DNA of 64,000 nucleotides from Acholeplasmataceae bacterium (GTDB taxonomy: Bacteria > Bacillota_I > Bacilli_A > Acholeplasmatales > Acholeplasmataceae). Below the pieces are notes generated by a model. It did not search any database. It was given only the letters and a program-made list of their open reading frames with translations, and was not told the origin of the DNA. Below, piece by piece: positions 1-64,000 of the stretch; positions within the stretch are counted from its first letter, which is position 1; each line of letters begins with the position of its first letter. Location: positions 124,001 through 188,000 of the forward strand of contig JAIOQX010000006.1 in NCBI GenBank assembly GCA_021108415.1, read 5' to 3'. Made by a program: the position numbers and the translations under genes.

Positions 1-865
1 ATCCAATCTCTTTTGCGATTTGATAACACATCACTTCGAATATAAACTTCGCTTCAATATCTCCATTTTCAATACGAGTAGCAATTTCTTGTCCATCGTT
101 TGTTTGAAGATATGCGACAAGTCCACCTTGTCCATAATTTTTTCGTTTAATCTCATCTAAAGTATAATCTCCGCTAAATACCATTTTATATAATGGACCA
201 ATAGGAACAGATCCACTTCGCTCAGGTGACATTGGACCATCACCATCTAGTGCATTATTAACATCAATTACTTTTCCATGTTCATGAGCCGCAACACTAA
301 TGCCTCCACCTAAATGAGCAATAATTAAATTTAAGTCTTCATATTTTTTACCTAAATCACTTGCTCTCTTTCGAGCTACAGCTTTTTGATTTAGCGCATG
401 AAATAAACTAGATCTTTTTAATTCAGGAAAACCGGTAAAACGATAATGATCATCCATTTCATCAACAGCTACTGGGTCAACAACAAACGCAGGAATATCA
501 TAAGGTTTTCCCAGATTTCTAGCTAGTAAGCATCCTAAATTAGATGCATGCTCACCCCTCTTAAATTCCTCCATATCTTTAACCATTAAATCATTAACGC
601 TATAGGTGCCACTTTCTATAGGTTTTAACATACCACCTCTACCAACAATTGCTGAAAACCTGCTTAAATCAATATGTTCTTTTTCTAAAAAATCAATAAT
701 AATTTTTTCTCTAAACTGATATTGATCAATAATATGTTTATAAGAAAGTATTTCTTTTGTATCATGGCTAATCTTAAATTCTGATTTTAATACTTCATTT
801 TCGTATATAGCAAGTTTAGTGGATGTAGATCCAGGATTGATTGCTAAAATTAAATGTTTTTCCAT
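1..865 (-). CDS. buk: Butyrate kinase, C-terminus cut by window edge
   Basis: About 288 N-terminal codons are visible; the rest lies beyond position 1. The start LILAINPGSTSTK is the phosphate-binding loop of the acetate/butyrate kinase (ASKHA) superfamily. Later stretches such as VDPVAVDEM, HALNQKAVARK and AHLGGGISV are typical of butyrate kinase rather than acetate kinase. Butyrate kinase makes ATP and butyrate from butyryl phosphate in the cytoplasm, the last step of butyrate or branched-chain acid fermentation. Its usual partner, phosphotransbutyrylase, is not in the window and may lie beyond the left edge. The start at 865 has an AGGTGATC ribosome site that overlaps the stop of the upstream M48 protease gene, so it is probably the third gene of a tnaA-protease-buk operon. 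A branched-chain fatty acid kinase is the alternative. Confidence 0.88.
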   Translation of the reverse strand, partial: MEKHLILAINPGSTSTKLAIYENEVLKSEFKISHDTKEILSYKHIIDQYQFREKIIIDFLEKEHIDLSRFSAIVGRGGMLKPIESGTYSVNDLMVKDMEEFKRGEHASNLGCLLARNLGKPYDIPAFVVDPVAVDEMDDHYRFTGFPELKRSSLFHALNQKAVARKRASDLGKKYEDLNLIIAHLGGGISVAAHEHGKVIDVNNALDGDGPMSPERSGSVPIGPLYKMVFSGDYTLDEIKRKNYGQGGLVAYLQTNDGQEIATRIENGDIEAKFIFEVMCYQIAKEIG

Positions 866-873
866 TTGATCAC

Positions 874-2097
874 CTATTTTTCTAAAGCGCTAATTCGCTC
901 TGATATTGTGGGATGATTATAATATAGCTTAACGTATAAAGGATGTGGATTTAAATTCGAAAAGTTTTCTTTTGCAAGAACTTCAAGTGCACCAATCATA
1001 TATTCTTTTCCAACATACTTTTTAGCAAATCCATCCGCTCTATATTCTATTTTTCTTGCATGACCATTGGTCAACATATCAATAAAAATAGAGATTGGGT
1101 CGATTAAAATCATAAATAGAATAATCGCAAATCCAAAGAATACACCACTTAATCCGAAATCAATATAAACAGCTGAATATTGCATAATAAGACCAATTAA
1201 TCCAGCATATAAACCAAATGATAAAATGTTTTGCAACAGCATTTTTGTAGTATCTTTATATGTTGCATGTCCTAACTCATGAGCAAGTACAGCAAGTACC
1301 TGTTCTTCACTCATCTTATCAAGAAGAGTATCGTATAAGACAACATCTCTTGATTTACCTAGACCACTAAAAAATGCATTTAGTTTTGATGATCTTTTCG
1401 ATGCATCCATAACTGAAATGTTATCCACTTCAAATCCTAGTTCTAAAGCAAGTTTATCAATTTTCTCTTTTAATGTGCCATCTTCTAATGGTGTTAATTT
1501 GTTAAATAGTTTTACAAATACTTTTGTGCTTAATACAAACATTAAAATCATAATAATACTTAAGAAAACCCAAGCAAGCGCTACAAATAACCATACGCTA
1601 TCAAATGCTAGATATAGACCTTGCAATCCTGCTAATAACCCTGAAAATAGTGCACCCATTAAAAAGAAGTTTTTGATATGATCAATAACAAATATTTTTT
1701 TAGTCGTTTTATTGAATCCATATTTTTCTTCTATCTTAAATGTATGTAAATAATCAAAAGGAATACTTATTATCGAATGTATTATATAGTATATGCCCAT
1801 GAAAATCCATGTTTGAAAAATTTCAGAACTTGATATATCTATCGCAATACTTTCAAAAATGCCAAACACTTTAAATACTAACAATCCTAAAATAAGCACT
1901 GTAAATACTGACTTTTGGACAATACCAAATCTTAAGTGTTCACTATGATAACTCGACCATTTTTTATATGCTTCTTCGTCATAGATATGCTTAACATTGT
2001 CGGGCATTTCTTTTCGAGAGTGTTTAACATTTAAAATATTTAAAGTTAAATCTAGTAGATACATGGATACAACTAAAACAATAATAACAAAATACAT
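874..2097 (-). CDS. M48 (Ste24/CAAX prenyl protease-like) membrane metalloprotease
   Basis: A 407-residue integral membrane protein with several hydrophobic segments in its N-terminal half, an M48 N-terminal domain, and a zinc site HELGH at residues 273-277 (context LAVLAHELGHATYKD). A downstream EYRAD stretch near residue 355 supplies the expected third zinc ligand. Ste24-type proteases cleave small peptides or misfolded membrane proteins. Bacteria of this kind do not usually prenylate CAAX proteins, so a quality-control role is more likely. Its ATG sits directly after the tnaA stop, and its ribosome site (AAAGGAG) lies inside the end of tnaA, so the two are translationally coupled. No functional link to tryptophanase is evident. 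Confidence 0.88.
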   Translation of the reverse strand: MYFVIIVLVVSMYLLDLTLNILNVKHSRKEMPDNVKHIYDEEAYKKWSSYHSEHLRFGIVQKSVFTVLILGLLVFKVFGIFESIAIDISSSEIFQTWIFMGIYYIIHSIISIPFDYLHTFKIEEKYGFNKTTKKIFVIDHIKNFFLMGALFSGLLAGLQGLYLAFDSVWLFVALAWVFLSIIMILMFVLSTKVFVKLFNKLTPLEDGTLKEKIDKLALELGFEVDNISVMDASKRSSKLNAFFSGLGKSRDVVLYDTLLDKMSEEQVLAVLAHELGHATYKDTTKMLLQNILSFGLYAGLIGLIMQYSAVYIDFGLSGVFFGFAIILFMILIDPISIFIDMLTNGHARKIEYRADGFAKKYVGKEYMIGALEVLAKENFSNLNPHPLYVKLYYNHPTISERISALEK

Positions 2098-3495
2098 TTA
2101 TTCATTCTCCTTTGTGTTTGGTTTAAATGTTGAAGTGAAATGTCTCAGCATAGGTGATTCATAATCAAACACATATCCCTTTAATTCACTACTTCTATTA
2201 TACACTGCAATAACAGCTTGACCAACTATTTCTAGATGGTTATAAGTATATAATCTTCTTGGGATAGTCAATCTCATAAATTCAATAGGACTTTCTAAAT
2301 TCTTATGTGTATCTGGGTCTCTACCTAGAAGTAGAGATCCTATTTCAACACCTCTAATACCAGCCTCTAAATACAATTCATTAACTACGCTTAATGCAGG
2401 GAATTGATCATAGGGGATATGTGGTGCCATTTTTCCACAGTCAACAAATACAGCATGTCCTCCAATAGGATATTGAATTGGAACACCTGCATCTTTTAAC
2501 ATATCACCTAAAAATCTAATTTGATCTATTCTATGTCTTAAATATCTCATGTCTAATGCTTCCATAAGACCTTGAGCAAGAGCTTCCATGTCTCTTCCGC
2601 TTAATCCTCCATATGTTGGAAAACCTTCGTAGGGAACGATATAGGTTTGACATTTTTTATATAATAATTCATCATCTTTAATCGCAATAATACCACCCAT
2701 ATTAACAAGTCCATCTTTTTTAGCACTCATTAAAAATATGTCTGCTAATCCGATTGTTTTTCTTGATATCTCTAAAATAGATACATCTTGATATCCTTCT
2801 TCTCTTTCTTTAATGAAAAAAGCATTTTCTGCATATCTAGCACCATCAATAAGTAGTGTAATATTATATTTTTTACTTATCTTTTGAACTGCTTGCATAT
2901 TCTCTAAACTTACAGGTTGACCACCAGCACTATTATTGGTAATAGTCATGATGATTCCACCTATGTTTTCTGATCCTTTATCCAATATGATCTCTTCTAA
3001 TTTTTTTAAATCAAAATTACCTTTGAAAGGGTGGTCATTATAGATATCAAAGCATTCATCTATCACACAATCAATTGCTCTTGCACCAGCAAGTTCAACA
3101 TGTGCTCTAGTTGTATCAAAATGGATATTTGAAATAAAATACATCCCTTTTTTTGTTACAAGTTGTGGGAATACAATCTGTTCAGCACCTCTACCTTGAT
3201 GTGCGGGTATAAAATATTTATATCCTGTTATATTTTTAACAACACCTTCTAGTTTAAAAAAACTTTTACTACCAGCATAAGCTTCATCTGCGGTCATCAT
3301 ATGACCCCATTGTTCTTGGCTCATCGCGCCAGTTCCTGAATCTGTTAATAAATCAATATAGACATCTTTGCTAGCTAGCGAAAAAGGATTATATCCTGCA
3401 TTTTTTAATAATTGAATCCGTTCTTCTTTAGTCGTTTCAAAAATGGGTTCAACCATTTTGATACGATATGGTTCAGCCGTATATTTTTTATTCAT
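2098..3495 (-). CDS. tnaA: Tryptophanase (tryptophan indole-lyase)
   Basis: A 465-residue PLP enzyme of the beta-eliminating lyase family, close to the 471 residues of E. coli TnaA. Landmarks are LLTDSGTGAMS, PAHQGRGAEQI, NSAGGQPVS and SAKKDG, with the PLP lysine near residue 260. Two positions separate it from tyrosine phenol-lyase. The motif GVEIGSLLLGRD has Ile where the phenol-lyase has its substrate Arg, and LRHFT has His where the phenol-lyase has Phe. The reaction is tryptophan to indole, pyruvate and ammonia, giving pyruvate for fermentation and indole as a possible signal. The ribosome site is GAGGTGA just before the ATG. No TnaC-like leader peptide was seen in the short upstream region, but a near-cre sequence lies there. 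Confidence 0.9.
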   Translation of the reverse strand: MNKKYTAEPYRIKMVEPIFETTKEERIQLLKNAGYNPFSLASKDVYIDLLTDSGTGAMSQEQWGHMMTADEAYAGSKSFFKLEGVVKNITGYKYFIPAHQGRGAEQIVFPQLVTKKGMYFISNIHFDTTRAHVELAGARAIDCVIDECFDIYNDHPFKGNFDLKKLEEIILDKGSENIGGIIMTITNNSAGGQPVSLENMQAVQKISKKYNITLLIDGARYAENAFFIKEREEGYQDVSILEISRKTIGLADIFLMSAKKDGLVNMGGIIAIKDDELLYKKCQTYIVPYEGFPTYGGLSGRDMEALAQGLMEALDMRYLRHRIDQIRFLGDMLKDAGVPIQYPIGGHAVFVDCGKMAPHIPYDQFPALSVVNELYLEAGIRGVEIGSLLLGRDPDTHKNLESPIEFMRLTIPRRLYTYNHLEIVGQAVIAVYNRSSELKGYVFDYESPMLRHFTSTFKPNTKENE

Positions 3496-3521
3496 ATGTC
3501 ACCTCACTATAATCTATCTCT

Positions 3522-3550
3522 ATTATACATGGATAAAGAGTTAAAATAAA
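3522..3550 (-). promoter_or_regulatory. tnaA promoter
   Basis: On the minus strand a TATAAT -10 (3522-3527) lies about 27 bases before the tnaA start. The best -35 at 17-bp spacing is TTTATT (3545-3550), a weak match. A weak -35 would fit activator dependence. Confidence 0.5.
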
Positions 3551-3558
3551 GAGAAGAA

Positions 3559-3572
3559 TAAAAACGCTTACA
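3559..3572. promoter_or_regulatory. Near-consensus cre (CcpA) site
   Basis: TAAAAACGCTTACA matches the Gram-positive cre consensus TGWAANCGNTNWCA at every fixed position except the second base. It lies just upstream of the weak -35 of tnaA and about 24 bp upstream of the -35 of the rightward gene at 3649, so it could serve either promoter. Confidence 0.4.
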
Positions 3573-3595
3573 TTATGTATTTCAAAACATATAAT

Positions 3596-3624
3596 TTGCG
3601 TGCATTAACTATAACCTGTATAAT
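3596..3624 (+). promoter_or_regulatory. Promoter of the small membrane protein gene
   Basis: TTGCGT (3596-3601), a 17-bp spacer, then TATAAT (3619-3624). An AGGAGG ribosome site and ATG follow at 3649. Confidence 0.65.
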
Positions 3625-3648
3625 TAAAATAAAATTAGGAGGTTTATA

Positions 3649-3885
3649 ATGAAAGATTTAGTGAAAACATTTGACGGGCTACCTTGGATTTTAAAAATCA
3701 TTTTAGCTTTACCAGGACTTGACGGTATTGCTTGGGGTGTTTATAGAATTGCCAAAGGCTTATCAAAAAAGGATAACACACTTGTTATTATTGGTATATT
3801 ATGGATATTCTTAGGTATTGTTCTTCTTTGGGTTATTGATCTTATAACGATTATCTTATATAAGAAACCAACATTCTTAGTATAA
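3649..3885 (+). CDS. Small two-helix membrane protein, function unknown
   Basis: A 78-residue protein with an amphipathic start (DGLPWILKIILALPGLDG), a short polar loop rich in Lys and Asn, and a long hydrophobic helix (LVIIGILWIFLGIVLLWVID). I cannot assign a function. Short proteins with this DGLPW-type start occur as uncharacterised proteins in Firmicutes, from memory. The gene stands alone, with its own promoter at 3596-3624, a strong AGGAGG ribosome site and a terminator at 3897-3930, which supports it being real. The overlapping minus-strand frame lacks comparable signals. Confidence 0.75.
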   Translation: MKDLVKTFDGLPWILKIILALPGLDGIAWGVYRIAKGLSKKDNTLVIIGILWIFLGIVLLWVIDLITIILYKKPTFLV

Positions 3886-3896
3886 AAAAGATTAAA

Positions 3897-3930
3897 AAGA
3901 AAAGCGCTAACGATAGTTAGGGCTTTTCTT
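3897..3930. terminator. Bidirectional terminator
   Basis: Arms 3897-3911 and 3916-3930 (AAGAAAAGC and GCTTTTCTT at the outside, CTAAC and GTTAG inside, one G-G mismatch) enclose a GATA loop. A/T runs flank both sides. It serves the gene at 3649 and the converging gene ending at 3941. Confidence 0.8.
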
Positions 3931-3940
3931 TTCATATACT

Positions 3941-4438
3941 CTATTTGCTTAGTTTCTTTATCTCATTTGTTTCTAATCTAAACGTATACCAATCCTTAAG
4001 ATGCTTAGCTCCAAGAGACTTATAAAATTCAATGGATTTTTGATTCCAATCTAGACACATCCAATCAATTCTTTGATACCCTTTATCAATAGCTAGATTA
4101 GCTAAAGCTTTAAACATGAGTTTTCCATATCCCTGATGTCTATATTCTAAATCAATAAAAATATCTTCTAAATATAAATTTGATCTACCTAAAAAAGTCG
4201 AGTAAGTTAGAAAACAAAGCATAAATCCTATAGGTTGATCATTTTTTTCTGCAATATAGACAAATGCTTGTTTGTCTTTAAATATTGTCTGTTCAATATC
4301 TTCTTTGGTTGCTACCACACGATCACTTAACTTCTCGTAAGCCGCAATCTTTTTAATATAGGATAAAATCAATGACGCATCATTGATTTTAGTTTCTCTT
4401 ATTTTAAATTCATCTTTTTTAAATATAATGTTTTCCAT
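3941..4438 (-). CDS. GNAT N-acetyltransferase, diamine/SSAT-like
   Basis: A 165-residue GNAT-fold protein. The acetyl-CoA loop is RHQGYGK in the stretch LEDIFIDLEYRHQGYGK, followed by the C-terminal NQKSIEFYKSLGA motif. The stretch AYEKLSDRVVATKEDIE resembles spermidine/spermine and thialysine acetyltransferases, so a small polyamine or diamine is the likely acetyl acceptor. That substrate is inference from family resemblance. The gene follows thpR by 11 bp in the same direction, so the two are likely co-transcribed. Confidence 0.8.
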   Translation of the reverse strand: MENIIFKKDEFKIRETKINDASLILSYIKKIAAYEKLSDRVVATKEDIEQTIFKDKQAFVYIAEKNDQPIGFMLCFLTYSTFLGRSNLYLEDIFIDLEYRHQGYGKLMFKALANLAIDKGYQRIDWMCLDWNQKSIEFYKSLGAKHLKDWYTFRLETNEIKKLSK

Positions 4439-4449
4439 TTGATGTCCTT

Positions 4450-4986
4450 TTATACTAATTTTATTTTAGATAATGGTGTATACGTTAGTACACCTTCTGC
4501 TCGATGACTATAATAAATTGAAATCTCTTCAACTTTAAATGTATAATTCTTAGTCTTATTCTTGTTTAACACTTTTACTTTATCCACTTTGACATGTTTA
4601 GCTAATGTTACATGAGGTACAAAGTCTGTGTGATCGATACCAAAAAATTCTCTAGATTTTTTATCAACAATCTGATAAATTTCTTTAAGATATCCCACTC
4701 CTTGGTGCGCACCAATCCATAGGGTATAATCTTCATTTTTTTCAAAGTATCCCATGTCTTTTAGATGGACATCAAATGCTTTGACTTCTTTTAGTGATTT
4801 AGCTAAAAGTTGATCTAAAGCTACAATATCAGATATTTTCATTTCGCCTATAAATTTTATAGTTAAATGATAATTTTGATTCAAGTTCTTTTTGTATGAT
4901 TTCGTATGCTTTAATATTTTGTCTGCCTCTTCTTCAAGTAAAATCCCTATTTCTTTTGGAACTTTAATGCCAACAAATATTCTCAT
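4450..4986 (-). CDS. thpR: RNA 2',3'-cyclic phosphodiesterase (LigT/ThpR)
   Basis: A 178-residue protein of the 2H phosphoesterase family. Both catalytic H-x-T motifs are present: HLT in QNYHLTIKFIGE and HVT in FVPHVTLAK. The N-terminus MRIFVGIKVPKEI is typical of ThpR. The family opens 2',3'-cyclic phosphate ends on RNA, and tRNA-fragment ligation is seen in vitro. The biological substrate is unknown here. It lies between the amino-acid importer operon and the GNAT gene. Confidence 0.88.
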   Translation of the reverse strand: MRIFVGIKVPKEIGILLEEEADKILKHTKSYKKNLNQNYHLTIKFIGEMKISDIVALDQLLAKSLKEVKAFDVHLKDMGYFEKNEDYTLWIGAHQGVGYLKEIYQIVDKKSREFFGIDHTDFVPHVTLAKHVKVDKVKVLNKNKTKNYTFKVEEISIYYSHRAEGVLTYTPLSKIKLV

Positions 4987-5038
4987 AGACTCACCACCAA
5001 TTCTATTATATCAAAAATATAATCTATATGCCTCTTCT

Positions 5039-5764
5039 CTAGATGTTGTAACTGACATTTGCGATGAAATTTTGTAATTGTTTTGTTTTAGGTTGATCTA
5101 ATATATCTACATTACCATGTTCGACAATTTTTCCATCTTCCATAAACACAACATAATCTGCAGCTTTTTTAGCAAACTCTATTTCATGTGTAACTATCAT
5201 GAAATTCGTTTTATTTACTCTTAATTTAAGAATTGTTTTTAAAACTTCATGTGACAAAATTGGATCTAGGGCACTGGTTGGTTCATCAAGAAAAACAACT
5301 TCAGGACTGATAGCAAGCGATCTAATAATAGAAGCTCTTTGTGCTTGTCCACCAGATATCTTAGCTGGAATCTTATCTTTATGCTCTATCAATTCAAATT
5401 GTTCAAGCAACTTTAACGCAACCTTATTTGCTTGATCGATATCCATGTGATGCACTTTCTCTAATACGATTGTAATATTTCTTAAGATTGTTAAATGTGG
5501 AAATAAATTATGTGCCTGAAAAACAAACCCAACGCGTTTATAGTAAGCTTTTTTGTCTTCTTGGGTAACGATATGCTGATTTAATATAATCTCTCCAGAT
5601 ATAGGATCTTCAATGCCTGCAAGTAATCTTAGTAATGTTGATTTACCTGCACCACTAGGGCCAATTAAAACAATCCCTGATTTATCTTTAACTTCTAAAT
5701 TAATATGATCTAGAATCACTTTATTCTCATACATTTGTAATACATCTATTATTTTTAAATCCAT
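5039..5764 (-). CDS. Polar amino-acid ABC importer, ATPase subunit
   Basis: A 241-residue ABC ATPase of the GlnQ type. It has Walker A GPSGAGKS, the signature SGGQAQR, Walker B VVFLDEPTSALDP and the switch histidine in IVTHEIEFA. It energises the permease encoded immediately upstream, with a 10-base overlap, and the binding protein before that. It is the only importer-type amino-acid ATPase in the window, so it could also serve the second amino-acid cassette at 32083-33521, which has none. The latter is inference. Confidence 0.92.
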   Translation of the reverse strand: MDLKIIDVLQMYENKVILDHINLEVKDKSGIVLIGPSGAGKSTLLRLLAGIEDPISGEIILNQHIVTQEDKKAYYKRVGFVFQAHNLFPHLTILRNITIVLEKVHHMDIDQANKVALKLLEQFELIEHKDKIPAKISGGQAQRASIIRSLAISPEVVFLDEPTSALDPILSHEVLKTILKLRVNKTNFMIVTHEIEFAKKAADYVVFMEDGKIVEHGNVDILDQPKTKQLQNFIANVSYNI

Positions 5765-6501
5765 GATGCCACCTTCTTTTCAAAATATTTAGCTAAGAAA
5801 ATTAAAGGTAGTGTAATGATTAAATATAAGATAAACATTACTAAATATCCTTCTACAACAGCAGCTGTTCTTGATTGAATCGTTGTAATCTGATTATATA
5901 ATTCTTGAACTCCGATAAAGTTTAGTAAACTTGATCCTTTTATAATAATCGCTAAATTAACAATAATTGGTGGAATAATCACTTTTACAAGTTGCGGTAA
6001 AATGATATATCTGTATTTCTGATAGTTTGTAAATCCTAAAACAGTCATTGCTTGATATTGTGTTTGATCGATTGACTGAATGGCTCCCATAAATGCATTT
6101 CGCATATATGGAGCCATAAATAAACTAAACGCAATCACTCCAGCTAAAAATCTATTATTGATATTTAGTGGAACTGCAATAAAATAATATGCAACAATAA
6201 CAAAGACAAGCGTTGGTGTACCAAATATGACTTCACTAAATATATTTGAAATGTATTTTAAAGCTAATTGATTAGATTTAGAAAGTAAATATAGACCAAA
6301 ACCTAAAATAAGGCTTACAAATAATACAATTAAACTGATAATAATTGTATTTATAAAGCCTTTAACTAAAATATTGGAATACCCAAAAACTGCATCTAAT
6401 CTAAAATTTGCTCTGCCAGGATAAGCATATATGATAAAGACGACTAGCGCTATATAAAATATAGCAGCTAGCCCCATATTAAATGCTTTATTCTTCTTCA
6501 T
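5755..6501 (-). CDS. Polar amino-acid ABC importer, permease subunit
   Basis: A 248-residue HisM/GlnP-type permease with about five to six hydrophobic segments. The EAA-like loop is QAMTVLGFTNYQKYRYIILPQ, broken here at the ATPase-contacting helix. A single permease gene implies a homodimer in the membrane. It overlaps the ATPase gene downstream by 10 bases and the binding-protein gene upstream by 14 bases. Confidence 0.9.
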   Translation of the reverse strand: MKKNKAFNMGLAAIFYIALVVFIIYAYPGRANFRLDAVFGYSNILVKGFINTIIISLIVLFVSLILGFGLYLLSKSNQLALKYISNIFSEVIFGTPTLVFVIVAYYFIAVPLNINNRFLAGVIAFSLFMAPYMRNAFMGAIQSIDQTQYQAMTVLGFTNYQKYRYIILPQLVKVIIPPIIVNLAIIIKGSSLLNFIGVQELYNQITTIQSRTAAVVEGYLVMFILYLIITLPLIFLAKYFEKKVASWI

Positions 6502-7309
6502 TTATAATGCCTTGTAGATAAATATCTAAAGTTTCTCCTGGGATATTTTGATCAATTACTGAATTATATAAATTTCTTAAAATATCATAAACGCCATCAG
6601 ACTCTAGCCCTGCAATAAATGCATTAGCTTGATCCACTAGATCTTGATTATCTTTTCTAAAGGCCATACCAATTGGTGATAATGCGATAGGATCCATTAA
6701 TATTTCTGTTGTGTCTGGATTAGCCAAATGCTGACCTGCAGCATTACCAACACTCATTAAAAATACATCAGATGCACCAGTTACAACTTCTAAAACTGCA
6801 GCAGTTACATCATTTGCTTCTCTAATAATAGGATTATTTGCTAGTTCTCTTGCAACATCTAATGTTGCAAATGATTTAGGTGCAACAAACTTCACACCTT
6901 CTATAGCCAATAAATCTTCTTTAGTTTCAATATTATTATCATCAAAAAAAGTTTTATTCACTAATGTTACTAATGGGAAATTAAAGTATTTGTTACTAAA
7001 GTCGACAGATAATGCTCTTTCTTCAGTAATCGTCATCGATCCGATGATGACATCAATAGTTCCAATATTTAACTCAGTAATTAAAGAACCAAAGGGTACA
7101 TCAACAATTTGTACTTCTCTTCCTAAATACTTTCCAAATTCTTCAGCTAATGTTACAGATATTCCAGTTGGATCTCCATTTTCATCTACCGTTTCATGTG
7201 GAGGATATGTTAAATCCATCCCTACTTTTAAAACATTTGAGTCCTGCTCACAACCTACAAGTAAAGCTATTGCCATGATTGTCATAAACAATACAATTAT
7301 TTTTTTCAT
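6488..7309 (-). CDS. Amino-acid ABC importer, substrate-binding lipoprotein
   Basis: SBP_bac_3 family. I chose the ATG at 7309 because the AAGG ribosome site lies about 9 bases ahead of it. The ATG three codons earlier (7318) would touch that site. The signal peptide ends in the lipobox LVGC, so the protein is lipid-anchored outside the membrane, consistent with lgt at 26692. The motif YPPHETVDENGDPTG and the later GSMTITEERA are typical of polar amino-acid binders. Specificity cannot be read from the sequence. Confidence 0.9.
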   Translation of the reverse strand: MKKIIVLFMTIMAIALLVGCEQDSNVLKVGMDLTYPPHETVDENGDPTGISVTLAEEFGKYLGREVQIVDVPFGSLITELNIGTIDVIIGSMTITEERALSVDFSNKYFNFPLVTLVNKTFFDDNNIETKEDLLAIEGVKFVAPKSFATLDVARELANNPIIREANDVTAAVLEVVTGASDVFLMSVGNAAGQHLANPDTTEILMDPIALSPIGMAFRKDNQDLVDQANAFIAGLESDGVYDILRNLYNSVIDQNIPGETLDIYLQGIINEEE

Positions 7310-7358
7310 TTTTTTCATCCTTCTTTCATATAAATATTTATACTTTTAACATACATAA

Positions 7359-7387
7359 ATTATAATTATAAAACCTCTATTTAACAA
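7359..7387 (-). promoter_or_regulatory. Promoter of the amino-acid importer operon
   Basis: Minus strand TTGTTA (7382-7387), a 17-bp spacer and TATAAT (7359-7364), about 50 bp before the binding-protein start. Confidence 0.6.
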
Positions 7388-7401
7388 GTCATTTGCTTAA
7401 C

Positions 7402-7424
7402 AAAAAGAGTGCTAAGCACTCTTT
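7402..7424 (-). terminator. Terminator of the nqr-like operon
   Basis: Arms AAAGAGTGCT (7404-7413) and AGCACTCTTT (7415-7424) form a perfect hairpin. Read on the minus strand it is followed by a T run, just after the nqrF stop. Confidence 0.85.
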
Positions 7425-7429
7425 ATTTA

Positions 7430-8512
7430 TTAACTAAAGTTATCAAATAATACATTTTCATCTTTCATATCATGAGATTTTAAAACATTAATACATGCTT
7501 TAATCATCCCTGGAGAACCACATAAATATGCTTCTGAATCACTTAAATCTTTTGTGTGTCTGTCAACTACATCTGTAATCAATCCCACATCACCAGTCCA
7601 GTTATCTTCTTCTAATGGTTCTGATAAAGCTGGAATATATTGGAAATTTGGAAATTCTTTAGACAATGCTTCAAATTCTTCAGTGTAGTATAAATCTTTC
7701 TTTGATCTTGCACCAAAGAAATATTTAACCTTTCTAGTCATTCCCTTATCTTTTAAGGCGTACAAAATAGAGCGTATAGGTGCTTTTCCTGATCCACCTG
7801 CTATACAAATCATATCCTTATTAGAATCTTCTCTTAAGAAGAAATCGCCATAAGGTCCAGTAATGATCATTTTATCTCCAACTTCCATTGCTTTATGAAC
7901 AAAGGTTGTTGCTTGACCGTTTGGAACCAATCTTATGATTAGTTCTAACATATGTTTTTCTTTAGGATCAGATGCGATTGAATAAGCTCTAATGACTTCA
8001 ATGCCAGGTACTTTTATTTGTACATATTGTCCTGGTTTAAAATCAATATGATCTGGGTCAATTAATTTAAATTTGACCAATTTAATATCATATGTTAAAT
8101 CTCTAATTTCTTCAATTCTTGTTTTATATTCTTTAGCATTAAGTAATCCTTTAGGAAGCACTATTTTCATATCTGTCTTAACTTTAACTTGACAAGATAA
8201 TCTAATTCCTTCTTTTCTTTCCTCATCACTTATAAATGGTTCTTCAGTAGGTTTTAATGTTTGATCTCCATCTACTAATCTAAATTTACAAAAACCACAT
8301 GTTGCTTTTCCACCACATGCTGATGGAATAAATATTTTTTCACTTGCTAATGTATTTAATACAGTATCATCACCCTTTACAGGAATTTGAGTCTCATCAT
8401 TAATGGTAATGACTTTCTCGCCGCCACCACCTAATAATTTTTCAACTAAAATTAGGATTAAAGAGATGACTATTAAGACACCGATTAATACAACTGGTAA
8501 TTCCCAACTCAT
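7430..8512 (-). CDS. nqrF: NqrF-like NADH dehydrogenase subunit (2Fe-2S, FAD)
   Basis: A 360-residue protein with one N-terminal membrane helix (about 5-25). A 2Fe-2S domain follows, with ligands in ACGGKATCGFC (C-x5-C-x2-C) and a fourth Cys in RLSCQV. The FAD domain has RAYSIAS and GPYGDFF. The NADH domain has CIAGGSGKAPIRS and YLCGSPGM. This is the electron-entry subunit of Na+-NQR, replacing RnfB/RnfC as input. V. cholerae NqrF is about 408 residues. It is last in the operon, 18 bp after nqrE, and ends at a strong terminator. It would oxidise NADH at the cytoplasmic face and pass electrons to the membrane flavins. Confidence 0.9.
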   Translation of the reverse strand: MSWELPVVLIGVLIVISLILILVEKLLGGGGEKVITINDETQIPVKGDDTVLNTLASEKIFIPSACGGKATCGFCKFRLVDGDQTLKPTEEPFISDEERKEGIRLSCQVKVKTDMKIVLPKGLLNAKEYKTRIEEIRDLTYDIKLVKFKLIDPDHIDFKPGQYVQIKVPGIEVIRAYSIASDPKEKHMLELIIRLVPNGQATTFVHKAMEVGDKMIITGPYGDFFLREDSNKDMICIAGGSGKAPIRSILYALKDKGMTRKVKYFFGARSKKDLYYTEEFEALSKEFPNFQYIPALSEPLEEDNWTGDVGLITDVVDRHTKDLSDSEAYLCGSPGMIKACINVLKSHDMKDENVLFDNFS

Positions 8513-8530
8513 AACGTCACGCTCCTTTTC

Positions 8531-9103
8531 TTATACTAATCCAGTAAATCCCATAAATGCTAGGGCTAATATACCTAAAACGATAAATACAATTGCTTTG
8601 CCTTGTAATCCTTTAGGAGGATTACTAATCTTAGCCATTTTTTCTCTAAGTCCAGCTACTAATACAATTGCTAACATCCAACCGACACCAGACCCAAATG
8701 AAAAGGATACGGTTTGCGCAAATGTGTAATCTCTGTTGACGAAGAATAGTGAAACTGCTAAAACGACACAGTTAACAGTAATTAGTGGCAAAAAGATTCC
8801 AAAAGCACTATACATTTTTGGAACAAATCTTTCCAAAAATATTTCTAATAATTGAACAACAGCTGCAATCGTAATGATAAAGACGATTAAACTAATAAAC
8901 TCAGTATTGGTTGCAACTAATAACTTATAAATTGGATAATTGATGACTGCTGTAATTGTAACTACAAAGACAACTGCAATCCCCATCCCTTTTGCGTTTT
9001 TAACACTTGTTGAAATCGCAATTAATGGACACATCCCTAAAATAAATACTAAAGCAATATTATTATTTAAAATTGAGGAGATAAATATTTCTATAACGTT
9101 CAT
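8531..9103 (-). CDS. nqrE: NqrE/RnfA membrane subunit
   Basis: A 190-residue six-helix membrane protein. The conserved first half-helix LGMCPLIAIS carries the Cys that helps hold the intramembrane iron-sulfur centre with NqrD. FLPLITVNCVVLAVS and FGSGVGWMLAIVLVAGLREKM match NqrE closely. It abuts nqrD with no gap. NqrE and NqrD are inverted-topology paralogues that form the ion and electron path across the membrane. Confidence 0.92.
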   Translation of the reverse strand: MNVIEIFISSILNNNIALVFILGMCPLIAISTSVKNAKGMGIAVVFVVTITAVINYPIYKLLVATNTEFISLIVFIITIAAVVQLLEIFLERFVPKMYSAFGIFLPLITVNCVVLAVSLFFVNRDYTFAQTVSFSFGSGVGWMLAIVLVAGLREKMAKISNPPKGLQGKAIVFIVLGILALAFMGFTGLV

Positions 9104-9742
9104 TTATTTGCCCTCCTGTAATACGACTTCATAATTTTTAGTCAATTCTCTAATGCCCCATATCATTAATGCGACAACAAAGAATCCGCCTGGAGCCATA
9201 GTCATTGCAACCCAATTCACCCAGTTTGGACCTACTACATTCATATTTAAGAAGGTACCAAAGGCTAAAATTTCTCTAACACTTGCTACAGCAACTAAAA
9301 CAAATGTATATCCTAATCCACTAGCAAGTCCATCAATTAATGAATACTTAACTGGATTTTTTACTGCAAATGCTTCAGCTCGACCCATAACAATACAATT
9401 GGTTATAATCAATCCTACATATGCATCTAGAGAATCAGCAATTGTTGGAAAATAAGCTTGTAAAACCAATTGAAAGATAATTACAAATGTAGAGATGATC
9501 ACCATATAGGTAACCATTCTAACTTTACCAGGAATAAAGCTTCTAAATAACGAAACCGCCGCAGAGCTTGCCATAACAACAAATGTCACACCAATACCCA
9601 TAGCAATTGCATTTTCAACTCGATTAGATACAGCTAATGCAGAACATATACCTAAAACAGCAATTGCAATCGGATTATTCGTAGCAATTCCATCTTTTAA
9701 AATGTTATACCACTTCTTATACTTGATTCGTATGAGTTTCAT
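9104..9742 (-). CDS. nqrD: NqrD/RnfE membrane subunit
   Basis: A 212-residue six-helix protein. The motif VLGICSALAVSNRVENA and the stretch GLIITNCIVMGRAEAFA are diagnostic for NqrD and closer to NqrD than to RnfE. It ends with an extra C-terminal helix and a short basic tail. It directly precedes nqrE and follows nqrC by 12 bp, with a GGAGGG-type ribosome site. Confidence 0.92.
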   Translation of the reverse strand: MKLIRIKYKKWYNILKDGIATNNPIAIAVLGICSALAVSNRVENAIAMGIGVTFVVMASSAAVSLFRSFIPGKVRMVTYMVIISTFVIIFQLVLQAYFPTIADSLDAYVGLIITNCIVMGRAEAFAVKNPVKYSLIDGLASGLGYTFVLVAVASVREILAFGTFLNMNVVGPNWVNWVAMTMAPGGFFVVALMIWGIRELTKNYEVVLQEGK

Positions 9743-9754
9743 ATATGTGCCCTC

Positions 9755-10345
9755 CTAATCTTCTTGTGCTTGCCATAAAGCACTATATGTTTGATAATTT
9801 GTATTTAATATAATTTCAAAAGCATTTGATGTTCCTGTTGCACCTGTGATTGCATCAACTTCAAAATCTTGATTTGCACCTTCTTTAGTAATATCAAGTG
9901 ATGGAGTCATTTTTTTACCAACAAAATTATCTAAATACTGTCTTTCTGCAACGACTCCACCTAATCCAGGTGTTTCTTCTTGTTGAAGAATGGTTATTCT
10001 TACAATCGTTTCAAAATCTGATTCTAAAGTAATAATCCCGATGATTGGTCCCCATAGTCCGCTACCTTCAAATTGATAACTTACTCTATTTGTTATCTCA
10101 TCTACATAAAATGTATATGTATCTAATTCAACAATCTCTACTTGATCTGCATAAATATCATGGATATTTGCGAAAGTATATGATACATCAAATCCATCTA
10201 AGACGGCTGATTTTAATTTCGCTTCTTTATTTAATTCAATTCGATCTTTTGTTAATGCATCTGCTCCAAGAAGTAATCCACTAGTTACTAGTCCAAGAAT
10301 GACTACGAAAATAATTAGTTTAAGATTTTGACTCATCAGGTGCAC
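9755..10345 (-). CDS. nqrC: NqrC/RnfG subunit with covalent-FMN motif
   Basis: A 196-residue protein with one N-terminal membrane helix and an extracytoplasmic FMN-binding domain. The motif DAITGATGTS near residues 160-170 matches the flavin transfer site [S/T]GATx[S/T], whose last Thr carries FMN. At about 196 residues it is nearer to RnfG than to Vibrio NqrC (about 257). The covalent flavin needs an ApbE flavin transferase, which is not in this window. The first 26 bases overlap the end of the nqrB-like gene. Confidence 0.9.
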   Translation of the reverse strand: MHLMSQNLKLIIFVVILGLVTSGLLLGADALTKDRIELNKEAKLKSAVLDGFDVSYTFANIHDIYADQVEIVELDTYTFYVDEITNRVSYQFEGSGLWGPIIGIITLESDFETIVRITILQQEETPGLGGVVAERQYLDNFVGKKMTPSLDITKEGANQDFEVDAITGATGTSNAFEIILNTNYQTYSALWQAQED

Positions 10346-11225
10346 CTTCTTTCTTTAATGCTCTGGTTTCGAACATATTATCGATTAATGGTGCGATCGC
10401 ACTCATTAAAATAATTGCAAACATTGTCCCTTCAGGATATGTTGCAAAATATCTGATTAACACTGTGATTGCTGCAATCCCTAAGCCGTATAAAACTTTA
10501 CCCCAATCATAAATAGGAGCTGTTACTGGGTCTGCTGCTAAAAAGAATGAAACTAATAATAAATTACCTACAAATAAACTATTAAATGCAATTGGAAATA
10601 TAGAATCATCAATTAATCTTCCTACAAAAGTAATTAAGAATACGCCACCTATGATAGTAAGCGGAATTTTCCAATCAATAACTTTAAAGACAATCAACCC
10701 TAATCCTAAAACTAATATACCTAATCTGAAAGTTTCACCGACTGCTCCTGGTGTATTTCCTAATAACATATCTACTACTGAGTAAGTTGTTCCAACTTCA
10801 TTTGCTCTAACTAACATCGTTGGGAAAAACTGTGGAAAAGAAACGGTGATAAATAATAACCCAACTAGTGCTGGATTAAAAACATATTTCCCACTACCTC
10901 CAAAAATACCTTTTCCAAAAAATGTACCAAATGCTGAACCAACTGCGACCATCCAAAAGTATTTGATTTCTAATGTTGATGGTATCAACAAAGTCAATAA
11001 TAAAGGATAAATCATCCATGCTCCATCAAAATCAATTTTTCTCCCTTTTTGAAACATCAACTCTATAAGAAAAGCAGCTCCTAGAGAAATTGCTGCAATT
11101 AATAAGACTTGAAATCCAAATATAACTGTAGAGGATAAAACTAAAAGTGATAATGCAATTGTCATGATCATGACATTTCGTTTATCTAATGCTTTTTTAA
11201 TCACTGTGTCATAAGTTTGCGTCAT
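10320..11225 (-). CDS. nqrB: NqrB/RnfD membrane subunit
   Basis: A 301-residue polytopic protein. GGSGKYVFNPALVG and AADPVTAPIYDWGK are the conserved NqrB/RnfD motifs. The usual covalent-FMN motif SGAT is not obvious. The nearest equivalent is VGTTYS in EVGTTYSVVDMLLGN, which keeps the central G-x-T but has lost the leading Ser/Thr and the Ala. The gene is short compared with Vibrio NqrB (about 415) and lacks the N-terminal extension. It is first in the operon, with no nqrA, rnfC or rnfB before it and a 172-bp upstream gap. The ribosome site is weak. Confidence 0.88.
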   Translation of the reverse strand: MTQTYDTVIKKALDKRNVMIMTIALSLLVLSSTVIFGFQVLLIAAISLGAAFLIELMFQKGRKIDFDGAWMIYPLLLTLLIPSTLEIKYFWMVAVGSAFGTFFGKGIFGGSGKYVFNPALVGLLFITVSFPQFFPTMLVRANEVGTTYSVVDMLLGNTPGAVGETFRLGILVLGLGLIVFKVIDWKIPLTIIGGVFLITFVGRLIDDSIFPIAFNSLFVGNLLLVSFFLAADPVTAPIYDWGKVLYGLGIAAITVLIRYFATYPEGTMFAIILMSAIAPLIDNMFETRALKKEGAPDESKS

Positions 11226-11364
11226 AAAAATACCACTACTTTCTTGTTTAATGTTTAGTAAGTTTTACCTTGCTAATTTGTAATTATTCTATCATAATTA
11301 AATATATTTTATATATTTGATGCGTTTTTAGTTAAATAATAAATAAAACTAAACTAAATATTTT

Positions 11365-11388
11365 AAAAAACCACAATTAAGTGGCTTT
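11365..11388 (-). terminator. Terminator after the aldehyde dehydrogenase gene
   Basis: The minus-strand stem AAAGCCAC / GTGGTTT (11381-11388 with 11368-11374), loop TTAATT, is followed by a T run. Confidence 0.75.
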
Positions 11389-11397
11389 AATAAATCT

Positions 11398-12750
11398 TTA
11401 TTTCAAGAATTTTTTAATGATTTTCTCTTGTCTTTTTGAATATGGTGGATAAGCTAATTTAATATCAAATTTAGTCGTTTTATTGGTATATGTTTTTTGA
11501 TTTGAAAACGTTAGAAAAGACGTTTGCCCATGATAAACTCCCATCCCACTCATTCCAACGCCACCAAAAGGTAAATTAGGATTTGCGACTTGCATCAATG
11601 TATCATTGATAGCTCCATTTCCAAATGAAATTTCATTAAAAACTTTTTTGACTGTCTGTTTATTATTTGAAAAGATGTATAAAGCTAACGGTTTATCTTT
11701 ATCTTTAATGATTTGGATAATCTCATCTAATTGATCATAAACTAAAATAGGTAAAATAGGTCCGAAAATTTCTTCTTTCATGACATGATCTTCCCAAGTC
11801 ACTTGATCAAGTATTGTTGGTGAAATGAATTTAGTTTTTTTATCTGATTCATTTCCAAAAACTACTTTATCTTTATCAATTAATCCATTCAATCTATCAA
11901 AATGACGCTCATTTACGATACGACCGAATGATGCATAATCTGGATAAAAGTTCTTTATCTCTTCTTTCAAATAAGAAATGAGATCATCATGAACTGATCT
12001 GTGCACATAAATATAATCAGGTGCAACACATGTTTGTCCTGCATTGATTAATTTGCCAAAAACAATGCGTCTAGCTGCTAGCACTAAATTAGCACTTTGA
12101 TCAACTATCGTAGGACTTTTCCCGCCAAGTTCAAGTGTTACTGGAATTAAATGTTTACTCGCTTTTTCATAGACGATTTGTCCTACAAAAGCACTACCTG
12201 TAAAAAATATATGATCAAACTTTAAATCTAAAAGTTCACTAGTAGCTTCTTTGCCACCTGTAACAACACTTAAGTAATTTTGATCAAAATTTTCATTAAT
12301 TATTTTTTTGATAATTTTTTCTGTTTCAACTGTAAACTCACTTGGCTTGATGATTGCTGTATTACCAGATGCAATAGCACCAATTAAAGGTTCTATGACA
12401 AGTTGAAAAGGATAATTATATGGACCAATAATACATATTACACCAAGGGGTTCTTGCATAATATAAGATTTAGATCCAAACATAAATAAAGGTGTTTTGA
12501 CTTTTTTAGGCTTCATCCATTTCTTTAATTTTTTTAAAGTAGCTTCTATAGAATTTAAGACAAATCCAATTTCAGTAGTATATGCTTCAACTGAAGATTT
12601 ACCTAAATCATCAAATAATGCTTGAGTGATTGCTTCCTCATTATTTTTAATTACATCTTTTAATTTATTAAGTTGTTTGATTCTAAACTCATAATCTTTT
12701 GTTTGATTTGAATTGAAGAATGCTTTTTGTTTATTAAATATAGTTTTCAT
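11398..12750 (-). CDS. Aldehyde dehydrogenase, class 3 type
   Basis: A 450-residue NAD(P)-dependent aldehyde dehydrogenase of the short class 3 (AlkH/fatty aldehyde) group, about 450 residues instead of about 490. The catalytic Cys is in NAGQTCVAPDY and the general-base Glu in TLELGGKSP. The C-terminal KTYTNKTTKFDIKLAYPPYS is typical of class 3 enzymes. It likely oxidises medium- or long-chain aldehydes in the cytoplasm or at the membrane. It is third in an operon behind two small genes of unknown role (gaps 13 and 15 bp). Confidence 0.9.
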   Translation of the reverse strand: MKTIFNKQKAFFNSNQTKDYEFRIKQLNKLKDVIKNNEEAITQALFDDLGKSSVEAYTTEIGFVLNSIEATLKKLKKWMKPKKVKTPLFMFGSKSYIMQEPLGVICIIGPYNYPFQLVIEPLIGAIASGNTAIIKPSEFTVETEKIIKKIINENFDQNYLSVVTGGKEATSELLDLKFDHIFFTGSAFVGQIVYEKASKHLIPVTLELGGKSPTIVDQSANLVLAARRIVFGKLINAGQTCVAPDYIYVHRSVHDDLISYLKEEIKNFYPDYASFGRIVNERHFDRLNGLIDKDKVVFGNESDKKTKFISPTILDQVTWEDHVMKEEIFGPILPILVYDQLDEIIQIIKDKDKPLALYIFSNNKQTVKKVFNEISFGNGAINDTLMQVANPNLPFGGVGMSGMGVYHGQTSFLTFSNQKTYTNKTTKFDIKLAYPPYSKRQEKIIKKFLK

Positions 12751-12765
12751 ATGTCATCCTTTTTT

Positions 12766-13200
12766 TTAGTTTTGTAAATCTAACAAATCGTTATATAAGT
12801 CAATAGTTTCTTGCTCATCTTTAAGATTAATATAATACTTATCTTCACCATCAATAATAGCAATCCAGTCATGTGTACTATTTCCTAAATTTAAATATAC
12901 TGGAATATCACCGATTAATGTAAAACTACCAGATTTCACATTCCCAATTGAAGAACCGTTAGTTCTTCTTGTAATTTCAATAGGCTCTATCATTGATATG
13001 GATACATTATCATCAATATCAATTGTTTTTCCATATAATCCACCACTAATTTCTAGCTGACTTAATTCCTCATTAATAACAAAATCAGAACCTTTAAAAG
13101 ATCTTAGCAGTAGAAATACTGTAAATCCTAGTATAATTACAGTAAATGCGATAGTCGCAATTACTTTAACTTTAGTCTCTTTGTTCTTCATAGGTCTCAT
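12766..13200 (-). CDS. Membrane-anchored small protein, possible PH-like domain
   Basis: A 144-residue protein with one N-terminal membrane helix (about 10-33) and a beta-rich soluble part. The stretch GGLYGKTIDIDDNVSISMIEP and the later GSFTLIGDIPVYLN resemble the bacterial PH-like domains at the C-termini of small membrane proteins. I infer this from pattern only and the function is unknown. It lies between the LURP-one-like gene and the aldehyde dehydrogenase. Confidence 0.65.
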   Translation of the reverse strand: MRPMKNKETKVKVIATIAFTVIILGFTVFLLLRSFKGSDFVINEELSQLEISGGLYGKTIDIDDNVSISMIEPIEITRRTNGSSIGNVKSGSFTLIGDIPVYLNLGNSTHDWIAIIDGEDKYYINLKDEQETIDLYNDLLDLQN

Positions 13201-13213
13201 CCTTTATTTTTTA

Positions 13214-13690
13214 TCAATTTTTTTCGTGAATCACTTGGTCTAATATGATAACAACAAATAAATATAGTTCAATATTTTCGCTCTCAAATATCTCTATTTC
13301 ATAACTATCTCCCCAAGATATAATCTTTTTTCGAATCGCTGCAACACTTTGACCATTGTTAAAAATAGTAAAAGAATGTTGAAATAAACTGCCTTCTAAC
13401 TGCATTTCTCTGCCTAAAATTGATAAGTCAAATCTCGGTCTAAAACTAAGTTTTCTATTTATGGTTGCAACTTCTTCTTCATTTTGATCAAAAATGAAAT
13501 ACTTAGCTAAAAAAGTTAAAACCTTTCTATTAGAACGATATAAAATATTTTCATTGATATCAAGTAGTTCAAGTTTATTAGTGATGCTCATAAATTTACC
13601 TTTTACTTGATAGATGGGATTTTGGTTCTCATCGGTTATTGAAAATTTATCTTTGAATGTAAATACTTTTTGTTTAATATAAAATTTCAT
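13214..13690 (-). CDS. LURP-one-related (LOR/YxjI-type) protein
   Basis: A 158-residue all-beta protein. Alternating strands and motifs such as KQKVFTFKDKFSITDENQ and FTIFNNGQSVAAIRKK match the LURP-one-related family (tubby-like C-terminal fold). Bacterial members such as YxjI have no settled function, although the fold suggests binding to phosphoinositide-like lipids or membranes. It is the first gene of the three-gene aldehyde dehydrogenase operon. Confidence 0.8.
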   Translation of the reverse strand: MKFYIKQKVFTFKDKFSITDENQNPIYQVKGKFMSITNKLELLDINENILYRSNRKVLTFLAKYFIFDQNEEEVATINRKLSFRPRFDLSILGREMQLEGSLFQHSFTIFNNGQSVAAIRKKIISWGDSYEIEIFESENIELYLFVVIILDQVIHEKN

Positions 13691-13722
13691 ATGATTCCCC
13701 TTTTAATTTATTTCATATATCA

Positions 13723-13751
13723 ATTATACCCTTATTAGTTTAATACTTCAA
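13723..13751 (-). promoter_or_regulatory. Promoter of the LOR-PH-aldehyde dehydrogenase operon
   Basis: Minus strand TTGAAG (13746-13751), a 17-bp spacer and TATAAT (13723-13728), about 33 bp before the start at 13690. Confidence 0.7.
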
Positions 13752-13814
13752 TATATACTCTATTTAGAGAGATATACATAAAAAAATAAATAAAAATATT
13801 GAGTTGTGTGTAAA

Positions 13815-13850
13815 AAAAGGCATTTCGTATGATTATACGAATTGCCTTTT
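13815..13850 (-). terminator. Terminator after nrdJ
   Basis: Sixteen-base arms 13815-13830 and 13835-13850 with one T-T mismatch and a GATT loop. The hairpin is flanked by A and T runs. Confidence 0.85.
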
Positions 13851-13901
13851 TGATTATTACTCATTGTAAAAATTACTATGTTTAGTTAACTATTTAATAA
13901 A

Positions 13902-16094
13902 TTAAATGGCACACTTTTCATAAACACAATCAGGATCAATACATTGAATACATCCTTGTTTCTTGACTAAGACATTTCCACAAAGTGGACATAATTCTTT
14001 ATCAATTTTCTCTGGAGTATATCCTGAAGGTGACACACTGATATGTGTTACATATTCTTTTGTATCATTTTTCTTTTTATTAAACCATTTCTCTTCAATA
14101 TGAAGATGAGGTGGAGTAGCAGGATTTAAATCCTTTGTGTCTTCGTTGATGCCTGCAAGGATACCAATCTTAGCACATCGGTCTCTAAAGACTGTAGCCC
14201 CTTTTAATCCTTTAGACCAAGCTGTTGTGTAAATGTTAACTACATCATCAATAGTTGCACTATTAGGTACATTAAATGTAGAAGAAATTGCAGTATCTAC
14301 ATATTTTTGAATAGTTGCTTGAACGTTTGCACGATCTTCAAAATCAATAGTTTGTGAAGTGATAAGTGCCCAAGCTGGTAGTTCATCAGGTTCTACATTC
14401 ATAGCTTTAGCTAAAGCTAGTGGAGTTTTTTCCCATACAGTAATAGTCTTTTCATCTTCAAAAATACTAATGATTCTTCTTGTGTAATTAATTTGGAAGA
14501 AAGGTTCAACACCACCACTGACACCAAGAATATTAGATATAGATCCCGTTGGAGCAATACTTAACAATCTTGAATTTCTCATACCATATTTTTTAACTAA
14601 CTCATCTGTATCAGCATCGATTGCTGTTTTATAGAAAGTTGAATTAGATATTTTATCATAATCGTATTTAGGAAATACACCTAACTCTTTAGCACGAAGT
14701 GCTGAAGCTTTAGTCGCTGTATTAATCATCTTTCTCATCAGTTTATCTAAAAACTCTAAGAAGATTTTTGATCCATAAGGTAATTTCATTGATAATGCTA
14801 AATCAGCTAACCCCATCACACCTAAACCAATTTCACGATACTCTGTAACGTGTTCTCTTTGTTGAGGTAGGGCATGACGATCACCTAATAAAGTCAATAG
14901 GTCATCAAGTGCAAAAATCATTTCTGAAGTTACAAAGTCAAATCTATCAAAATCATAAGTTGCGTTATCTGTAAAAGGATTTTTAACAAATGCATTTAAA
15001 TTGATACTACCTAAATTACATGAACCATGTGCCATTAATGGTTGTTCACCACAAGGATTGGTTGCAGTAAATTTAACTTCATCATATTCACTTAAGAAAT
15101 GATAATCATTCATATGATCAATAAACACAACACCAGGATCTCCCATGGTATGCGCTGCATAACCAACTAATTTTAACAATTCTTTTGCGTTTACTTTCTT
15201 TTCGATTGTTTCATATGGTGTTTCAAACTTCATTGTCCATTCTTTATTGTCTCTTGCTGCTTTCATGAAGTCATCAGTTAGTGCAATTGAAATGTTTGCT
15301 CCATTTACTTTATTTAAATCAAGTTTTGTTGTAATAAAATCAATAATATCCGGATGAGATATGTTTAAAACAAGCATTAATGCACCACGTCTTGCATCTT
15401 GTTGTGTATTTAATGTTGTATGTGAATATTTTTCAGCAAATACCATCACACCAGGTGTTGTATTACTACTGTTGTTAACTTTAGCACCTTTAGGACGAAT
15501 ATTCGATAGATTCATCCCTTGACCACCACCATAGCTATATGTTCTAGCAATTTGGTAGTCTACTTTATAAATACTTTCTAAGCTATCTTGTGGATCTTCT
15601 GTTACATAGCAATTTGATCCTGTAATGTTTCCATCTCTACCAATCGCATACAAGTTGCGTCCGCCAAAAATAGCTTCTTTTTTTCTAAAGATTTTTTCTA
15701 ATGAAGGCTTGCCAATAGAAACTCTTTTTAAGAATTCTTTTTTATCTTCGCCTTTGATTAAATACTTTTGTAAAATTAAATCTTGTCTTTCATCATTATC
15801 AGACCATGGGTTTTCTCGGTCATGTTTTTGTTTTTCTCTATATTTAATATATGTTCTTGCAGCTTCAAAATTTTTAGACTGCATTAAAAAGTTTTCAACA
15901 TCATCTTGAATTTGCTCAATATTGATATCTGCATCTTTTCCATAACTCTTTGTGATTTTCTCTGCTTGTTTTTGACAATCTGCCAAAGTAACGTCTGCGC
16001 CTACCCCTTTGTAAGCCTTAAACATCGCTAAAGCAATTTTGTTAAAATCGAAAAGTTCTTTTGTTCCATTTCTTTTTATCACATACATAAACAT
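13902..16094 (-). CDS. nrdJ: Class II (B12-dependent) ribonucleotide reductase
   Basis: A 730-residue protein. An N-terminal ATP-cone (VIKRNGTKELFDFNKI, about 1-90) is followed by a ten-stranded barrel. The active-site finger loop ATNPCGEQPLMAHGSCNLG carries the thiyl Cys and Glu. GSNCYV holds the first redox Cys. The C-terminus has CPLCG and CIQCIDPDCVYEKC, a zinc-ribbon-like tail that also supplies reducing cysteines. No nrdB-type small subunit or nrdG activase is nearby. This fits the adenosylcobalamin class, which reduces ribonucleotides without oxygen dependence. No cobalamin-riboswitch B12 box was seen upstream. The first ATG is kept because AAGGGGTG lies just before it. Confidence 0.92.
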   Translation of the reverse strand: MFMYVIKRNGTKELFDFNKIALAMFKAYKGVGADVTLADCQKQAEKITKSYGKDADINIEQIQDDVENFLMQSKNFEAARTYIKYREKQKHDRENPWSDNDERQDLILQKYLIKGEDKKEFLKRVSIGKPSLEKIFRKKEAIFGGRNLYAIGRDGNITGSNCYVTEDPQDSLESIYKVDYQIARTYSYGGGQGMNLSNIRPKGAKVNNSSNTTPGVMVFAEKYSHTTLNTQQDARRGALMLVLNISHPDIIDFITTKLDLNKVNGANISIALTDDFMKAARDNKEWTMKFETPYETIEKKVNAKELLKLVGYAAHTMGDPGVVFIDHMNDYHFLSEYDEVKFTATNPCGEQPLMAHGSCNLGSINLNAFVKNPFTDNATYDFDRFDFVTSEMIFALDDLLTLLGDRHALPQQREHVTEYREIGLGVMGLADLALSMKLPYGSKIFLEFLDKLMRKMINTATKASALRAKELGVFPKYDYDKISNSTFYKTAIDADTDELVKKYGMRNSRLLSIAPTGSISNILGVSGGVEPFFQINYTRRIISIFEDEKTITVWEKTPLALAKAMNVEPDELPAWALITSQTIDFEDRANVQATIQKYVDTAISSTFNVPNSATIDDVVNIYTTAWSKGLKGATVFRDRCAKIGILAGINEDTKDLNPATPPHLHIEEKWFNKKKNDTKEYVTHISVSPSGYTPEKIDKELCPLCGNVLVKKQGCIQCIDPDCVYEKCAI

Positions 16095-16109
16095 TACACC
16101 CCTTAATTT

Positions 16110-16137
16110 TCTATACTAGCATTGTATCATATATCAA
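16110..16137 (-). promoter_or_regulatory. Probable nrdJ promoter
   Basis: Minus strand TTGATA (16132-16137), a 16-bp spacer and TATAGA (16110-16115), about 15 bp before the start codon. An alternative -10 (TACAAT) is nearby. Confidence 0.4.
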
Positions 16138-16290
16138 TACCTATTTTAAAAATTTTTGCAATGAAAATACTTTCATAACTTATATTGTTTTATCTATTTA
16201 CATAATGTATAAATTCAAGTAATACATATAACAATATGGTTTCAATTATAAGTTTATTTCATCTTTGTTTCAAATCTATTGCATTTAAAA

Positions 16291-16321
16291 AAATATAAGC
16301 CATTTTGCAATGGCTTATATC
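16291..16321 (-). terminator. Terminator of the RND-TetR operon
   Basis: A perfect 12-bp stem (ATATAAGCCATT and its complement, 16294-16305 and 16310-16321) with loop TTGC. A long T run follows on the minus strand. Confidence 0.88.
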
Positions 16322-16326
16322 ATATA

Positions 16327-16911
16327 CTAATATTGAGTTACTCTTAAAACTTCATCATATATTAAACTTAGGATGCCTTCTTCGCTTAAATCTGTCTGCA
16401 TATTTATATATTGAAATGATAATCCCGAAATTAACGCTCTAATGACATACCCTCTTGTTTTTGTTTCTTTTATTGCCCCTGATATAAGACCTTCTGCAAG
16501 ACCTAATCTCATAATCTCAATAAATCTTTCTTCCATATGGATAGAAACATCATTAATTTTTTTATCTATGAGTTCATTTTTAAAGTGAGTTTCATTGCTT
16601 TGTTGTTTCATCATTGTTTCAACTAAATGTTTCGCATCTTTCATGGCATTTAATATTCTTCTGACTTGTTCAATAAATGCTTTTTTAAATGTAGTCTCAT
16701 TTAAAGGTTTTAATATTTCTTGTTCGTAATAATCAAACAAAAACATATACGTATCACATATAAGAGATTCTTTATTTTCAAAGTACTCATAAACTGTAGA
16801 TTTACCTATATCTGCTTTTTTAGCAATTTCTGATAAAGAGATTTGCGATACATCAATATCTTGTTTAATATAATCGATGATCACTTCAATGATTTTATCC
16901 TTGGTTTGCAA
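16327..16911 (-). CDS. TetR-family regulator of the RND exporter
   Basis: A 194-residue protein with an N-terminal helix-turn-helix (SLSEIAKKADIGKSTVYEYFENKESL), typical TetR/AcrR, and a variable C-terminal ligand domain. The start codon is TTG at 16911, supported by a strong AAAGGAGG site about 9 bases ahead. The start lies inside the last 17 bases of the exporter gene, so expression is coupled to it. It most likely represses its own operon at the inverted repeats at 20299-20316. Ligand unknown. Confidence 0.88.
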   Translation of the reverse strand: MQTKDKIIEVIIDYIKQDIDVSQISLSEIAKKADIGKSTVYEYFENKESLICDTYMFLFDYYEQEILKPLNETTFKKAFIEQVRRILNAMKDAKHLVETMMKQQSNETHFKNELIDKKINDVSIHMEERFIEIMRLGLAEGLISGAIKETKTRGYVIRALISGLSFQYINMQTDLSEEGILSLIYDEVLRVTQY

Positions 16912-19900
16912 CTTGATCTTCCTCCTTTAGCATTGCTTTTCTATTTAGCATTGCATAAATTGTTGGAACCACAACTAATGTTAACAATGTTGCATATATT
17001 AAACCACCTATTGCAGTAATTGCCATTGGTTGCAACAACTCTGAACCTTCACCAACACCAATTGCCATAACTAATAAAGCTAGTATTGTAGTTAATGCTG
17101 TCATCAAAATAGGTCTTAATCTTGTTTTTCCGGCTTCAACAATTGCATCTTTTACAGATAAACCTTTTTCTCTTAATTTGTTGATATAATCAATTAAAAC
17201 AATACCATTATTTACGACGACTCCAACCAAGATAATTAACCCCATGATTGAAACCATAGATAAATTCATGTTTGTGATCAATAGTGCAATAAGCCCTCCA
17301 GTGAATGCTAATGGAATTGTCGCTAAGATAATAACAGGATAAATTAATGATTGAAATTGAATAGCCATTATCATATAAACTAATAAGATTGCGACTAATG
17401 CTGCGATAGCTAAATCACTTACAGCTTTCATGATTTCTTCGTTTTCACCAGCAAATTCAACACGATATCCACTACCATAATCATTAAATTCATTATCTAA
17501 ATACGCATTAACTTGATTGGTTGCATCTGAACTAACAAGCGTTACATTATAGCCTTCTTCAATTTGTGCAGTTACAGTTATGTATCGATTTGATCCATCT
17601 GTATATATTGTAGAAAAGCCTGTTACTTTTTCAATTTGAGTAATACTTTGACTCTCATCAGCTACATTGAATAATGGAGCTAAAGCTGTACTCTCAAGTG
17701 TTGGATTGAAAAAATCAACTGGATTCATTTCAATGACTCCATTATCTATAACTAAGTAAGGATTAACAATAAATTGTATTGGTGTACCTGCAACATAGGT
17801 AGGTAGCATAACATTTGGAACATAAATGCTCATACCTGATGTGAGTTCATAAGTATCAATTAAATCTCTTGTTGCTTGATCAAATAATCTAACACCACTT
17901 AAGAAAGTTAGATAATCACCAAATAATGTAAATGAAAAGTCTCCTAATGCTTCATTAGGTATATCTAATTCATAGTCAACACCTTCAATTTGCAATGTAA
18001 ATGTTTCAGTTGTTGTTAAGCTACTAAGATTTGCAAATAAATAATTTAAATTGTCATTCACATCTTGATTCGTTAATCCAAATTCAATTGCTTTATCTTG
18101 ATTAACAGTTAATTTAACATTATCAGATCCAGCACTTACACCATTATCAATCTCAACAACATGATCAACAGTCTCTAAGATTGAAGTTAAATCGTTAGCG
18201 ATGTCTTCAAGCGTACTTAAATCATATCCACTAACTTTAATACTGATACCAGAACCACCAGTTAGCGCTCCTGCTGAATTTTGAGATGATACATTAAAAT
18301 CAAGAATATCAGCATCAGTTAATTCATCAATCATATCGTAATCATATGTTTCAAGAACATTTAAGATTAATTCTTCATTTTCTGTGGTTGATAGTTTTCG
18401 ATTGTCTTTAAGATTAATTGAAAAATTAATACCACTACTTGAACCAAACATGCCCATCATAGCCATAGGATTACTACTAGCACCAATAGTTGCGGCTACA
18501 CTTTCAACATCATCAAAAGCTAAAAGATCGACAGTTAGTGCATCAGCAAGATTAGCTTTTCCACTAAATGAGGTAAGGCTTTGTGTTTCAATTGAGATTT
18601 CTATGCTACCTTCATCTGATTCTGGTAATAATATAAATCCTTTTGAATAAACCAATAAAAATGAACCTGCCAATAATACTAGAACAGTAATAATCGTTAT
18701 TGCTTTATATTTTAAAGTAAATAAAACTGAAGATTCATACCAGTCTTTTAACTTATGAATAATTTTTCCTTCTTTATTTTCTTTTTTGTCATTTAAAATT
18801 AAAGCACTCATTGATGGTACAACAGTCAATGCAATGACTAAACTAGCTCCTAGTGAGAATGCAATCGTTAATGCCATAGACATAAAGACATCACTGATCA
18901 ATCCTTCAACAAATACAATTGGAAGAAATACAGCAATAGTTGTTAATGTAGAAGCTGTTATTGCTCCTGCAACTTGTTTAGCACCTTCAATAGCTGCTTC
19001 TTTTTTTGATTTTCCTTCATTAATCATTCGATATATATTCTCAATAACGACCACCGCATTGTCAACTAACATACCAATAGCTAATGCAAGTCCACCCATA
19101 GATACTAGGTTTAAAGTGACGTTAGAAAAATACATCAACATAAATGCCGCTATAACAGAAATTGGTATAGCCAAGCCAATAATCAATGTTGGTTTAATGT
19201 CTTTTAAAAATATAAATAAAATCAGTACCGCTAAAATACCACCAATAATAATATTTTGAACAACAGATGAGATCGATGTATTAATATACTCACCTTGATC
19301 TAATATAATTAAATATTCAGCATCAGAATCTTCACTAACAATTTGATCTAATTTCTCTAAAATATTTGAAGTCACTTCTGTGATTCCAACATCACTTTGT
19401 TTTTGAAACGATATTTGAATGCCTTGTTCACCATTGATTTTAGAGTAACTATCTTCTGATGCATCAACATATGAAATACCATCAGCAACAGCTAAATCTG
19501 ATAATCTAATCACATCAGTACCATCATGTGTAATTGCAAGATCTTTAACTTGATCAAGTGTTTGAGGTATATTTCCTAGATATAGCATTCTAATTTCACC
19601 GTTGTCTAGAGCAACCCCAACAAGACCTCCAGTATTTTGTTCTTCTATAATTGATAGAACCTGATCTTGTGTCAATCCATAAGTTGTTAGTTTTGCATCA
19701 TCAAGTCTAACTTGTAAGACAACATCTGCTTGGCCTGAAATTGATACATCAGCAACCCCTTCAATACTGTTAAGATCATTTATAATTTCTGTATTGATCC
19801 ATTCAGTATTTCTAATTAAAATTTCTTCATCTGTTAAGCTTTCATCATAAGTTTTAAAAAGAGTAACAGTCATAACCGGAAGCATATCTGGAGAGATACG

Positions 19901-20275
19901 AAGAATTCTTGTGTTTCCAACGTTCTCATTAAAGATAATATTGTTTAAGTTTTCTCTTAACTCAACAACAACACTATCCATATTAGTTCCATCTGCAAAG
20001 GTAATCACAGATACCGCAAAATTTTCATAACTCATTGAAGAGACTTCATCAAAATTTCCAATAGTTGCGACACTAGCTTCAATTTGATTCGTAACTTCAC
20101 TTTCTAAAGTTTCTGGATTTTCACCTGGGTAAGTTGTTACTGTAACAACAAATGGTAGTTCTATATCCGGAAATAATGTCAATGGAAGTTTAGATAGCGA
20201 ATACGCTCCTAATACAATAATGATTAATACTCCCATTAAAACAGTAATTGGTCTTTTTACACTATAATTGCTCAT
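16895..20275 (-). CDS. RND-family (HAE1/SwrC-like) exporter
   Basis: A 1126-residue RND permease. It has one helix at the N-terminus, a large extracytoplasmic loop, a central block of helices (about 345-500), a second loop and a C-terminal helix block. Motifs are SVKRPITVLMGVL at the start, GLALAIGMLVDNAVVVIENIYR and GVVVNNGIVLIDYINKLR. Gram-positive members such as B. subtilis SwrC/YerP export lipopeptides or drugs without an outer-membrane channel. No periplasmic adaptor gene is adjacent. It is slightly longer than SwrC (about 1065). Substrate unknown; it could also carry lipids. Confidence 0.92.
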   Translation of the reverse strand: MSNYSVKRPITVLMGVLIIIVLGAYSLSKLPLTLFPDIELPFVVTVTTYPGENPETLESEVTNQIEASVATIGNFDEVSSMSYENFAVSVITFADGTNMDSVVVELRENLNNIIFNENVGNTRILRISPDMLPVMTVTLFKTYDESLTDEEILIRNTEWINTEIINDLNSIEGVADVSISGQADVVLQVRLDDAKLTTYGLTQDQVLSIIEEQNTGGLVGVALDNGEIRMLYLGNIPQTLDQVKDLAITHDGTDVIRLSDLAVADGISYVDASEDSYSKINGEQGIQISFQKQSDVGITEVTSNILEKLDQIVSEDSDAEYLIILDQGEYINTSISSVVQNIIIGGILAVLILFIFLKDIKPTLIIGLAIPISVIAAFMLMYFSNVTLNLVSMGGLALAIGMLVDNAVVVIENIYRMINEGKSKKEAAIEGAKQVAGAITASTLTTIAVFLPIVFVEGLISDVFMSMALTIAFSLGASLVIALTVVPSMSALILNDKKENKEGKIIHKLKDWYESSVLFTLKYKAITIITVLVLLAGSFLLVYSKGFILLPESDEGSIEISIETQSLTSFSGKANLADALTVDLLAFDDVESVAATIGASSNPMAMMGMFGSSSGINFSINLKDNRKLSTTENEELILNVLETYDYDMIDELTDADILDFNVSSQNSAGALTGGSGISIKVSGYDLSTLEDIANDLTSILETVDHVVEIDNGVSAGSDNVKLTVNQDKAIEFGLTNQDVNDNLNYLFANLSSLTTTETFTLQIEGVDYELDIPNEALGDFSFTLFGDYLTFLSGVRLFDQATRDLIDTYELTSGMSIYVPNVMLPTYVAGTPIQFIVNPYLVIDNGVIEMNPVDFFNPTLESTALAPLFNVADESQSITQIEKVTGFSTIYTDGSNRYITVTAQIEEGYNVTLVSSDATNQVNAYLDNEFNDYGSGYRVEFAGENEEIMKAVSDLAIAALVAILLVYMIMAIQFQSLIYPVIILATIPLAFTGGLIALLITNMNLSMVSIMGLIILVGVVVNNGIVLIDYINKLREKGLSVKDAIVEAGKTRLRPILMTALTTILALLVMAIGVGEGSELLQPMAITAIGGLIYATLLTLVVVPTIYAMLNRKAMLKEEDQVANQG

Positions 20276-20298
20276 TTGATTCTCCTTGAATGTAGTTT

Positions 20299-20316
20299 CC
20301 GACCGAACGGTCGGTC
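20299..20316. promoter_or_regulatory. TetR operator, overlapping inverted repeats
   Basis: CCGACCG-AA-CGGTCGG (20299-20314) is a perfect inverted repeat. GACCGA-N4-TCGGTC (20301-20316) is a second one overlapping it. The GC richness stands out in this AT-rich DNA. It lies at the predicted transcription start of the exporter operon. Confidence 0.85.
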
Positions 20317-20327
20317 GGTTCTTTAAA

Positions 20328-20356
20328 ATTATAACAAAGCTTATCTATAATTGCAA
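20328..20356 (-). promoter_or_regulatory. Promoter of the RND exporter operon
   Basis: Minus strand TTGCAA (20351-20356), a 17-bp spacer and TATAAT (20328-20333). The TetR operator lies immediately downstream. Confidence 0.75.
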
Positions 20357-20449
20357 TCATTTTACCTACTTTCGTCATTTAACATAATATGCCAAATTCC
20401 TTTATCTTTTTCATTTTTTCGTGTAAACTCATATCAAGGAGTGATATTA

Positions 20450-21157
20450 ATGCAACCTATATTACAATCAATGAAATTATACTTTAAAAAAAGTCCAGTA
20501 ACTTTTGTGCTACTGGCTCTAAATACATTAATGTTTTTTGTCGTTTTATTTAATGGTGGATTCACCACAGAGTCACTCATTAATAATGGAGGACTTCTTC
20601 CAAAGTACGTCTCTGATAATAACGAATATTATCGTCTATTAGTCTCTATGTTCCTACATTCTGGATTTTTCCACTTTTTAATGAACTCTTATTTTCTTTT
20701 TTATCTAGGAAGTTTTACTGAAAAATTATTAGGCAGCACAAGATATGCTATTTTATATATGATTAGTGGTCTTGGTGCATCTGTAGCCGTTTGGTTATTT
20801 AGTGATCCAGAAATAGTTACTATAGGAGCAAGTGGCGCACTATATGGAATTATGGGCGGACTTCTAATCTTAACATTCTTAAAAGCAAACTGGTTTTCCC
20901 CTTATGGAATTAGATCCATTAGAACAATTTCAATTATCAACATTGTCTTTACGTTAACGCTTAGTGATTTTGTCAGTGTTCAAGGACATCTTGGAGGCTT
21001 AGTCTTTGGAATCATCTTAACTTATCTTTTGATTCCAGATCTTCCAAACTCTAGACAAACCTATCAAATGCATACAAACCCTCATCAACAAACACACTCA
21101 GGTAAGATTATCATTGATATGGATGATGTAACCGATGATGATATTTATACAAACTAA
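20450..21157 (+). CDS. Rhomboid-family intramembrane serine protease
   Basis: A 235-residue six-helix protease. The motif HSGFFHFLMNSYFLFYLG (H-x-x-x-N region), the catalytic Ser in GASGALYG and the catalytic His in QGHLGGLVFG are all present. I start it at 20450, where AAGGAG precedes the ATG by a normal distance. An upstream in-frame ATG at 20351 lacks such a site and would overlap the RND promoter. A polar tail rich in His, Asp and Thr follows the last helix. Substrates unknown. Confidence 0.88.
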   Translation: MQPILQSMKLYFKKSPVTFVLLALNTLMFFVVLFNGGFTTESLINNGGLLPKYVSDNNEYYRLLVSMFLHSGFFHFLMNSYFLFYLGSFTEKLLGSTRYAILYMISGLGASVAVWLFSDPEIVTIGASGALYGIMGGLLILTFLKANWFSPYGIRSIRTISIINIVFTLTLSDFVSVQGHLGGLVFGIILTYLLIPDLPNSRQTYQMHTNPHQQTHSGKIIIDMDDVTDDDIYTN

Positions 21158-21171
21158 AACTTGAAATCTAA

Positions 21172-21199
21172 AAAAGAGCGAATTAATTTTCGCTCTTTT
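21172..21199. terminator. Bidirectional terminator
   Basis: Arms AAAAGAGCGAA (21172-21182) and TTCGCTCTTTT (21189-21199). It separates the converging rhomboid and ABC exporter genes. Confidence 0.85.
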
Positions 21200-21211
21200 A
21201 TTTTGATCTAA

Positions 21212-23515
21212 TTATTCAGTTCTCAAGGCTACAACCGGATCTCTCTTAGCTGCGATTCTACTAGGGAATAATCCCGCAATTAATGTAAGTAATGTTGATA
21301 ATACGATTAAAAATAATGCGTTTGTTATCGGAAGTGATGCAAATCCAGGTACATCGATAAAGTTTTCTACAATAAGGTTAATTGGAATGTTTAATAAAAA
21401 TGAAACAACAATCCCAAATATACCTGCAGTAAATCCTATAAGTAAGGTTTCTGCATTAAAGATTCTAGATATATCTTTTTTTCTAGCACCTAAACTTCTC
21501 ATAATACCAATTTCTTTAGTTCTTTCTACAACAGACACATAAGTAATAATTCCAATCATCACAGATGACACAACAAGTGATATTGCCGCAAATGCTGCTA
21601 ATATAATAGTGATTGTATTAATTAAAGAAGATATCGTGGATGAAATAGTTTCTGCTAAGTCTGTATATACGATTTGATCAACTTCATCTAAGCCAATATT
21701 AAATACATCAATATAAGCTTTTATTTCATCTTTATAATCAAAAGATATTGGATAAATCTGTACTGCAACAGGTGTAGAATCTCCACCAATGGTTCTCATG
21801 ACATCATCATAAGTAATTTGGAAATTAAATGGTGCACCCGTTAATACATTTGTGTTAGGTGTTGCAAGTTGAGCAGTAACGACATCAGAATCTTTTTCTA
21901 TATTTAATAAATGATCAGTAAGCATTGAGGTATATCCTATGCCTGTATCAAGTAATTCTGTTGAAGCATCTTCTTTAACTCTTAAGATTCCGCTAATGGT
22001 AATTGTGATTGATTCAGCATTGTTATACATTGCTTGATAATCTGTACTTGGTATAAACACACCGCCTACTTCTTCATAATATACATCATTTATAACTACT
22101 TTAAAAGTTCTTCCAATTAAATCTTGTGATGTATAGTCATCTTCGATATTGATCCCTAAATTTTCTAATAAAGATAGATCAATTCGATTTCTTTCATCAA
22201 CAATTAAGACAACATTTTGGTAATCAGTAGGATATGTACCATATAATATATCATATTGAGATTCTATGAATGTTTGATTATTTGGCATTTCATTAAAATA
22301 TGAACTACCTCCAAAAAATGAACCACCAGAGCTTGATGTTGGTACACTTATATAAGAACCATTATCAGATAGATTGACTACTTCTAATTTCAATCCTCTT
22401 GTATAAGAGATTGAATTATAAAAATCTGTATTCATTTGAGAAAGATAGGTGATAAATTCATCAGTAATAATATTTTCATGTGTGGTTAAGCTAGAATCTG
22501 AATCATAGGGAGCAAATAAATCATCTTCAATAAACTCTAAATCTGGTCTAGGGTTGGTTACTTCTTCTGGAGGACCAAAAGCAACTACGGTCTGATCTAC
22601 AGTGATAGGAAATCCTGCAAGTGTATCAGATTGAAGATTATTTGTATATGAAGTCATCCCATTTGAAATAGATAGGACAAGTGCAATACCAATAATACCA
22701 ATACTTCCAGCTAGTGCTGTAATAATTGTTCTACCTTTTTTAGTCAGTAAGTTTTTAAAACTAGTTTTTATCGCAGTCATATAAGACATCGCAGTTTTTT
22801 TGTTTTCTAGCTTTTGTTCTCTTTCTTTTTTAACAGGTTCACTTGGTCTTGAATCAGCTGTCACAAGTCCATCTAATAAATGAACAATACGATCACTATG
22901 CGCTTCTGCGATTTCTGAATTATGTGTCACCATAATAACAAGTCGATCTTTTGAAATTTTTTCGATCAATTTCATAATTTGCTCACTGGTTTCACTATCA
23001 AGTGCTCCAGTAGGCTCATCAGCTAATAAAATCTTAGGATTGTTCACCAATGCTCTTGCGATCGCAACCCTTTGCATCTGTCCACCTGATAATTGATTAG
23101 GTTTTTTATAAATGTGATCTTCTAATCCTACATCAGTTAGAACTGTTATAGCTCTCTCTTTTCTTTCTTTTGCTGATACACCAGATAATCTTAATGACAT
23201 CTCAACATTATCTAAGACAGATAAATGAGAGATTAAGTTATATGTTTGAAAAACAAAACCAATGGTTGCATTTCTGTATGCATCCCAATCTTGATCTTTA
23301 AAATCTTTTGTTGATTTACCTTCGATAAGTAAATCTCCGCTTGTATATCTATCTAGACCACCAATAATATTTAAAAGTGTAGTTTTCCCACAGCCTGATG
23401 GTCCCAAAATAGAAACAAACTCGTTTTCTTTGAAACTAAGTTCAATTCCTTTTAAAGCTGGAAATGGTTTTCCTGCTAATATATAATCTTTTTTTATGTT
23501 TTTTAACTGTAACAT
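21212..23515 (-). CDS. MacB-like ABC exporter, ATPase fused to permease
   Basis: About 767 residues. The N-terminal ABC ATPase (about 1-230) has GPSGCGKTT, LSGGQMQR and LLADEPTGALD. One helix (about 265-285) follows, then a large extracytoplasmic MacB-type domain (about 290-630) and three C-terminal FtsX helices. This is the MacB/LolCDE layout in one chain and it acts as a dimer. Gram-positive members move peptides, lipoproteins or drugs, or transmit envelope stress. I prefer the ATG at 23515. The GTG at 23524 has its AAAGG site only about two bases away. Confidence 0.88.
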   Translation of the reverse strand: MLQLKNIKKDYILAGKPFPALKGIELSFKENEFVSILGPSGCGKTTLLNIIGGLDRYTSGDLLIEGKSTKDFKDQDWDAYRNATIGFVFQTYNLISHLSVLDNVEMSLRLSGVSAKERKERAITVLTDVGLEDHIYKKPNQLSGGQMQRVAIARALVNNPKILLADEPTGALDSETSEQIMKLIEKISKDRLVIMVTHNSEIAEAHSDRIVHLLDGLVTADSRPSEPVKKEREQKLENKKTAMSYMTAIKTSFKNLLTKKGRTIITALAGSIGIIGIALVLSISNGMTSYTNNLQSDTLAGFPITVDQTVVAFGPPEEVTNPRPDLEFIEDDLFAPYDSDSSLTTHENIITDEFITYLSQMNTDFYNSISYTRGLKLEVVNLSDNGSYISVPTSSSGGSFFGGSSYFNEMPNNQTFIESQYDILYGTYPTDYQNVVLIVDERNRIDLSLLENLGINIEDDYTSQDLIGRTFKVVINDVYYEEVGGVFIPSTDYQAMYNNAESITITISGILRVKEDASTELLDTGIGYTSMLTDHLLNIEKDSDVVTAQLATPNTNVLTGAPFNFQITYDDVMRTIGGDSTPVAVQIYPISFDYKDEIKAYIDVFNIGLDEVDQIVYTDLAETISSTISSLINTITIILAAFAAISLVVSSVMIGIITYVSVVERTKEIGIMRSLGARKKDISRIFNAETLLIGFTAGIFGIVVSFLLNIPINLIVENFIDVPGFASLPITNALFLIVLSTLLTLIAGLFPSRIAAKRDPVVALRTE

Positions 23516-23615
23516 TTTCAACACATCCTTTTTTTGTACTCACCTATTTTATCAATAATTAAAGAGATTATAAAAAAGAATGCTCATTATGTTTGATTAT
23601 GTATGAATGTGTAAA

Positions 23616-25001
23616 TTAATGTGTAAGACTTTCATTTATTGTTTCTAACATTAGCATGAAACCTTCTTTAATTTGAGTTTTGCTCAAACCAGAATATCCT
23701 ATGACTAGTTCAATTGTATGATTTGGTTTTGTTTGGCTATGCTTAAATGATGACATACCATATACATTAATACTTTTTGATTTAAGTTGATTTAAAATAT
23801 GTTGTTCACTAAACCTAGATTCAAAAGATAATACAAAATGTAGACCTGACTCATAGTTTTTTATATGGATGTGATTGTATTTTTTAATAAGTTCAAAAAT
23901 GAGATCTAGTTTTTCTCTATACACTTTCATCATTTTATGAAGGTGTCTGGTAAAATGTAGTTCTTTCATAAATTTATACAAAATATATTGTTCAACATTT
24001 GGTACAGTACATCTATGGTATTGCATCACTTTATTAAACCTCTTCATTAAATGAATCGGTAAAACCAGATATGCAACTCTAAATGAAGGTGCTAATGATT
24101 TAGAAAAGGTGTTCATATAAATAACCTTTTCTCCTTTATCTAATCCTTGTAGTGCTGGAATAGGTCTACCTTGATATTTAAATTCGCTATCATAATCATC
24201 TTCTATGATATATCTATCTTTATTTTTATAAGACCAGTTTAAAAGTTCAACTCTTCTTTGAATTGGCATCGTAATACCTGTTGGATATTGATGTGATGAG
24301 ACAATATGAATAATATCTGTATCCGATGCTTCAAGTGTTTGACTACTTAATCCAAATTGATCTAGTTTAATTAAATTCGTCTTTATTTCTAAAGTTTTAA
24401 ATAAATGAAAGATCTTTGGATAGGTTGGATCTTCAATACCATACGTTTTATCTCTTCCTAAAAGTTCAATCAATAAATTTAATAATTGAGTGCTACTAGA
24501 TCCAATAATGATTTGGTTTTGATGGATATTCATCCCACGATACATATCTAAATGTTTAGCAATTTCTACTCTTAGATCATATAACCCTAGATAGTCTATT
24601 TCATTAAGCATTGTTTTTTTATGCTCTGATAGAACTTCTCTTGAGAGTTTAGCCCATATTTGATGTGGAAAATAATTAGTATCCACATGACTTGTATTAA
24701 AATCATATGCATATTTTTTTATTTCTATATCATCGATATCTACATCTTTATATATCTTGTTGTCCATTGATAATAAGATTTTTTCTGCTACATAATATCC
24801 TTTTTTCTCTATTGTGTAAACGTAACCTTCATCTATGAGTTCTTGATATGCTTTATGGATCGTCATTTGACTAACATGAAAATGAGCTGCAAGCTTTCTT
24901 TTAGATGGTAGTCGATCATCTTGATTGAATACATCTGATAAAATCATTGTTTTTAAATGATTGTATATTTCTAGATATATATATGGTTTCTTATCTATCA
25001 T
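23616..25001 (-). CDS. pdxR: PdxR/MocR-type regulator (GntR domain + aminotransferase fold)
   Basis: About 461 residues. It has an N-terminal winged helix (SDVFNQDDRLPSKRKLAAHFHVSQMTIHKAYQELIDEG), a linker, then a class I aminotransferase-like domain that should bind PLP (IIEDDYDSEFKYQGRPIPALQG, and STSKSLAPSFR-like NTFSKSLAPSFRVAYL with the PLP Lys). It lies divergently next to pdxST. Known PdxR proteins activate PLP synthesis when PLP is scarce. I chose the ATG at 25001 because GAGG precedes it by 7 bases. The ATG at 25013 has no such site. Confidence 0.9.
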   Translation of the reverse strand: MIDKKPYIYLEIYNHLKTMILSDVFNQDDRLPSKRKLAAHFHVSQMTIHKAYQELIDEGYVYTIEKKGYYVAEKILLSMDNKIYKDVDIDDIEIKKYAYDFNTSHVDTNYFPHQIWAKLSREVLSEHKKTMLNEIDYLGLYDLRVEIAKHLDMYRGMNIHQNQIIIGSSSTQLLNLLIELLGRDKTYGIEDPTYPKIFHLFKTLEIKTNLIKLDQFGLSSQTLEASDTDIIHIVSSHQYPTGITMPIQRRVELLNWSYKNKDRYIIEDDYDSEFKYQGRPIPALQGLDKGEKVIYMNTFSKSLAPSFRVAYLVLPIHLMKRFNKVMQYHRCTVPNVEQYILYKFMKELHFTRHLHKMMKVYREKLDLIFELIKKYNHIHIKNYESGLHFVLSFESRFSEQHILNQLKSKSINVYGMSSFKHSQTKPNHTIELVIGYSGLSKTQIKEGFMLMLETINESLTH

Positions 25002-25013
25002 TTTATACCTCAT

Positions 25014-25058
25014 CTGGTATAGTGTTATTTATTAAATCTGGTTATTTAACTATACCAG
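25014..25058. promoter_or_regulatory. PdxR operator: three related boxes
   Basis: CTGGTATAG (25014-25022), CTGGTTAT (25038-25045, same direction, 24 bases on) and CTATACCAG (25050-25058, inverted and a perfect complement of the first). Two direct and one inverted box is the arrangement described for MocR/PdxR regulators. The pdxS -10 (TATAAT, 25073-25078) follows, with no good -35, which fits activation. Confidence 0.75.
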
Positions 25059-25106
25059 TTATTATTATATAATATAATCACTTAAAAAGAAAACGGAGGA
25101 CATAAA

Positions 25107-25982
25107 ATGGATCAAAAAAGATATCAACTCAATAAAGAACTCGCTGCAATGTTAAAAGGTGGCGTTATCATGGATGTTTCAAATGCTGAACAAGCTAAAA
25201 TAGCTGAAGCTGCTGGTGCAGTTGCGGTAATGGCTTTAGAGAGAATTCCTGCTGATATAAGAGCTGCAGGTGGTATCTCTCGTATGAGTGATCCAAAACT
25301 CATTAAAGAAATTCAAAGTGTTGTCTCAATTCCAGTGATGGCAAAGGTTAGAATCGGACATTTTGCGGAAGCACAAATATTAGAAGCGCTTGATATTGAT
25401 TATATAGATGAATCCGAAGTTTTATCTCCTGCTGATGATCTATATCATATCGATAAAACTTTATTTACATCTCCATTTGTTTGTGGTGCAAAGAATTTAG
25501 GCGAAGCTTTACGAAGAATAGCTGAAGGTGCATCAATGATTAGAACTAAAGGTGAACCTGGTACAGGAGACATCATCCAAGCAGTTAGACATATGCGCTT
25601 GATTCAAAAAGAAATTAGAGATATCGCATCTCTTAGAGAAGATGAACTTTATATCTTACAAAAAGAAATGGGTGTTTCTCTAGACTTAATTAAATATATT
25701 CATAAGCATAAAAAATTACCTGTCGTTAATTTTGCAGCTGGGGGTATAGCAACCCCTGCTGATGCATCTTTGATGATGCAATTAGGCGCAGAAGGTGTTT
25801 TTGTAGGTTCTGGTATCTTTAAATCTAACAACCCTAAAAAACGCGCTGAGGCAATAGTAAAAGCTGTTACAAATTATAATAATCCAAAAATATTAGCTCA
25901 AGTTTCAGAAGATTTAGGTGAAGCTATGGTAGGTATAAATGAAGATGAAATTAAGATTATTATGAGTCAAAGAGGTATCTAA
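25107..25982 (+). CDS. pdxS: Pyridoxal 5'-phosphate synthase, PdxS subunit
   Basis: A 291-residue TIM barrel. The N-terminal [17 protein letters not shown], the catalytic Lys in [14 protein letters not shown] and the phosphate loop TKGEPGTG are present. It makes PLP from ribose 5-phosphate, glyceraldehyde 3-phosphate and ammonia supplied by PdxT. The ribosome site is CGGAGGAC. Several PLP users lie nearby in the window, including tryptophanase and the regulator itself. Confidence 0.96.
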
Positions 25983-26558
25983 GTGATCATTGGTATTCTC
26001 GCCTTGCAGGGCGCTTTTATAGAACATAAACATAAACTAGATAGTTTAAAGATAAACTCATTTTATATTAGAAACTTAGCAGACCTTCAAAAACCTAAAG
26101 ATGGGTTAATTCTCCCTGGAGGAGAATCAACTGCAATGAATAAATTACTAGATGAGTTAAATATGAAAGACTTATTAATATCACAAATAGAATCTGGCAT
26201 ACCCACTTTTGGAACATGTGCAGGTATGATATTGCTCGCAAAACATATATCAAACCAGAAACATGCATTCTTAAAAGTAATGGATATAACAGTGACTAGA
26301 AATGGATATGGTAGACAGTCAGGTAGTTTTATTATCCATCATGAATTTGATGGTATAAAGATTCCGATGACTTTTATCAGAGCACCTTATATCCAGTTGG
26401 TATCTGATCAGGTCAAAGTTTTATCAGTTTATGATCAAAGGATTGTTGCAGCTAGACAAAAAAATATGCTTGTTACTTCTTTTCATCCTGAACTTAATCA
26501 TGATTTTACAATCTATCATTATTTTTTAAACATGATTGATAATGAATTAACTAAATAA
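25983..26558 (+). CDS. pdxT: Pyridoxal 5'-phosphate synthase, PdxT glutaminase
   Basis: A 191-residue class I glutamine amidotransferase. The oxyanion strand is LPGGESTAMNKLL, the catalytic Cys is in FGTCAGMILLA and the His-Glu pair is in SFHPEL. It supplies ammonia to PdxS through the complex. The start is GTG directly after the pdxS stop, with GAGG inside the end of pdxS, so the two are tightly coupled. Confidence 0.95.
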   Translation: MIIGILALQGAFIEHKHKLDSLKINSFYIRNLADLQKPKDGLILPGGESTAMNKLLDELNMKDLLISQIESGIPTFGTCAGMILLAKHISNQKHAFLKVMDITVTRNGYGRQSGSFIIHHEFDGIKIPMTFIRAPYIQLVSDQVKVLSVYDQRIVAARQKNMLVTSFHPELNHDFTIYHYFLNMIDNELTK

Positions 26559-26564
26559 TCTATT

Positions 26565-26603
26565 AAAAAACTTATATTTTATTATCTAAATTATAAGTTT
26601 TTT
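26565..26603 (+). terminator. Terminator after pdxT
   Basis: Arms AAAAAACTTATA (26565-26576) and TATAAGTTTTTT (26592-26603) around an AT-rich loop. Confidence 0.7.
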
Positions 26604-26665
26604 ATTATGCCTTATATTGAAATATTTTTTCATGGTCAAAAATCATCAAATGATAGTCACTGTGG

Positions 26666-26671
26666 TATAAT
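26666..26671 (+). promoter_or_regulatory. lgt promoter, extended -10
   Basis: TGGTATAAT gives an extended -10 with TATAAT at 26666-26671. No clear -35 is seen. AAGGAG and the ATG follow. Confidence 0.55.
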
Positions 26672-26691
26672 TTTTTTAAGGAGTTGATGAA

Positions 26692-27501
26692 ATGTATCCA
26701 TATCTATTACCAGAAATTTTTAAATATACGATACCTATGTATGATCTCATGATTGTTATCGGTGTTGTTTTAATGATTTTTTATGTCGCAAACCGTTTTG
26801 AAAAAGATAACGGTTATACAAGAAAACAGGCTAATAAGCTTTTAGTCCTTATTGGTGCGAGTTTAATTATCGCATTAATATCTTCTTTCTTAATAGATGG
26901 TATATTCCATTCTATTAAAGAAGGTGAACTAACATTTGGTTCTCTTACATTTTTAGGTGGGCTCATTGGTGGTATTGCAGCTTTTCTTATTTTGTTAAAA
27001 TATTTTTTCAAAGAAGATAATAAGGATGTTAAACAAATTATGAATTCAATCATTCCAGGCATCGTATTAGCGCATGCAATCGGTAGAATTGGATGTTTCT
27101 TCGCTGGGTGTTGTTTTGGAATTCCTACAGAATCATTCTTAGGTGTTATTTTCCCACATGGTCATGCTCATGATTTATATCCAGACACTTCTATTTATCC
27201 AACTCAATTAATTGAATCGTTCTTCTTATTTAGTTTATTTATTTCTCTAAACTATATCAAGGGCTTGAAATATAAAGAAGTTGAAACATATTTGATTGGC
27301 TATGGTATTTTTAGAATTTTAATTGAATTCATCCGTGGAGATGACAGAGGAAGTTTCTTATCTTTTATCTCAACTGAATATAATGTTTTTCCTACCCCTT
27401 CTCAATATATGAGTTTATTAATGATTATATTGGGAGTATATTTACTCTATCGTTCTCACAAAAAAAATATGCCACAACAACTTGCAGATCATAGTGTTTA
27501 A
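26692..27501 (+). CDS. lgt: Prolipoprotein diacylglyceryl transferase
   Basis: A 269-residue, seven-helix protein. The Lgt signature lies in LAHAIGRIGCFFAGCCFG, with the essential His and Arg. It transfers a diacylglyceryl group to the lipobox Cys of secreted lipoproteins. In this window those are the binding proteins at 6488, 32733 and 59452. The RBS AAGGAG lies 8 bases ahead of the ATG. The CPBP protease gene follows 35 bp downstream. Confidence 0.94.
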   Translation: MYPYLLPEIFKYTIPMYDLMIVIGVVLMIFYVANRFEKDNGYTRKQANKLLVLIGASLIIALISSFLIDGIFHSIKEGELTFGSLTFLGGLIGGIAAFLILLKYFFKEDNKDVKQIMNSIIPGIVLAHAIGRIGCFFAGCCFGIPTESFLGVIFPHGHAHDLYPDTSIYPTQLIESFFLFSLFISLNYIKGLKYKEVETYLIGYGIFRILIEFIRGDDRGSFLSFISTEYNVFPTPSQYMSLLMIILGVYLLYRSHKKNMPQQLADHSV

Positions 27502-27536
27502 TATATAATATCTGATTAAAGAAAAGAGATGAGAGG

Positions 27537-28337
27537 ATGAAAGACAATCAAAAACTATCTGTAAAAAAGATAATTATAAGTTTAATTATGGTCTTAACTT
27601 TAATTTTGATGATGGTGATCCAATTTGGTCAATTATCATTGTCTCAAGATCCAGCCATATCAAACATGATCAATGACTCTTTCTTAAGAATCCTTGGTAG
27701 TATCATCTTTATCATATTTGTATACATTTTCGGACATAAAATATTAAAACTGAATCAAAAACCTTTTCTTAAATCTTTGATCATCATCATTCCTGCTTTA
27801 ATCATTTCAATAAACAATTTCCCATTTATCCCATTTTTTAATGGAGATGCTGTACTTACAAAACCTATATATACTATCTATATTTTTGCACTCTCTTGTT
27901 TAAGTGCTGGTATATTTGAAGAAGTCGTTTTTAGAGGTTTAATTTTGTTTTTCTTTTTACAAAAATTCTCTAAATCAAGAGATGGGATTTTATACTCCAT
28001 TTTAATCTCTTCTGCCCTATTTGGATTTATGCATGTTTTCAATCTATTTGATGGGGCAAATATAGGTGACACACTTTTACAGGTCATTTATTCGTTTGCG
28101 ATGGGCACATTATGGGCTGTGATGCTTTTAAAGACAAAAAATATTTGGCTAGTGATACTCTTACACAGTTTATATAATTTTACAGGACTGTTGTTTCCAA
28201 CACTTGGAAACTTATCAGAAAAATATGATCTGATCACTATTATTTCTACTTCAATAATCGCAATAGCAGTTGCTATATATACTTATAGAATATTTTTAAA
28301 GCTTGATTTAAAAGAAATAGAAAAACTTTATACATAA
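27537..28337 (+). CDS. CPBP (Abi/CAAX-like) intramembrane metalloprotease
   Basis: A 266-residue polytopic protein with about eight helices. All family motifs are present: EEVVFRG (EExxxR), FGFMH (FxxxH) and HSLYN (HxxxN). The gene ends at a strong terminator, and its AGAGG site overlaps the start region. Members take part in protein maturation or in self-immunity to bacteriocins. Neither is indicated by the neighbours. Confidence 0.88.
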   Translation: MKDNQKLSVKKIIISLIMVLTLILMMVIQFGQLSLSQDPAISNMINDSFLRILGSIIFIIFVYIFGHKILKLNQKPFLKSLIIIIPALIISINNFPFIPFFNGDAVLTKPIYTIYIFALSCLSAGIFEEVVFRGLILFFFLQKFSKSRDGILYSILISSALFGFMHVFNLFDGANIGDTLLQVIYSFAMGTLWAVMLLKTKNIWLVILLHSLYNFTGLLFPTLGNLSEKYDLITIISTSIIAIAVAIYTYRIFLKLDLKEIEKLYT

Positions 28338-28350
28338 CCATTAAAAAGTA

Positions 28351-28381
28351 AAAGGTGAAGTTTTATCAAAACTTCACCTTT
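28351..28381. terminator. Bidirectional terminator
   Basis: Arms AAAGGTGAAGTTTT (28351-28364) and its perfect complement (28368-28381) with a three-base loop. It is shared by the CPBP gene and htpG. Confidence 0.9.
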
Positions 28382-28390
28382 TTTTGTATT

Positions 28391-30262
28391 TTATTTGGAT
28401 GAGTCAATCATCAGTTTAACCAGATGATTTGAAAACTCTGTTGGATCTTCTATTGGAAGACCTTCCATTAATAATGCTTGATGATATAAAAGAGATGCAT
28501 ATTCATCGATTTTTGCACTATCTTTTTCATAGACTGCATGTATTGCTTTAAATAAATCATGCTCTGGATTGATTTCTAAAATCTTTTCAGCCTTCACTTC
28601 ATTCTGATTTGGCATCGATTTTAAAATCTTTTCCATCTCTAAGCTTAATCCTTCTCCTGAAACTAAACATACAGGAGATTCTTTTAGTCTAGCAGTTAAT
28701 TTAACATCTTTAACTTTATCTTTTAAAGCTTTCTTAATTGCTTTTAAAATATCTTTGTTTTCTTTTTCTTTTGTTTTTAAGTCTTCTTTTTTCGTTTCAT
28801 CAACAAAATCAGCTTCGCCTTGTTGTACTGATTTAAATGGGATTTCATCATAATTGTTTAACACTTGAATCATAAATTCATCAATTTCATCCGTAAATAG
28901 TAAAACTTCAGATCCGTTTTCTTTCATGACATCCATTTGTGGTAAATTAAGAATACTTTGTTTTGATTTACCTGTTGCATAATATATTGCTTTTTGACTT
29001 TCTGGTTTTCTTTCAACATATTCGCTAAATGTTGTGTATTCATCAGATTGAGATGTTTTAAACATGATTAAGTCTTTTAAAATATCTTTATGCATTCCAA
29101 ATTGATCATACATACCATATTTTAAAGTGTTCTTATATGCTTCATAAAACTTAATATAGGATTCTCTTTCATTTTTTAACATAAGTTCTAATTCGCTTTT
29201 AATCTTCTTCTCTAAATGTGAAGCTATATTTTTAACTTGTCTATTTTGTTGTAGTAATTCACGAGAAATATTTAAAGATAGGTCACTTGAATCAACTAAA
29301 CCTTTAACAAATTTAAAATGATCTGGAATTAAATCTTTGTTTTTATCTTGGATAAAGACACCTTTAGAATAAAGTTGCAATCCCTTTTCATATTTTTCAC
29401 TATAAAAATCATAAGCTGGTTTAGATGGAATGAATAATAAAGCTGTATAAGTTAACATACCTTCAACTTTTGTATGTATAACTTTAAGTGGCTCTTCATA
29501 ATCGTTAAACTGATGTTTATAAAAATCGTTCATCTCTTCATCAGAAATTTCTGATTTTTGTCGTTTCCAAATTGGAATCATTTGATTAAGCGTTTCTTTT
29601 TCAAGTTTAGGTTTTTTTTCATCCCCATGATCTACCATCACATTGATTGGGTATCTGACATAATCACTATATTTTTTAACAAGATTTTTTAATGTATAAG
29701 TTTCTAGATATGTAGAAAAATCCTCTTCGTTGTCAGTATCGTCTTCATGAAGATATAAAACGATTTTAGTTCCTACTTCTTTTTGATCTGTTTCATCTAT
29801 TGTATAAGATGACTGTCCATTAGATGACCATTTATATCCTTTATCTGAAAAAGGACTTTTTGTATACACTTCAACTTTATCAGATACCATAAATGATGAA
29901 TAAAATCCTACACCAAATTGTCCAATGATATCTACATCTTCTTTTTCCAGTTTTTCTAAAAATTGTTTAGACCCACTTTGAGCTATAGTACCTAAATTTT
30001 CAATTAGTTCTTCTTCGCTAAATCCTATACCATTATCTCTAATCGTTAAGGTGCGTTCTTCTTTGTTAGGTTCTAACCATATTTCATATGTGTCTGATTC
30101 AACTTCTTGATTAGTGAGTGACATATAATGTCTTTTATCTATGGCATCACTTGCATTTGATATTAATTCTCTTAAAAATATTTCTTTTTGTGTGTAAATA
30201 GAATGTGTCATCAAATGTAGAAGTTTTTGTGATTCTGTTTTAAATTTCTTTGTCTTTGACAT
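28391..30262 (-). CDS. htpG: Hsp90-family chaperone HtpG
   Basis: A 623-residue protein. The N-terminal GHKL ATPase has RELISNASDAIDKRHY, IRDNGIGFSEEEL and GQFGVGFYSSFMV, followed by middle and C-terminal dimer domains, all at the usual length. It is an ATP-driven cytosolic chaperone. GGAGGCGAT precedes the ATG. The gap to the GtrA-RidA gene upstream is only 44 bp with no clear promoter, so co-transcription from further upstream is likely. No CIRCE element is present. Confidence 0.96.
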   Translation of the reverse strand: MSKTKKFKTESQKLLHLMTHSIYTQKEIFLRELISNASDAIDKRHYMSLTNQEVESDTYEIWLEPNKEERTLTIRDNGIGFSEEELIENLGTIAQSGSKQFLEKLEKEDVDIIGQFGVGFYSSFMVSDKVEVYTKSPFSDKGYKWSSNGQSSYTIDETDQKEVGTKIVLYLHEDDTDNEEDFSTYLETYTLKNLVKKYSDYVRYPINVMVDHGDEKKPKLEKETLNQMIPIWKRQKSEISDEEMNDFYKHQFNDYEEPLKVIHTKVEGMLTYTALLFIPSKPAYDFYSEKYEKGLQLYSKGVFIQDKNKDLIPDHFKFVKGLVDSSDLSLNISRELLQQNRQVKNIASHLEKKIKSELELMLKNERESYIKFYEAYKNTLKYGMYDQFGMHKDILKDLIMFKTSQSDEYTTFSEYVERKPESQKAIYYATGKSKQSILNLPQMDVMKENGSEVLLFTDEIDEFMIQVLNNYDEIPFKSVQQGEADFVDETKKEDLKTKEKENKDILKAIKKALKDKVKDVKLTARLKESPVCLVSGEGLSLEMEKILKSMPNQNEVKAEKILEINPEHDLFKAIHAVYEKDSAKIDEYASLLYHQALLMEGLPIEDPTEFSNHLVKLMIDSSK

Positions 30263-30306
30263 ATTATCGCCTCCATTAAAAATTGTAGTAAAAAATTGTC
30301 CTTATG

Positions 30307-31065
30307 TCAAGTTTTTTGAGCTACTAAATCTATCTCAATTAACCCATCTTTAGGTAGTCTTGAAACTTCAACTGTTGATCTGGCAGGTTTATGGTTTTCA
30401 AAGAAATCGCTGTAGAGTTTATTGACTTCATTAAAATGAGATAAATCTTTTAAATAAACATTGACTTTACATACATCAACTTTCAAAAACTTTGATGCAT
30501 CTAAAATTGCTTGAATGTTTTTAAATACTTGTATTGTTTGTCCAATGATTTCTTTTGAAGCAAAATCATTTGTTTGTGGGTCAATCCCTAATTGTCCTGA
30601 TGAGTATAATGTTTGCTTAATAACAATTGCTTGAGCATATGGTCCAATTGCTGCTGGAGCATTTTCTGTTGAGATTTGTTTCATCTTTATATAAACAAAA
30701 CTCTTTGCATAAATAAACTCTGTTATAAAATTTAATACCATGGTAACAGCTAATACGATATATTCGTTAACACCAGCACTTACGATTGCATCACCACTAT
30801 ATGTAGTAATTGGTATAAAAAATAGGTAGAAAACAAACACTTTTGTCATCGCAATTGGTATGTTGTTTGCTAGTTGAAAAGTAAATTTTCTGTTTAACGT
30901 AAAATTCCATAGAACTGATAGTGTAACTGCAGTTAAATAGACTGGCCAGTACGGAAGATTTCCTAGTTCATTGATCAGCGCAAATGATCCGAATTCAATA
31001 ACTCCTGCGGATATTGAGAATCCTGTAAATTTTAAAAATTGAATAATGTTTTCTCTTCTTGTCAT
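30307..31065 (-). CDS. GtrA-like membrane domain fused to RidA
   Basis: A 252-residue protein. Residues 1 to about 128 form a four-helix GtrA-like domain (FLKFTGFSISAGVIEFGSF, NFTLNRKFTF). Residues from about 129 form a complete RidA domain (KQISTENAPAAIGPYAQAI, SSGQLG, and the catalytic Arg in KPARSTVEVSRLP). RidA deaminates reactive enamine/imine intermediates from PLP enzymes. GtrA-like proteins move lipid-linked sugars. RidA would normally begin at the Met of MKQIST, but no good ribosome site precedes that codon, so a true fusion is likely. The stop is TGA. The gene follows the sugar kinase and precedes htpG. Confidence 0.82.
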   Translation of the reverse strand: MTRRENIIQFLKFTGFSISAGVIEFGSFALINELGNLPYWPVYLTAVTLSVLWNFTLNRKFTFQLANNIPIAMTKVFVFYLFFIPITTYSGDAIVSAGVNEYIVLAVTMVLNFITEFIYAKSFVYIKMKQISTENAPAAIGPYAQAIVIKQTLYSSGQLGIDPQTNDFASKEIIGQTIQVFKNIQAILDASKFLKVDVCKVNVYLKDLSHFNEVNKLYSDFFENHKPARSTVEVSRLPKDGLIEIDLVAQKT

Positions 31066-31074
31066 TTATATTAC

Positions 31075-31986
31075 CTATACTTTCATGTCTTTTATTTTGA
31101 TGAGACTTTGTAAATAATCTATATCATCTCTTTTTGAGATATGAGCAAGAGATATCGCAGTTGCTCTTGTTAATGCATCTTCTAAACTTTGATCTTCTTG
31201 ACTGGAAATAAAACCTGCAAGTAGCGCATCGCCAGCTCCAGTTGTATGATACACTTTAATATCTGGAACGATAACTTTATACACGTAATTCTTAGAAACA
31301 TAAAGACTTCCATTTTTACCTAAACTCACTAAAACTTCTTTTACTCCAGATCTGCAAATCTTTAACGCTTCGTTAATGATTTGCTCATCTTCTTTTAATT
31401 CTTTTTGTGCATAAAATTTAAGCTCATCTAAATTTGGTTTAATTAAATCGGGTGTAGCCTCAAGTCCTTCCTTTAACCAAGCTTTTGATGTATCTAATAC
31501 AATCTTAGAGACAAGATGTTTAATTTCTTTGATTAAAATTTTATAAATATCTACTTTAAAATCTAAGGGTGCACTTCCAGATATTATAACAACATCTTTA
31601 GGTTTTATCATTGATTTTAATAAAACGATCAATTGGTTAAAGTGATCCATATCACAAGTTGGACCATCTTCATTAAATTCATAAGATTTTTGTGTAGATT
31701 TCTCATAGACTTTGATATTTTCTCTTGTTTCATTGTTGATATGAATAAACTGATGATCAATATGTAGTCTTGATAATTCTTTTTCAATAAATTTTCCGTT
31801 TGCTCCACCTAAAAATCCAGTAGCAAATGTTTTTTGATCTAACTGTTTTAAGATTTTGGATATATTGATCCCCTTACCACCCGCAATTTTTTGTTTGTGG
31901 GAAAGCTTATCATCTTTGTAATCCTCTAGTTTTTCCACCGATATCAATGAGTCAATAGCTGGATTTAGTGTAATTGTTATAAACAT
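31075..31986 (-). CDS. PfkB-family sugar-phosphate kinase (FruK/LacC type)
   Basis: 303 residues from the ATG at 31986, chosen because GAGGTGAT lies 5 bases before it and the protein then begins with the family's MFITITLNPAID. A frame extension to 32034 lacks support. AGGKGINISKIL is the sugar site and TTGAGDALLAGF the ATP/anion-hole motif. It would phosphorylate fructose 1-phosphate or tagatose 6-phosphate in the cytoplasm. The substrate cannot be told, since no PTS or tagatose genes lie alongside. Confidence 0.85.
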   Translation of the reverse strand: MFITITLNPAIDSLISVEKLEDYKDDKLSHKQKIAGGKGINISKILKQLDQKTFATGFLGGANGKFIEKELSRLHIDHQFIHINNETRENIKVYEKSTQKSYEFNEDGPTCDMDHFNQLIVLLKSMIKPKDVVIISGSAPLDFKVDIYKILIKEIKHLVSKIVLDTSKAWLKEGLEATPDLIKPNLDELKFYAQKELKEDEQIINEALKICRSGVKEVLVSLGKNGSLYVSKNYVYKVIVPDIKVYHTTGAGDALLAGFISSQEDQSLEDALTRATAISLAHISKRDDIDYLQSLIKIKDMKV

Positions 31987-32050
31987 AAAAATCACCTCTA
32001 CACTCATTATATACCGAGTTATTATATTCTCCAAGAAAGTAATTATATTA

Positions 32051-32081
32051 AAAAAAGGCTTAAGTTTTCACTTTTGCCTTT
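32051..32081 (-). terminator. Terminator of the second amino-acid importer
   Basis: The minus-strand stem AAAGGC/GCCTTT with inner AAGT/ACTT closes a GAAA tetraloop and is followed by a T run. Confidence 0.75.
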
Positions 32082-32082
32082 G

Positions 32083-32736
32083 TTAAGATACTGTATTATC
32101 CATAAAATCAAATCTTTGTTCTAGTTTTTTAAATATCTTGATAATGAGATAACTCATAATTAAATAGAAACCAGCTGCAAGAAAAAACGGTGAAATTGTA
32201 AAATCTCTAGAAACAATTTCTTTAACATTTCGCATTAAATCTGAGATTGCAATCACAGTAACTAATGATGTGTCCTTAATTAATGTAATGACCTCATTTG
32301 TAATCGTTGGCATTTCTTTTCTGATTGCTTGAGGCATAATCACATATCTATATGTTTTAAATCTAGAAGCTCCCATCATTTGTGCACTTTCTTCTTGATC
32401 TTTAGGTAGAGATTCTATACCTGCTCTCATGATCTCGGTAAAATATGCTGCATAATTCAGGACAAACGCAATATACGCAACCATCATTCGATCAACCATG
32501 ATACCAAAAGCGGGAAGACCAAACATAAAGAAAAACAATTGTAGCATCAATGGTGTTCCTCTAAATAGCCAAGTATAAAAAGATGTGATTTTTCTTAAAA
32601 ACGGATTAATTCGATAACTCATAGCCAATATAATACTTAATGGAAAAGAGAGGGCAAGTGTAACAAAAAAGATTCTTAATGATACACTTGCTCCCGTTGA
32701 TAAGTATTTTATTGTTTCAATTAAATAATCAATCAT
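32083..32736 (-). CDS. Amino-acid ABC importer permease (second cassette)
   Basis: A 217-residue HisM/GlnP-type permease with about five helices. The ATPase-contact loop is ESAQMMGASRFKTYRYVIMPQ, split here at that point. Its start overlaps the binding-protein stop as ATGA (32733-32736). The cassette has no ATPase gene; the enzyme at 5039-5764 or one outside the window must serve it. Confidence 0.9.
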   Translation of the reverse strand: MIDYLIETIKYLSTGASVSLRIFFVTLALSFPLSIILAMSYRINPFLRKITSFYTWLFRGTPLMLQLFFFMFGLPAFGIMVDRMMVAYIAFVLNYAAYFTEIMRAGIESLPKDQEESAQMMGASRFKTYRYVIMPQAIRKEMPTITNEVITLIKDTSLVTVIAISDLMRNVKEIVSRDFTISPFFLAAGFYLIMSYLIIKIFKKLEQRFDFMDNTVS

Positions 32737-33521
32737 CTCAAGAAAATATCTTCATCAAACCATTTAACAGATATTTCAGTTGCTTTTCCATCTGCAATCA
32801 TATCTAATAAAGTTTGATTGATTTGATCTCTAATATCACTTGATTCTAATCTAAATCCGATACCATATCTTTCTTCACCAAAGTTATCTTCTAAAACTTC
32901 ATACACATCCGGATTTAAAGAAATAATATATCTACCCATGATTTCATCAATAACAACAGCGTCTATAGTTTGATTTTGTAGTTCAAGTAATGCACTGTTA
33001 AATGTATCAAACTTAACCAATTCACCTAAGTCATCATATACATCACTTGCGACAACAGCTTCTTCAGATGCACTAGATAGTTGAACCCCTACTTTTAATC
33101 CTTCTAGATCGCTAATCGTTGAAATGTTAGCACCCTTTTTGACCATGATCATTTGAGTGTTTTCCAAATATGGATTACTAAATACCATTTCTTCTAATCG
33201 TGAATCAGTAATAGTTAGCCCATTCCAAATCATATCAATCGTTCCAGCATTTAACTCTAGAACTTTAGCATCCCAATCAATAGGTTGAAATCTAACTTCA
33301 ATACCTAATCTTTGACCAACTTCAATAGCTAGATCAACATCAAATCCTGTAAGCTCACCTTGCTCATCACGAAATCCCATTGGAGCAAACGTATCATCAA
33401 GACCTACAATCATGTAGCCTCTAGACTCGATATCATCCCAAGTCTGAACTACCTCTTCCTTGCATGATGCAAGTGTGATAACCCCTAAAACAGCAATACC
33501 TAATAATAATAATTTTTTCAT
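32733..33521 (-). CDS. Amino-acid-binding lipoprotein (second cassette)
   Basis: A 262-residue SBP_bac_3 protein. The signal peptide ends in the lipobox LASC. YMIVGLDDTFAPMGFRD and WNGLTITDSRLEEM are typical of polar amino-acid binders. It shares an ATGA junction with the permease, and its stop is TGA. It is a paralogue of the protein at 6488, but the two differ widely. Confidence 0.9.
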   Translation of the reverse strand: MKKLLLLGIAVLGVITLASCKEEVVQTWDDIESRGYMIVGLDDTFAPMGFRDEQGELTGFDVDLAIEVGQRLGIEVRFQPIDWDAKVLELNAGTIDMIWNGLTITDSRLEEMVFSNPYLENTQMIMVKKGANISTISDLEGLKVGVQLSSASEEAVVASDVYDDLGELVKFDTFNSALLELQNQTIDAVVIDEIMGRYIISLNPDVYEVLEDNFGEERYGIGFRLESSDIRDQINQTLLDMIADGKATEISVKWFDEDIFLR

Positions 33522-33543
33522 TTTTCTTCACCTCTTAACATCT

Positions 33544-33572
33544 ATTATAATTCATCACTTCACTGTTGTAAA
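33544..33572 (-). promoter_or_regulatory. Promoter of the second amino-acid importer
   Basis: Minus strand TTTACA (33567-33572), a 17-bp spacer and TATAAT (33544-33549). A palindromic AAAACGTTTT lies just upstream at about 33586-33595. Confidence 0.65.
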
Positions 33573-33604
33573 GCACTAAATTATGAAAACGTTTTACAGG
33601 CAAT

Positions 33605-33629
33605 AAAAAAGTTTGCTTTTGGCAAACTT
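33605..33629 (-). terminator. Terminator of yerC
   Basis: The minus-strand stem AAGTTTGC/GCAAACTT is followed by a T run. It starts inside the yerC stop codon. Confidence 0.8.
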
Positions 33630-33930
33630 ATTTATTTGATTTATTCATTTTTTCAAATATCATATGATAGCCTTCAGCTCCGTAAGTTAAGGATTTAGCT
33701 ACCCTTGAAATGGTTGCGGTAGATGCCTTTGTTTCTTTTACAATGTCTACATAAGAATGTTTTTCAGCCAACATATGCGCAACTTTTAATCTTTGTGCCA
33801 TATCTTGCACTTCTTTAATCGTACATACATCTTCAAAAAAACGGTAACACTCTTCTACATTATCTAGTTGTATAATGGTTTCAAATAATTTTTCGATATC
33901 TTTATCTGCAAATTTAGATTTATATGGCAT
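33628..33930 (-). CDS. yerC: YerC/YecD-family TrpR-like regulator
   Basis: A 100-residue protein of the Trp repressor superfamily. The helix-turn-helix lies at HSYVDIVKETKASTATISRV, and the N-terminal CTIKEVQDMAQRLKVAHML is the family signature. Despite the fold, this family is not known to respond to tryptophan. It is tempting to link it to tnaA, but nothing in the sequence shows this. GAGGTGAAG precedes the ATG. Confidence 0.88.
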   Translation of the reverse strand: MPYKSKFADKDIEKLFETIIQLDNVEECYRFFEDVCTIKEVQDMAQRLKVAHMLAEKHSYVDIVKETKASTATISRVAKSLTYGAEGYHMIFEKMNKSNK

Positions 33931-33983
33931 GACTTCACCTCATTTGCTTTATTATATCATGTATATATATTTTTTATATAGAG

Positions 33984-34011
33984 AAAAAGCCTCTATCGTT
34001 AGAGACTTTTT
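33984..34011 (-). terminator. Terminator of ohr
   Basis: Arms 33984-33995 and 34000-34011 (AAAAAG/CTTTTT outside, CTCTA/TAGAG inside, one mismatch) with loop TCGT. Confidence 0.78.
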
Positions 34012-34017
34012 AATTAT

Positions 34018-34428
34018 TTAGATAAACTCAATATCGATATTACCTTTAAAAGCTTTTGAATATGGGCAAAAATCTTTCGCCCCTAAGATGTATTTATCTA
34101 AAGTTTCTTGATCTACACCATTTATTCTTGCCTTGACGACTAACGCAAACTTGAACCCCTCATTTGGAACCATAAGTAGTTTGGTTTCTACTTGAACAGA
34201 TAAATCTTCATATTTAACCTTATCATTTTGTAATAAATATTCCATAGAGCTTGCAAAACAGCTACTATAGCCTACTGAAAACAATTCTTCTGGATCTGTG
34301 CCTTCTAATCCGATACCACCCATTTGTTTTGGCTTAGCTAATTTATATGTTAAGCCACTTGTTGTATCTCTTACTTCACCATTTCTACCTCCATAGGTAG
34401 TGGCTTTTCTTGAGAGCATTTCTTTCAT
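34018..34428 (-). CDS. ohr: Ohr/OsmC-family organic hydroperoxide reductase
   Basis: 136 residues from the ATG at 34428, chosen because AAGGAG lies 9 bases ahead. The ATG at 34437 would touch it. The two redox cysteines are in GYSSCFASSMEYL and KDFCPYSKA. ATTYGGRNGEV is typical of Ohr. It reduces organic or lipid hydroperoxides in the cytoplasm. A candidate minus-strand promoter (TTGGAC, 18 bp, TATGAT) spans an imperfect CTTGG/CCAAG inverted repeat at about 34465-34485, possibly an operator. No OhrR gene is adjacent. Confidence 0.88.
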   Translation of the reverse strand: MKEMLSRKATTYGGRNGEVRDTTSGLTYKLAKPKQMGGIGLEGTDPEELFSVGYSSCFASSMEYLLQNDKVKYEDLSVQVETKLLMVPNEGFKFALVVKARINGVDQETLDKYILGAKDFCPYSKAFKGNIDIEFI

Positions 34429-34530
34429 GACTATCATCTCCTTTGTGTCTTAATCATATCACTTGGCATCTTAAATGTCCAAGCATACGTTTTTTAAAGT
34501 ATAATAGATATATAGAAAGGAAGTGTTAAC

Positions 34531-36867
34531 TTGAAACAATTTTCAATTGGGATTACAGATTTAGTTTCTTTTTTATTTAGCAGTGGTGATTTATCAAGTG
34601 AAACCTTCCAAAACGTGAGTCTAATAGAAGGCACAAGAGCTCATCAATACATACAAGATAGATATACTTCTGATGATCAATCAGAAATATCTATCCATTA
34701 TATGTATGAACTAGAAAACATGACTTTTTTTCTTAATGGTAGAATTGATGGATTACTTCTACGAGATGATCAATATATTATGGAAGAAATCAAATCTACA
34801 AGAAAAAAAGTTTTTGATGAATCATTCACTTATCAAGACGAACATTTGGCTCAATTAAAATTTTATGCATACATGTATCTAAAAAATAATCATTTAGAAT
34901 CCATAGATACTCACATAAAGTATGTACAAATTAGCGACTATCAATTTAGATTGTTTGATTTTAAACTATATTTATCAGATCTAGAGGTATTTGTAAAACA
35001 AGCTCTTGATGATTATATGGAATGGATAAACATTTTAGAGGCTCATCAAATCAAAAAACTAGAATCTATAAAAGATACATCTTTTCCATTTCCAGAATAT
35101 AGACGTGGTCAAAAACAAATGATGGCTGCTATTTATCAAACTATAAAAGATCAAGATATTTTATATGCAATCGCTCCAACGGGTATTGGTAAGACGATGG
35201 CATCTTTGTTTTCATCTATTAAAGCACTCGATTCAAACTCACAAAAAATATTTTATGCAACTGCTAAAACTCAAGGAAAGGCAATAGCAGTTGACTCCAT
35301 TAGATTACTTGAAAAAACTGGACTTCATATAAAAGTTCTTGAAATTACCGCGAAAGATTCAACATGTTTTTTAGAAAAGAGAAATTGTGACCCAGAAGTT
35401 TGTCCATTTGCGAAAGGTTTTTTTGATAGACTCAAGGATGCGACTATAGATATCTTTTCAAACGAAACCATACTTGATAGGTCTACTTTAGAAAGATACG
35501 CTAGAAAGCATGAAATATGCCCATTTGAGTATTCTTTGTATGTCTCATACTTCGTAGATATCATTATATGTGATTATAACTACATCTTTGATCCAAGAGT
35601 TCATTTGGTAAGATATTTTGATGAGAACAATTATAAACCACTTCTCTTAATTGATGAAGCTCATAATATGATATCAAGATCCAGAGATATGTATAGTGCA
35701 ACCATTACAAAATCTGATTTAATTAAATTAAGACGCTTGTCCAATAAAATAAAGCCCTCTTTAAAAGGTTCTATTAAAAAAGTATTAGATGCTCTTAATC
35801 CTTATGAAGAAAGATTGGCTTATGCATACTTTTTATCTGATAAAGATATTGATTTTACTGTACTAGATACAATCAAAACTTTACTATCTAAAATAGAAAA
35901 CACATTAAAAGAAAATCATAAACATGCCAATAAAACGCAAATTCTTGATATCTATTTCCAATTTTTAGCTTTCATTAAAATATATGAATATTACAACGAA
36001 TCCTATTTAACAAATATTTATAAGGATACTACTGAGGATTTAATTGTAGAATTAAGATGTTTAGACGCATCAAAATATATTTTAGATACATTAGAAAATA
36101 AAGCCTATGGATCTACTTTCTTTAGCGCAACCCTACATCCCATCGAGTATTACAAAAAACTATTAAGCCAAGATGTTGGAGAGACGTTAAAAATCAAATC
36201 TCCTTTTCCTACTGAAAACTTAAATATCATGCTATATCATAACTTATCTACTAGATATAAAGATAGAGATACTTCACTAGATGAAGTCATAAAAACAATT
36301 AAAGAAGTTGTGCGTGCAAAAAAAGGAAATTATATCGCATTTTTCCCATCATATCAATACTTAAATCAAGTCTATGATAAGATCTTAACAGAAGATATTG
36401 ATATCATCGTTCAAGAAAGATCAATGACTCAAGAAAAAAGAGATGAAACCATTCATCTTTTCAAATCACAAAACCAAAAATCACAATTAGGATTATTTGT
36501 GATGGGTGGAATGTTCTCTGAAGGCATAGACTATATTGGTGATATGCTTTCAGGTGTCATTATCGTTGGTGTAGGTATTCCAATGATCAACGAATTGAAC
36601 AATCAATTAAAAGATTATTACGATATACATTTTAATAAAGGTTTTGATTATGCTTATCAATATCCAGGCATGAATAAAGTTATCCAAGCTGTAGGTAGAG
36701 TGATTAGAACTCAAAGTGATCACGGCGTGGCAATACTTATTGATGATCGCTTTGATACATCTTATTACAAAAAACTATTTCCTATAGAATGGAAGGACTA
36801 CCAAAGAATTAGTTCTCAAAAAGCATTGCAAAGAGCATTGTCAGATTTTTGGAAAAAGCATACATAA
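34531..36867 (+). CDS. PD-(D/E)XK nuclease fused to XPD/DinG-like Fe-S helicase
   Basis: A 778-residue protein. The N-terminal region (about 1-170) resembles a Cas4/RecB-type nuclease, with GRIDGLLLRDDQYIMEEIKSTR supplying the D...E-x-K set. The helicase follows, with Walker A APTGIGKTM, four iron-sulfur cysteines (CFLEKRNCDPEVC and EICPFEYS), the DEAH box LIDEAHNM, and the C-terminal motif VIQAVGRVIRTQSDHG. It is likely a 5'-3' DNA helicase for repair. The start is TTG, preceded by GAAAGGAAG. TATAAT at about 34501-34506 is its likely -10. It lies divergent from ohr. Confidence 0.85.
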   Translation: MKQFSIGITDLVSFLFSSGDLSSETFQNVSLIEGTRAHQYIQDRYTSDDQSEISIHYMYELENMTFFLNGRIDGLLLRDDQYIMEEIKSTRKKVFDESFTYQDEHLAQLKFYAYMYLKNNHLESIDTHIKYVQISDYQFRLFDFKLYLSDLEVFVKQALDDYMEWINILEAHQIKKLESIKDTSFPFPEYRRGQKQMMAAIYQTIKDQDILYAIAPTGIGKTMASLFSSIKALDSNSQKIFYATAKTQGKAIAVDSIRLLEKTGLHIKVLEITAKDSTCFLEKRNCDPEVCPFAKGFFDRLKDATIDIFSNETILDRSTLERYARKHEICPFEYSLYVSYFVDIIICDYNYIFDPRVHLVRYFDENNYKPLLLIDEAHNMISRSRDMYSATITKSDLIKLRRLSNKIKPSLKGSIKKVLDALNPYEERLAYAYFLSDKDIDFTVLDTIKTLLSKIENTLKENHKHANKTQILDIYFQFLAFIKIYEYYNESYLTNIYKDTTEDLIVELRCLDASKYILDTLENKAYGSTFFSATLHPIEYYKKLLSQDVGETLKIKSPFPTENLNIMLYHNLSTRYKDRDTSLDEVIKTIKEVVRAKKGNYIAFFPSYQYLNQVYDKILTEDIDIIVQERSMTQEKRDETIHLFKSQNQKSQLGLFVMGGMFSEGIDYIGDMLSGVIIVGVGIPMINELNNQLKDYYDIHFNKGFDYAYQYPGMNKVIQAVGRVIRTQSDHGVAILIDDRFDTSYYKKLFPIEWKDYQRISSQKALQRALSDFWKKHT

Positions 36868-36873
36868 ATATAA

Positions 36874-36905
36874 AAAAGTTGTTCTTTTAATTAAGAACAG
36901 CTTTT
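36874..36905. terminator. Bidirectional terminator
   Basis: Thirteen-base arms 36874-36886 and 36893-36905 (AAAAGTTGTTCTT with its complement, one G-T pair). It lies between the converging helicase and SecB-like genes. Confidence 0.8.
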
Positions 36906-36939
36906 TATTTTAAATATATCTATTTTAAATTCTAATCCT

Positions 36940-37353
36940 TTATTTAATATCTTTAAATAAAGTGTTACTATTCATGATTGGTAAAATATATGGTGGAACA
37001 TTTGCATTTGCAGTTACTGTAGTAACAAGTGCTCTAATATAAGGATATAAAACCGATGTAGCGTGACTCTTTGCGATTGCATATAGTTTATCGGTTTCCC
37101 AATTGGTAAAAATGAATTTACCAGACACTTGAACATCCATAAAAAATGGGATATTGTTTTCCGGATGATCAAAAGATATAGCTAGAGATAACATAAAACT
37201 TTGATCATCTATCTTAGTTACTTCTCTATCAAATTTAGGCGTCACTTTCACTTTGGGATTTGATTTAAAATCAAAACTCTTATTTGTAATGAAAGATATT
37301 TTATCAACGGTATATCCTGTCAGTCTAATTTGAATGTTTTGTTTTTGTTCCAT
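36940..37353 (-). CDS. SecB-like chaperone
   Basis: A 137-residue protein with beta strands in the first two thirds. A C-terminal region LYPYIRALVTTVTANANVPPYILPIMN matches the SecB helix-turn signature. SecB keeps secreted proteins unfolded and hands them to SecA. SecB-like proteins outside proteobacteria often act as chaperones of toxin-antitoxin systems, but no toxin or antitoxin gene is adjacent. It stands alone between the helicase and the alpha/beta hydrolase. Confidence 0.7.
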   Translation of the reverse strand: MEQKQNIQIRLTGYTVDKISFITNKSFDFKSNPKVKVTPKFDREVTKIDDQSFMLSLAISFDHPENNIPFFMDVQVSGKFIFTNWETDKLYAIAKSHATSVLYPYIRALVTTVTANANVPPYILPIMNSNTLFKDIK

Positions 37354-37398
37354 AATTTAATCCTCTTTACCTTCTATATAGTGTATCTTATCATACTT

Positions 37399-38493
37399 TT
37401 ACTGGTTTATGTAATCAGTGATATAATCAAGAACATCTATATGATCTAAAAACTCATTATGTGCTCCACTATCTAAAATCAAAACTGTTGGTTCTATAAT
37501 AAAAGCATCTACTAATTTCATTGATAATTCGTATGGTATCGTTTGGTCTTCTTTTGACATTATAATTAACGGCTTAATGATAACATCTTTTGCATATATG
37601 TTTGATTCAAATTCTTCTTGAATAAGTAAACTACCAAGACCTTTAAATATGGGTAATCTGGTATTAAATAAATCCGTAATATTGGAGTATGGCGCAATCA
37701 GAATAAGACCTTTTACATCTCTAGTTGAGGCTATGTAGGTTGCAACCCCTGTGCCTATCGAATACCCATAAACATATATTTGGGTTTGATCGACATAACT
37801 TAGTGATGCTACGTAATCAAAGACGCTTTCTGCCATTTTAATCATGGCGTGATCACTTGTTTTTCCCTCGCTTAAACCGTACCCCGGATAATCAATCATT
37901 ATAAAATTATAGCCTATAAAATAATCAAATATATCTGATTGATCATAATTATAAAAGGTTTGAGCTGAAGATTCTCCATTTCCACCAAAATAAATAATCG
38001 TCGGTCTAGTTTGTAATTGATCTACATATCCAAACCCATGATAGGTATAATTTTCATCAGTGATCTCATAAGATTGATATTTATCTAACTCTATTAATCT
38101 TTCATATGCAAATTCACTATGATTTGGATGATAAAGAATATAAGGTTGAATCCACATAATTAATAGTATAAATAATAGACCGAAAGTCAATAAACCAATA
38201 ATTATAAATCGAAGTTTATGAGATTTAAGATACTTTATGATGCTTGGTTTAATCAAGCTTAACCCTGATCTTCTTCTTTTTTTAGACACATATATATATA
38301 ACACTAATAATGATATTGCTAATAAAATCCATATGTATGTATCAAGTAAAATAACAAGTCCTAATGGTGCGCTGTAGGTTTGATCATATGCAACTATACT
38401 CATTTGTATATGATATCCTAAAACAATGACACTGATGACCAGTAGACAAATAGATACAATTTCATATAATCTAAATATATTTTTATTTTTCAT
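37399..38493 (-). CDS. Membrane-anchored alpha/beta hydrolase
   Basis: A 364-residue protein with three N-terminal helices (about 10-30, 45-68 and 95-117), then an alpha/beta hydrolase domain with the nucleophile in YGYSIGTG, the oxyanion region YFGGNGES and the His in GAHNEFLD. It resembles the YfhR/BEM46-like group. Substrate unknown. Its start overlaps the preceding hydrolase gene by 11 bases, so they share a transcript. Confidence 0.82.
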   Translation of the reverse strand: MKNKNIFRLYEIVSICLLVISVIVLGYHIQMSIVAYDQTYSAPLGLVILLDTYIWILLAISLLVLYIYVSKKRRRSGLSLIKPSIIKYLKSHKLRFIIIGLLTFGLLFILLIMWIQPYILYHPNHSEFAYERLIELDKYQSYEITDENYTYHGFGYVDQLQTRPTIIYFGGNGESSAQTFYNYDQSDIFDYFIGYNFIMIDYPGYGLSEGKTSDHAMIKMAESVFDYVASLSYVDQTQIYVYGYSIGTGVATYIASTRDVKGLILIAPYSNITDLFNTRLPIFKGLGSLLIQEEFESNIYAKDVIIKPLIIMSKEDQTIPYELSMKLVDAFIIEPTVLILDSGAHNEFLDHIDVLDYITDYINQ

Positions 38494-39583
38494 TTCTAAT
38501 ATTTCTTAAATTTTCTTCAATTGGATGTACATCCCAGTTTGGTGTTTGCGTAAACATGTTTTGTACTTCTTCATATTTAATATGCTCATAAGATTTAGGC
38601 ATCCAATTATAGCGTTTATCTTTATCTACTAATAGTGATCTAACGCCTTCCTTAAAATCATGAGTTTTTACCACGTTTAAACTTAAATCATGCTCCATTT
38701 TTAAGCATTCCAATAAATCTTTATTTTCTCCTTGTTTCAATAACTCCAGAGTAACATCTAATGCTGTTGGAGATAAGTTAATTAATTTCTCATGAACATC
38801 TTTGGAAAAAGTGTCTGTAGTAGACATATGTTCTATCATTTGTTTTACTGTAGCGTAAGAAAACATATTTTTGATATGTGTTTCATGTTTTTCAATATAA
38901 GACTCAGGCACGTCTGTTTTACTATAAGTTGCTAAAATGTGTTTTATTTGAAAATCAACTTCTTCTTTTATCCACTTCTTCTTATATAAGATATCTATTA
39001 CTTTATCCCAATTTTCATTTGTAACGCAAAAATCTGCAATCTTTAAATAGATTAAATCGTTGTATCCCAATACATGTCCTAAAAGTCCTATATATCTTCC
39101 AATATGATTTGGAAGTGTATTCAAAAAATACGATGCCCCAACGTCTGGGAAAAACCCGATTTGTGTTTCAGGCATTGCAAATTTGGTTTTTTCAGATGTA
39201 ATAAAATATTTAGACCCGATTGCTAAACCAACACCTCCACCAAAAATATAGCCATCTACATATGTGATAATTGGTTTTGGATACGTTTGAATAATATAAT
39301 CCATAGCATATTGGTTTGAAAGGTATGTCGAAACAGCTTCAATATCATCTTTAATTGCATCATGATATAATTTTTTGACATCTCCACCTACACTAAATGC
39401 TTTTTCTATTAGTGAAGATATATATATGATATATATATTTGAATCATCAATCCATTGATTTAAGATGTGCTTAATTTTTGTAATCATTGAAAAAGATAAC
39501 GCATTTAAAGCATTCTTTCTATTTAACTTAATAATTCCTATATGATTTATAACCTCTATTAAGATTTCCTTATTTTCATGCAT
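38483..39583 (-). CDS. 3-hydroxyisobutyryl-CoA hydrolase family protein
   Basis: A 366-residue crotonase-fold protein. FSVGGDVK, the oxyanion loop GYIFGGGVGLAIGS and FAMPETQIGFFPDVGASYFL (with the hydrolase Glu and Asp) indicate the HIBCH group rather than an ordinary enoyl-CoA hydratase (about 260 residues). The reaction, 3-hydroxyisobutyryl-CoA to free acid, belongs to valine breakdown. No other valine-catabolism gene is nearby, so a related acyl-CoA could be the substrate. Confidence 0.85.
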   Translation of the reverse strand: MHENKEILIEVINHIGIIKLNRKNALNALSFSMITKIKHILNQWIDDSNIYIIYISSLIEKAFSVGGDVKKLYHDAIKDDIEAVSTYLSNQYAMDYIIQTYPKPIITYVDGYIFGGGVGLAIGSKYFITSEKTKFAMPETQIGFFPDVGASYFLNTLPNHIGRYIGLLGHVLGYNDLIYLKIADFCVTNENWDKVIDILYKKKWIKEEVDFQIKHILATYSKTDVPESYIEKHETHIKNMFSYATVKQMIEHMSTTDTFSKDVHEKLINLSPTALDVTLELLKQGENKDLLECLKMEHDLSLNVVKTHDFKEGVRSLLVDKDKRYNWMPKSYEHIKYEEVQNMFTQTPNWDVHPIEENLRNIRNEK

Positions 39584-39654
39584 ACATAATCTCCTTTATG
39601 CCTCTTATATATATTTTAACATATTTTATATACCTTGAGATAATGCTTCATTAA

Positions 39655-39685
39655 AAAGGTAGCCATTTACAAATAGGCTACCTTT
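39655..39685 (-). terminator. Terminator of the GGDEF gene
   Basis: Arms AAAGGTAGCC (39655-39664) and GGCTACCTTT (39676-39685). Confidence 0.85.
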
Positions 39686-39695
39686 ACATTTTTTA

Positions 39696-41339
39696 TTATG
39701 CTTTTTTTAATTTACTATTCTTTTGTTCATACATTTTTTTATCAGCTCTTTTAATAAGATCACTTGGTTTAAAATCTTCTTTTTCATTATAATTTGCTAA
39801 GCCATGTGAGATACTGACTGTATACTCTTTATCTGAGTTATGTATCTCAATTTTTTCCATTAATACTTTAATTTTTTTGTTATACTCAACAAGAGATTCA
39901 TTTTTTAATAGACAACTAAATTCATCTCCGCCTATCCGGTAACATGTGCCATGTTTTCCAAAGACAGAATTAATTATCTCATAACCTTCTTTTAATATCT
40001 GATCACCTGTTAAATGTCCATAAGTATCATTAATCATTTTTAAATCATCAAAATCAAAATATGCAATACTCAAAGATTTCCTTAAATGTTCTTCATTAAA
40101 TATTCGATCTAAGTCTTCTTCAAATGCATGTCGATTTTTCGCACCAGTTATTCTATCTTGATAAACCAATTCTTCCAGTGCTTCATTTTTTATTTTATCT
40201 TTATTATTCACCATGATTACATAAACATATCTAACAAATAACATCAGGATGAATGAAATGGCTATCCATTGTATATAAATAGAAATCATATCAAAATCTT
40301 TAGAAGAAAATGTAAATATCTCAACAATAATAATCATAGTTAAGACTGCAAAATAAAATATAAATCTTTTTAAAACTTTTCTATCTGGGAATTTCTTAAA
40401 CTCATATATTAATAATGATATGGTGAATAAGATACCCAAAGCTATTGATATTTGTGTTGCAATTACGGATTCAAAGAAACCAACTACACCTAAAGCTTGT
40501 AATACAATAACTGTCAATAATTGTACAAGATAGAGATACACAATAGTTAAATACGTTTTCTTAAATCTTGGTAAGACACGTTGCTTAACATAAACAATCA
40601 TTGGTATGGGGGCAAGTGCAAGCATAATATATGCTAATGACCCGTGTATATATTGACTATCTATAAAAAACTGTAGTGTTCTTGATTCAGCAATCATCCA
40701 AATGGCCATAGCTATTCCAAAAAATCCTATGTACATAACGTCATTATCTTTTATCTTATCTACAAATAAACTCAAAATAACAAATAAAACACCCATAAAT
40801 AATGCTGCTAGACCCAAAATAAATCTGCCACCGTAGCTTAGTAAAATATGAACATTTAAGTCATTTTCAGATCCATAAAAAACATCGTTAACCATTCCGC
40901 TCATTGATTTAAATGGAGAATGCAATGTGATTTCTAATTCTAATCCTTGACTATCTTTAGGAACACTTATGTAATGCCATAGACTTGCATAAGGTATGCT
41001 ATTACTTTCATCTCTCAAATCATATGAGTATATCATAATACCATCTAGTTTTACAATCACATCTTGCAGAGATCCTCTGATAAGAATTACTTGTGGATGA
41101 TTAAAATCATGTGGTAGTATAGTGGAAAAACTATGTTCAATATTTGCATCTAAATCTAAATCTGTTGGCAAATCAAAAACAACCCCACTATCCGAATCAT
41201 TCCAATTCGTATTTAAAGGTTTTGCATCAGATAAGTCTATATTTGTGCTTTTAAAAGAAAAAGTATTAGAAAATACAAGTAATGTGCCTATAACGAAGAT
41301 AATTACAAGTATAGTCGAAATTTTTTTACTCATTTTCAT
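39696..41339 (-). CDS. Membrane GGDEF protein (diguanylate cyclase)
   Basis: A 547-residue protein with an N-terminal helix, an extracytoplasmic beta-rich domain (about 35-165), about seven membrane helices (about 170-375) in the style of 7TM-DISM receptors, and a GGDEF domain. The active site is intact as GGDEF at residues 470-474 (CYRIGGDEFSCLL). No RxxD inhibitory site lies in the expected place, so product feedback is unlikely. It should make cyclic di-GMP in response to an external signal. No EAL or HD-GYP partner is in the window. Confidence 0.88.
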   Translation of the reverse strand: MKMSKKISTILVIIFVIGTLLVFSNTFSFKSTNIDLSDAKPLNTNWNDSDSGVVFDLPTDLDLDANIEHSFSTILPHDFNHPQVILIRGSLQDVIVKLDGIMIYSYDLRDESNSIPYASLWHYISVPKDSQGLELEITLHSPFKSMSGMVNDVFYGSENDLNVHILLSYGGRFILGLAALFMGVLFVILSLFVDKIKDNDVMYIGFFGIAMAIWMIAESRTLQFFIDSQYIHGSLAYIMLALAPIPMIVYVKQRVLPRFKKTYLTIVYLYLVQLLTVIVLQALGVVGFFESVIATQISIALGILFTISLLIYEFKKFPDRKVLKRFIFYFAVLTMIIIVEIFTFSSKDFDMISIYIQWIAISFILMLFVRYVYVIMVNNKDKIKNEALEELVYQDRITGAKNRHAFEEDLDRIFNEEHLRKSLSIAYFDFDDLKMINDTYGHLTGDQILKEGYEIINSVFGKHGTCYRIGGDEFSCLLKNESLVEYNKKIKVLMEKIEIHNSDKEYTVSISHGLANYNEKEDFKPSDLIKRADKKMYEQKNSKLKKA

Positions 41340-41371
41340 AAGATGCTCCTTAATCTATAGATACTATTGAG

Positions 41372-41400
41372 ATTATAAATTTATTTTTATCATATGTCAA
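41372..41400 (-). promoter_or_regulatory. Promoter of the GGDEF gene, consensus
   Basis: Minus strand TTGACA (41395-41400), exactly 17 bp, then TATAAT (41372-41377), both perfect consensus. It lies downstream of the sRNA terminator, so the gene is transcribed separately from the sRNA. Confidence 0.85.
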
Positions 41401-41409
41401 CATTTTATT

Positions 41410-41556
41410 AAAAAAAGATCCCGTCGAAAGGACAGGATCCATCTATAATTTTGCCATTCTATAAGATGTAGTACTACAACCTAATTCTGGGGGGGAGTTA
41501 AAAAAGGTTGGGGTACTAAAGGATTGATATTACATCTTTCCCCTTATCTAAATGAC
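41410..41556 (-). ncRNA. Candidate small RNA with C-rich loop
   Basis: The extended -10 TGGTATAAT (TATAAT at 41563-41568, minus strand) predicts a start near 41556. A strong terminator (41417-41439, stem GATCCTGTC/GACGGGATC, then seven T) ends the RNA at about 41410, giving about 147 nt. The middle folds into a long hairpin: 41463-41470 pairs with 41531-41538, 41471-41474 with 41513-41516, and 41477-41481 with 41506-41510. The apical loop carries ACUCCCCCCC (C7 at 41489-41495). No coding frame of note. I found no match to SRP RNA, tmRNA, T-box or cobalamin-box features. Unpaired C-rich motifs in Firmicutes sRNAs (RsaE/RoxS, FsrA) pair with ribosome-binding sites. Confidence 0.6.
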
Positions 41557-41568
41557 AAATTAATTATA

Positions 41569-41794
41569 CCATGCATTTCTGCCAATTTCTAGTCATAATG
41601 AAATAAAATTGAAGTATTTTTTAAAAAACAACAGACAATTATTACTTTTTAGGTAATTTTAATGCTTTGAATTTCAAATGATCATTATCACCTTTATTTT
41701 ATCACATTTAGATAAGCTTAAAAATTAATTATATCTTAAGTTTTGCTTACTTTTTTATAAAATCTCTATAATTGAATAAAATTGACGTATACAG
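41569..41794. other. AT-rich gap upstream of sRNA and ferredoxin
   Basis: No gene or tRNA is seen. The only patterned element is AAATGATCATTATCA (41676-41690), which matches a Fur-type 7-1-7 box at 11 of 14 positions with a perfect right half. It is too far from either promoter for a confident call. Confidence 0.35.
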
Positions 41795-41823
41795 TTTACT
41801 TTTCTTGACATATGCTTTAAAAT
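41795..41823 (+). promoter_or_regulatory. Ferredoxin promoter
   Basis: TTTACT (41795-41800), 17 bp, TAAAAT (41818-41823). A TTGACA at 41805-41810 lies inside the spacer but has no -10 at the right distance. Confidence 0.5.
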
Positions 41824-41853
41824 AGATGTATCAGGAGATGGAGGATTGATATT

Positions 41854-42021
41854 ATGCCAAGAAGAATTACAGATGTTTGTATCGCATGTGGCGCATGCCA
41901 AGCAGAGTGTCCTGTTGATTGTATCTCTGAAGGTGATATCTACGTTATTGACGAAGATATTTGCATTGATTGTGGTGCTTGCCAAGAAGTATGCCCAACA
42001 GACGCTATTATTGAAGTTTAA
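41854..42021 (+). CDS. 2[4Fe-4S] ferredoxin, clostridial type
   Basis: A 55-residue protein with two cluster motifs: CIACGACQAECPVDC and CIDCGACQEVCP. The eight ligand cysteines are present, the first motif having one extra Cys. It is a low-potential electron carrier for pyruvate:ferredoxin-type fermentation and possibly a partner of the nqr-like pump. GGAGG precedes the ATG by 8 bases, with a promoter and terminator of its own, so it is a single-gene unit. Confidence 0.93.
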   Translation: MPRRITDVCIACGACQAECPVDCISEGDIYVIDEDICIDCGACQEVCPTDAIIEV

Positions 42022-42036
42022 AAAAATCGCTAAAAA

Positions 42037-42066
42037 AAAGAACACTCAACTTTTTAAGTGTTCTTT
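42037..42066. terminator. Bidirectional terminator
   Basis: Arms AAAGAACACT (42037-42046) and AGTGTTCTTT (42057-42066), flanked by A and T runs. It ends the ferredoxin gene and the long amino-sugar operon. Confidence 0.88.
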
Positions 42067-42078
42067 TTTTTCGCAATT

Positions 42079-42801
42079 TTATAATTTTGATCCAGCTAAC
42101 TGATCAATGATAATAGTCACATCAGGATGTCTTTGTAAAATAGACGCTGGTAGATCTTCAGTGACAGTTCCATTAATCATCTTATGAATTGCATTTGCTT
42201 TTTCAATGCCACTAGCCATTAAGATAATCTTTTTACTTCTCATTATATTTTTAATACCCATTGTAATTGCATATTTTGGAACTTCATCTAGGGATTTAAA
42301 AAATCTTTTATTATCTTTTCTTGTTTGTTCATCTAATTCGACAATGAAAGTTTCATTTTCAAAAGGTGTACCTGGTTCATTAAATCCAATATGTCCATTA
42401 CTTCCAATACCTAAGATTTGTAAATCTATTTGATGTTTATTTAAATCTTCGTTATATAGTTGAGTAATTTTATCTATTTGTTTTTCGTCGTTATTTGGTA
42501 TATGTATGTTCTTTTTATTCATATCTACTAAACTAAAAAGATGTTTGTACATATATTGATAATAACTTTGAGAATGTTCTCTGTTGATGCCGATATATTC
42601 ATCAAGATTATAGCTTAAGACATTTTTAAAACTAATTTCTTTTCTTTGATATGCTTTAACCAAGTTATCGTATAACTTGATTGGTGTTGAACCAGTAGCA
42701 AGGCCTAAAACACTTTTTGGATTTATTTTAATTTGTTGGATGACAAGTTCACTAGCTTTTTGACTGACATCTTCATAATCTGTGCATTTAATAATCTTCA
42801 T
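42079..42801 (-). CDS. nagB: Glucosamine-6-phosphate deaminase
   Basis: A 240-residue protein. SYNLDEYIGI holds the catalytic Asp, and IGSNGHIGFNEPG the His and Glu. The length matches the short, non-allosteric Bacillus form (about 242) rather than E. coli (266). It converts glucosamine 6-phosphate to fructose 6-phosphate and ammonia, feeding amino sugars to glycolysis. It is the last gene of the muropeptide operon, 12 bp after murQ. NagA, which should supply its substrate, is not in the window. Confidence 0.94.
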   Translation of the reverse strand: MKIIKCTDYEDVSQKASELVIQQIKINPKSVLGLATGSTPIKLYDNLVKAYQRKEISFKNVLSYNLDEYIGINREHSQSYYQYMYKHLFSLVDMNKKNIHIPNNDEKQIDKITQLYNEDLNKHQIDLQILGIGSNGHIGFNEPGTPFENETFIVELDEQTRKDNKRFFKSLDEVPKYAITMGIKNIMRSKKIILMASGIEKANAIHKMINGTVTEDLPASILQRHPDVTIIIDQLAGSKL

Positions 42802-42813
42802 TTCATCAACTTC

Positions 42814-43716
42814 CTATACATTGTGTTTTAATGATTCTCTTATATTACCATGATGTCTATCTAACAATTCTTCAATCACCTTAGAATCTTCGATTTTACT
42901 CATGATCGCAAATATAGCAAATTTAACTGAACCATATTTGTCCAAATACTTTTGTGCGACTTCTGTTGATACACCAGTGACTTCAGTTACTATGATTTGA
43001 GCTCTAGAAACCAATTTATCATTATTCATTTGAACATCAACCATTAAATTTTCATAAACTTTTCCTATTTTTACCATCGATGCAGTTGTAATCATATTAA
43101 GAATAAGCTTTTGCGCTGTACCACTTTTCATACGTGTTGAACCAGTTAGTGGTTCTGCACCAGTAATCGCTTCTATAGGATATTTCGCTATGGCTGCAAC
43201 CTCAGAATCAGAACTCGTTGTAACACATGCAGTAATACACCCTAATTTATTAGCATATTCAACGCCTCCAATAACATAAGGCGTTCTTCCGCTAGCCGCA
43301 ATACCAACGACAACATCATTTTTATTTAAATGATGTTTTTCTAAATCTAATACTGCTGCAGCTTTAGAGTCTTCAATCCCTTCTATGGCAGTTCTAAGTG
43401 CTGTGTCTCCACCTGCAATAATACCGACAACTAAATCATCAGGCACACCAAAAGTAGGTGGGCATTCGCTTGCATCTAGTACACCTAAGCGTCCTGAAGT
43501 ACCCGCACCTATATAAAACAGACGTCCACCATTTGTAAATGCATCAGTAACTACATCTACAACCTTTGCAATTTGATCAATAACTTTTTCTACTGCTAAT
43601 GGAACCGTTTTGTCTTCGTTATTAATTAACTGTAAGATTTCAGTTGTAGAAACCAAATCGATATTCTTCGTTTTATGATTTCTTCTTTCTGTACTTATTT
43701 TGCTTATATCTACCAT
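42814..43716 (-). CDS. murQ: N-acetylmuramic acid 6-phosphate etherase
   Basis: A 300-residue SIS-domain enzyme. GAGTSGRLGVLDASECPPTFG and TALRTAIEGIEDS contain the family's conserved acidic residues. SRMKSGTAQKLILN-type GSTRMKSGTAQK is also present. It splits the lactyl ether of MurNAc 6-phosphate to give GlcNAc 6-phosphate and D-lactate. It is the diagnostic enzyme of muramic acid catabolism, so the operon must handle peptidoglycan sugars. It sits 4 bp after the kinase gene. Confidence 0.95.
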   Translation of the reverse strand: MVDISKISTERRNHKTKNIDLVSTTEILQLINNEDKTVPLAVEKVIDQIAKVVDVVTDAFTNGGRLFYIGAGTSGRLGVLDASECPPTFGVPDDLVVGIIAGGDTALRTAIEGIEDSKAAAVLDLEKHHLNKNDVVVGIAASGRTPYVIGGVEYANKLGCITACVTTSSDSEVAAIAKYPIEAITGAEPLTGSTRMKSGTAQKLILNMITTASMVKIGKVYENLMVDVQMNNDKLVSRAQIIVTEVTGVSTEVAQKYLDKYGSVKFAIFAIMSKIEDSKVIEELLDRHHGNIRESLKHNV

Positions 43717-43720
43717 AGTA

Positions 43721-44632
43721 TCACTCCTTAGAAAGCTTTAAAAGACTTAAATAGTATGCACCTTTAACGGGACTATTTGTGTTTGTGTCAATTTCAAAAT
43801 CTTTTATGCTCATTTCCAATTCTTTAATTAGTGTTTCTTTTACATAAGGAGCATTTGTTAAAAATCCTCCACGAAATGCAATAATAACTTTATCTTTTTC
43901 TTGTAGTTTTAAATATGCTTTAATCGTTTGTCTTGCTAAATGTTTTGCTTCATCTGTGATTAACTCTATCGCTTTTTCATCACCATCTAAAGCAAGTTTA
44001 CTTATGAATTTTGCTAAACTAGCAATCGTTGTCTTATCATTTTCATAAACATAATCTCTAACATCAAATTGATCTTTTAGATTGAGATGATTTAATATCT
44101 CTTTTGCAAAAGAATCAAACTCGCTTGAATCTTCATATTCATTAATAATGGTTTTTAATGCACTGATGCTTAAATGATATGCAGAACCTTCATCTCCTAA
44201 TAAATGTCCAAATCCTCCAACTTGTTCTAGTCGATATTGATCACTATACATTAAGACACTACCAGTGCCACCTATCACCATGATGACATTAACTTCTTCA
44301 TCTTTTTTTACATCATATAAAGCAATCAATACATCACTTTCTAGGCTTGCTGTCGCATGATATCTTTGAGAAATTTCTGCTTCATATGTTTTTCTATCTT
44401 TAATTTTAGAGTATCCTGATATCCCCATTTGAATAAACAATTCATCAGATGGTTTGATATCTTTTGTAAGATCATCTAAAACAATCAACATATTTTCTTT
44501 TGCTTTATTAATGTTTATATTAAAATTCGTAAATCCAGCAATACTTTTCTTTAATTCGTTACCTTCTATATCATATAACACACCAAGTGTTTTAGTTCCG
44601 CCACCATCTATACCAATAATATATTTACTCAT
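43721..44632 (-). CDS. murK: BadF/BadG-family amino-sugar kinase (MurK/NagK type)
   Basis: A 303-residue ASKHA-fold kinase. The phosphate loops are GIDGGGTKTLGVL and MVIGGTGSVLM, and GGFGHLLGDEGSAYHLS is the family signature. Clostridial MurK phosphorylates MurNAc and GlcNAc at O6. Sitting next to murQ with no muramate PTS in the window, it is the likely source of MurNAc 6-phosphate. GlcNAc-only specificity cannot be excluded. Its start overlaps the nagZ end by 8 bases. Confidence 0.85.
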   Translation of the reverse strand: MSKYIIGIDGGGTKTLGVLYDIEGNELKKSIAGFTNFNININKAKENMLIVLDDLTKDIKPSDELFIQMGISGYSKIKDRKTYEAEISQRYHATASLESDVLIALYDVKKDEEVNVIMVIGGTGSVLMYSDQYRLEQVGGFGHLLGDEGSAYHLSISALKTIINEYEDSSEFDSFAKEILNHLNLKDQFDVRDYVYENDKTTIASLAKFISKLALDGDEKAIELITDEAKHLARQTIKAYLKLQEKDKVIIAFRGGFLTNAPYVKETLIKELEMSIKDFEIDTNTNSPVKGAYYLSLLKLSKE

Positions 44633-46205
44633 ATTTAACAGGCACCTTTCCTTTTAACTTTAAACTACCTTTTAAATATTTTAATAAAACTTTTATAGAA
44701 TTTGGTGTGTACTCATAAAGACAAACATAGTTAGTGATATTTTTTGTGTAATATAGATCATATGGATTTCTCATAGAAATCACATGCATCTCTTTACCTA
44801 ACTCACTTAAATAATCAATCATTTTAATTTGTTCTTGAAAAACGTTTCCATTGTATGTTGTTACAATCAATTGATCATAGGCTTTAGCTTTTTCAATCAC
44901 TTCTAATATATCAAGATTTGAAGGTGATAGTGGAAGCTTGATTATATCTAGTTTAGGGATTTCTTTTTCAATACCTTTAAAGATATCATAATGTCCTAAA
45001 GCTTCATCTGCAATCGTTGTAGCTTTTGGCATGATGCCTACAAACAATGCACGATCACTTAAACTTAATTTCTTTCCTTTAACTAAACTTGCAGCACCTT
45101 CAACAATTGAATAACTTAATGCTTTAGTCTCATCATTTTCGACAATATCTTTAACATCCTCATAAGTCTGGTCAAAATTAACAGATACATATTGTTTCTT
45201 ATAATCTAGGATAAGTTGTACCCTTTGATCAATTAAAGCTTCATCAATTTCTTTATTTATGATTGCTTCTCTAAATCGTTTTATGGCTTGAATTTGATAA
45301 TCTCTAGAATGACAAATACAATAGATATTAGCTCCGGCCTTTACTGCCATTAAACATGCTTCGACTGTACCATAATTACTTTCAATAGATTTCATAGTCA
45401 TACCGTCAGTTACGATTAAACCTTTGAACCCTAATTTATTTCTTAAAAGTTTAGTCAATACATCTTCTGATAGAGTCGTTGGTAATCCGTCTTTAGTTAA
45501 GTGTGGAAAATCAATGTGACTACTCATCATTGCATGTAGACCATTATGGATTGAATCTACGAAAGGAACGAATTCAACTTTTTCTAATCGATCTAGATCA
45601 TATTCAACCTTTGGTAATGCTAAATGAGAGTCTACATGTGTATCACCATGACCTGGAAAATGCTTCCCTGTAGCGATTACGTGGTTTTGCATACCTTTGA
45701 TGAATGCTTGTCCATATTGACTTACAACCTTAGGATCATCAGAATAACTTCTAACACCAATAACAGGGTTTTTGGGGTTATTGTTAACATCAAGTACAGG
45801 TGCGAAATTCATATTGACACCTAGACTTTTAAGTTCTGATCCCATTTTATCTCCAACATTATAACAATCTTCTAAACTACCGTTTGCAGATATTGTCATT
45901 GCGCCAGGAAAAAAAGTTGCGCCTTGTTGAATTCTAGAAACCATGCCACCTTCTTGATCAATACCTATAAACATTGGTATATCAAGATGTTTGATTGCTT
46001 GTTCTTGTAATTGTTTATTTAGGTTATATAATTGTTCTCCACTTTTGATGTTTCTAGTAAATAAAATGACGTTGCCAGCTTTATATTTTTTAATGAATTC
46101 AATCGTCTTGTCGTCAATTGATTCGCCTTCAAAACCAAACATTAACAACTGTCCGATTTTTTCATCTAAGCTTAATTTACTTACATCAAATTTATGATTA
46201 TTCAT
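44625..46205 (-). CDS. nagZ: Beta-N-acetylglucosaminidase NagZ, GH3
   Basis: A 526-residue GH3 enzyme. The His-Asp dyad loop is KHFPGHGDTHVDSH and the nucleophile Asp is in VTDGMTM. A second C-terminal domain follows as in Bacillus NagZ. It removes terminal GlcNAc from GlcNAc-MurNAc. It lacks a signal peptide or membrane helix (starts MNNHKFDVSKLSLDEKIG), so it acts in the cytoplasm, unlike the secreted B. subtilis enzyme. Some GH3 enzymes of this dyad type are phosphorylases. It overlaps namZ and murK by 8 bases each. Confidence 0.93.
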   Translation of the reverse strand: MNNHKFDVSKLSLDEKIGQLLMFGFEGESIDDKTIEFIKKYKAGNVILFTRNIKSGEQLYNLNKQLQEQAIKHLDIPMFIGIDQEGGMVSRIQQGATFFPGAMTISANGSLEDCYNVGDKMGSELKSLGVNMNFAPVLDVNNNPKNPVIGVRSYSDDPKVVSQYGQAFIKGMQNHVIATGKHFPGHGDTHVDSHLALPKVEYDLDRLEKVEFVPFVDSIHNGLHAMMSSHIDFPHLTKDGLPTTLSEDVLTKLLRNKLGFKGLIVTDGMTMKSIESNYGTVEACLMAVKAGANIYCICHSRDYQIQAIKRFREAIINKEIDEALIDQRVQLILDYKKQYVSVNFDQTYEDVKDIVENDETKALSYSIVEGAASLVKGKKLSLSDRALFVGIMPKATTIADEALGHYDIFKGIEKEIPKLDIIKLPLSPSNLDILEVIEKAKAYDQLIVTTYNGNVFQEQIKMIDYLSELGKEMHVISMRNPYDLYYTKNITNYVCLYEYTPNSIKVLLKYLKGSLKLKGKVPVKYE

Positions 46206-47337
46206 ATATATGATATGTTCCTTTCAACTTTGTAAATGCCTTGGTGTCTTGTTCTATTTGTTTAAAGATATCTTTTAAGCTCACATCTCTTTTAGTTAAG
46301 AAATCATCACCCATTAAAGATTCCGCAAATTTATTTAATCCCTCTTTAAAAGGTGGAATCCAATCGAATTCTTCATGCATTTGTTTAACTAAATAAAGCA
46401 TAGCTAATCCTGTTTTTACAGGTTTAAATGTTTTTTTATCTTTAATAAACACTTCAACACCTTCGCATAATTGTTCTTTATGTTTAGAAAATGTAGGTGT
46501 GAAATATAGTGTTCTAAATTGTACGCCATCTAAGTTAAGCTCATTTAGTTTTTCTATGAGTAATTTACTTTTTAACCAAGGAGCACCGATCACTTCAAAT
46601 GGTTTTGTTGTTCCGCGTCCTTCACTTAAATTTGTCCCTTCAAAATAACAAGTAGCTAAATATGCATAAGTTGTCTGAACAGTCGGAATGTTTGGACTTG
46701 GAAATACCCATGGAAAATCAATTTCGCTGTAATCTTTATCTCTTGTATATCCACTCATTTTGATCACTTCAAGATCACAATTGATATCATATTCTTTATT
46801 GAAAAAATAAGCTAACTCACCTATAGTTAATCCATAACGTTCTACAATAGGGTAATATCCCACAAAAGATCTATAATTTAAATCAAGTATATTACCTTCA
46901 ACCTCTATACCACCCACTGGATTTGGTCTATCAAATACGACAAATTTCTTATCAAATTCTTTTGCAGCCATCATCGCATAAGCCATCGTATATAAGAATG
47001 TATAAAATCTTGCACCAACATCTTGAATATCAAAACACAAGACATCAATATCTTTTAACATTTCATAACTTGGTTTTTTATCTTTTCCATATAATGAATA
47101 GACCATACAACCTGTTTCAGTGTCTTTGTATGTTTCTAATCTAACACCCGCCTGCAAATCCCCTCTTACACCATGTTCTGGTGCATATAGGGCAACAAGA
47201 TCTGTTTTTTCTCTTAATATATCTATAGTTGATTTCAAATCTCGATTGATACCTGTAGGATTTGTGATAAGTCCGATTTTTTTATTTTTAAACAATTCTA
47301 GATGTTGATCTATATTTTCAATACCAACTTTAAACAT
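46198..47337 (-). CDS. namZ: Exo-beta-N-acetylmuramidase NamZ (DUF1343)
   Basis: A 379-residue DUF1343 protein. GLITNPTGINRD, LYAPEHGVRG and SLYGKDKKPS at the N-terminus, and FEGTNLSEGRGTTKPFEVIGAPW later, are the family's conserved blocks. B. subtilis NamZ (YbbC) removes MurNAc from the non-reducing end of glycan chains and pairs with NagZ. As with NagZ here, no signal peptide is present. It overlaps its neighbours by 8 bases on both sides. Confidence 0.88.
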   Translation of the reverse strand: MFKVGIENIDQHLELFKNKKIGLITNPTGINRDLKSTIDILREKTDLVALYAPEHGVRGDLQAGVRLETYKDTETGCMVYSLYGKDKKPSYEMLKDIDVLCFDIQDVGARFYTFLYTMAYAMMAAKEFDKKFVVFDRPNPVGGIEVEGNILDLNYRSFVGYYPIVERYGLTIGELAYFFNKEYDINCDLEVIKMSGYTRDKDYSEIDFPWVFPSPNIPTVQTTYAYLATCYFEGTNLSEGRGTTKPFEVIGAPWLKSKLLIEKLNELNLDGVQFRTLYFTPTFSKHKEQLCEGVEVFIKDKKTFKPVKTGLAMLYLVKQMHEEFDWIPPFKEGLNKFAESLMGDDFLTKRDVSLKDIFKQIEQDTKAFTKLKGTYHIYE

Positions 47338-47971
47338 CTTGTTTTACCAACCCTTCTACATAATCTACAACTTTATTTGTAATCAACACATTTAATAAGA
47401 CAGGAATAGATAATCCTGCAAAAACAAAGAATACCATCGTTACAGTTGACATAAGCATCAAAAATGGAACAGCTACAGTCAATACTAATAATATAGTTCT
47501 AAAAAAGAATTTGCCTGATAAATAAAATCCTAATTTAAACATTAATGTTAACTTTAATTTCGGTAGAATATGCATTACCGCTAATGAGTATAATGTAATA
47601 ATAAATGAACTTACCAAAACAGCTAATGTAAGATAATATCCAATTGTGAACAAGAAATTACTTTCTGCATTGAGTAAATCCACATAATATGTCACATTTA
47701 GATATCCAAGACCAATAATCACAAATATAATAAGACCTACAATGATTTTTTTCCCAATGTCTTCTAAGAAATATTGTATATATCCCTTAAATAACTTCTC
47801 TTCATCCTTATGGACATATTGATAAAACATCTTATATCCAGCAGTTAAACTCGGATAGATTGTGATAATTGCAAGACTGGATACAATCATCATGACATTA
47901 AGCATAATGATTCTAATAATCCAGTCTGCAACTGTATTAATTTTTTGATATAACGTTTTTTCATAAACCAT
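47330..47971 (-). CDS. DUF624 (YesL-like) membrane protein
   Basis: A 213-residue protein with five to six helices; YPSLTAGYKMFYQYV is the family motif region. DUF624 proteins commonly accompany carbohydrate ABC importers, but their role is unknown. It overlaps namZ by 8 bases and follows the permease gene by 15 bp, linking the transporter half and the enzyme half of the operon. Confidence 0.8.
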   Translation of the reverse strand: MVYEKTLYQKINTVADWIIRIIMLNVMMIVSSLAIITIYPSLTAGYKMFYQYVHKDEEKLFKGYIQYFLEDIGKKIIVGLIIFVIIGLGYLNVTYYVDLLNAESNFLFTIGYYLTLAVLVSSFIITLYSLAVMHILPKLKLTLMFKLGFYLSGKFFFRTILLVLTVAVPFLMLMSTVTMVFFVFAGLSIPVLLNVLITNKVVDYVEGLVKQDV

Positions 47972-47986
47972 GAAAAATCCTCTTTT

Positions 47987-48985
47987 CTAACCAACGATAC
48001 CTGTACGTTCGATAGATTCTACAAATTGTTTTTGTACAAATAGATACATAATCAATAACGGTAACATCATCAATAATGCAGATACATTAGAAATGAGTGC
48101 TAAGAATACTGGGTTTTCCCATACGTCTTGTCCGATTAGATTTAATCCGCCTGTATAGAATAATGCAGCATACATATTTTCAGCAGCATTGATCAATCTC
48201 ATTGTTAACAATGGAAAATCTTGAGTACTGACTTCAAAGATCTTAACAAAATAAGCATCATTCCATTGCCATACGAACGCAAATAATCCAACAGTAACTA
48301 GTGCGCCTCTTGCGTTTGGTAACATAACGCTCCAAAATGTTCTAAAGACTCCTGCACCATCAATCATTGCTGATTCTTCTAGTTCTTTTGGAAGTCCTCT
48401 AAAGAAACTTCTAAAAATGTAAATAAATATACCTGATCTAATACCCATGCCTAATCCACTCATTAAGTAAATCGATCCTTCTTTACCAATAAGCCCTAAA
48501 TCTCTAAAATACAAGTATTGAGCCAATGATAATGCTTGTGGTGGAATAACAATCGTTAATATAACAAATAGGAATAAAATATTACTTCCTTTAAATCTTA
48601 ATCTTGAAAAAGCATAACCAGCTAGTGCTGTTGATCCGATTTGAAGAATCATTGATATCAGACTTAGTTTAAATGAATTAAATACTGCATGTCTGTAATC
48701 TAGAACAATACTAGCAATCTTAATATTCATGATGCTCCAATTTTCAGGAATCCAAATAACAGCTGGATTATTGACATCAGATGGTGCACGAAGCGCCATT
48801 AATATCTGTTGAATAGTTGGAAAAAGAATTACGAAACATAACCCAATCAATAATACACTTCTGATAAATGAGAATGCAAAATTTTTAAATTTTCTTGAAC
48901 GTCTAGATTGATTCTTTGGATCTTTTATATCTTTGACGACGCCATGATATGCATCTCTTAATTGTTCAATAATATTAGTTTTCAT
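47987..48985 (-). CDS. Sugar ABC importer permease, MalG type (pair 1)
   Basis: A 332-residue protein with six helices. The ATPase-contact (EAA) loop is ELEESAMIDGAGVFRTFW, continuing SVMLPNARGAL. A basic, soluble N-terminal stretch of about 40 residues precedes the first helix. It pairs with the MalF-type protein encoded just upstream (11-base overlap). No MsmX/MalK-type ATPase is in the operon. Confidence 0.9.
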   Translation of the reverse strand: MKTNIIEQLRDAYHGVVKDIKDPKNQSRRSRKFKNFAFSFIRSVLLIGLCFVILFPTIQQILMALRAPSDVNNPAVIWIPENWSIMNIKIASIVLDYRHAVFNSFKLSLISMILQIGSTALAGYAFSRLRFKGSNILFLFVILTIVIPPQALSLAQYLYFRDLGLIGKEGSIYLMSGLGMGIRSGIFIYIFRSFFRGLPKELEESAMIDGAGVFRTFWSVMLPNARGALVTVGLFAFVWQWNDAYFVKIFEVSTQDFPLLTMRLINAAENMYAALFYTGGLNLIGQDVWENPVFLALISNVSALLMMLPLLIMYLFVQKQFVESIERTGIVG

Positions 48986-49916
48986 AGTGCGACTCTCCTA
49001 TCTTGAAGAATTTGGCAAATGCGCCTAATACGATTAAGATAAGAATAATTACTGCTACATAAATCCAAGCCATTGCTGATGATAATCCCCAATTTTGTTG
49101 ATTAAGTTCATCACTTATAATGGTTGACACTGAAGATGTTAAGAATGTATCCACAAGTGCATAAACAGTAACTGTAATAATATGTGGTGTAACATTTGGT
49201 AATGTGATTAGCCAGAACATTTCATAAGAAGTTGCACCTTCAATTTTTGCTGCTTCATATAGATGTTTTGGAATTGATTGAATACTTGCTAAAAACAATA
49301 GGATTGGAACTCCAGCAAGTGCTAGAATGTCATAAATACGATCAATTAATCCTACAATAAATGTAATCAAAAATGGTGCCATACCTGTTTGAAGTAAATA
49401 AAACTCTAAATCAAAGATTCTAGCAAGTCCTTGTTGTTCTAAGATGGCATTAATTGCTTCGCCGCCACCTACAGCAGATACAACAGCTGCAGAGTTTAGA
49501 ATGACAGGAACAAAGAATATCGCTCTAACAATTGCACGACCCTTAAACTTCATATTAAGCATAACTGCGATAAATAAACTAAATATTAGTAATACTGGCA
49601 GGTTAATTAATACATCAGTTGTTGTCGTTAACAACTCAACTCTAAAGGATGATGTTGATGTAACATGTGTATTAAATGCATATAAATAGTTTTCAAATCC
49701 GACAAATTCTTTAACAATTTCACCTGCTTGAGGTGTCAAATCAAAGAAGCTATATCTTAAGGATTCGATAAACGGTACTAAAAATAATAACATAATACCT
49801 GTTGCCCATGGCAATAAGAAAATAATTGCCCAAAAGAGTTTTTGTTTTTTATAAGTCATTTCTGGTAATTTTATTTTATTTGGTAGATGAAGACGTGCTT
49901 TTATACTTTTTTTCAT
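48975..49916 (-). CDS. Sugar ABC importer permease, MalF type (pair 1)
   Basis: A 313-residue protein with six helices. The EAA loop is LYEAAKIEGATSYEMFWLI, continuing TLPNVTPHI. It shares a TAATG stop/start junction with the DUF5696 gene upstream and overlaps its partner downstream by 11 bases. Confidence 0.9.
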   Translation of the reverse strand: MKKSIKARLHLPNKIKLPEMTYKKQKLFWAIIFLLPWATGIMLLFLVPFIESLRYSFFDLTPQAGEIVKEFVGFENYLYAFNTHVTSTSSFRVELLTTTTDVLINLPVLLIFSLFIAVMLNMKFKGRAIVRAIFFVPVILNSAAVVSAVGGGEAINAILEQQGLARIFDLEFYLLQTGMAPFLITFIVGLIDRIYDILALAGVPILLFLASIQSIPKHLYEAAKIEGATSYEMFWLITLPNVTPHIITVTVYALVDTFLTSSVSTIISDELNQQNWGLSSAMAWIYVAVIILILIVLGAFAKFFKIGESHYEN

Positions 49917-52519
49917 TATGCACCCACCTCTACAAAATAGTCTAAGCTAGGAATAACATTTAAACCAATCGTTACACTGCTTAAATTATAGTTTATGATA
50001 ATTTTTAATCCGTTTGAATATGTAACTCTATAAACATTATTACCTAATATTTCATGATTAATCAGTTGACCTTCATAAAGTTTTAAATCATCAAGTTCAT
50101 TTACTTGATCTTCTATTACATCTAACCAATTGTTATAATCAGTTGACATATAATAATTGTATTCAGTATTTAATAATTCTTTTGAATTATCATATGTTAA
50201 TGTATATTTTAAATTTGATCCAGTTTCAATCATTTTTAAGAATTGATAATCAACAGATCGGTCATTTGCTAAGTTGATGCTATTAGACGAATAATCTACA
50301 TACCCCGATAAAATAAGTTGTAATAAAGGTATTTGTGCATCAATAATAGAATAAAGCGTTGTTTCAACTGGCATATCAGTTAAATATGATGCATATGCGA
50401 ATGCAAAATACAATGGATCTTCAAACATCATATCTTGATCGATTTGTTCTAATAAGCGTTGTTGAATTAAAATGCTATCTTGTTTATATATTGTTTGACT
50501 ATCTGCATAACTACCTGTAATCATTGATCCCAATAGTGAAAATGACACATGATCAAATGTATAATCATTTATAAATCTATCATAAATGGATTCATAATAT
50601 AAAGGGTCAATAACATATTGATCATTACTATATTCATATGGTGTTTCAGAATAAGGAAGTCCTGATGGATAATGGTAGTTAAACATCAATGACTGACTGC
50701 CTTGTATTCTACTTGCTGTGTATCTAAATTGATCAAAAGCTTTATTGTAATCTTTTGCAGTCATTAAGTTTAAAGATTGATATAAATCTATACCTAAATC
50801 ATTTAGATTTTTATCAAGTGACTCATAGTCTTTCTTACCACCTAGTGATTTTTCAAATTTCACTTGGTCATTTAAATTTTGAGTTAATCCGCCATTAATT
50901 GCACCTTGATACAATACATTAAGGTTAGTTATATCTCTATCTTCTAATAAATTTATGATTTCTAATGCTTGATCAAAAGTTGTCATAGACTCATTGGTAT
51001 AGTATGGAACACCTAAGAAAAATTCTTTGCGATCATAAGATCCGATAAACTCTGCTGTTAAAACAGTTTGATCTGTTGTATCTTTTTGTGTTAACCCATA
51101 ACGATCAATTAGATATTGTTGGAAGGCATTTGCTATACCAACATAACTATTATTTACACCTTCTAAGAAAGTATATTCCACAGTAAAGTCTGTATGAACA
51201 ATTTCTTCTGTCCACAAATCTACACCATATTGATTAAATCCAGAACCAATTACAACTGATTCAACTTCTCTTAGTGAAAATGATGGATAAACCTTATTAT
51301 AAGAATCAATTCTTCCAGATACATCTGCATTCAACCAAGCCATTGCATCACCTTGCGTGATGATTGCCGCAAACCCACCGTTTTCTTTGACCATACCATA
51401 AACAGGTATGCTTATTTTTTGTTGTTGCTCTGCCATTTCATATGGAAGTAAACCTAAATCTTGTCCGTATAACCGTTTATTATAAGCATTTTGGAAGTAT
51501 TTGTTATTATTAAAGTTAATAATCGCGCCACTTCCATCAGGTAAAACTATATATCCTTCTGTTTCAATATATGGATCCGCCTCTGGATCAATTAAAAATT
51601 CGGGATTGTCGATAACAGAAACTGCATTTCCAAATAATGGATATAATGATATTTTTGCAATTTTAACTGCTTCAGTTTCTACAATAGAATCTCTTAAAAT
51701 CGTAGTTTTTACACCTTGATCTGTTAATTTGATTTCTACTGCAATTTCAAATCTTACTTTTTCAAATTGTTCAAAATATCCATAAGATTCATTTTCTTCA
51801 ATGGCACGTTCTCTTGTATAATCCATATCTTCATAAAAGATATCATATAACCGTTTTTTAACTAAACGACTCATATCTTTATATTGTACAATTTCATACA
51901 ATTGACGTTCTTCATCAAATCCGGTATATGCAAGTCGATTTAAAACACTAAAATCGTCCATCGCTTCCATCACATCTTTTTCTAGATATTTAGGAAAATA
52001 TAGATAATCAACTTCTAAGTCTTCAATAATGTATTTAACTTGTACACCATCTTCAACATATTTAATACCAAACGATCTTTCGCCTTCATCATTTAAGATG
52101 CTTGCTGGATGATAAATGCTTAATCCATAGTTATTAATATTTGTTAAAGACCCTGCTTGATTAAAATACTGAATTTCCATTGTAGATTTTTGTTTTTCCA
52201 ATGCTGAGTTTGTGATTGTCTTAGCAGGATTAGATTCCCATGGATCTTCATCTGTTGGATTAGATAAATAGATTTCACCATTTCTTAAATCAACAACTTT
52301 AAAGTATGATGTTGTCTCATCAATATACAATTCAAAATCATCATTTGAAGATACCAATCTATTTTGATTAGATAAAAATGATGCATCCGTAAAGTTTTCA
52401 CTATCAAATGCTTGTACTTCATTTGTGATCATCTCTGATGATTTCATATTAAAGGCAAATAAAAACAATGAGATAGCACCTAAAATCAATACGATGATTA
52501 TAATTTTCTTATAGCTCAT
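49916..52519 (-). CDS. DUF5696-type membrane-tethered protein
   Basis: An 867-residue protein. One N-terminal helix (about 5-23) is followed by a large extracytoplasmic region: a beta-rich part (about 55-420, with EGYIVLPDGSGAIINFNNNK), then an alpha/beta part (about 490-720) that looks like a TIM barrel. I recognise it as DUF5696-like by pattern. Such proteins tend to sit with sugar importers and resemble glycoside hydrolases in layout, but no catalytic pair can be named here. A role in binding or trimming the glycan before uptake is inference. GAGGTGAAG precedes the ATG. Confidence 0.7.
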   Translation of the reverse strand: MSYKKIIIIVLILGAISLFLFAFNMKSSEMITNEVQAFDSENFTDASFLSNQNRLVSSNDDFELYIDETTSYFKVVDLRNGEIYLSNPTDEDPWESNPAKTITNSALEKQKSTMEIQYFNQAGSLTNINNYGLSIYHPASILNDEGERSFGIKYVEDGVQVKYIIEDLEVDYLYFPKYLEKDVMEAMDDFSVLNRLAYTGFDEERQLYEIVQYKDMSRLVKKRLYDIFYEDMDYTRERAIEENESYGYFEQFEKVRFEIAVEIKLTDQGVKTTILRDSIVETEAVKIAKISLYPLFGNAVSVIDNPEFLIDPEADPYIETEGYIVLPDGSGAIINFNNNKYFQNAYNKRLYGQDLGLLPYEMAEQQQKISIPVYGMVKENGGFAAIITQGDAMAWLNADVSGRIDSYNKVYPSFSLREVESVVIGSGFNQYGVDLWTEEIVHTDFTVEYTFLEGVNNSYVGIANAFQQYLIDRYGLTQKDTTDQTVLTAEFIGSYDRKEFFLGVPYYTNESMTTFDQALEIINLLEDRDITNLNVLYQGAINGGLTQNLNDQVKFEKSLGGKKDYESLDKNLNDLGIDLYQSLNLMTAKDYNKAFDQFRYTASRIQGSQSLMFNYHYPSGLPYSETPYEYSNDQYVIDPLYYESIYDRFINDYTFDHVSFSLLGSMITGSYADSQTIYKQDSILIQQRLLEQIDQDMMFEDPLYFAFAYASYLTDMPVETTLYSIIDAQIPLLQLILSGYVDYSSNSINLANDRSVDYQFLKMIETGSNLKYTLTYDNSKELLNTEYNYYMSTDYNNWLDVIEDQVNELDDLKLYEGQLINHEILGNNVYRVTYSNGLKIIINYNLSSVTIGLNVIPSLDYFVEVGA

Positions 52520-52529
52520 ATCTTCACCT

Positions 52530-53171
52530 CTAATATCTAAGATTTAATTCTTCATATATCGAGATAACAAATTCGATAAACTGTTGAATCAAATCAAAAA
52601 ATAACAACCCAAAAAACATCATGACTGCCATTGCAACCACTGTTAAAATAAAAGCCAAAATTGTTTTTCCAAGTCCATAATGGTGTATATTCAATACACC
52701 CATAAATAACATCCAAGCTGTTGCTCCATAAGCAAGTCCAATAATGAGTTGATATAACGCCATTTCTTCTAAAGTTAAAAAGTTAGACAATACAACTGCA
52801 GGATATCCAATGATGATGATTGGAAATAAAGCATAGCCTGTCATCATCACAATTTCTTTAAACTTACCTTTACCTTCCATTAGCGTTGTAACTGACCAAT
52901 TACCAATGGTAAATAGCGCAACTAACAACACAACAGAAAAGATTTCTTGTAAACTATTAAGCAATAGTGGGTTTCTCTCGTTAATTAAAAACCCTTCATT
53001 TTGATACGAAAATATTCTAAAAAACGCAAACAATGCAATAAATATTAACGCAACACTCAATTTCCCTTTTTTATATCTTTTGAATTCATCAAATCCGTCA
53101 AAGGGATGTAGCATGATGTATTTAGGGAAACTAACAAAATTAAACCAAATATATTTAAGTTTAGTCTTCAT
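52530..53171 (-). CDS. YIP1-family membrane protein
   Basis: A 213-residue protein. FVSFPKYIMLHPFDGFDEFKRYKKGK at the N-terminus precedes five hydrophobic helices, a Yip1-domain layout. Function unknown in bacteria. It overlaps the NHL/TPR gene by 11 bases and precedes the DUF5696 gene by 10 bp. Confidence 0.72.
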   Translation of the reverse strand: MKTKLKYIWFNFVSFPKYIMLHPFDGFDEFKRYKKGKLSVALIFIALFAFFRIFSYQNEGFLINERNPLLLNSLQEIFSVVLLVALFTIGNWSVTTLMEGKGKFKEIVMMTGYALFPIIIIGYPAVVLSNFLTLEEMALYQLIIGLAYGATAWMLFMGVLNIHHYGLGKTILAFILTVVAMAVMMFFGLLFFDLIQQFIEFVISIYEELNLRY

Positions 53172-54633
53172 AGAAAATCGAACCTCCCTTTTTATATGTT
53201 GATTTGATCTTAAGCCCTATTACAGTACCCGCAATTAAAACAATACCACCTAAAATATACCCAAAATTAGATTTAAGTATTTCATTTCGATAAGCTTTAT
53301 ATGCTTTTGAATAATAGTATTTATCATGTCCTAAATTAAAGTAAGTCAACGCTTCTTTATACAAGCCTTCTCTTAAATAATATTTACCTATACCATTATA
53401 AGCAATTTCATAATTCGTATTTAAGATAAGTACTTCTTCCCAAACTTCTGATGCAAGTTCAAACTCACCATTTGTATGATATTTAATAGCTTCATTTACT
53501 TTTGCTCCAAAGTTTGTCAATTGATAAACGATAACTGATCTAGCTTTTCTATCTAATACAAGCAAATTATCATTTAAATATGCTAGAGAAACACCCTCAG
53601 AAAACTTATCTGCTTGTGCACCGTCATCACCATTAATATATAATAGATTACCTTCACTATCATATGTAAATAATCTTGATCTCTTTTGATCTAAAACTGT
53701 AAAGATACCATCATCCGTATAAGCAATATCAACTAGAGAACTTGGTCCTTCTATAACATAATTATTTAATCCTTCGATATATTGAATATCTCCCATTGGT
53801 GGATGATATCCATTACGTTTCAAGACATCCACACCTTTTGGATTAATAAGCTGAATAATATTTTCAGCATTATCTTCTGCAGGTTTACTCGTTGCATAAA
53901 TGAAGTTTTTATCATTCATGACAACATTTGTATATTCAGTAGGAAGATAAAGTTGAAGTTGTGACAATTGTTCTTCTGTCATAATCGATCTTTGGAATAT
54001 TTCAATCGGATTTAATGATACCGGATTTACGCCTGTAAATCTATTAAAATCTCCATCTGTATCTAACTCTAAAATACCTTCATAAACGTTTCTAGCGACA
54101 ACATACATTCTCTCAGAGCCATCAACAGTGATCTTTCTTGGTTCAAAATTGATTTCATCAAAAGTTGCGTCATTAATATCGCTAAATATGTCAATAACTT
54201 CAAAATTGTGATTTAATTTAACAATTCTAAAATTCCCACTATCGGCAATATATATCGCACTATCTTTAACTTCAAGACCGTATGGTGATTCTAAAGTTAT
54301 ATCTAAAAATTCAGTTTGTCCCGCCTCTTCTAATCTTTCTTGATATTCAGCATTAATTGGAAAACTAGCATGTTGAGAAATCAATCCAAAATCTGAATCG
54401 ATTAAAAATAGCGAGTTATTACCTGAATCAATCATATAAATAATATCATCAAATACAACAATATCTTCTGGTGAAGAAAATGTCGTACCTACTGTATTAC
54501 CATTGAAGTAAGTCGCAAAGTTCATACCAGGTGCAGAGTGAATAACCTCACCATAATAAGAATAGTTATATCTGACCACAGACAATTGAACAGGTAATGA
54601 GATTAACATGGAAAATATCATAAATAGTTTCAT
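53161..54633 (-). CDS. NHL-repeat and TPR extracytoplasmic protein
   Basis: A 490-residue protein with a signal peptide or anchor at 1-20, then NHL-type beta-propeller repeats (FSSPEDIVVFDDIIYMIDSG and LESPYGLEVKDSAIYIADSG are two equivalent blades) to about 375. TPR-like helices (about 385-450) and a C-terminal membrane helix (about 457-478) follow. It likely sits outside the membrane as a scaffold or glycan/protein binder of the transport system. Function unknown. Confidence 0.75.
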   Translation of the reverse strand: MKLFMIFSMLISLPVQLSVVRYNYSYYGEVIHSAPGMNFATYFNGNTVGTTFSSPEDIVVFDDIIYMIDSGNNSLFLIDSDFGLISQHASFPINAEYQERLEEAGQTEFLDITLESPYGLEVKDSAIYIADSGNFRIVKLNHNFEVIDIFSDINDATFDEINFEPRKITVDGSERMYVVARNVYEGILELDTDGDFNRFTGVNPVSLNPIEIFQRSIMTEEQLSQLQLYLPTEYTNVVMNDKNFIYATSKPAEDNAENIIQLINPKGVDVLKRNGYHPPMGDIQYIEGLNNYVIEGPSSLVDIAYTDDGIFTVLDQKRSRLFTYDSEGNLLYINGDDGAQADKFSEGVSLAYLNDNLLVLDRKARSVIVYQLTNFGAKVNEAIKYHTNGEFELASEVWEEVLILNTNYEIAYNGIGKYYLREGLYKEALTYFNLGHDKYYYSKAYKAYRNEILKSNFGYILGGIVLIAGTVIGLKIKSTYKKGGSIFYED

Positions 54634-54643
54634 ATAACCCCTC

Positions 54644-55537
54644 CTACTTCATGCCGGAATGAGAGAACGTTTCAACAATTCTAGATTGTGAAAAGATGAA
54701 GAAAGTCACAGGCACAATCATCATAATGAAAGAGACTGCAGCAATCGTTCCAGCACGTTCAATCGTACCTTGCGCAATTTGTCTTAAAGCATAACTTACA
54801 GGTTTTAATTCCTCACTGAAAATAAATGATCCCCCATCAGTGATCCATAATCTTTGAAATAATAATATAATTAGTGTCAACCAAGCAGGCTTAACCAATG
54901 GCATCACAATCGTAAAGAAGATACGATACTCGCTAGCACCATCTATTTTTGCACTTTCAATCAATTCATTTGGTATTTGTTCCATAAACTGTTTCATCAA
55001 ATAAAGACCAAGTGAAGATGCGATTGCCGGTAAGATTATAGCTGCTGGATTATCAATTAATCCTAGCCTAGAGATGATAATATAATTAGGTGTTGCAGTC
55101 ACTTGAGGTGCAAACATCAATGAATACACAACAAGTGTGAAAATTAATGTTCTTCCAGGAAACTTGTATTTAGCTAGTGGATAAGCAGCCATAGAGGCGA
55201 TCAATACATGCCCAAAAGTACCTAATACTGTAATTAAAATTGTATTAAAGAAATATCTTGTAAAAGGAATCCAAGAATTACTCATTAATTCTGATAAATC
55301 TCTAAAGTTATCAAATGTAACATTTCTTGGTAATAGTCGAGGTGGGAACAAGAATAACTCATCTAAAGGCTTAAATGCATTAGATGCAGTCATAATTAGT
55401 GGAAATGCACTAAATGCCCCAAACAAGATTAAAATAGTAAATAACGCTATATCTCCAGCTCTTGATCTATTGATTCTTTTTTTCTTTCGATATTTTCTGT
55501 TTTTAATATTTTCAATCATAGCATTCATTCTACTCAC
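54644..55537 (-). CDS. Sugar ABC importer permease, MalG type (pair 2)
   Basis: A 297-residue protein with six helices. The EAA loop is ELIESAKIDGASEYRIFF, continuing TIVMPLVKPAW. A very basic N-terminus (RKYRKKKRINR) faces the cytoplasm. It overlaps its MalF-type partner by 8 bases. Confidence 0.9.
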   Translation of the reverse strand: MSRMNAMIENIKNRKYRKKKRINRSRAGDIALFTILILFGAFSAFPLIMTASNAFKPLDELFLFPPRLLPRNVTFDNFRDLSELMSNSWIPFTRYFFNTILITVLGTFGHVLIASMAAYPLAKYKFPGRTLIFTLVVYSLMFAPQVTATPNYIIISRLGLIDNPAAIILPAIASSLGLYLMKQFMEQIPNELIESAKIDGASEYRIFFTIVMPLVKPAWLTLIILLFQRLWITDGGSFIFSEELKPVSYALRQIAQGTIERAGTIAAVSFIMMIVPVTFFIFSQSRIVETFSHSGMK

Positions 55538-56456
55538 CTACCTTTCTTAAGATAGATCGAACAACAATATTTGTTGTCATCATAATTAAGAATAGCAATG
55601 TCGCAATAGCTGATGCATACCCTAAATCAAATCTTGTAGACCCATAATCAATCAAATGGGTTACAATCGTATGTCCTGCATATTGTATAGACGGAAATCC
55701 CACAAGTTGCATAGAAACTTCTGCAATCGCAAGGGATGTCGTAATTTGCATCACGGCACCAAATAATAATTGAGGTTTCATTGAAGGTAAGGTAATAAAC
55801 CATAATTCTTGCCATCTATTTCTAATACCATCGATTGCTCCAGCTTCATAAAGTGTTTTATCAACACTTTGAAGACCTGCGATAAACGCAAGAAATGATA
55901 CACCTAAACTTAGCCATAATTGAACTAAGATAATTACAAATAACATGTAATCTGGATTTTTTAACCATAATATAGGATTATCAATAAATCCTAAATTCAT
56001 TAAAATAGCATTTGCATACCCATGTACATCTCCAGAAAATATAAGTAGCCATATCAAAAAGGCATTACCAGAAATGGATGGTGCATAAAAGATTAAAGTC
56101 ATAAAAGCTCTTAGCTTAGGTTTTAATTCATTGATTAACCAAGCAAATAAGAAGGCTAATAAATAACTTACAGGTCCTGTTACAACAGCTAGAATTAACG
56201 TGTTTTTTAAAGCAATAATAAACACATCATCTTCTAATAATAGTTTTGTATAATTGTCTAGTCCAATAAATCTAGGACTTTCAAGTAAATTAAAATATGT
56301 AAAACTTATGCCTAAAGACATAAAGACAGGAATGATCGTAAATGTAAGAAATAAAATAACATATGGAGCCATTAATACGTAATTGTGTTTGCTTTTTTTA
56401 ATATCTTTCCATAACTGCTGACGTTTAGTCAGTTTCATGTCCATTGGTTTTTGCAT
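55530..56456 (-). CDS. Sugar ABC importer permease, MalF type (pair 2)
   Basis: A 308-residue protein with six helices. The EAA loop is LYEAGAIDGIRNRWQELWF, continuing ITLPSMKPQ. It follows the large binding-protein gene by 16 bp. The second permease pair differs clearly from the first, so the operon encodes either two transporters or a heteromeric system. Confidence 0.9.
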   Translation of the reverse strand: MQKPMDMKLTKRQQLWKDIKKSKHNYVLMAPYVILFLTFTIIPVFMSLGISFTYFNLLESPRFIGLDNYTKLLLEDDVFIIALKNTLILAVVTGPVSYLLAFLFAWLINELKPKLRAFMTLIFYAPSISGNAFLIWLLIFSGDVHGYANAILMNLGFIDNPILWLKNPDYMLFVIILVQLWLSLGVSFLAFIAGLQSVDKTLYEAGAIDGIRNRWQELWFITLPSMKPQLLFGAVMQITTSLAIAEVSMQLVGFPSIQYAGHTIVTHLIDYGSTRFDLGYASAIATLLFLIMMTTNIVVRSILRKVGE

Positions 56457-56472
56457 ATGAATGCCTCCTTCC

Positions 56473-59388
56473 TTAATCTAGATCGAATTCTCTTCTCTTC
56501 TTCTCTATTTCTTCATTGATTACTTGAACGTAATCATAAATTGTTTCTCTTGGATTTGAATAATCATTAATGACTAATCTAAACGCATTGTCTAAATGTC
56601 TACCAGTCATATATCCACCTGGTACCTCTGGTACGCCTTGTACCCATTGCCATTGATTGTATAATTTTTCATATTCTTTAACTGTCCAAGGCAGTTGAGC
56701 TAGCGCATCAACATTAGCAGTTGGATAACGTGCAGCAGCTCCTAAGATACCTTCCATTTCTCGTCCAAATTGAACTTGGATATCTGTAGAAGTCCACCAT
56801 TTTAAGTATTCCCATGAAGCATCTTTTTTATTTGATTGGTCCATGATCATAACGCCAGTATTGGTAGAAACTGTATCTCTTCTGATTTGGGTATCTCCAA
56901 ATTCATCTACATATTCTGTACCAGGTACAGCAACGAAATCCCATTTGCCTCTAATTTCAGGTGCAAATACACTTAACGTATTGTAGACGTTATAATAAGT
57001 GATCCCAATAGGCATTTGTCCACTTCTAAATCTATTGACAAAGTTCGCTTCAACTGGGAATGAATAATCTGTATAAAACTGTGTCCACGTTTCAAAAACT
57101 TCTGGTCCCATACCTTCATTAAATCCACTTTCAGTATTACCATTGATGTAGAATTCTCCATCATTTTGATAAAACATTGTCGCAAATATTGGATTTGCTG
57201 GTAAGTTAACCACAGCACCTTGTGTAATTGGAACTGGTAGATAAAACTCTAAATTATGTTTTTGAAGATCTGGAATCATTGAGATTACATCTCTCCACGT
57301 ATCTGGAACGGGTAAATCCAATTCTTCAAATATATCTGTTCTATAAAACATCATTAGAAATATTTGTTGTTCAGGAAGTGCATAGTATCCGCCTTCATAT
57401 TCAAAGCCAACCATAGAACTATCCATAAATCTATCTTTTACTGTATAAAAATCATCAAATTGTGATAAATCATAAGATGCATTTCTCATCGCGTAGTTTA
57501 CAGGAATGTTATATCCAACACCCATCGCTACATCTGGTCCTTCACCTGCAAGTGTTGCCGGTAATAAAACAGCTCCATTAACAAGTTTTAAATCAACTTG
57601 AATGCCATAGTTTGGTGTAAATGACTCATCAATAAGTTTTCTTAAAATGTTTGCTTGATCCTTACCAACTGATAACCATACTTCAATGGTTTCATTTACA
57701 TTTCCTACTTCAGTTTGGCCTATAGCAGCATAATCAGTTGTAAAACTTGCAAAAAATGCACTGATACTAAATACCATACGTTTAAACCATGAAGCTTTAT
57801 TTTGTGGTAATTTTACTTCAGGGTCATGCAGTATAAAATAATCTATTTCAAGTGGTTGTTCTGATAACAAGATAACCAAAGTCCCAAGTGAAGAAATGTT
57901 CGCACTATAGTTTGATAAGTTTTTATGTATTTCTCTTGGTTTTTTGACAAAATCTTCTAATTGAAGAATAACAGTATCTAAGATACCCGTTTTCTCACTT
58001 TTAGATCCAGAAATCTCAATGATTCTCTCTCTAATATTAGATAGATTAATTCGTTGTTCTTCAAGTCTATAAACTAAGTTAACCACTCTTTTTTCTAATT
58101 CATAATCTCTATATGGATCCGGCTCTGGTCCCGTATAGACTAATATCTCTCTATAAAGCTTATTTAATTCATTAATTGAATTTTGAATTTGTGCGATTAA
58201 AGGACCATACTCACCAAGTGATACTTCCATCGTAATTTCATGAAAACCTGCTTCTAGATAAAATAGATAAGGTTCATCATTTGTACCTAGTGTCTGTATG
58301 CGCCATTCACTAGAATATGCAAATTGATAGTTTTCCATTTCCGCAAATGGAAGATTTCCATCAATATATATATTTCTACTCACATTCATACCTGAAGCAA
58401 GCTTTTGTTTAACACGCATACTAATTGCATGTAGTCCTGTTTCTTCAACTTCAAACTCCCAAGTAATTTTATCTCCTGAAACACGCCAGTTAGCCCCACC
58501 TATTGTATTTAGTTTAATAAGAGATGGATCACTTGGCATCGTTAAAGGACTTGTTCTATCGTTTAATGCATATAAAGTTGGTGATGATGTATAAAATGGT
58601 GTTTCAGCTTGTGTAATTAATGAAGTGTTTTCTACTACATCATATCCATTTTGCATATAAGTCTGATAAACATCTTCATAACTTTCAACATCTACAATTG
58701 ATAATAATTCAATTGAATCAATTAATAATGGTTCTCTTATAGACTCTAAGGTTAAAGTGTTTCTTCCCTCTTCAAAATAAAAAGCATAGGGTTCATTCAC
58801 ATACCCTATAGAATCTTTAACAAAATCATTTGTCCAAAATGGTGTTTCTATTTGACTAGGTCTAATATCATTTCCATGAATATCAATTTCTTTTTCGCCA
58901 TCACTAGCCCAAATGCGATGAAATACAATATTATTCGCTCCTTCAAATGGAACTTCACCATTAATCATAAGTACTCTTTCAATTGAAGAACTTTTTCCTT
59001 CATATGGAAAATAGTTAAGTTTAATATTATAAAATCCTGCAACATCAACATCTACATTCCATGTTACAGATCCACTTTCTAAAGTAAGTAATGGATTACT
59101 AATACCTTGATAGTTGTTTAATATTTCTTGTTCACCATCAATACTTGCATAATCAGAAGCTTCGATTGTAATGGCTTGACCAGTTGGGTATATTTGCGGT
59201 TGATTTTCTACATAGCTAAAATAAGCAGATGCATCATAATCACCTAACTCGCTTTGATCAGTCACCGTTACTGATTCCCTATTATAATCTAAGTATCTTG
59301 TCTGTGCCGCTACAATGAGGCTATCGATAATTGCATATAATGTAATTGCCAATATAATTGATAAAGATATAATAATAAATTTTTTCAT
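56473..59388 (-). CDS. Large membrane-tethered sugar-binding protein
   Basis: A 971-residue protein. One N-terminal hydrophobic helix (about 4-27) has no lipobox Cys, so it is an uncleaved anchor or ordinary signal. Two beta-rich carbohydrate-binding-like modules follow (about 70-235 and 290-400; VDVDVAGFYNIKLNYFPYEG and FEVEETGLHAISMRVKQK are equivalent strands). A helical linker (about 405-530) leads to a family-1 type solute-binding domain (about 560-960, with GEGPDVAMGVGYN and YALPEQQIFLMMFYRTDIF). It is far larger than usual binding proteins (about 450). The RBS is GGGAGT. Confidence 0.8.
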   Translation of the reverse strand: MKKFIIISLSIILAITLYAIIDSLIVAAQTRYLDYNRESVTVTDQSELGDYDASAYFSYVENQPQIYPTGQAITIEASDYASIDGEQEILNNYQGISNPLLTLESGSVTWNVDVDVAGFYNIKLNYFPYEGKSSSIERVLMINGEVPFEGANNIVFHRIWASDGEKEIDIHGNDIRPSQIETPFWTNDFVKDSIGYVNEPYAFYFEEGRNTLTLESIREPLLIDSIELLSIVDVESYEDVYQTYMQNGYDVVENTSLITQAETPFYTSSPTLYALNDRTSPLTMPSDPSLIKLNTIGGANWRVSGDKITWEFEVEETGLHAISMRVKQKLASGMNVSRNIYIDGNLPFAEMENYQFAYSSEWRIQTLGTNDEPYLFYLEAGFHEITMEVSLGEYGPLIAQIQNSINELNKLYREILVYTGPEPDPYRDYELEKRVVNLVYRLEEQRINLSNIRERIIEISGSKSEKTGILDTVILQLEDFVKKPREIHKNLSNYSANISSLGTLVILLSEQPLEIDYFILHDPEVKLPQNKASWFKRMVFSISAFFASFTTDYAAIGQTEVGNVNETIEVWLSVGKDQANILRKLIDESFTPNYGIQVDLKLVNGAVLLPATLAGEGPDVAMGVGYNIPVNYAMRNASYDLSQFDDFYTVKDRFMDSSMVGFEYEGGYYALPEQQIFLMMFYRTDIFEELDLPVPDTWRDVISMIPDLQKHNLEFYLPVPITQGAVVNLPANPIFATMFYQNDGEFYINGNTESGFNEGMGPEVFETWTQFYTDYSFPVEANFVNRFRSGQMPIGITYYNVYNTLSVFAPEIRGKWDFVAVPGTEYVDEFGDTQIRRDTVSTNTGVMIMDQSNKKDASWEYLKWWTSTDIQVQFGREMEGILGAAARYPTANVDALAQLPWTVKEYEKLYNQWQWVQGVPEVPGGYMTGRHLDNAFRLVINDYSNPRETIYDYVQVINEEIEKKRREFDLD

Positions 59389-59410
59389 TACAATCCACTC
59401 CCTTTGAATA

Positions 59411-59435
59411 ATCCCCCTTTAAGTTAAAGGGGGAT
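59411..59435 (-). other. Perfect intergenic hairpin, probable mRNA stabiliser
   Basis: Arms ATCCCCCTTTAA (59411-59422) and its exact complement (59424-59435). No T run follows on the transcribed strand, so it is not a standard terminator. It lies between the first gene (binding lipoprotein) and the rest of the operon, where such hairpins often protect the upstream message and raise binding-protein levels. Confidence 0.6.
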
Positions 59436-59451
59436 AGGTTTCTTTTTCTTA

Positions 59452-61041
59452 TCAGTTTAAATAATCTTCTAATGCAGTTTCATAGATCGGTTTAATACGA
59501 TCCATTTCAGTTCTTGCAGTTCCTTCTCTAATACCTAAGTTAATACTTCTTCTCCAACCAGTTTCACCATAAGCACCAATACCAATAGCATTGATTAATT
59601 CTAGATAAACACTGTCATAGATATCAAGATAAGCTTCAACATATAATTCATCATCAAATTTAGTTAACAATGTCAATTCAAACTCATCTGCTAATTCTGC
59701 ATCAGTTTTCCATAATTGAAGTTCATTCCAAACTTGGAATACTAAAGCTTCTTTTTCTGCAGTCATACCACTTGCAACATTATAAATTGCTACACCTGAT
59801 ATTGGAGAAACATAATCACCAGTAAATGTGTCTGATACAGGATATGGAACAAAGCCTAATTCAAATGCTAATCCACCCCATCTGTTATCTGCTGTTACAA
59901 ACCATAAATGGCCAGGATGCATAGCAACTTTACCAGTTTGCCATAAAACACTACCTGAATCATAAGTTCCACTAGGTTCAAACAATCCTTGATTGTTTAA
60001 ATCACTTAAGAAAGTATATGTTTCAAGTGCTGGATTTTGAGCAAATGATACTCTACCAGTAGTTGCGTTAATTAAACTACCACCATTTAGAGCGACCATT
60101 GATTCAGCATAAGCACTGAAAGCACCACCTAATGCAAATAAATCTTCTCCTTGAGCAGAAAGTGCAGTTTGTACTTGTGTTGCCCAAGTTTCAAAACCTG
60201 TCCAATTCCAATCTCCATCTAAATATAATTGAGAAGGATTATCAACACCAAGACTTGAAACTAAGTCTGCGTTATAATATAGTCCAACATCAACAGTTAA
60301 ATTGTTTGCGCCAAAGCCATAAACTTTATTTGCATATTCTCCAACCATTCTAAAATCTGAATGGATATTTGAACCTGTTGTAGCTAAATATTGATCAACA
60401 GGAACAATTGCATTTGCATCAGCTAATTGTTGAACCCAGTCACTTGTCGTCCAATATAGATCAGCAAGTGGTTCACCAGCAACTGAAGCATTAATAATTG
60501 CAGTTATACGACTTGGTCCCCAAGCAGCACTTGCAGGATACGCGCGATATATAACATTCACATTTAATCTATCTTCAACTTCTGTTTGTAAAGCTTGTCT
60601 TGCAGCTTGTTCAGTACCACTAAAATCTGCATGGAATGGGTCTACCTCATAAGGTGCACCATGCATAATTACGATATCAGTAGGTTCAGGAACTTCGCCA
60701 TCCTCTGTTCTTACTGTTATTCTTCTAGTTGCAGTTACTTCTTTGCCATCACTGCCGGTAACTTTATAAGTTAATGTATATGTACCTGCATTTGAAGTAT
60801 CTACAGCACCTGTAAGTGTGATATTTGAATTTGCGATTGCACCATCTACAGAATCTGTAGCTGATACTCCATTAAATGGATCAAATACAACTCCATAATC
60901 TATCGTAGCATCTACAACTCCTGAAATAGATGCAGTTGCATCTGGATCAACTGGATCTATAGGATCTACAGGATCATCGCCACATGCAACGATACCAAAA
61001 GCTAGAGCTATTATTAAAAACATCCCTAATATTTTTTTCAT
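59452..61041 (-). CDS. Sugar-binding lipoprotein with Ig-like domain
   Basis: A 529-residue protein. The signal peptide ends in the lipobox IVAC. A bacterial Ig-like domain of the DUF5011 type (about 35-110, ending TYTLTYKVTGSDGKEVTATR) comes before the solute-binding domain (about 120-525). It is the first gene of the operon, 63 bp before the larger binding protein. The ligand is unknown; peptidoglycan sugars are inferred from the downstream murQ-nagZ-namZ genes. GAGAGGATAT precedes the ATG. Confidence 0.85.
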   Translation of the reverse strand: MKKILGMFLIIALAFGIVACGDDPVDPIDPVDPDATASISGVVDATIDYGVVFDPFNGVSATDSVDGAIANSNITLTGAVDTSNAGTYTLTYKVTGSDGKEVTATRRITVRTEDGEVPEPTDIVIMHGAPYEVDPFHADFSGTEQAARQALQTEVEDRLNVNVIYRAYPASAAWGPSRITAIINASVAGEPLADLYWTTSDWVQQLADANAIVPVDQYLATTGSNIHSDFRMVGEYANKVYGFGANNLTVDVGLYYNADLVSSLGVDNPSQLYLDGDWNWTGFETWATQVQTALSAQGEDLFALGGAFSAYAESMVALNGGSLINATTGRVSFAQNPALETYTFLSDLNNQGLFEPSGTYDSGSVLWQTGKVAMHPGHLWFVTADNRWGGLAFELGFVPYPVSDTFTGDYVSPISGVAIYNVASGMTAEKEALVFQVWNELQLWKTDAELADEFELTLLTKFDDELYVEAYLDIYDSVYLELINAIGIGAYGETGWRRSINLGIREGTARTEMDRIKPIYETALEDYLN

Positions 61042-61101
61042 TTTATATCCTCTCTTTTCTTTTTTATTGTATTGTCTGTAATTTATTTATTTCACATGTT
61101 A

Positions 61102-61107
61102 ATTATA
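61102..61107 (-). promoter_or_regulatory. Probable promoter of the amino-sugar operon
   Basis: A minus-strand TATAAT lies about 60 bp before the binding-lipoprotein start. The 17-bp-spaced -35 is poor (TATAAA), which suggests a need for an activator. Confidence 0.5.
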
Positions 61108-61152
61108 CTATGTTTCTCTTCTCTTTTATAGAGCTAAACTAAGTATTTTCAC

Positions 61153-61174
61153 ATATGAAAAATATTTTTCATAT
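61153..61174. promoter_or_regulatory. 22-bp perfect palindrome, candidate operator
   Basis: ATATGAAAAAT followed directly by its exact complement ATTTTTCATAT. It is centred about 68 bp upstream of the predicted start of the amino-sugar operon, a position suited to an activator. It does not fit the cre consensus. Confidence 0.5.
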
Positions 61175-61213
61175 ATACACTCTAATATCATAGATATTAA
61201 CCCCCTAAAAAAC

Positions 61214-61244
61214 AAAGTGCCCGATAGCATTTACCGGGCACTTT
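61214..61244 (-). terminator. Terminator of the surface-protein gene
   Basis: Stem AAAGTGCCCG / CGGGCACTTT (61235-61244 with 61214-61223); a T run follows on the minus strand. Confidence 0.88.
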
Positions 61245-61285
61245 TCTATAGCAATTTAATTATGTAATTATTTTATCTAATCAAC

Positions 61286-63763
61286 TTATCTTCTTCTTCT
61301 GAAAAAGAATACTGCAGAAGCGCCTAATACTAAACTAAATGTAATGAAAATTGCACTAGTTCCGTTGATAGCTGATCCACAACCACTGTCTGGTACTTCT
61401 TCAACTGAAGCGTCAATTAATGCTTGAACTGCAGCTTCTGTAAGTACGTTAGCATCGATTAATGCTTGAATTTCAGCTTGTGTAAGTACGTTAGCATCGA
61501 TTAATGCTTGAATTTCGCCAGTTATAGCAGCATCAATTGCATCATCAATATCATCTTGAGAAGCCATAGCTTTTAATACTCTAACATCAAATGATACAAC
61601 GTCTGTATGTCCAGCTTCGTCTTCAACAGTTACTTCAACTGTATAAGTTCCAGGTAGGAAAATATTTATTTGACCATTGTTAGATACATATTTAACTAAA
61701 TCTTCTTGAGCATCAGTGAAATCGTATGCAATTACGTTAGCTAATATAGCATTATTAACATTGTCATATTCGCCTTGATAGAATGAATAGTTTTCATTAA
61801 CAACCATTGCGATTGGAGCTGTCATGTCATCAATTGTTAACATGTAGCTTGCTTCTGTAACGATATCATAATCAAAATCATCAGTACCCATTACAAATGT
61901 TACAGGATCTCCAAATGATAACATTGCAGCTCTTAAACGAGGAGCTTCAACAGAACCATGAGCAGTTACCATGAATTCACCTTCTGCTAAAGTCATAGCA
62001 GCTTGCCATGCAGCAAATTGAACAGCATCGCCAACTACTGTACCAGTAGAAGTTGTATATTCCCAATTGTATCTGTCATATCTTTCCATCATTGTGCCAT
62101 CAGCAGCAACTTTAACTAATACTGAACCCCAACCTGAACCGATTGTCTTAAATACATCAACATCAGTAAATACCATAGGTGCAGGATGTGCATTTGTAGC
62201 AGTAGGTTGATTCACAGCAGTTGCTGGATCTAAATTAATCACTTCGCCATTAACTGTTACACTTGTTTGAATGCCATCAAAATGTACGTGATGCGTAAAT
62301 TCTAAATCGATTTGATATTCACCTGGGAAAGGTGCATATGGATTAAGTGTTGCAGGATATGAAACCATGATATCATCAGTAGTATCATTTAAATAACCAT
62401 CATCAGCAGTAATACCTTCTAATAAGTCGATTGCAACATTTTGATCACCAAATCTATCTTCAACGCCAGAAAATCTTGGAGGCATAACGCCGATAACGAT
62501 ATCAGCCATAACTTCTTGTTCTACACCTTCAGGAGTAGTTACCATCCATGTTGCTTTATAACCAGCACCAAACATAGAAGAGTCAATTACTGAAACTGCA
62601 GCACTTGCTGTATACATAGAAGTTAATTCATCATATGTAAAGTCGATAGTTTCTAAATCCATACCATCTTGTGAGATAACTACAGAATAGTCAAGCATTT
62701 CAGTTTCATTAATAATTTTACCTTCTGCATCAAACATATCAATCCATGAAGCTGTAATAGCTGGATCAAGATCAAATTCACCATTATAATCAACAACGAT
62801 ATTTACGCCATTAGTAACTAAATCGTCATCTAATGCAGTAATACCTGCAAACATTGCTGGTTGTTCTTCATACATAGTTACCATTGGATCTAATGTATCA
62901 TCTAACATAAAGCCTGGCATATCTTCGATATAAGCTGTAGTCATAGGGTTTAAAGTACCTCTATCATGAGTTCCCCAAGTAACAACTGTCCAACCTGCAG
63001 GAATAACTACATCGTTAGGATTACCATCATATAATACGCCATCTCCATTGATGATTGTTGACCAATTTTCAACATCAAGATCTACAGCTGTATCTACATC
63101 AGCATTTGTCCATTTTAAGTAGCCAATAGGTTCTACAACATAACCATCAGTATCAACATCATCTAATGCCATTCTGATATGAGTTTTTCTAGTTGTAACT
63201 GGTGTATTATCATCAATATCATCTGCTTCTGCAACATCAAATGCATCAGCTTCTGCTTGTGTAGCTAAACGCCAATCTGCTGCTTCTGGTGTGCCATCAT
63301 TGAAAATATAATAAGTTGAAATGTGGTCTTCAAACATTGTTAATTGACCAGTTTCATCAAAATATGAATATTTTCTATGAACAACTGAAGTTAAGTCAGT
63401 TCTTGCAGTAGCTGTCTTTAAGATAACGTCTGCGTCAGTATCATTAATTGTAACTGATGCAAATGCATTCCATGATAATGCAGGAATTTCAGCAACTGTG
63501 ATAAATCCATCAGAATTATCATCAACTAATTCATTAGCAAATCTTACAGCACCTTTAACAAAATGGTATCTATAACCTGCAAATTCCATAGTCCAATGTG
63601 AAGAACCAAGTTTTGTTTGTGTACATTCGTTAGTTCCTTCTAAACATGCTTGTTGATTATATGGATATAAATCAACATCGTCTTCAGCTGCATAAGAGCT
63701 GTTACCAGCAATTAATGCGAAAGCTGCAAATCCTAGTAATAAAAATACTACTAATTTCTTCAT
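61286..63763 (-). CDS. Secreted surface protein with C-terminal sorting-like signal
   Basis: An 825-residue protein. A signal peptide (about 1-25, ending NSSYAA) is followed by an acidic, beta-rich body with Ig-like segments (near 455-520, and 665-755 ending TYTVEVTVEDEAGHTD). Three tandem 14-residue repeats (IQALIDANVLTQAE type, about 770-812) come next, and then the C-terminus SGCGSAINGTS, a hydrophobic helix and FFFRRRR. That tripartite tail resembles CTERM sorting signals and suggests Cys-based anchoring. Low-GC surface-layer or adhesin role is inference. A GGAGG site precedes the ATG, and a cre box controls the promoter. Confidence 0.8.
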   Translation of the reverse strand: MKKLVVFLLLGFAAFALIAGNSSYAAEDDVDLYPYNQQACLEGTNECTQTKLGSSHWTMEFAGYRYHFVKGAVRFANELVDDNSDGFITVAEIPALSWNAFASVTINDTDADVILKTATARTDLTSVVHRKYSYFDETGQLTMFEDHISTYYIFNDGTPEAADWRLATQAEADAFDVAEADDIDDNTPVTTRKTHIRMALDDVDTDGYVVEPIGYLKWTNADVDTAVDLDVENWSTIINGDGVLYDGNPNDVVIPAGWTVVTWGTHDRGTLNPMTTAYIEDMPGFMLDDTLDPMVTMYEEQPAMFAGITALDDDLVTNGVNIVVDYNGEFDLDPAITASWIDMFDAEGKIINETEMLDYSVVISQDGMDLETIDFTYDELTSMYTASAAVSVIDSSMFGAGYKATWMVTTPEGVEQEVMADIVIGVMPPRFSGVEDRFGDQNVAIDLLEGITADDGYLNDTTDDIMVSYPATLNPYAPFPGEYQIDLEFTHHVHFDGIQTSVTVNGEVINLDPATAVNQPTATNAHPAPMVFTDVDVFKTIGSGWGSVLVKVAADGTMMERYDRYNWEYTTSTGTVVGDAVQFAAWQAAMTLAEGEFMVTAHGSVEAPRLRAAMLSFGDPVTFVMGTDDFDYDIVTEASYMLTIDDMTAPIAMVVNENYSFYQGEYDNVNNAILANVIAYDFTDAQEDLVKYVSNNGQINIFLPGTYTVEVTVEDEAGHTDVVSFDVRVLKAMASQDDIDDAIDAAITGEIQALIDANVLTQAEIQALIDANVLTEAAVQALIDASVEEVPDSGCGSAINGTSAIFITFSLVLGASAVFFFRRRR
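61388..61525 (-). repeat. Tandem 14-codon repeats in the surface-protein gene
   Basis: Three in-frame copies of a 42-bp unit encode QALIDANVLTQAEI, QALIDANVLTEAAV and a diverged QALIDASVEEVP. The first two are nearly identical in DNA. They form a helical stalk just before the C-terminal anchor and could change copy number by slippage. Confidence 0.75.
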
Positions 63764-63799
63764 TTATTTTCCTCCTATTTTTTTAAATCATTCAACAGT

Positions 63800-63828
63800 A
63801 TTTTATAACCAAATGAAAACGCTGTCAA
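63800..63828 (-). promoter_or_regulatory. Surface-protein promoter
   Basis: Minus strand TTGACA (63823-63828), 17 bp, TAAAAT (63800-63805). Confidence 0.75.
63814..63827. promoter_or_regulatory. cre site (CcpA operator), perfect consensus
   Basis: TGAAAACGCTGTCA fits every position of TGWAANCGNTNWCA. It covers most of the -35 box and part of the spacer, a repressing position, so the surface protein should be off when preferred sugars are plentiful. Confidence 0.8.
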
Positions 63829-63895
63829 TGTAGTAAAGAGATTTGTGTTGTTTTTCTTTGGTTTTTGCGCAGTTTGAATATTTTTTTCAATATAA

Positions 63896-64000
63896 TTAGT
63901 GAATTGTACCTGGAAGATATGAATAGAATGTTCTTGAACTTATAACGCCATCTATATCAACAGTAACTGTATAGCTAACTGTCATTGCGCGATCTGGTTG
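63896..64000 (-). CDS. C-terminal end of a gene cut by the window edge
   Basis: The last 34 codons of an open frame on the minus strand, ending in TAA at 63896-63898. The visible residues (MTVSYTVTVDIDGVISS, then TFYSYLPGTIH) look like the last strands of an extracytoplasmic beta domain. It precedes the surface-protein promoter with no clear terminator between them. Too little is visible to name it. Confidence 0.45.
   Translation of the reverse strand, partial: QPDRAMTVSYTVTVDIDGVISSRTFYSYLPGTIH

Follow-up and report, generated by a model that had tools for sequence, protein, structure and literature searches.

A predicted peptidoglycan-utilisation locus in wall-less Acholeplasmataceae

Introduction

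Why would a bacterium that builds no cell wall carry an operon for the breakdown of wall sugars? The question is raised by a 64,000-nucleotide stretch of DNA, hereafter the window, from an Acholeplasmataceae bacterium (GCA_021108415.1, contig JAIOQX010000006.1, positions 124,001-188,000 of the forward strand). Here, we argue that the operon is part of a peptidoglycan-utilisation locus, with which this wall-less bacterium feeds on the walls of others, most likely after their death. We put the probability of this reading at about 0.86. What we observe are the genes, their order, their conservation and the lack of both wall synthesis and NagA; what the proteins do, what is imported and how the locus is regulated are all inferred.

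Results

Between positions 42079 and 61041 of the window, 15 co-directional ORFs occupy the minus strand. An earlier interpretation, made without database searches and here called the sequence-only reading, had counted 14, although the genes that it named are all present in one direction. Its overlaps of 1-17 bases are 1-11 bp by our measurement. Gaps are 4-16 bp, within the limit of 20 bp that it had given, and the single exception of 63 bp does hold a hairpin, of 11 bp (59411..59435, minus strand). This hairpin, between the two binding-protein genes, lacks a U-tract in the operon direction and recurs, with a different loop, in the same gap of genomes G022, G024 and A. brassicae. Terminator-like hairpins are found directly after nagB (42032..42071, minus strand; 18 pairs then a T-rich tail) and just upstream of the first gene (61214..61244, minus strand). 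Only two terminator candidates, both weak, lie inside the operon on the same strand. Hence, a single predicted transcription unit is the simplest reading.

The first genes of the operon encode an importer. The first product (59452..61041) is a lipoprotein solute-binding protein, SBP1, with lipobox GIVAC and an Ig-like domain (PF13416, PF01547, PF16403). Its PDB matches are mostly Ig-like domains of chitinases, plus one weak match to a sugar-binding protein, and thus give no substrate inference. The second, SBP2 (56473..59388; PF01547, PF13416), is a large solute-binding protein of 971 amino acids with a CBM35-like part (CBM_35 below cut-off). ABC permeases a1 (55530..56456) and a2 (54644..55537) follow; a second pair, b1 (48975..49916) and b2 (47987..48985), lies further downstream (all PF00528). 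The pairs flank an NHL/TPR-like protein with a C-terminal membrane segment (53161..54633; NHL E-value 3e-6), a YIP1-domain membrane protein (52530..53171; PF04893), to which the former is fused in paralogous modules, and a membrane-anchored DUF5696 protein (49916..52519; PF18952, 528 bits). For DUF5696, the AlphaFold2 model was too poor for a fold search (mean pLDDT 47), profile matches in the PDB span only ~70 residues and we found no paper in the open-access literature (subscription papers were outside our scope). Modules of this type (SBP2-permeases-NHL-YIP1-DUF5696-permeases) also serve other loci of the same genome; therefore, the importer is not by itself peptidoglycan-specific. Next comes a DUF624/MusI-like membrane protein (47330..47971; PF04854; MusI family match below cut-off).

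The remaining genes encode enzymes. NamZ, an exo-beta-N-acetylmuramidase, has both domains (46198..47337; PF07075, 279 bits; PF20732, 160 bits). The NagZ-type GH3 beta-N-acetylglucosaminidase (44625..46205; PF00933, 308 bits) carries a KHFPGHGDT..DSH motif and best matches the GH3 N-acetylglucosaminidase in PDB entry 6k5j (2e-94). No signal peptide was seen in either protein. Then follow a MurK-type kinase of the BadF family (43721..44632; PF01869), the MurNAc-6-phosphate etherase MurQ, which releases D-lactate (42814..43716; TIGR00274, 388 bits against a cut-off of 302), and the glucosamine-6-phosphate deaminase NagB (42079..42801; TIGR00502, 285 bits against 236.9). The best PDB match of the kinase is the N-acetylmuramic acid/N-acetylglucosamine kinase 8zo3 (1e-25), from which its MurNAc/GlcNAc specificity is inferred. 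There is no PTS gene, MurP included, within the locus, which has the two ABC permease pairs instead. This supports the earlier proposal that ABC uptake and a kinase replace the PTS.

The locus extends upstream, from 61286 to past the end of the window, a part that the sequence-only reading left out. A secreted surface protein with an Ig-like domain and a C-terminal membrane anchor (61286..63763, minus strand) is kept in six other loci. Beyond it is the 3' end of a gene for an Amidase_2 (N-acetylmuramoyl-L-alanine amidase) lipoprotein (63896..64000, minus strand), which runs to 67135. Positions above 64000 continue the window numbering into loci L053 and L090. Here we find a beta-lactamase-family protein resembling AmiE/PBP4B (67128-68186; PF00144, 161 bits; PBP4B is the top NCBIfam match, below cut-off), a double GHL10 protein (68183-72211; PF02638, 415 bits over two domains), a second GHL10 protein (72208-73428; PF02638, 213 bits), GH4 (73430-74740) and AnmK (74772-75911; PF03702, 338 bits; NF007142, 490.6 against a cut-off of 435). 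A MurR/RpiR-type regulator with HTH_6 and SIS domains follows (76080-76934, or 14080-14934 of L053); every NCBIfam score for its RpiR subfamily is below cut-off. Further on are an FAD dehydrogenase of the lactate type (77054-78451; FAD_binding_4/FAD-oxidase_C; NCBIfam GlcD-like, below cut-off), EtfA (78453-79646) and EtfB (79655-80491). These three adjoin each other in three loci; D-lactate specificity and electron confurcation are inferred at most. Genes for a PIG-L-family protein (82936-83784) and a ROK-like protein (83803-85200) complete the set.

A palindromic operator candidate, TGAAAAATATTTTTCA (61156..61171), lies 115 bp before the first operon gene. It is conserved in G022, G024, G031 and A. 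brassicae, where it precedes the same gene, and it also stands before the ROK-PIG-L genes. The MurR/RpiR-type regulator probably controls the locus through this palindrome, an inference from site and gene alone.

MurQ, NagZ, NamZ and AnmK recycle the cell's own peptidoglycan in walled bacteria such as Bacillus or E. coli, and a rearranged version of the locus lies beside AnmK in G159, a relative that does have Mur ligases. The host genome falls in the wall-less Acholeplasmataceae. The PBP transpeptidase family PF00905 was found in 0 of 88 genomes of this family (controls were positive in 10 of 14). MurC-F are absent from the host, where the Mur ligase search (PF08245) gave a single FolC-like match. 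Our call that the host is wall-less rests on these two families, without separate searches for MurA, MraY or MurG, and genome-wide statements throughout reflect targeted family searches, not complete-genome annotation. On this sequence evidence the host is a wall-less bacterium. Own-wall recycling is thereby refuted, unless the wall is made by some pathway not recognised as such. The sequence-only reading, which had named a complete peptidoglycan synthesis set as one finding that would refute it, had proposed scavenging only if the host were a wall-less mollicute; that proposal now holds.

It had also suggested looking for the same gene order in related genomes. Of the 20 relatives compared, all but one preserve the gene order of the operon, and each of the 38 genomes of the order Acholeplasmatales that have NamZ also has a strong MurQ match, as does one further genome. 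The arrangement is therefore far beyond chance. The extended order is kept in G022, G024 and A. laidlawii (G005; PG-8) and, as far as their sequence was covered, in A. equifetale (there without the beta-lactamase-family and GH4 genes), A. brassicae and G031. A GNAT gene adjoins MurQ in many relatives.

Could the locus serve general uptake of amino sugars or chito-oligosaccharides, with the MurNAc genes a side branch? GlcNAc oligomers, too, could be handled by NagZ, NagB and a kinase of dual specificity; some relatives have GH20 genes on either side of or next to the operon, and paralogues of this importer type serve other sugars. Conversely, the locus holds three independent MurNAc-specific functions, MurQ, NamZ and AnmK, the first of which accompanies NamZ in every NamZ genome, and the amidase and GHL10 proteins belong to the conserved locus. 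We consider this explanation improbable.

Wall loss within the order is secondary (PMC10868615). The genes could thus be a remnant of a walled ancestor's recycling, or remove muropeptides that a host might sense, without feeding. We give this very little credence. The genes are intact and strongly conserved, with permeases mostly 70-97% identical across genera. Moreover, the locus includes an importer, a regulator, lactate oxidation and outer hydrolases, and several carriers come, by their record titles, from sediment-type samples, not hosts. 

The main reading also has a published labelling experiment on its side: Acholeplasma needed no more than 2 h to assimilate the 13C of dead E. coli cells (PMC4628116). 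That study concerned other Acholeplasma species, and wall carbon was indistinguishable there from other cell carbon.

Scavenging of peptidoglycan leaves one enzymatic step to account for. CE9 NagA (TIGR00221), which the sequence-only reading had called the only missing step, is indeed absent from the host genome, and nothing in the genus scores above cut-off. The step itself may not be missing, as the PIG-L protein of the extended locus is a strong candidate for it. A 21.8-bit TIGR00221 match in a 424-amino-acid ORF of the host aligns to the model tail only and is not NagA.

From its context alone, the PIG-L-family protein probably replaces NagA; its enzyme activity is inferred. Among the 38 NamZ genomes, 21 have PIG-L only, 14 NagA only, 2 both and 1 neither (G149, 82% complete). 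On the NamZ tree this complementarity amounts to some five switches; tested on well-supported branches alone, it is not significant. The PIG-L gene overlaps nagB by 4 bp in G027 and G028, and four genomes that belong to a different family have it beside a gene of SIS type (NagB-II/GlmS-like). A single NCBIfam model, NF002557, has partial matches to both NagB and PIG-L, and in G031 a palindromic site is common to PIG-L and the import operon. PIG-L scores 61 bits with PF02585 (cut-off 28.2). Residues H33, D36 and H147, invariant in 17 sequences, correspond to described metal ligands (PMC4101496). A single-sequence search of the PDB gave no match; a profile search weakly matched one LmbE-related structure. 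The family acts on several N-acetyl sugars, so the substrate could be GlcNAc rather than GlcNAc-6-P.

Alternatively, deacetylation falls to another, unrecognised enzyme, and the role of PIG-L is a different one, such as acting on the sugar of its ROK-like partner. The two genes are adjacent almost everywhere, and the ROK-like gene is present also in NagA-positive sisters. PIG-L, unlike its neighbour, is missing from those sisters (G002 and G004), and its overlap with nagB and pairing with an unrelated SIS-type gene also speak against this alternative, which we find doubtful without dismissing it.

With PIG-L in the place of NagA, a complete pathway can be proposed. The surface lipoprotein amidase and surface-anchored double GHL10 protein would free glycan fragments, some with 1,6-anhydroMurNAc ends. 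The two binding proteins and the double-permease importer would take these in, presumably with energy from a shared MsmK/UgpC-type ATPase whose gene lies elsewhere; the genome has one strong match to a MalK-type ATPase. The imported substrate is inferred to be muro-oligosaccharides, without binding, growth or activity data. In the cytoplasm, NagZ, NamZ, the second GHL10 protein and the AmiE/PBP4B-like protein may convert fragments to GlcNAc, MurNAc and anhydroMurNAc, for phosphorylation by MurK and AnmK. MurQ is predicted to split MurNAc-6-P into GlcNAc-6-P and D-lactate. PIG-L would yield GlcN-6-P, and NagB would pass fructose-6-P into glycolysis. The D-lactate may be oxidised by the FAD dehydrogenase with EtfAB.

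Discussion

Taken together, we lean towards a broader picture. Free-living wall-less mollicutes, including A. laidlawii, would be dedicated peptidoglycan consumers by virtue of a contiguous locus of ~35-40 kb. Sacculi would be attacked outside, muro-oligosaccharides imported through the double-permease ABC system and both sugars and lactyl group recovered, with PIG-L an unrecognised GlcNAc-6-phosphate deacetylase repeatedly exchanged with NagA. Such a locus would explain in concrete terms what sustains wall-less bacteria that live freely in sediments and slurries: they would feed on the walls of dead bacteria, in which much carbon and nitrogen is stored. It also offers a gene-level explanation, as yet untested, for the fast Acholeplasma uptake of 13C from dead E. 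coli, and predicts a new function, GlcNAc-6-P deacetylation by PIG-L, in genomes seemingly without NagA. The whole system is also present in A. laidlawii, a mollicute that is cultured in the laboratory, and so the idea is directly testable there.

The murQ-murR-murP-amiE-nagZ-namZ operon of Bacillus subtilis is a muropeptide rescue operon. Both loci unite MurQ, an RpiR-type regulator, NagZ, NamZ and an AmiE-like beta-lactamase-family protein. Here, however, an ABC importer and kinases stand in for the MurP PTS, no signal peptide is seen in NagZ or NamZ, a secreted amidase and GHL10 proteins are added and the host is wall-less. Clostridium acetobutylicum has a MurK/MurQ pathway, with a MurNAc/GlcNAc kinase and the GNAT protein GlmA. 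A BadF-family kinase followed by MurQ, and the GNAT gene beside MurQ in many relatives, recall that pathway, but the clostridial host is walled. We know of no AnmK, PIG-L or lactate genes in the clostridial pathway.

In the open-access literature we found nothing on this locus in Acholeplasma (subscription papers were outside our scope). For Spiroplasma, likewise a wall-less mollicute, MurNAc use has been inferred from murP/murQ, a PTS route for free MurNAc; in the parts of those reports available to us, neither an oligosaccharide importer nor glycosidases, an amidase or a regulator are described (PMC4607517, PMC3563533). Tannerella forsythia scavenges MurNAc from other bacteria via MurT/MurK/MurQ, also with a MurNAc kinase, but uses it to build a wall (PMC5790795). 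In Agrobacterium, peptidoglycan fragments are also imported by an ABC transporter, YejBEF-YepA, which takes up muropeptides for recycling in a walled host (PMC9790009). The GHL10 domain of the Clostridioides difficile surface protein Cwp19 is a lytic transglycosylase; PF02638 is shared, whereas here a double GHL10 protein and a separate cytoplasmic one occur with no wall to remodel (PMC6016235). Thus, the MurQ/MurK/NamZ pathways, and inferred MurNAc use via a PTS in wall-less Spiroplasma, were already known. What is new is that hosts without a wall have the locus in its entirety and, as predictions, the assignment of PIG-L and the capture of lactate.

Results

The known route of peptidoglycan synthesis is absent from the host

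The window covers 124001–188000 of contig C3 of the host genome. The genome (1.78 Mb, 99.85% complete) belongs to a family that includes A. equifetale (fetched locus L075) and A. laidlawii PG-8; A. brassicae 0502 is placed in the same order. The PF00905 transpeptidase was detected in none of the 88 family genomes, with 10 of 14 control genomes positive. The host has one Mur ligase domain match, in a 414-aa ORF taken for FolC, against 4–7 matches in most walled-looking members of the order. Because PF00905 is absent from the family and the single Mur ligase match is FolC-like, we conclude that the known route of peptidoglycan synthesis does not operate in the host. The sequence-only reading had proposed that a wall-less host scavenges peptidoglycan sugars, an inference that a complete synthesis set would have refuted; the transpeptidase and Mur ligase searches gave no sign of such a set.

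Organisation of the import operon

The import operon is a minus strand unit at 42079–61041 with 15 ORFs, rather than the 14 genes counted before. The order of transcription is a lipoprotein binding protein, a 971-aa binding protein, two ABC permeases, an NHL/TPR protein and a YIP1 protein, followed by DUF5696, two further permeases, DUF624, NamZ, NagZ, a BadF-type kinase, MurQ and NagB. The tight spacing reported earlier was confirmed for the short gaps (4–16 bp) and for the sole exception, a 63-bp gap with a hairpin; the overlaps span 1–11 bp, not 1–17. The hairpin in the 63-bp gap is of 11 bp and recurs in the same position in genomes G022 and G024 and in A. brassicae. Terminator-like hairpins flank the operon (61244–61214 and 42071–42032). 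Directly downstream in the genus is a gene for a GGDEF diguanylate cyclase (39696–41339; also loci L033, L034 and L035), and cyclic-di-GMP signalling in a wall-less bacterium is possibly worth a look.

Elsewhere, the host genome has two paralogous modules composed like the importer: a large binding protein, a permease pair, NHL fused to YIP1, DUF5696 and a second permease pair. Hence, the module type is a general one for glycans. Judged by sequence identity, the peptidoglycan version is a branch of its own; its permeases a1 and a2 share 75–97% identity among wall-less genomes of the order, versus ~40% with the paralogues. The one strong MalK-type ATPase of the host is of the UgpC/MsmK type and presumably serves several importers. 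Double-permease ABC modules with DUF5696 and an NHL-YIP1 fusion also occur beside other glycosidases (loci L080, L081, L082, L083 and L085). DUF5696 is present in 79 of the 160 genomes of the order; the literature yielded no described function.

The locus extends upstream

Same-strand genes continue beyond the window (L053, L090). Moving outwards from the operon, a surface protein (61286–63763, minus strand) is followed by an Amidase_2-domain lipoprotein, a beta-lactamase-family protein without signal peptide, a surface protein with two GHL10 domains, a GHL10 protein without signal peptide, a GH4 protein, AnmK and an RpiR-family regulator. Further out are an FAD dehydrogenase with EtfA and EtfB, then a PIG-L protein beside a ROK-like protein. 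This extended order is retained in G022 and G024. A. laidlawii (L111, L039) has a contiguous stretch with the regulator, AnmK, GH4, both GHL10 proteins, the beta-lactamase-family protein, amidase, surface protein, importer, NamZ to MurQ, a GNAT, NagB, the ROK-like protein and PIG-L. GHL10 is the domain of Cwp19, for which lytic transglycosylase activity was demonstrated (PMC6016235); this fits the presence of an anhydroMurNAc kinase, AnmK, in the same locus.

The surface proteins at 61286–63763 and L053:6183–10211 (also L054, L055 and L114) have in common a C-terminal motif, TGC[GF]SAI...SAIF[IV]TF.L.LG then basic residues, possibly an unrecognised anchoring or sorting signal. Several g10 genomes have a second BadF-family kinase, with ~25% identity to MurK, between GH4 and AnmK (L098:395–1375, L100:2705–3676 and L107:1992–2963).

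A palindrome is a candidate operator

The fetched DNA, 854 kb in all, contains 10 copies of the palindrome TGAAAAATWATTTTCA with at most one mismatch. All occurrences are intergenic, and only 4.6% of this DNA is intergenic. The sites are not independent, being partly homologous, with some fetched stretches overlapping. Of the 10 sites, five are upstream of the first import gene (G000, the host; G022; G024; G031; A. brassicae), three are upstream of the ROK-PIG-L genes (G023, G031, G038) and two are upstream of a gene for a lipoprotein, located between the Etf genes and PIG-L (G024, G025). The palindrome is in both main places in G031, which links the import operon with the ROK-PIG-L unit. The obvious candidate for a regulator acting through this site, without binding data, is the RpiR protein. 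No copy was found in the fetched A. laidlawii stretches.

Inferred fate of the lactyl group

MurQ enzymes release D-lactate. In genus g1, as in g10 genomes, the FAD dehydrogenase-EtfAB trio adjoins the regulator; in G159 it is immediately downstream of MurQ, and in G075 it is close to MurQ. From this placement we infer that the trio captures the lactyl group, the substrate being likewise an inference. In the interval separating MurQ from the Etf genes, G075 has a gene for a phosphodiester glycosidase (NAGPA; L048:3934–5484).

Conservation across the order

NamZ was found in 38 of 160 genomes: 27/88 in the host family, 10/13 in family f4, 1/1 in f5 and none in f2 or f3. All 38 have strong MurQ matches, as does G030. 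In G155, MurQ is split between two adjacent ORFs (L051:13454–14684), a frameshift or assembly error. Conserved gene order in relatives had been named as a check and was borne out: the order of the covered genes was unchanged down to MurQ in 19 of 20 NamZ loci examined. The exception, G159, carries Mur ligases and has a rearranged version adjoining AnmK. Permeases are the best-conserved part (a2, for example, 79–97% identity); kinase identity falls to 32–56% outside the genus.

PIG-L is a candidate replacement for NagA

NagA had been described as the only missing step. Indeed, neither the host nor its genus yielded a NagA with TIGR00221; the step itself has a candidate enzyme in PIG-L (PF02585), which we examined across the 38 NamZ genomes. 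A ~282-aa PIG-L alone was present in 21 and NagA alone in 14; two had both (G043, where NagA is a fragment, and G159) and one neither (G149, 82% complete). The nominal Fisher p value for this complementarity, 1.7e-7, is inflated by relatedness of the genomes. At least five switches map to the NamZ tree. Restricting the test to strongly supported branches left only two independent pairs, both of which followed the prediction in most pairings, without reaching significance.

Independent support comes from gene arrangement and a protein family model. G027 and G028 have a 4-bp overlap of PIG-L with nagB, and the G028 import operon has no nagB behind MurQ. In A. laidlawii, A. equifetale and G003, PIG-L is preceded by NagB and the ROK-like gene; the NagA-bearing sisters G002 and G004 lack PIG-L. 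In four genomes of family f11, PIG-L follows a NagB-II/GlmS SIS-type gene within an ABC sugar operon. NagB and PIG-L match opposite ends of NCBIfam model NF002557, which we take to be a NagB-LmbE fusion. The PIG-L metal ligands are invariant. We put at about three in four the probability that PIG-L acts, as predicted, on GlcNAc-6-P and/or GlcNAc.

The f11 bacteria (L146, L147, L148 and L150, of G363, G380, G421 and G280) have small genomes; their operon includes a ROK regulator, its own UgpC-type ATPase, the NagB-II/GlmS-like SIS protein and PIG-L, and is perhaps a second NagA-free amino-sugar pathway. The usual PIG-L neighbour (L090:7803–9200 and homologues) is ~460 aa long and weakly similar to ROK proteins (30 bits); PDB sequence comparison gave no relative.

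Discussion

We found no published description of the locus in the open-access literature. MurNAc use by wall-less mollicutes was inferred earlier for Spiroplasma from murP and murQ (PMC4607517, PMC3563533), which makes the bare idea less novel. A previous study demonstrated that Acholeplasma acquires carbon from dead E. coli within 2 h, and suggested that peptides and nucleic-acid precursors were the sources (PMC4628116). The observation and scavenging inference of the sequence-only reading hold up, with corrections, and are considerably extended. The biochemical steps of the pathway remain predictions. In its predicted working, the locus resembles the muropeptide rescue operon of B. subtilis combined with clostridial MurK. 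With no PTS gene in the locus, it falls outside the PTS-based type.
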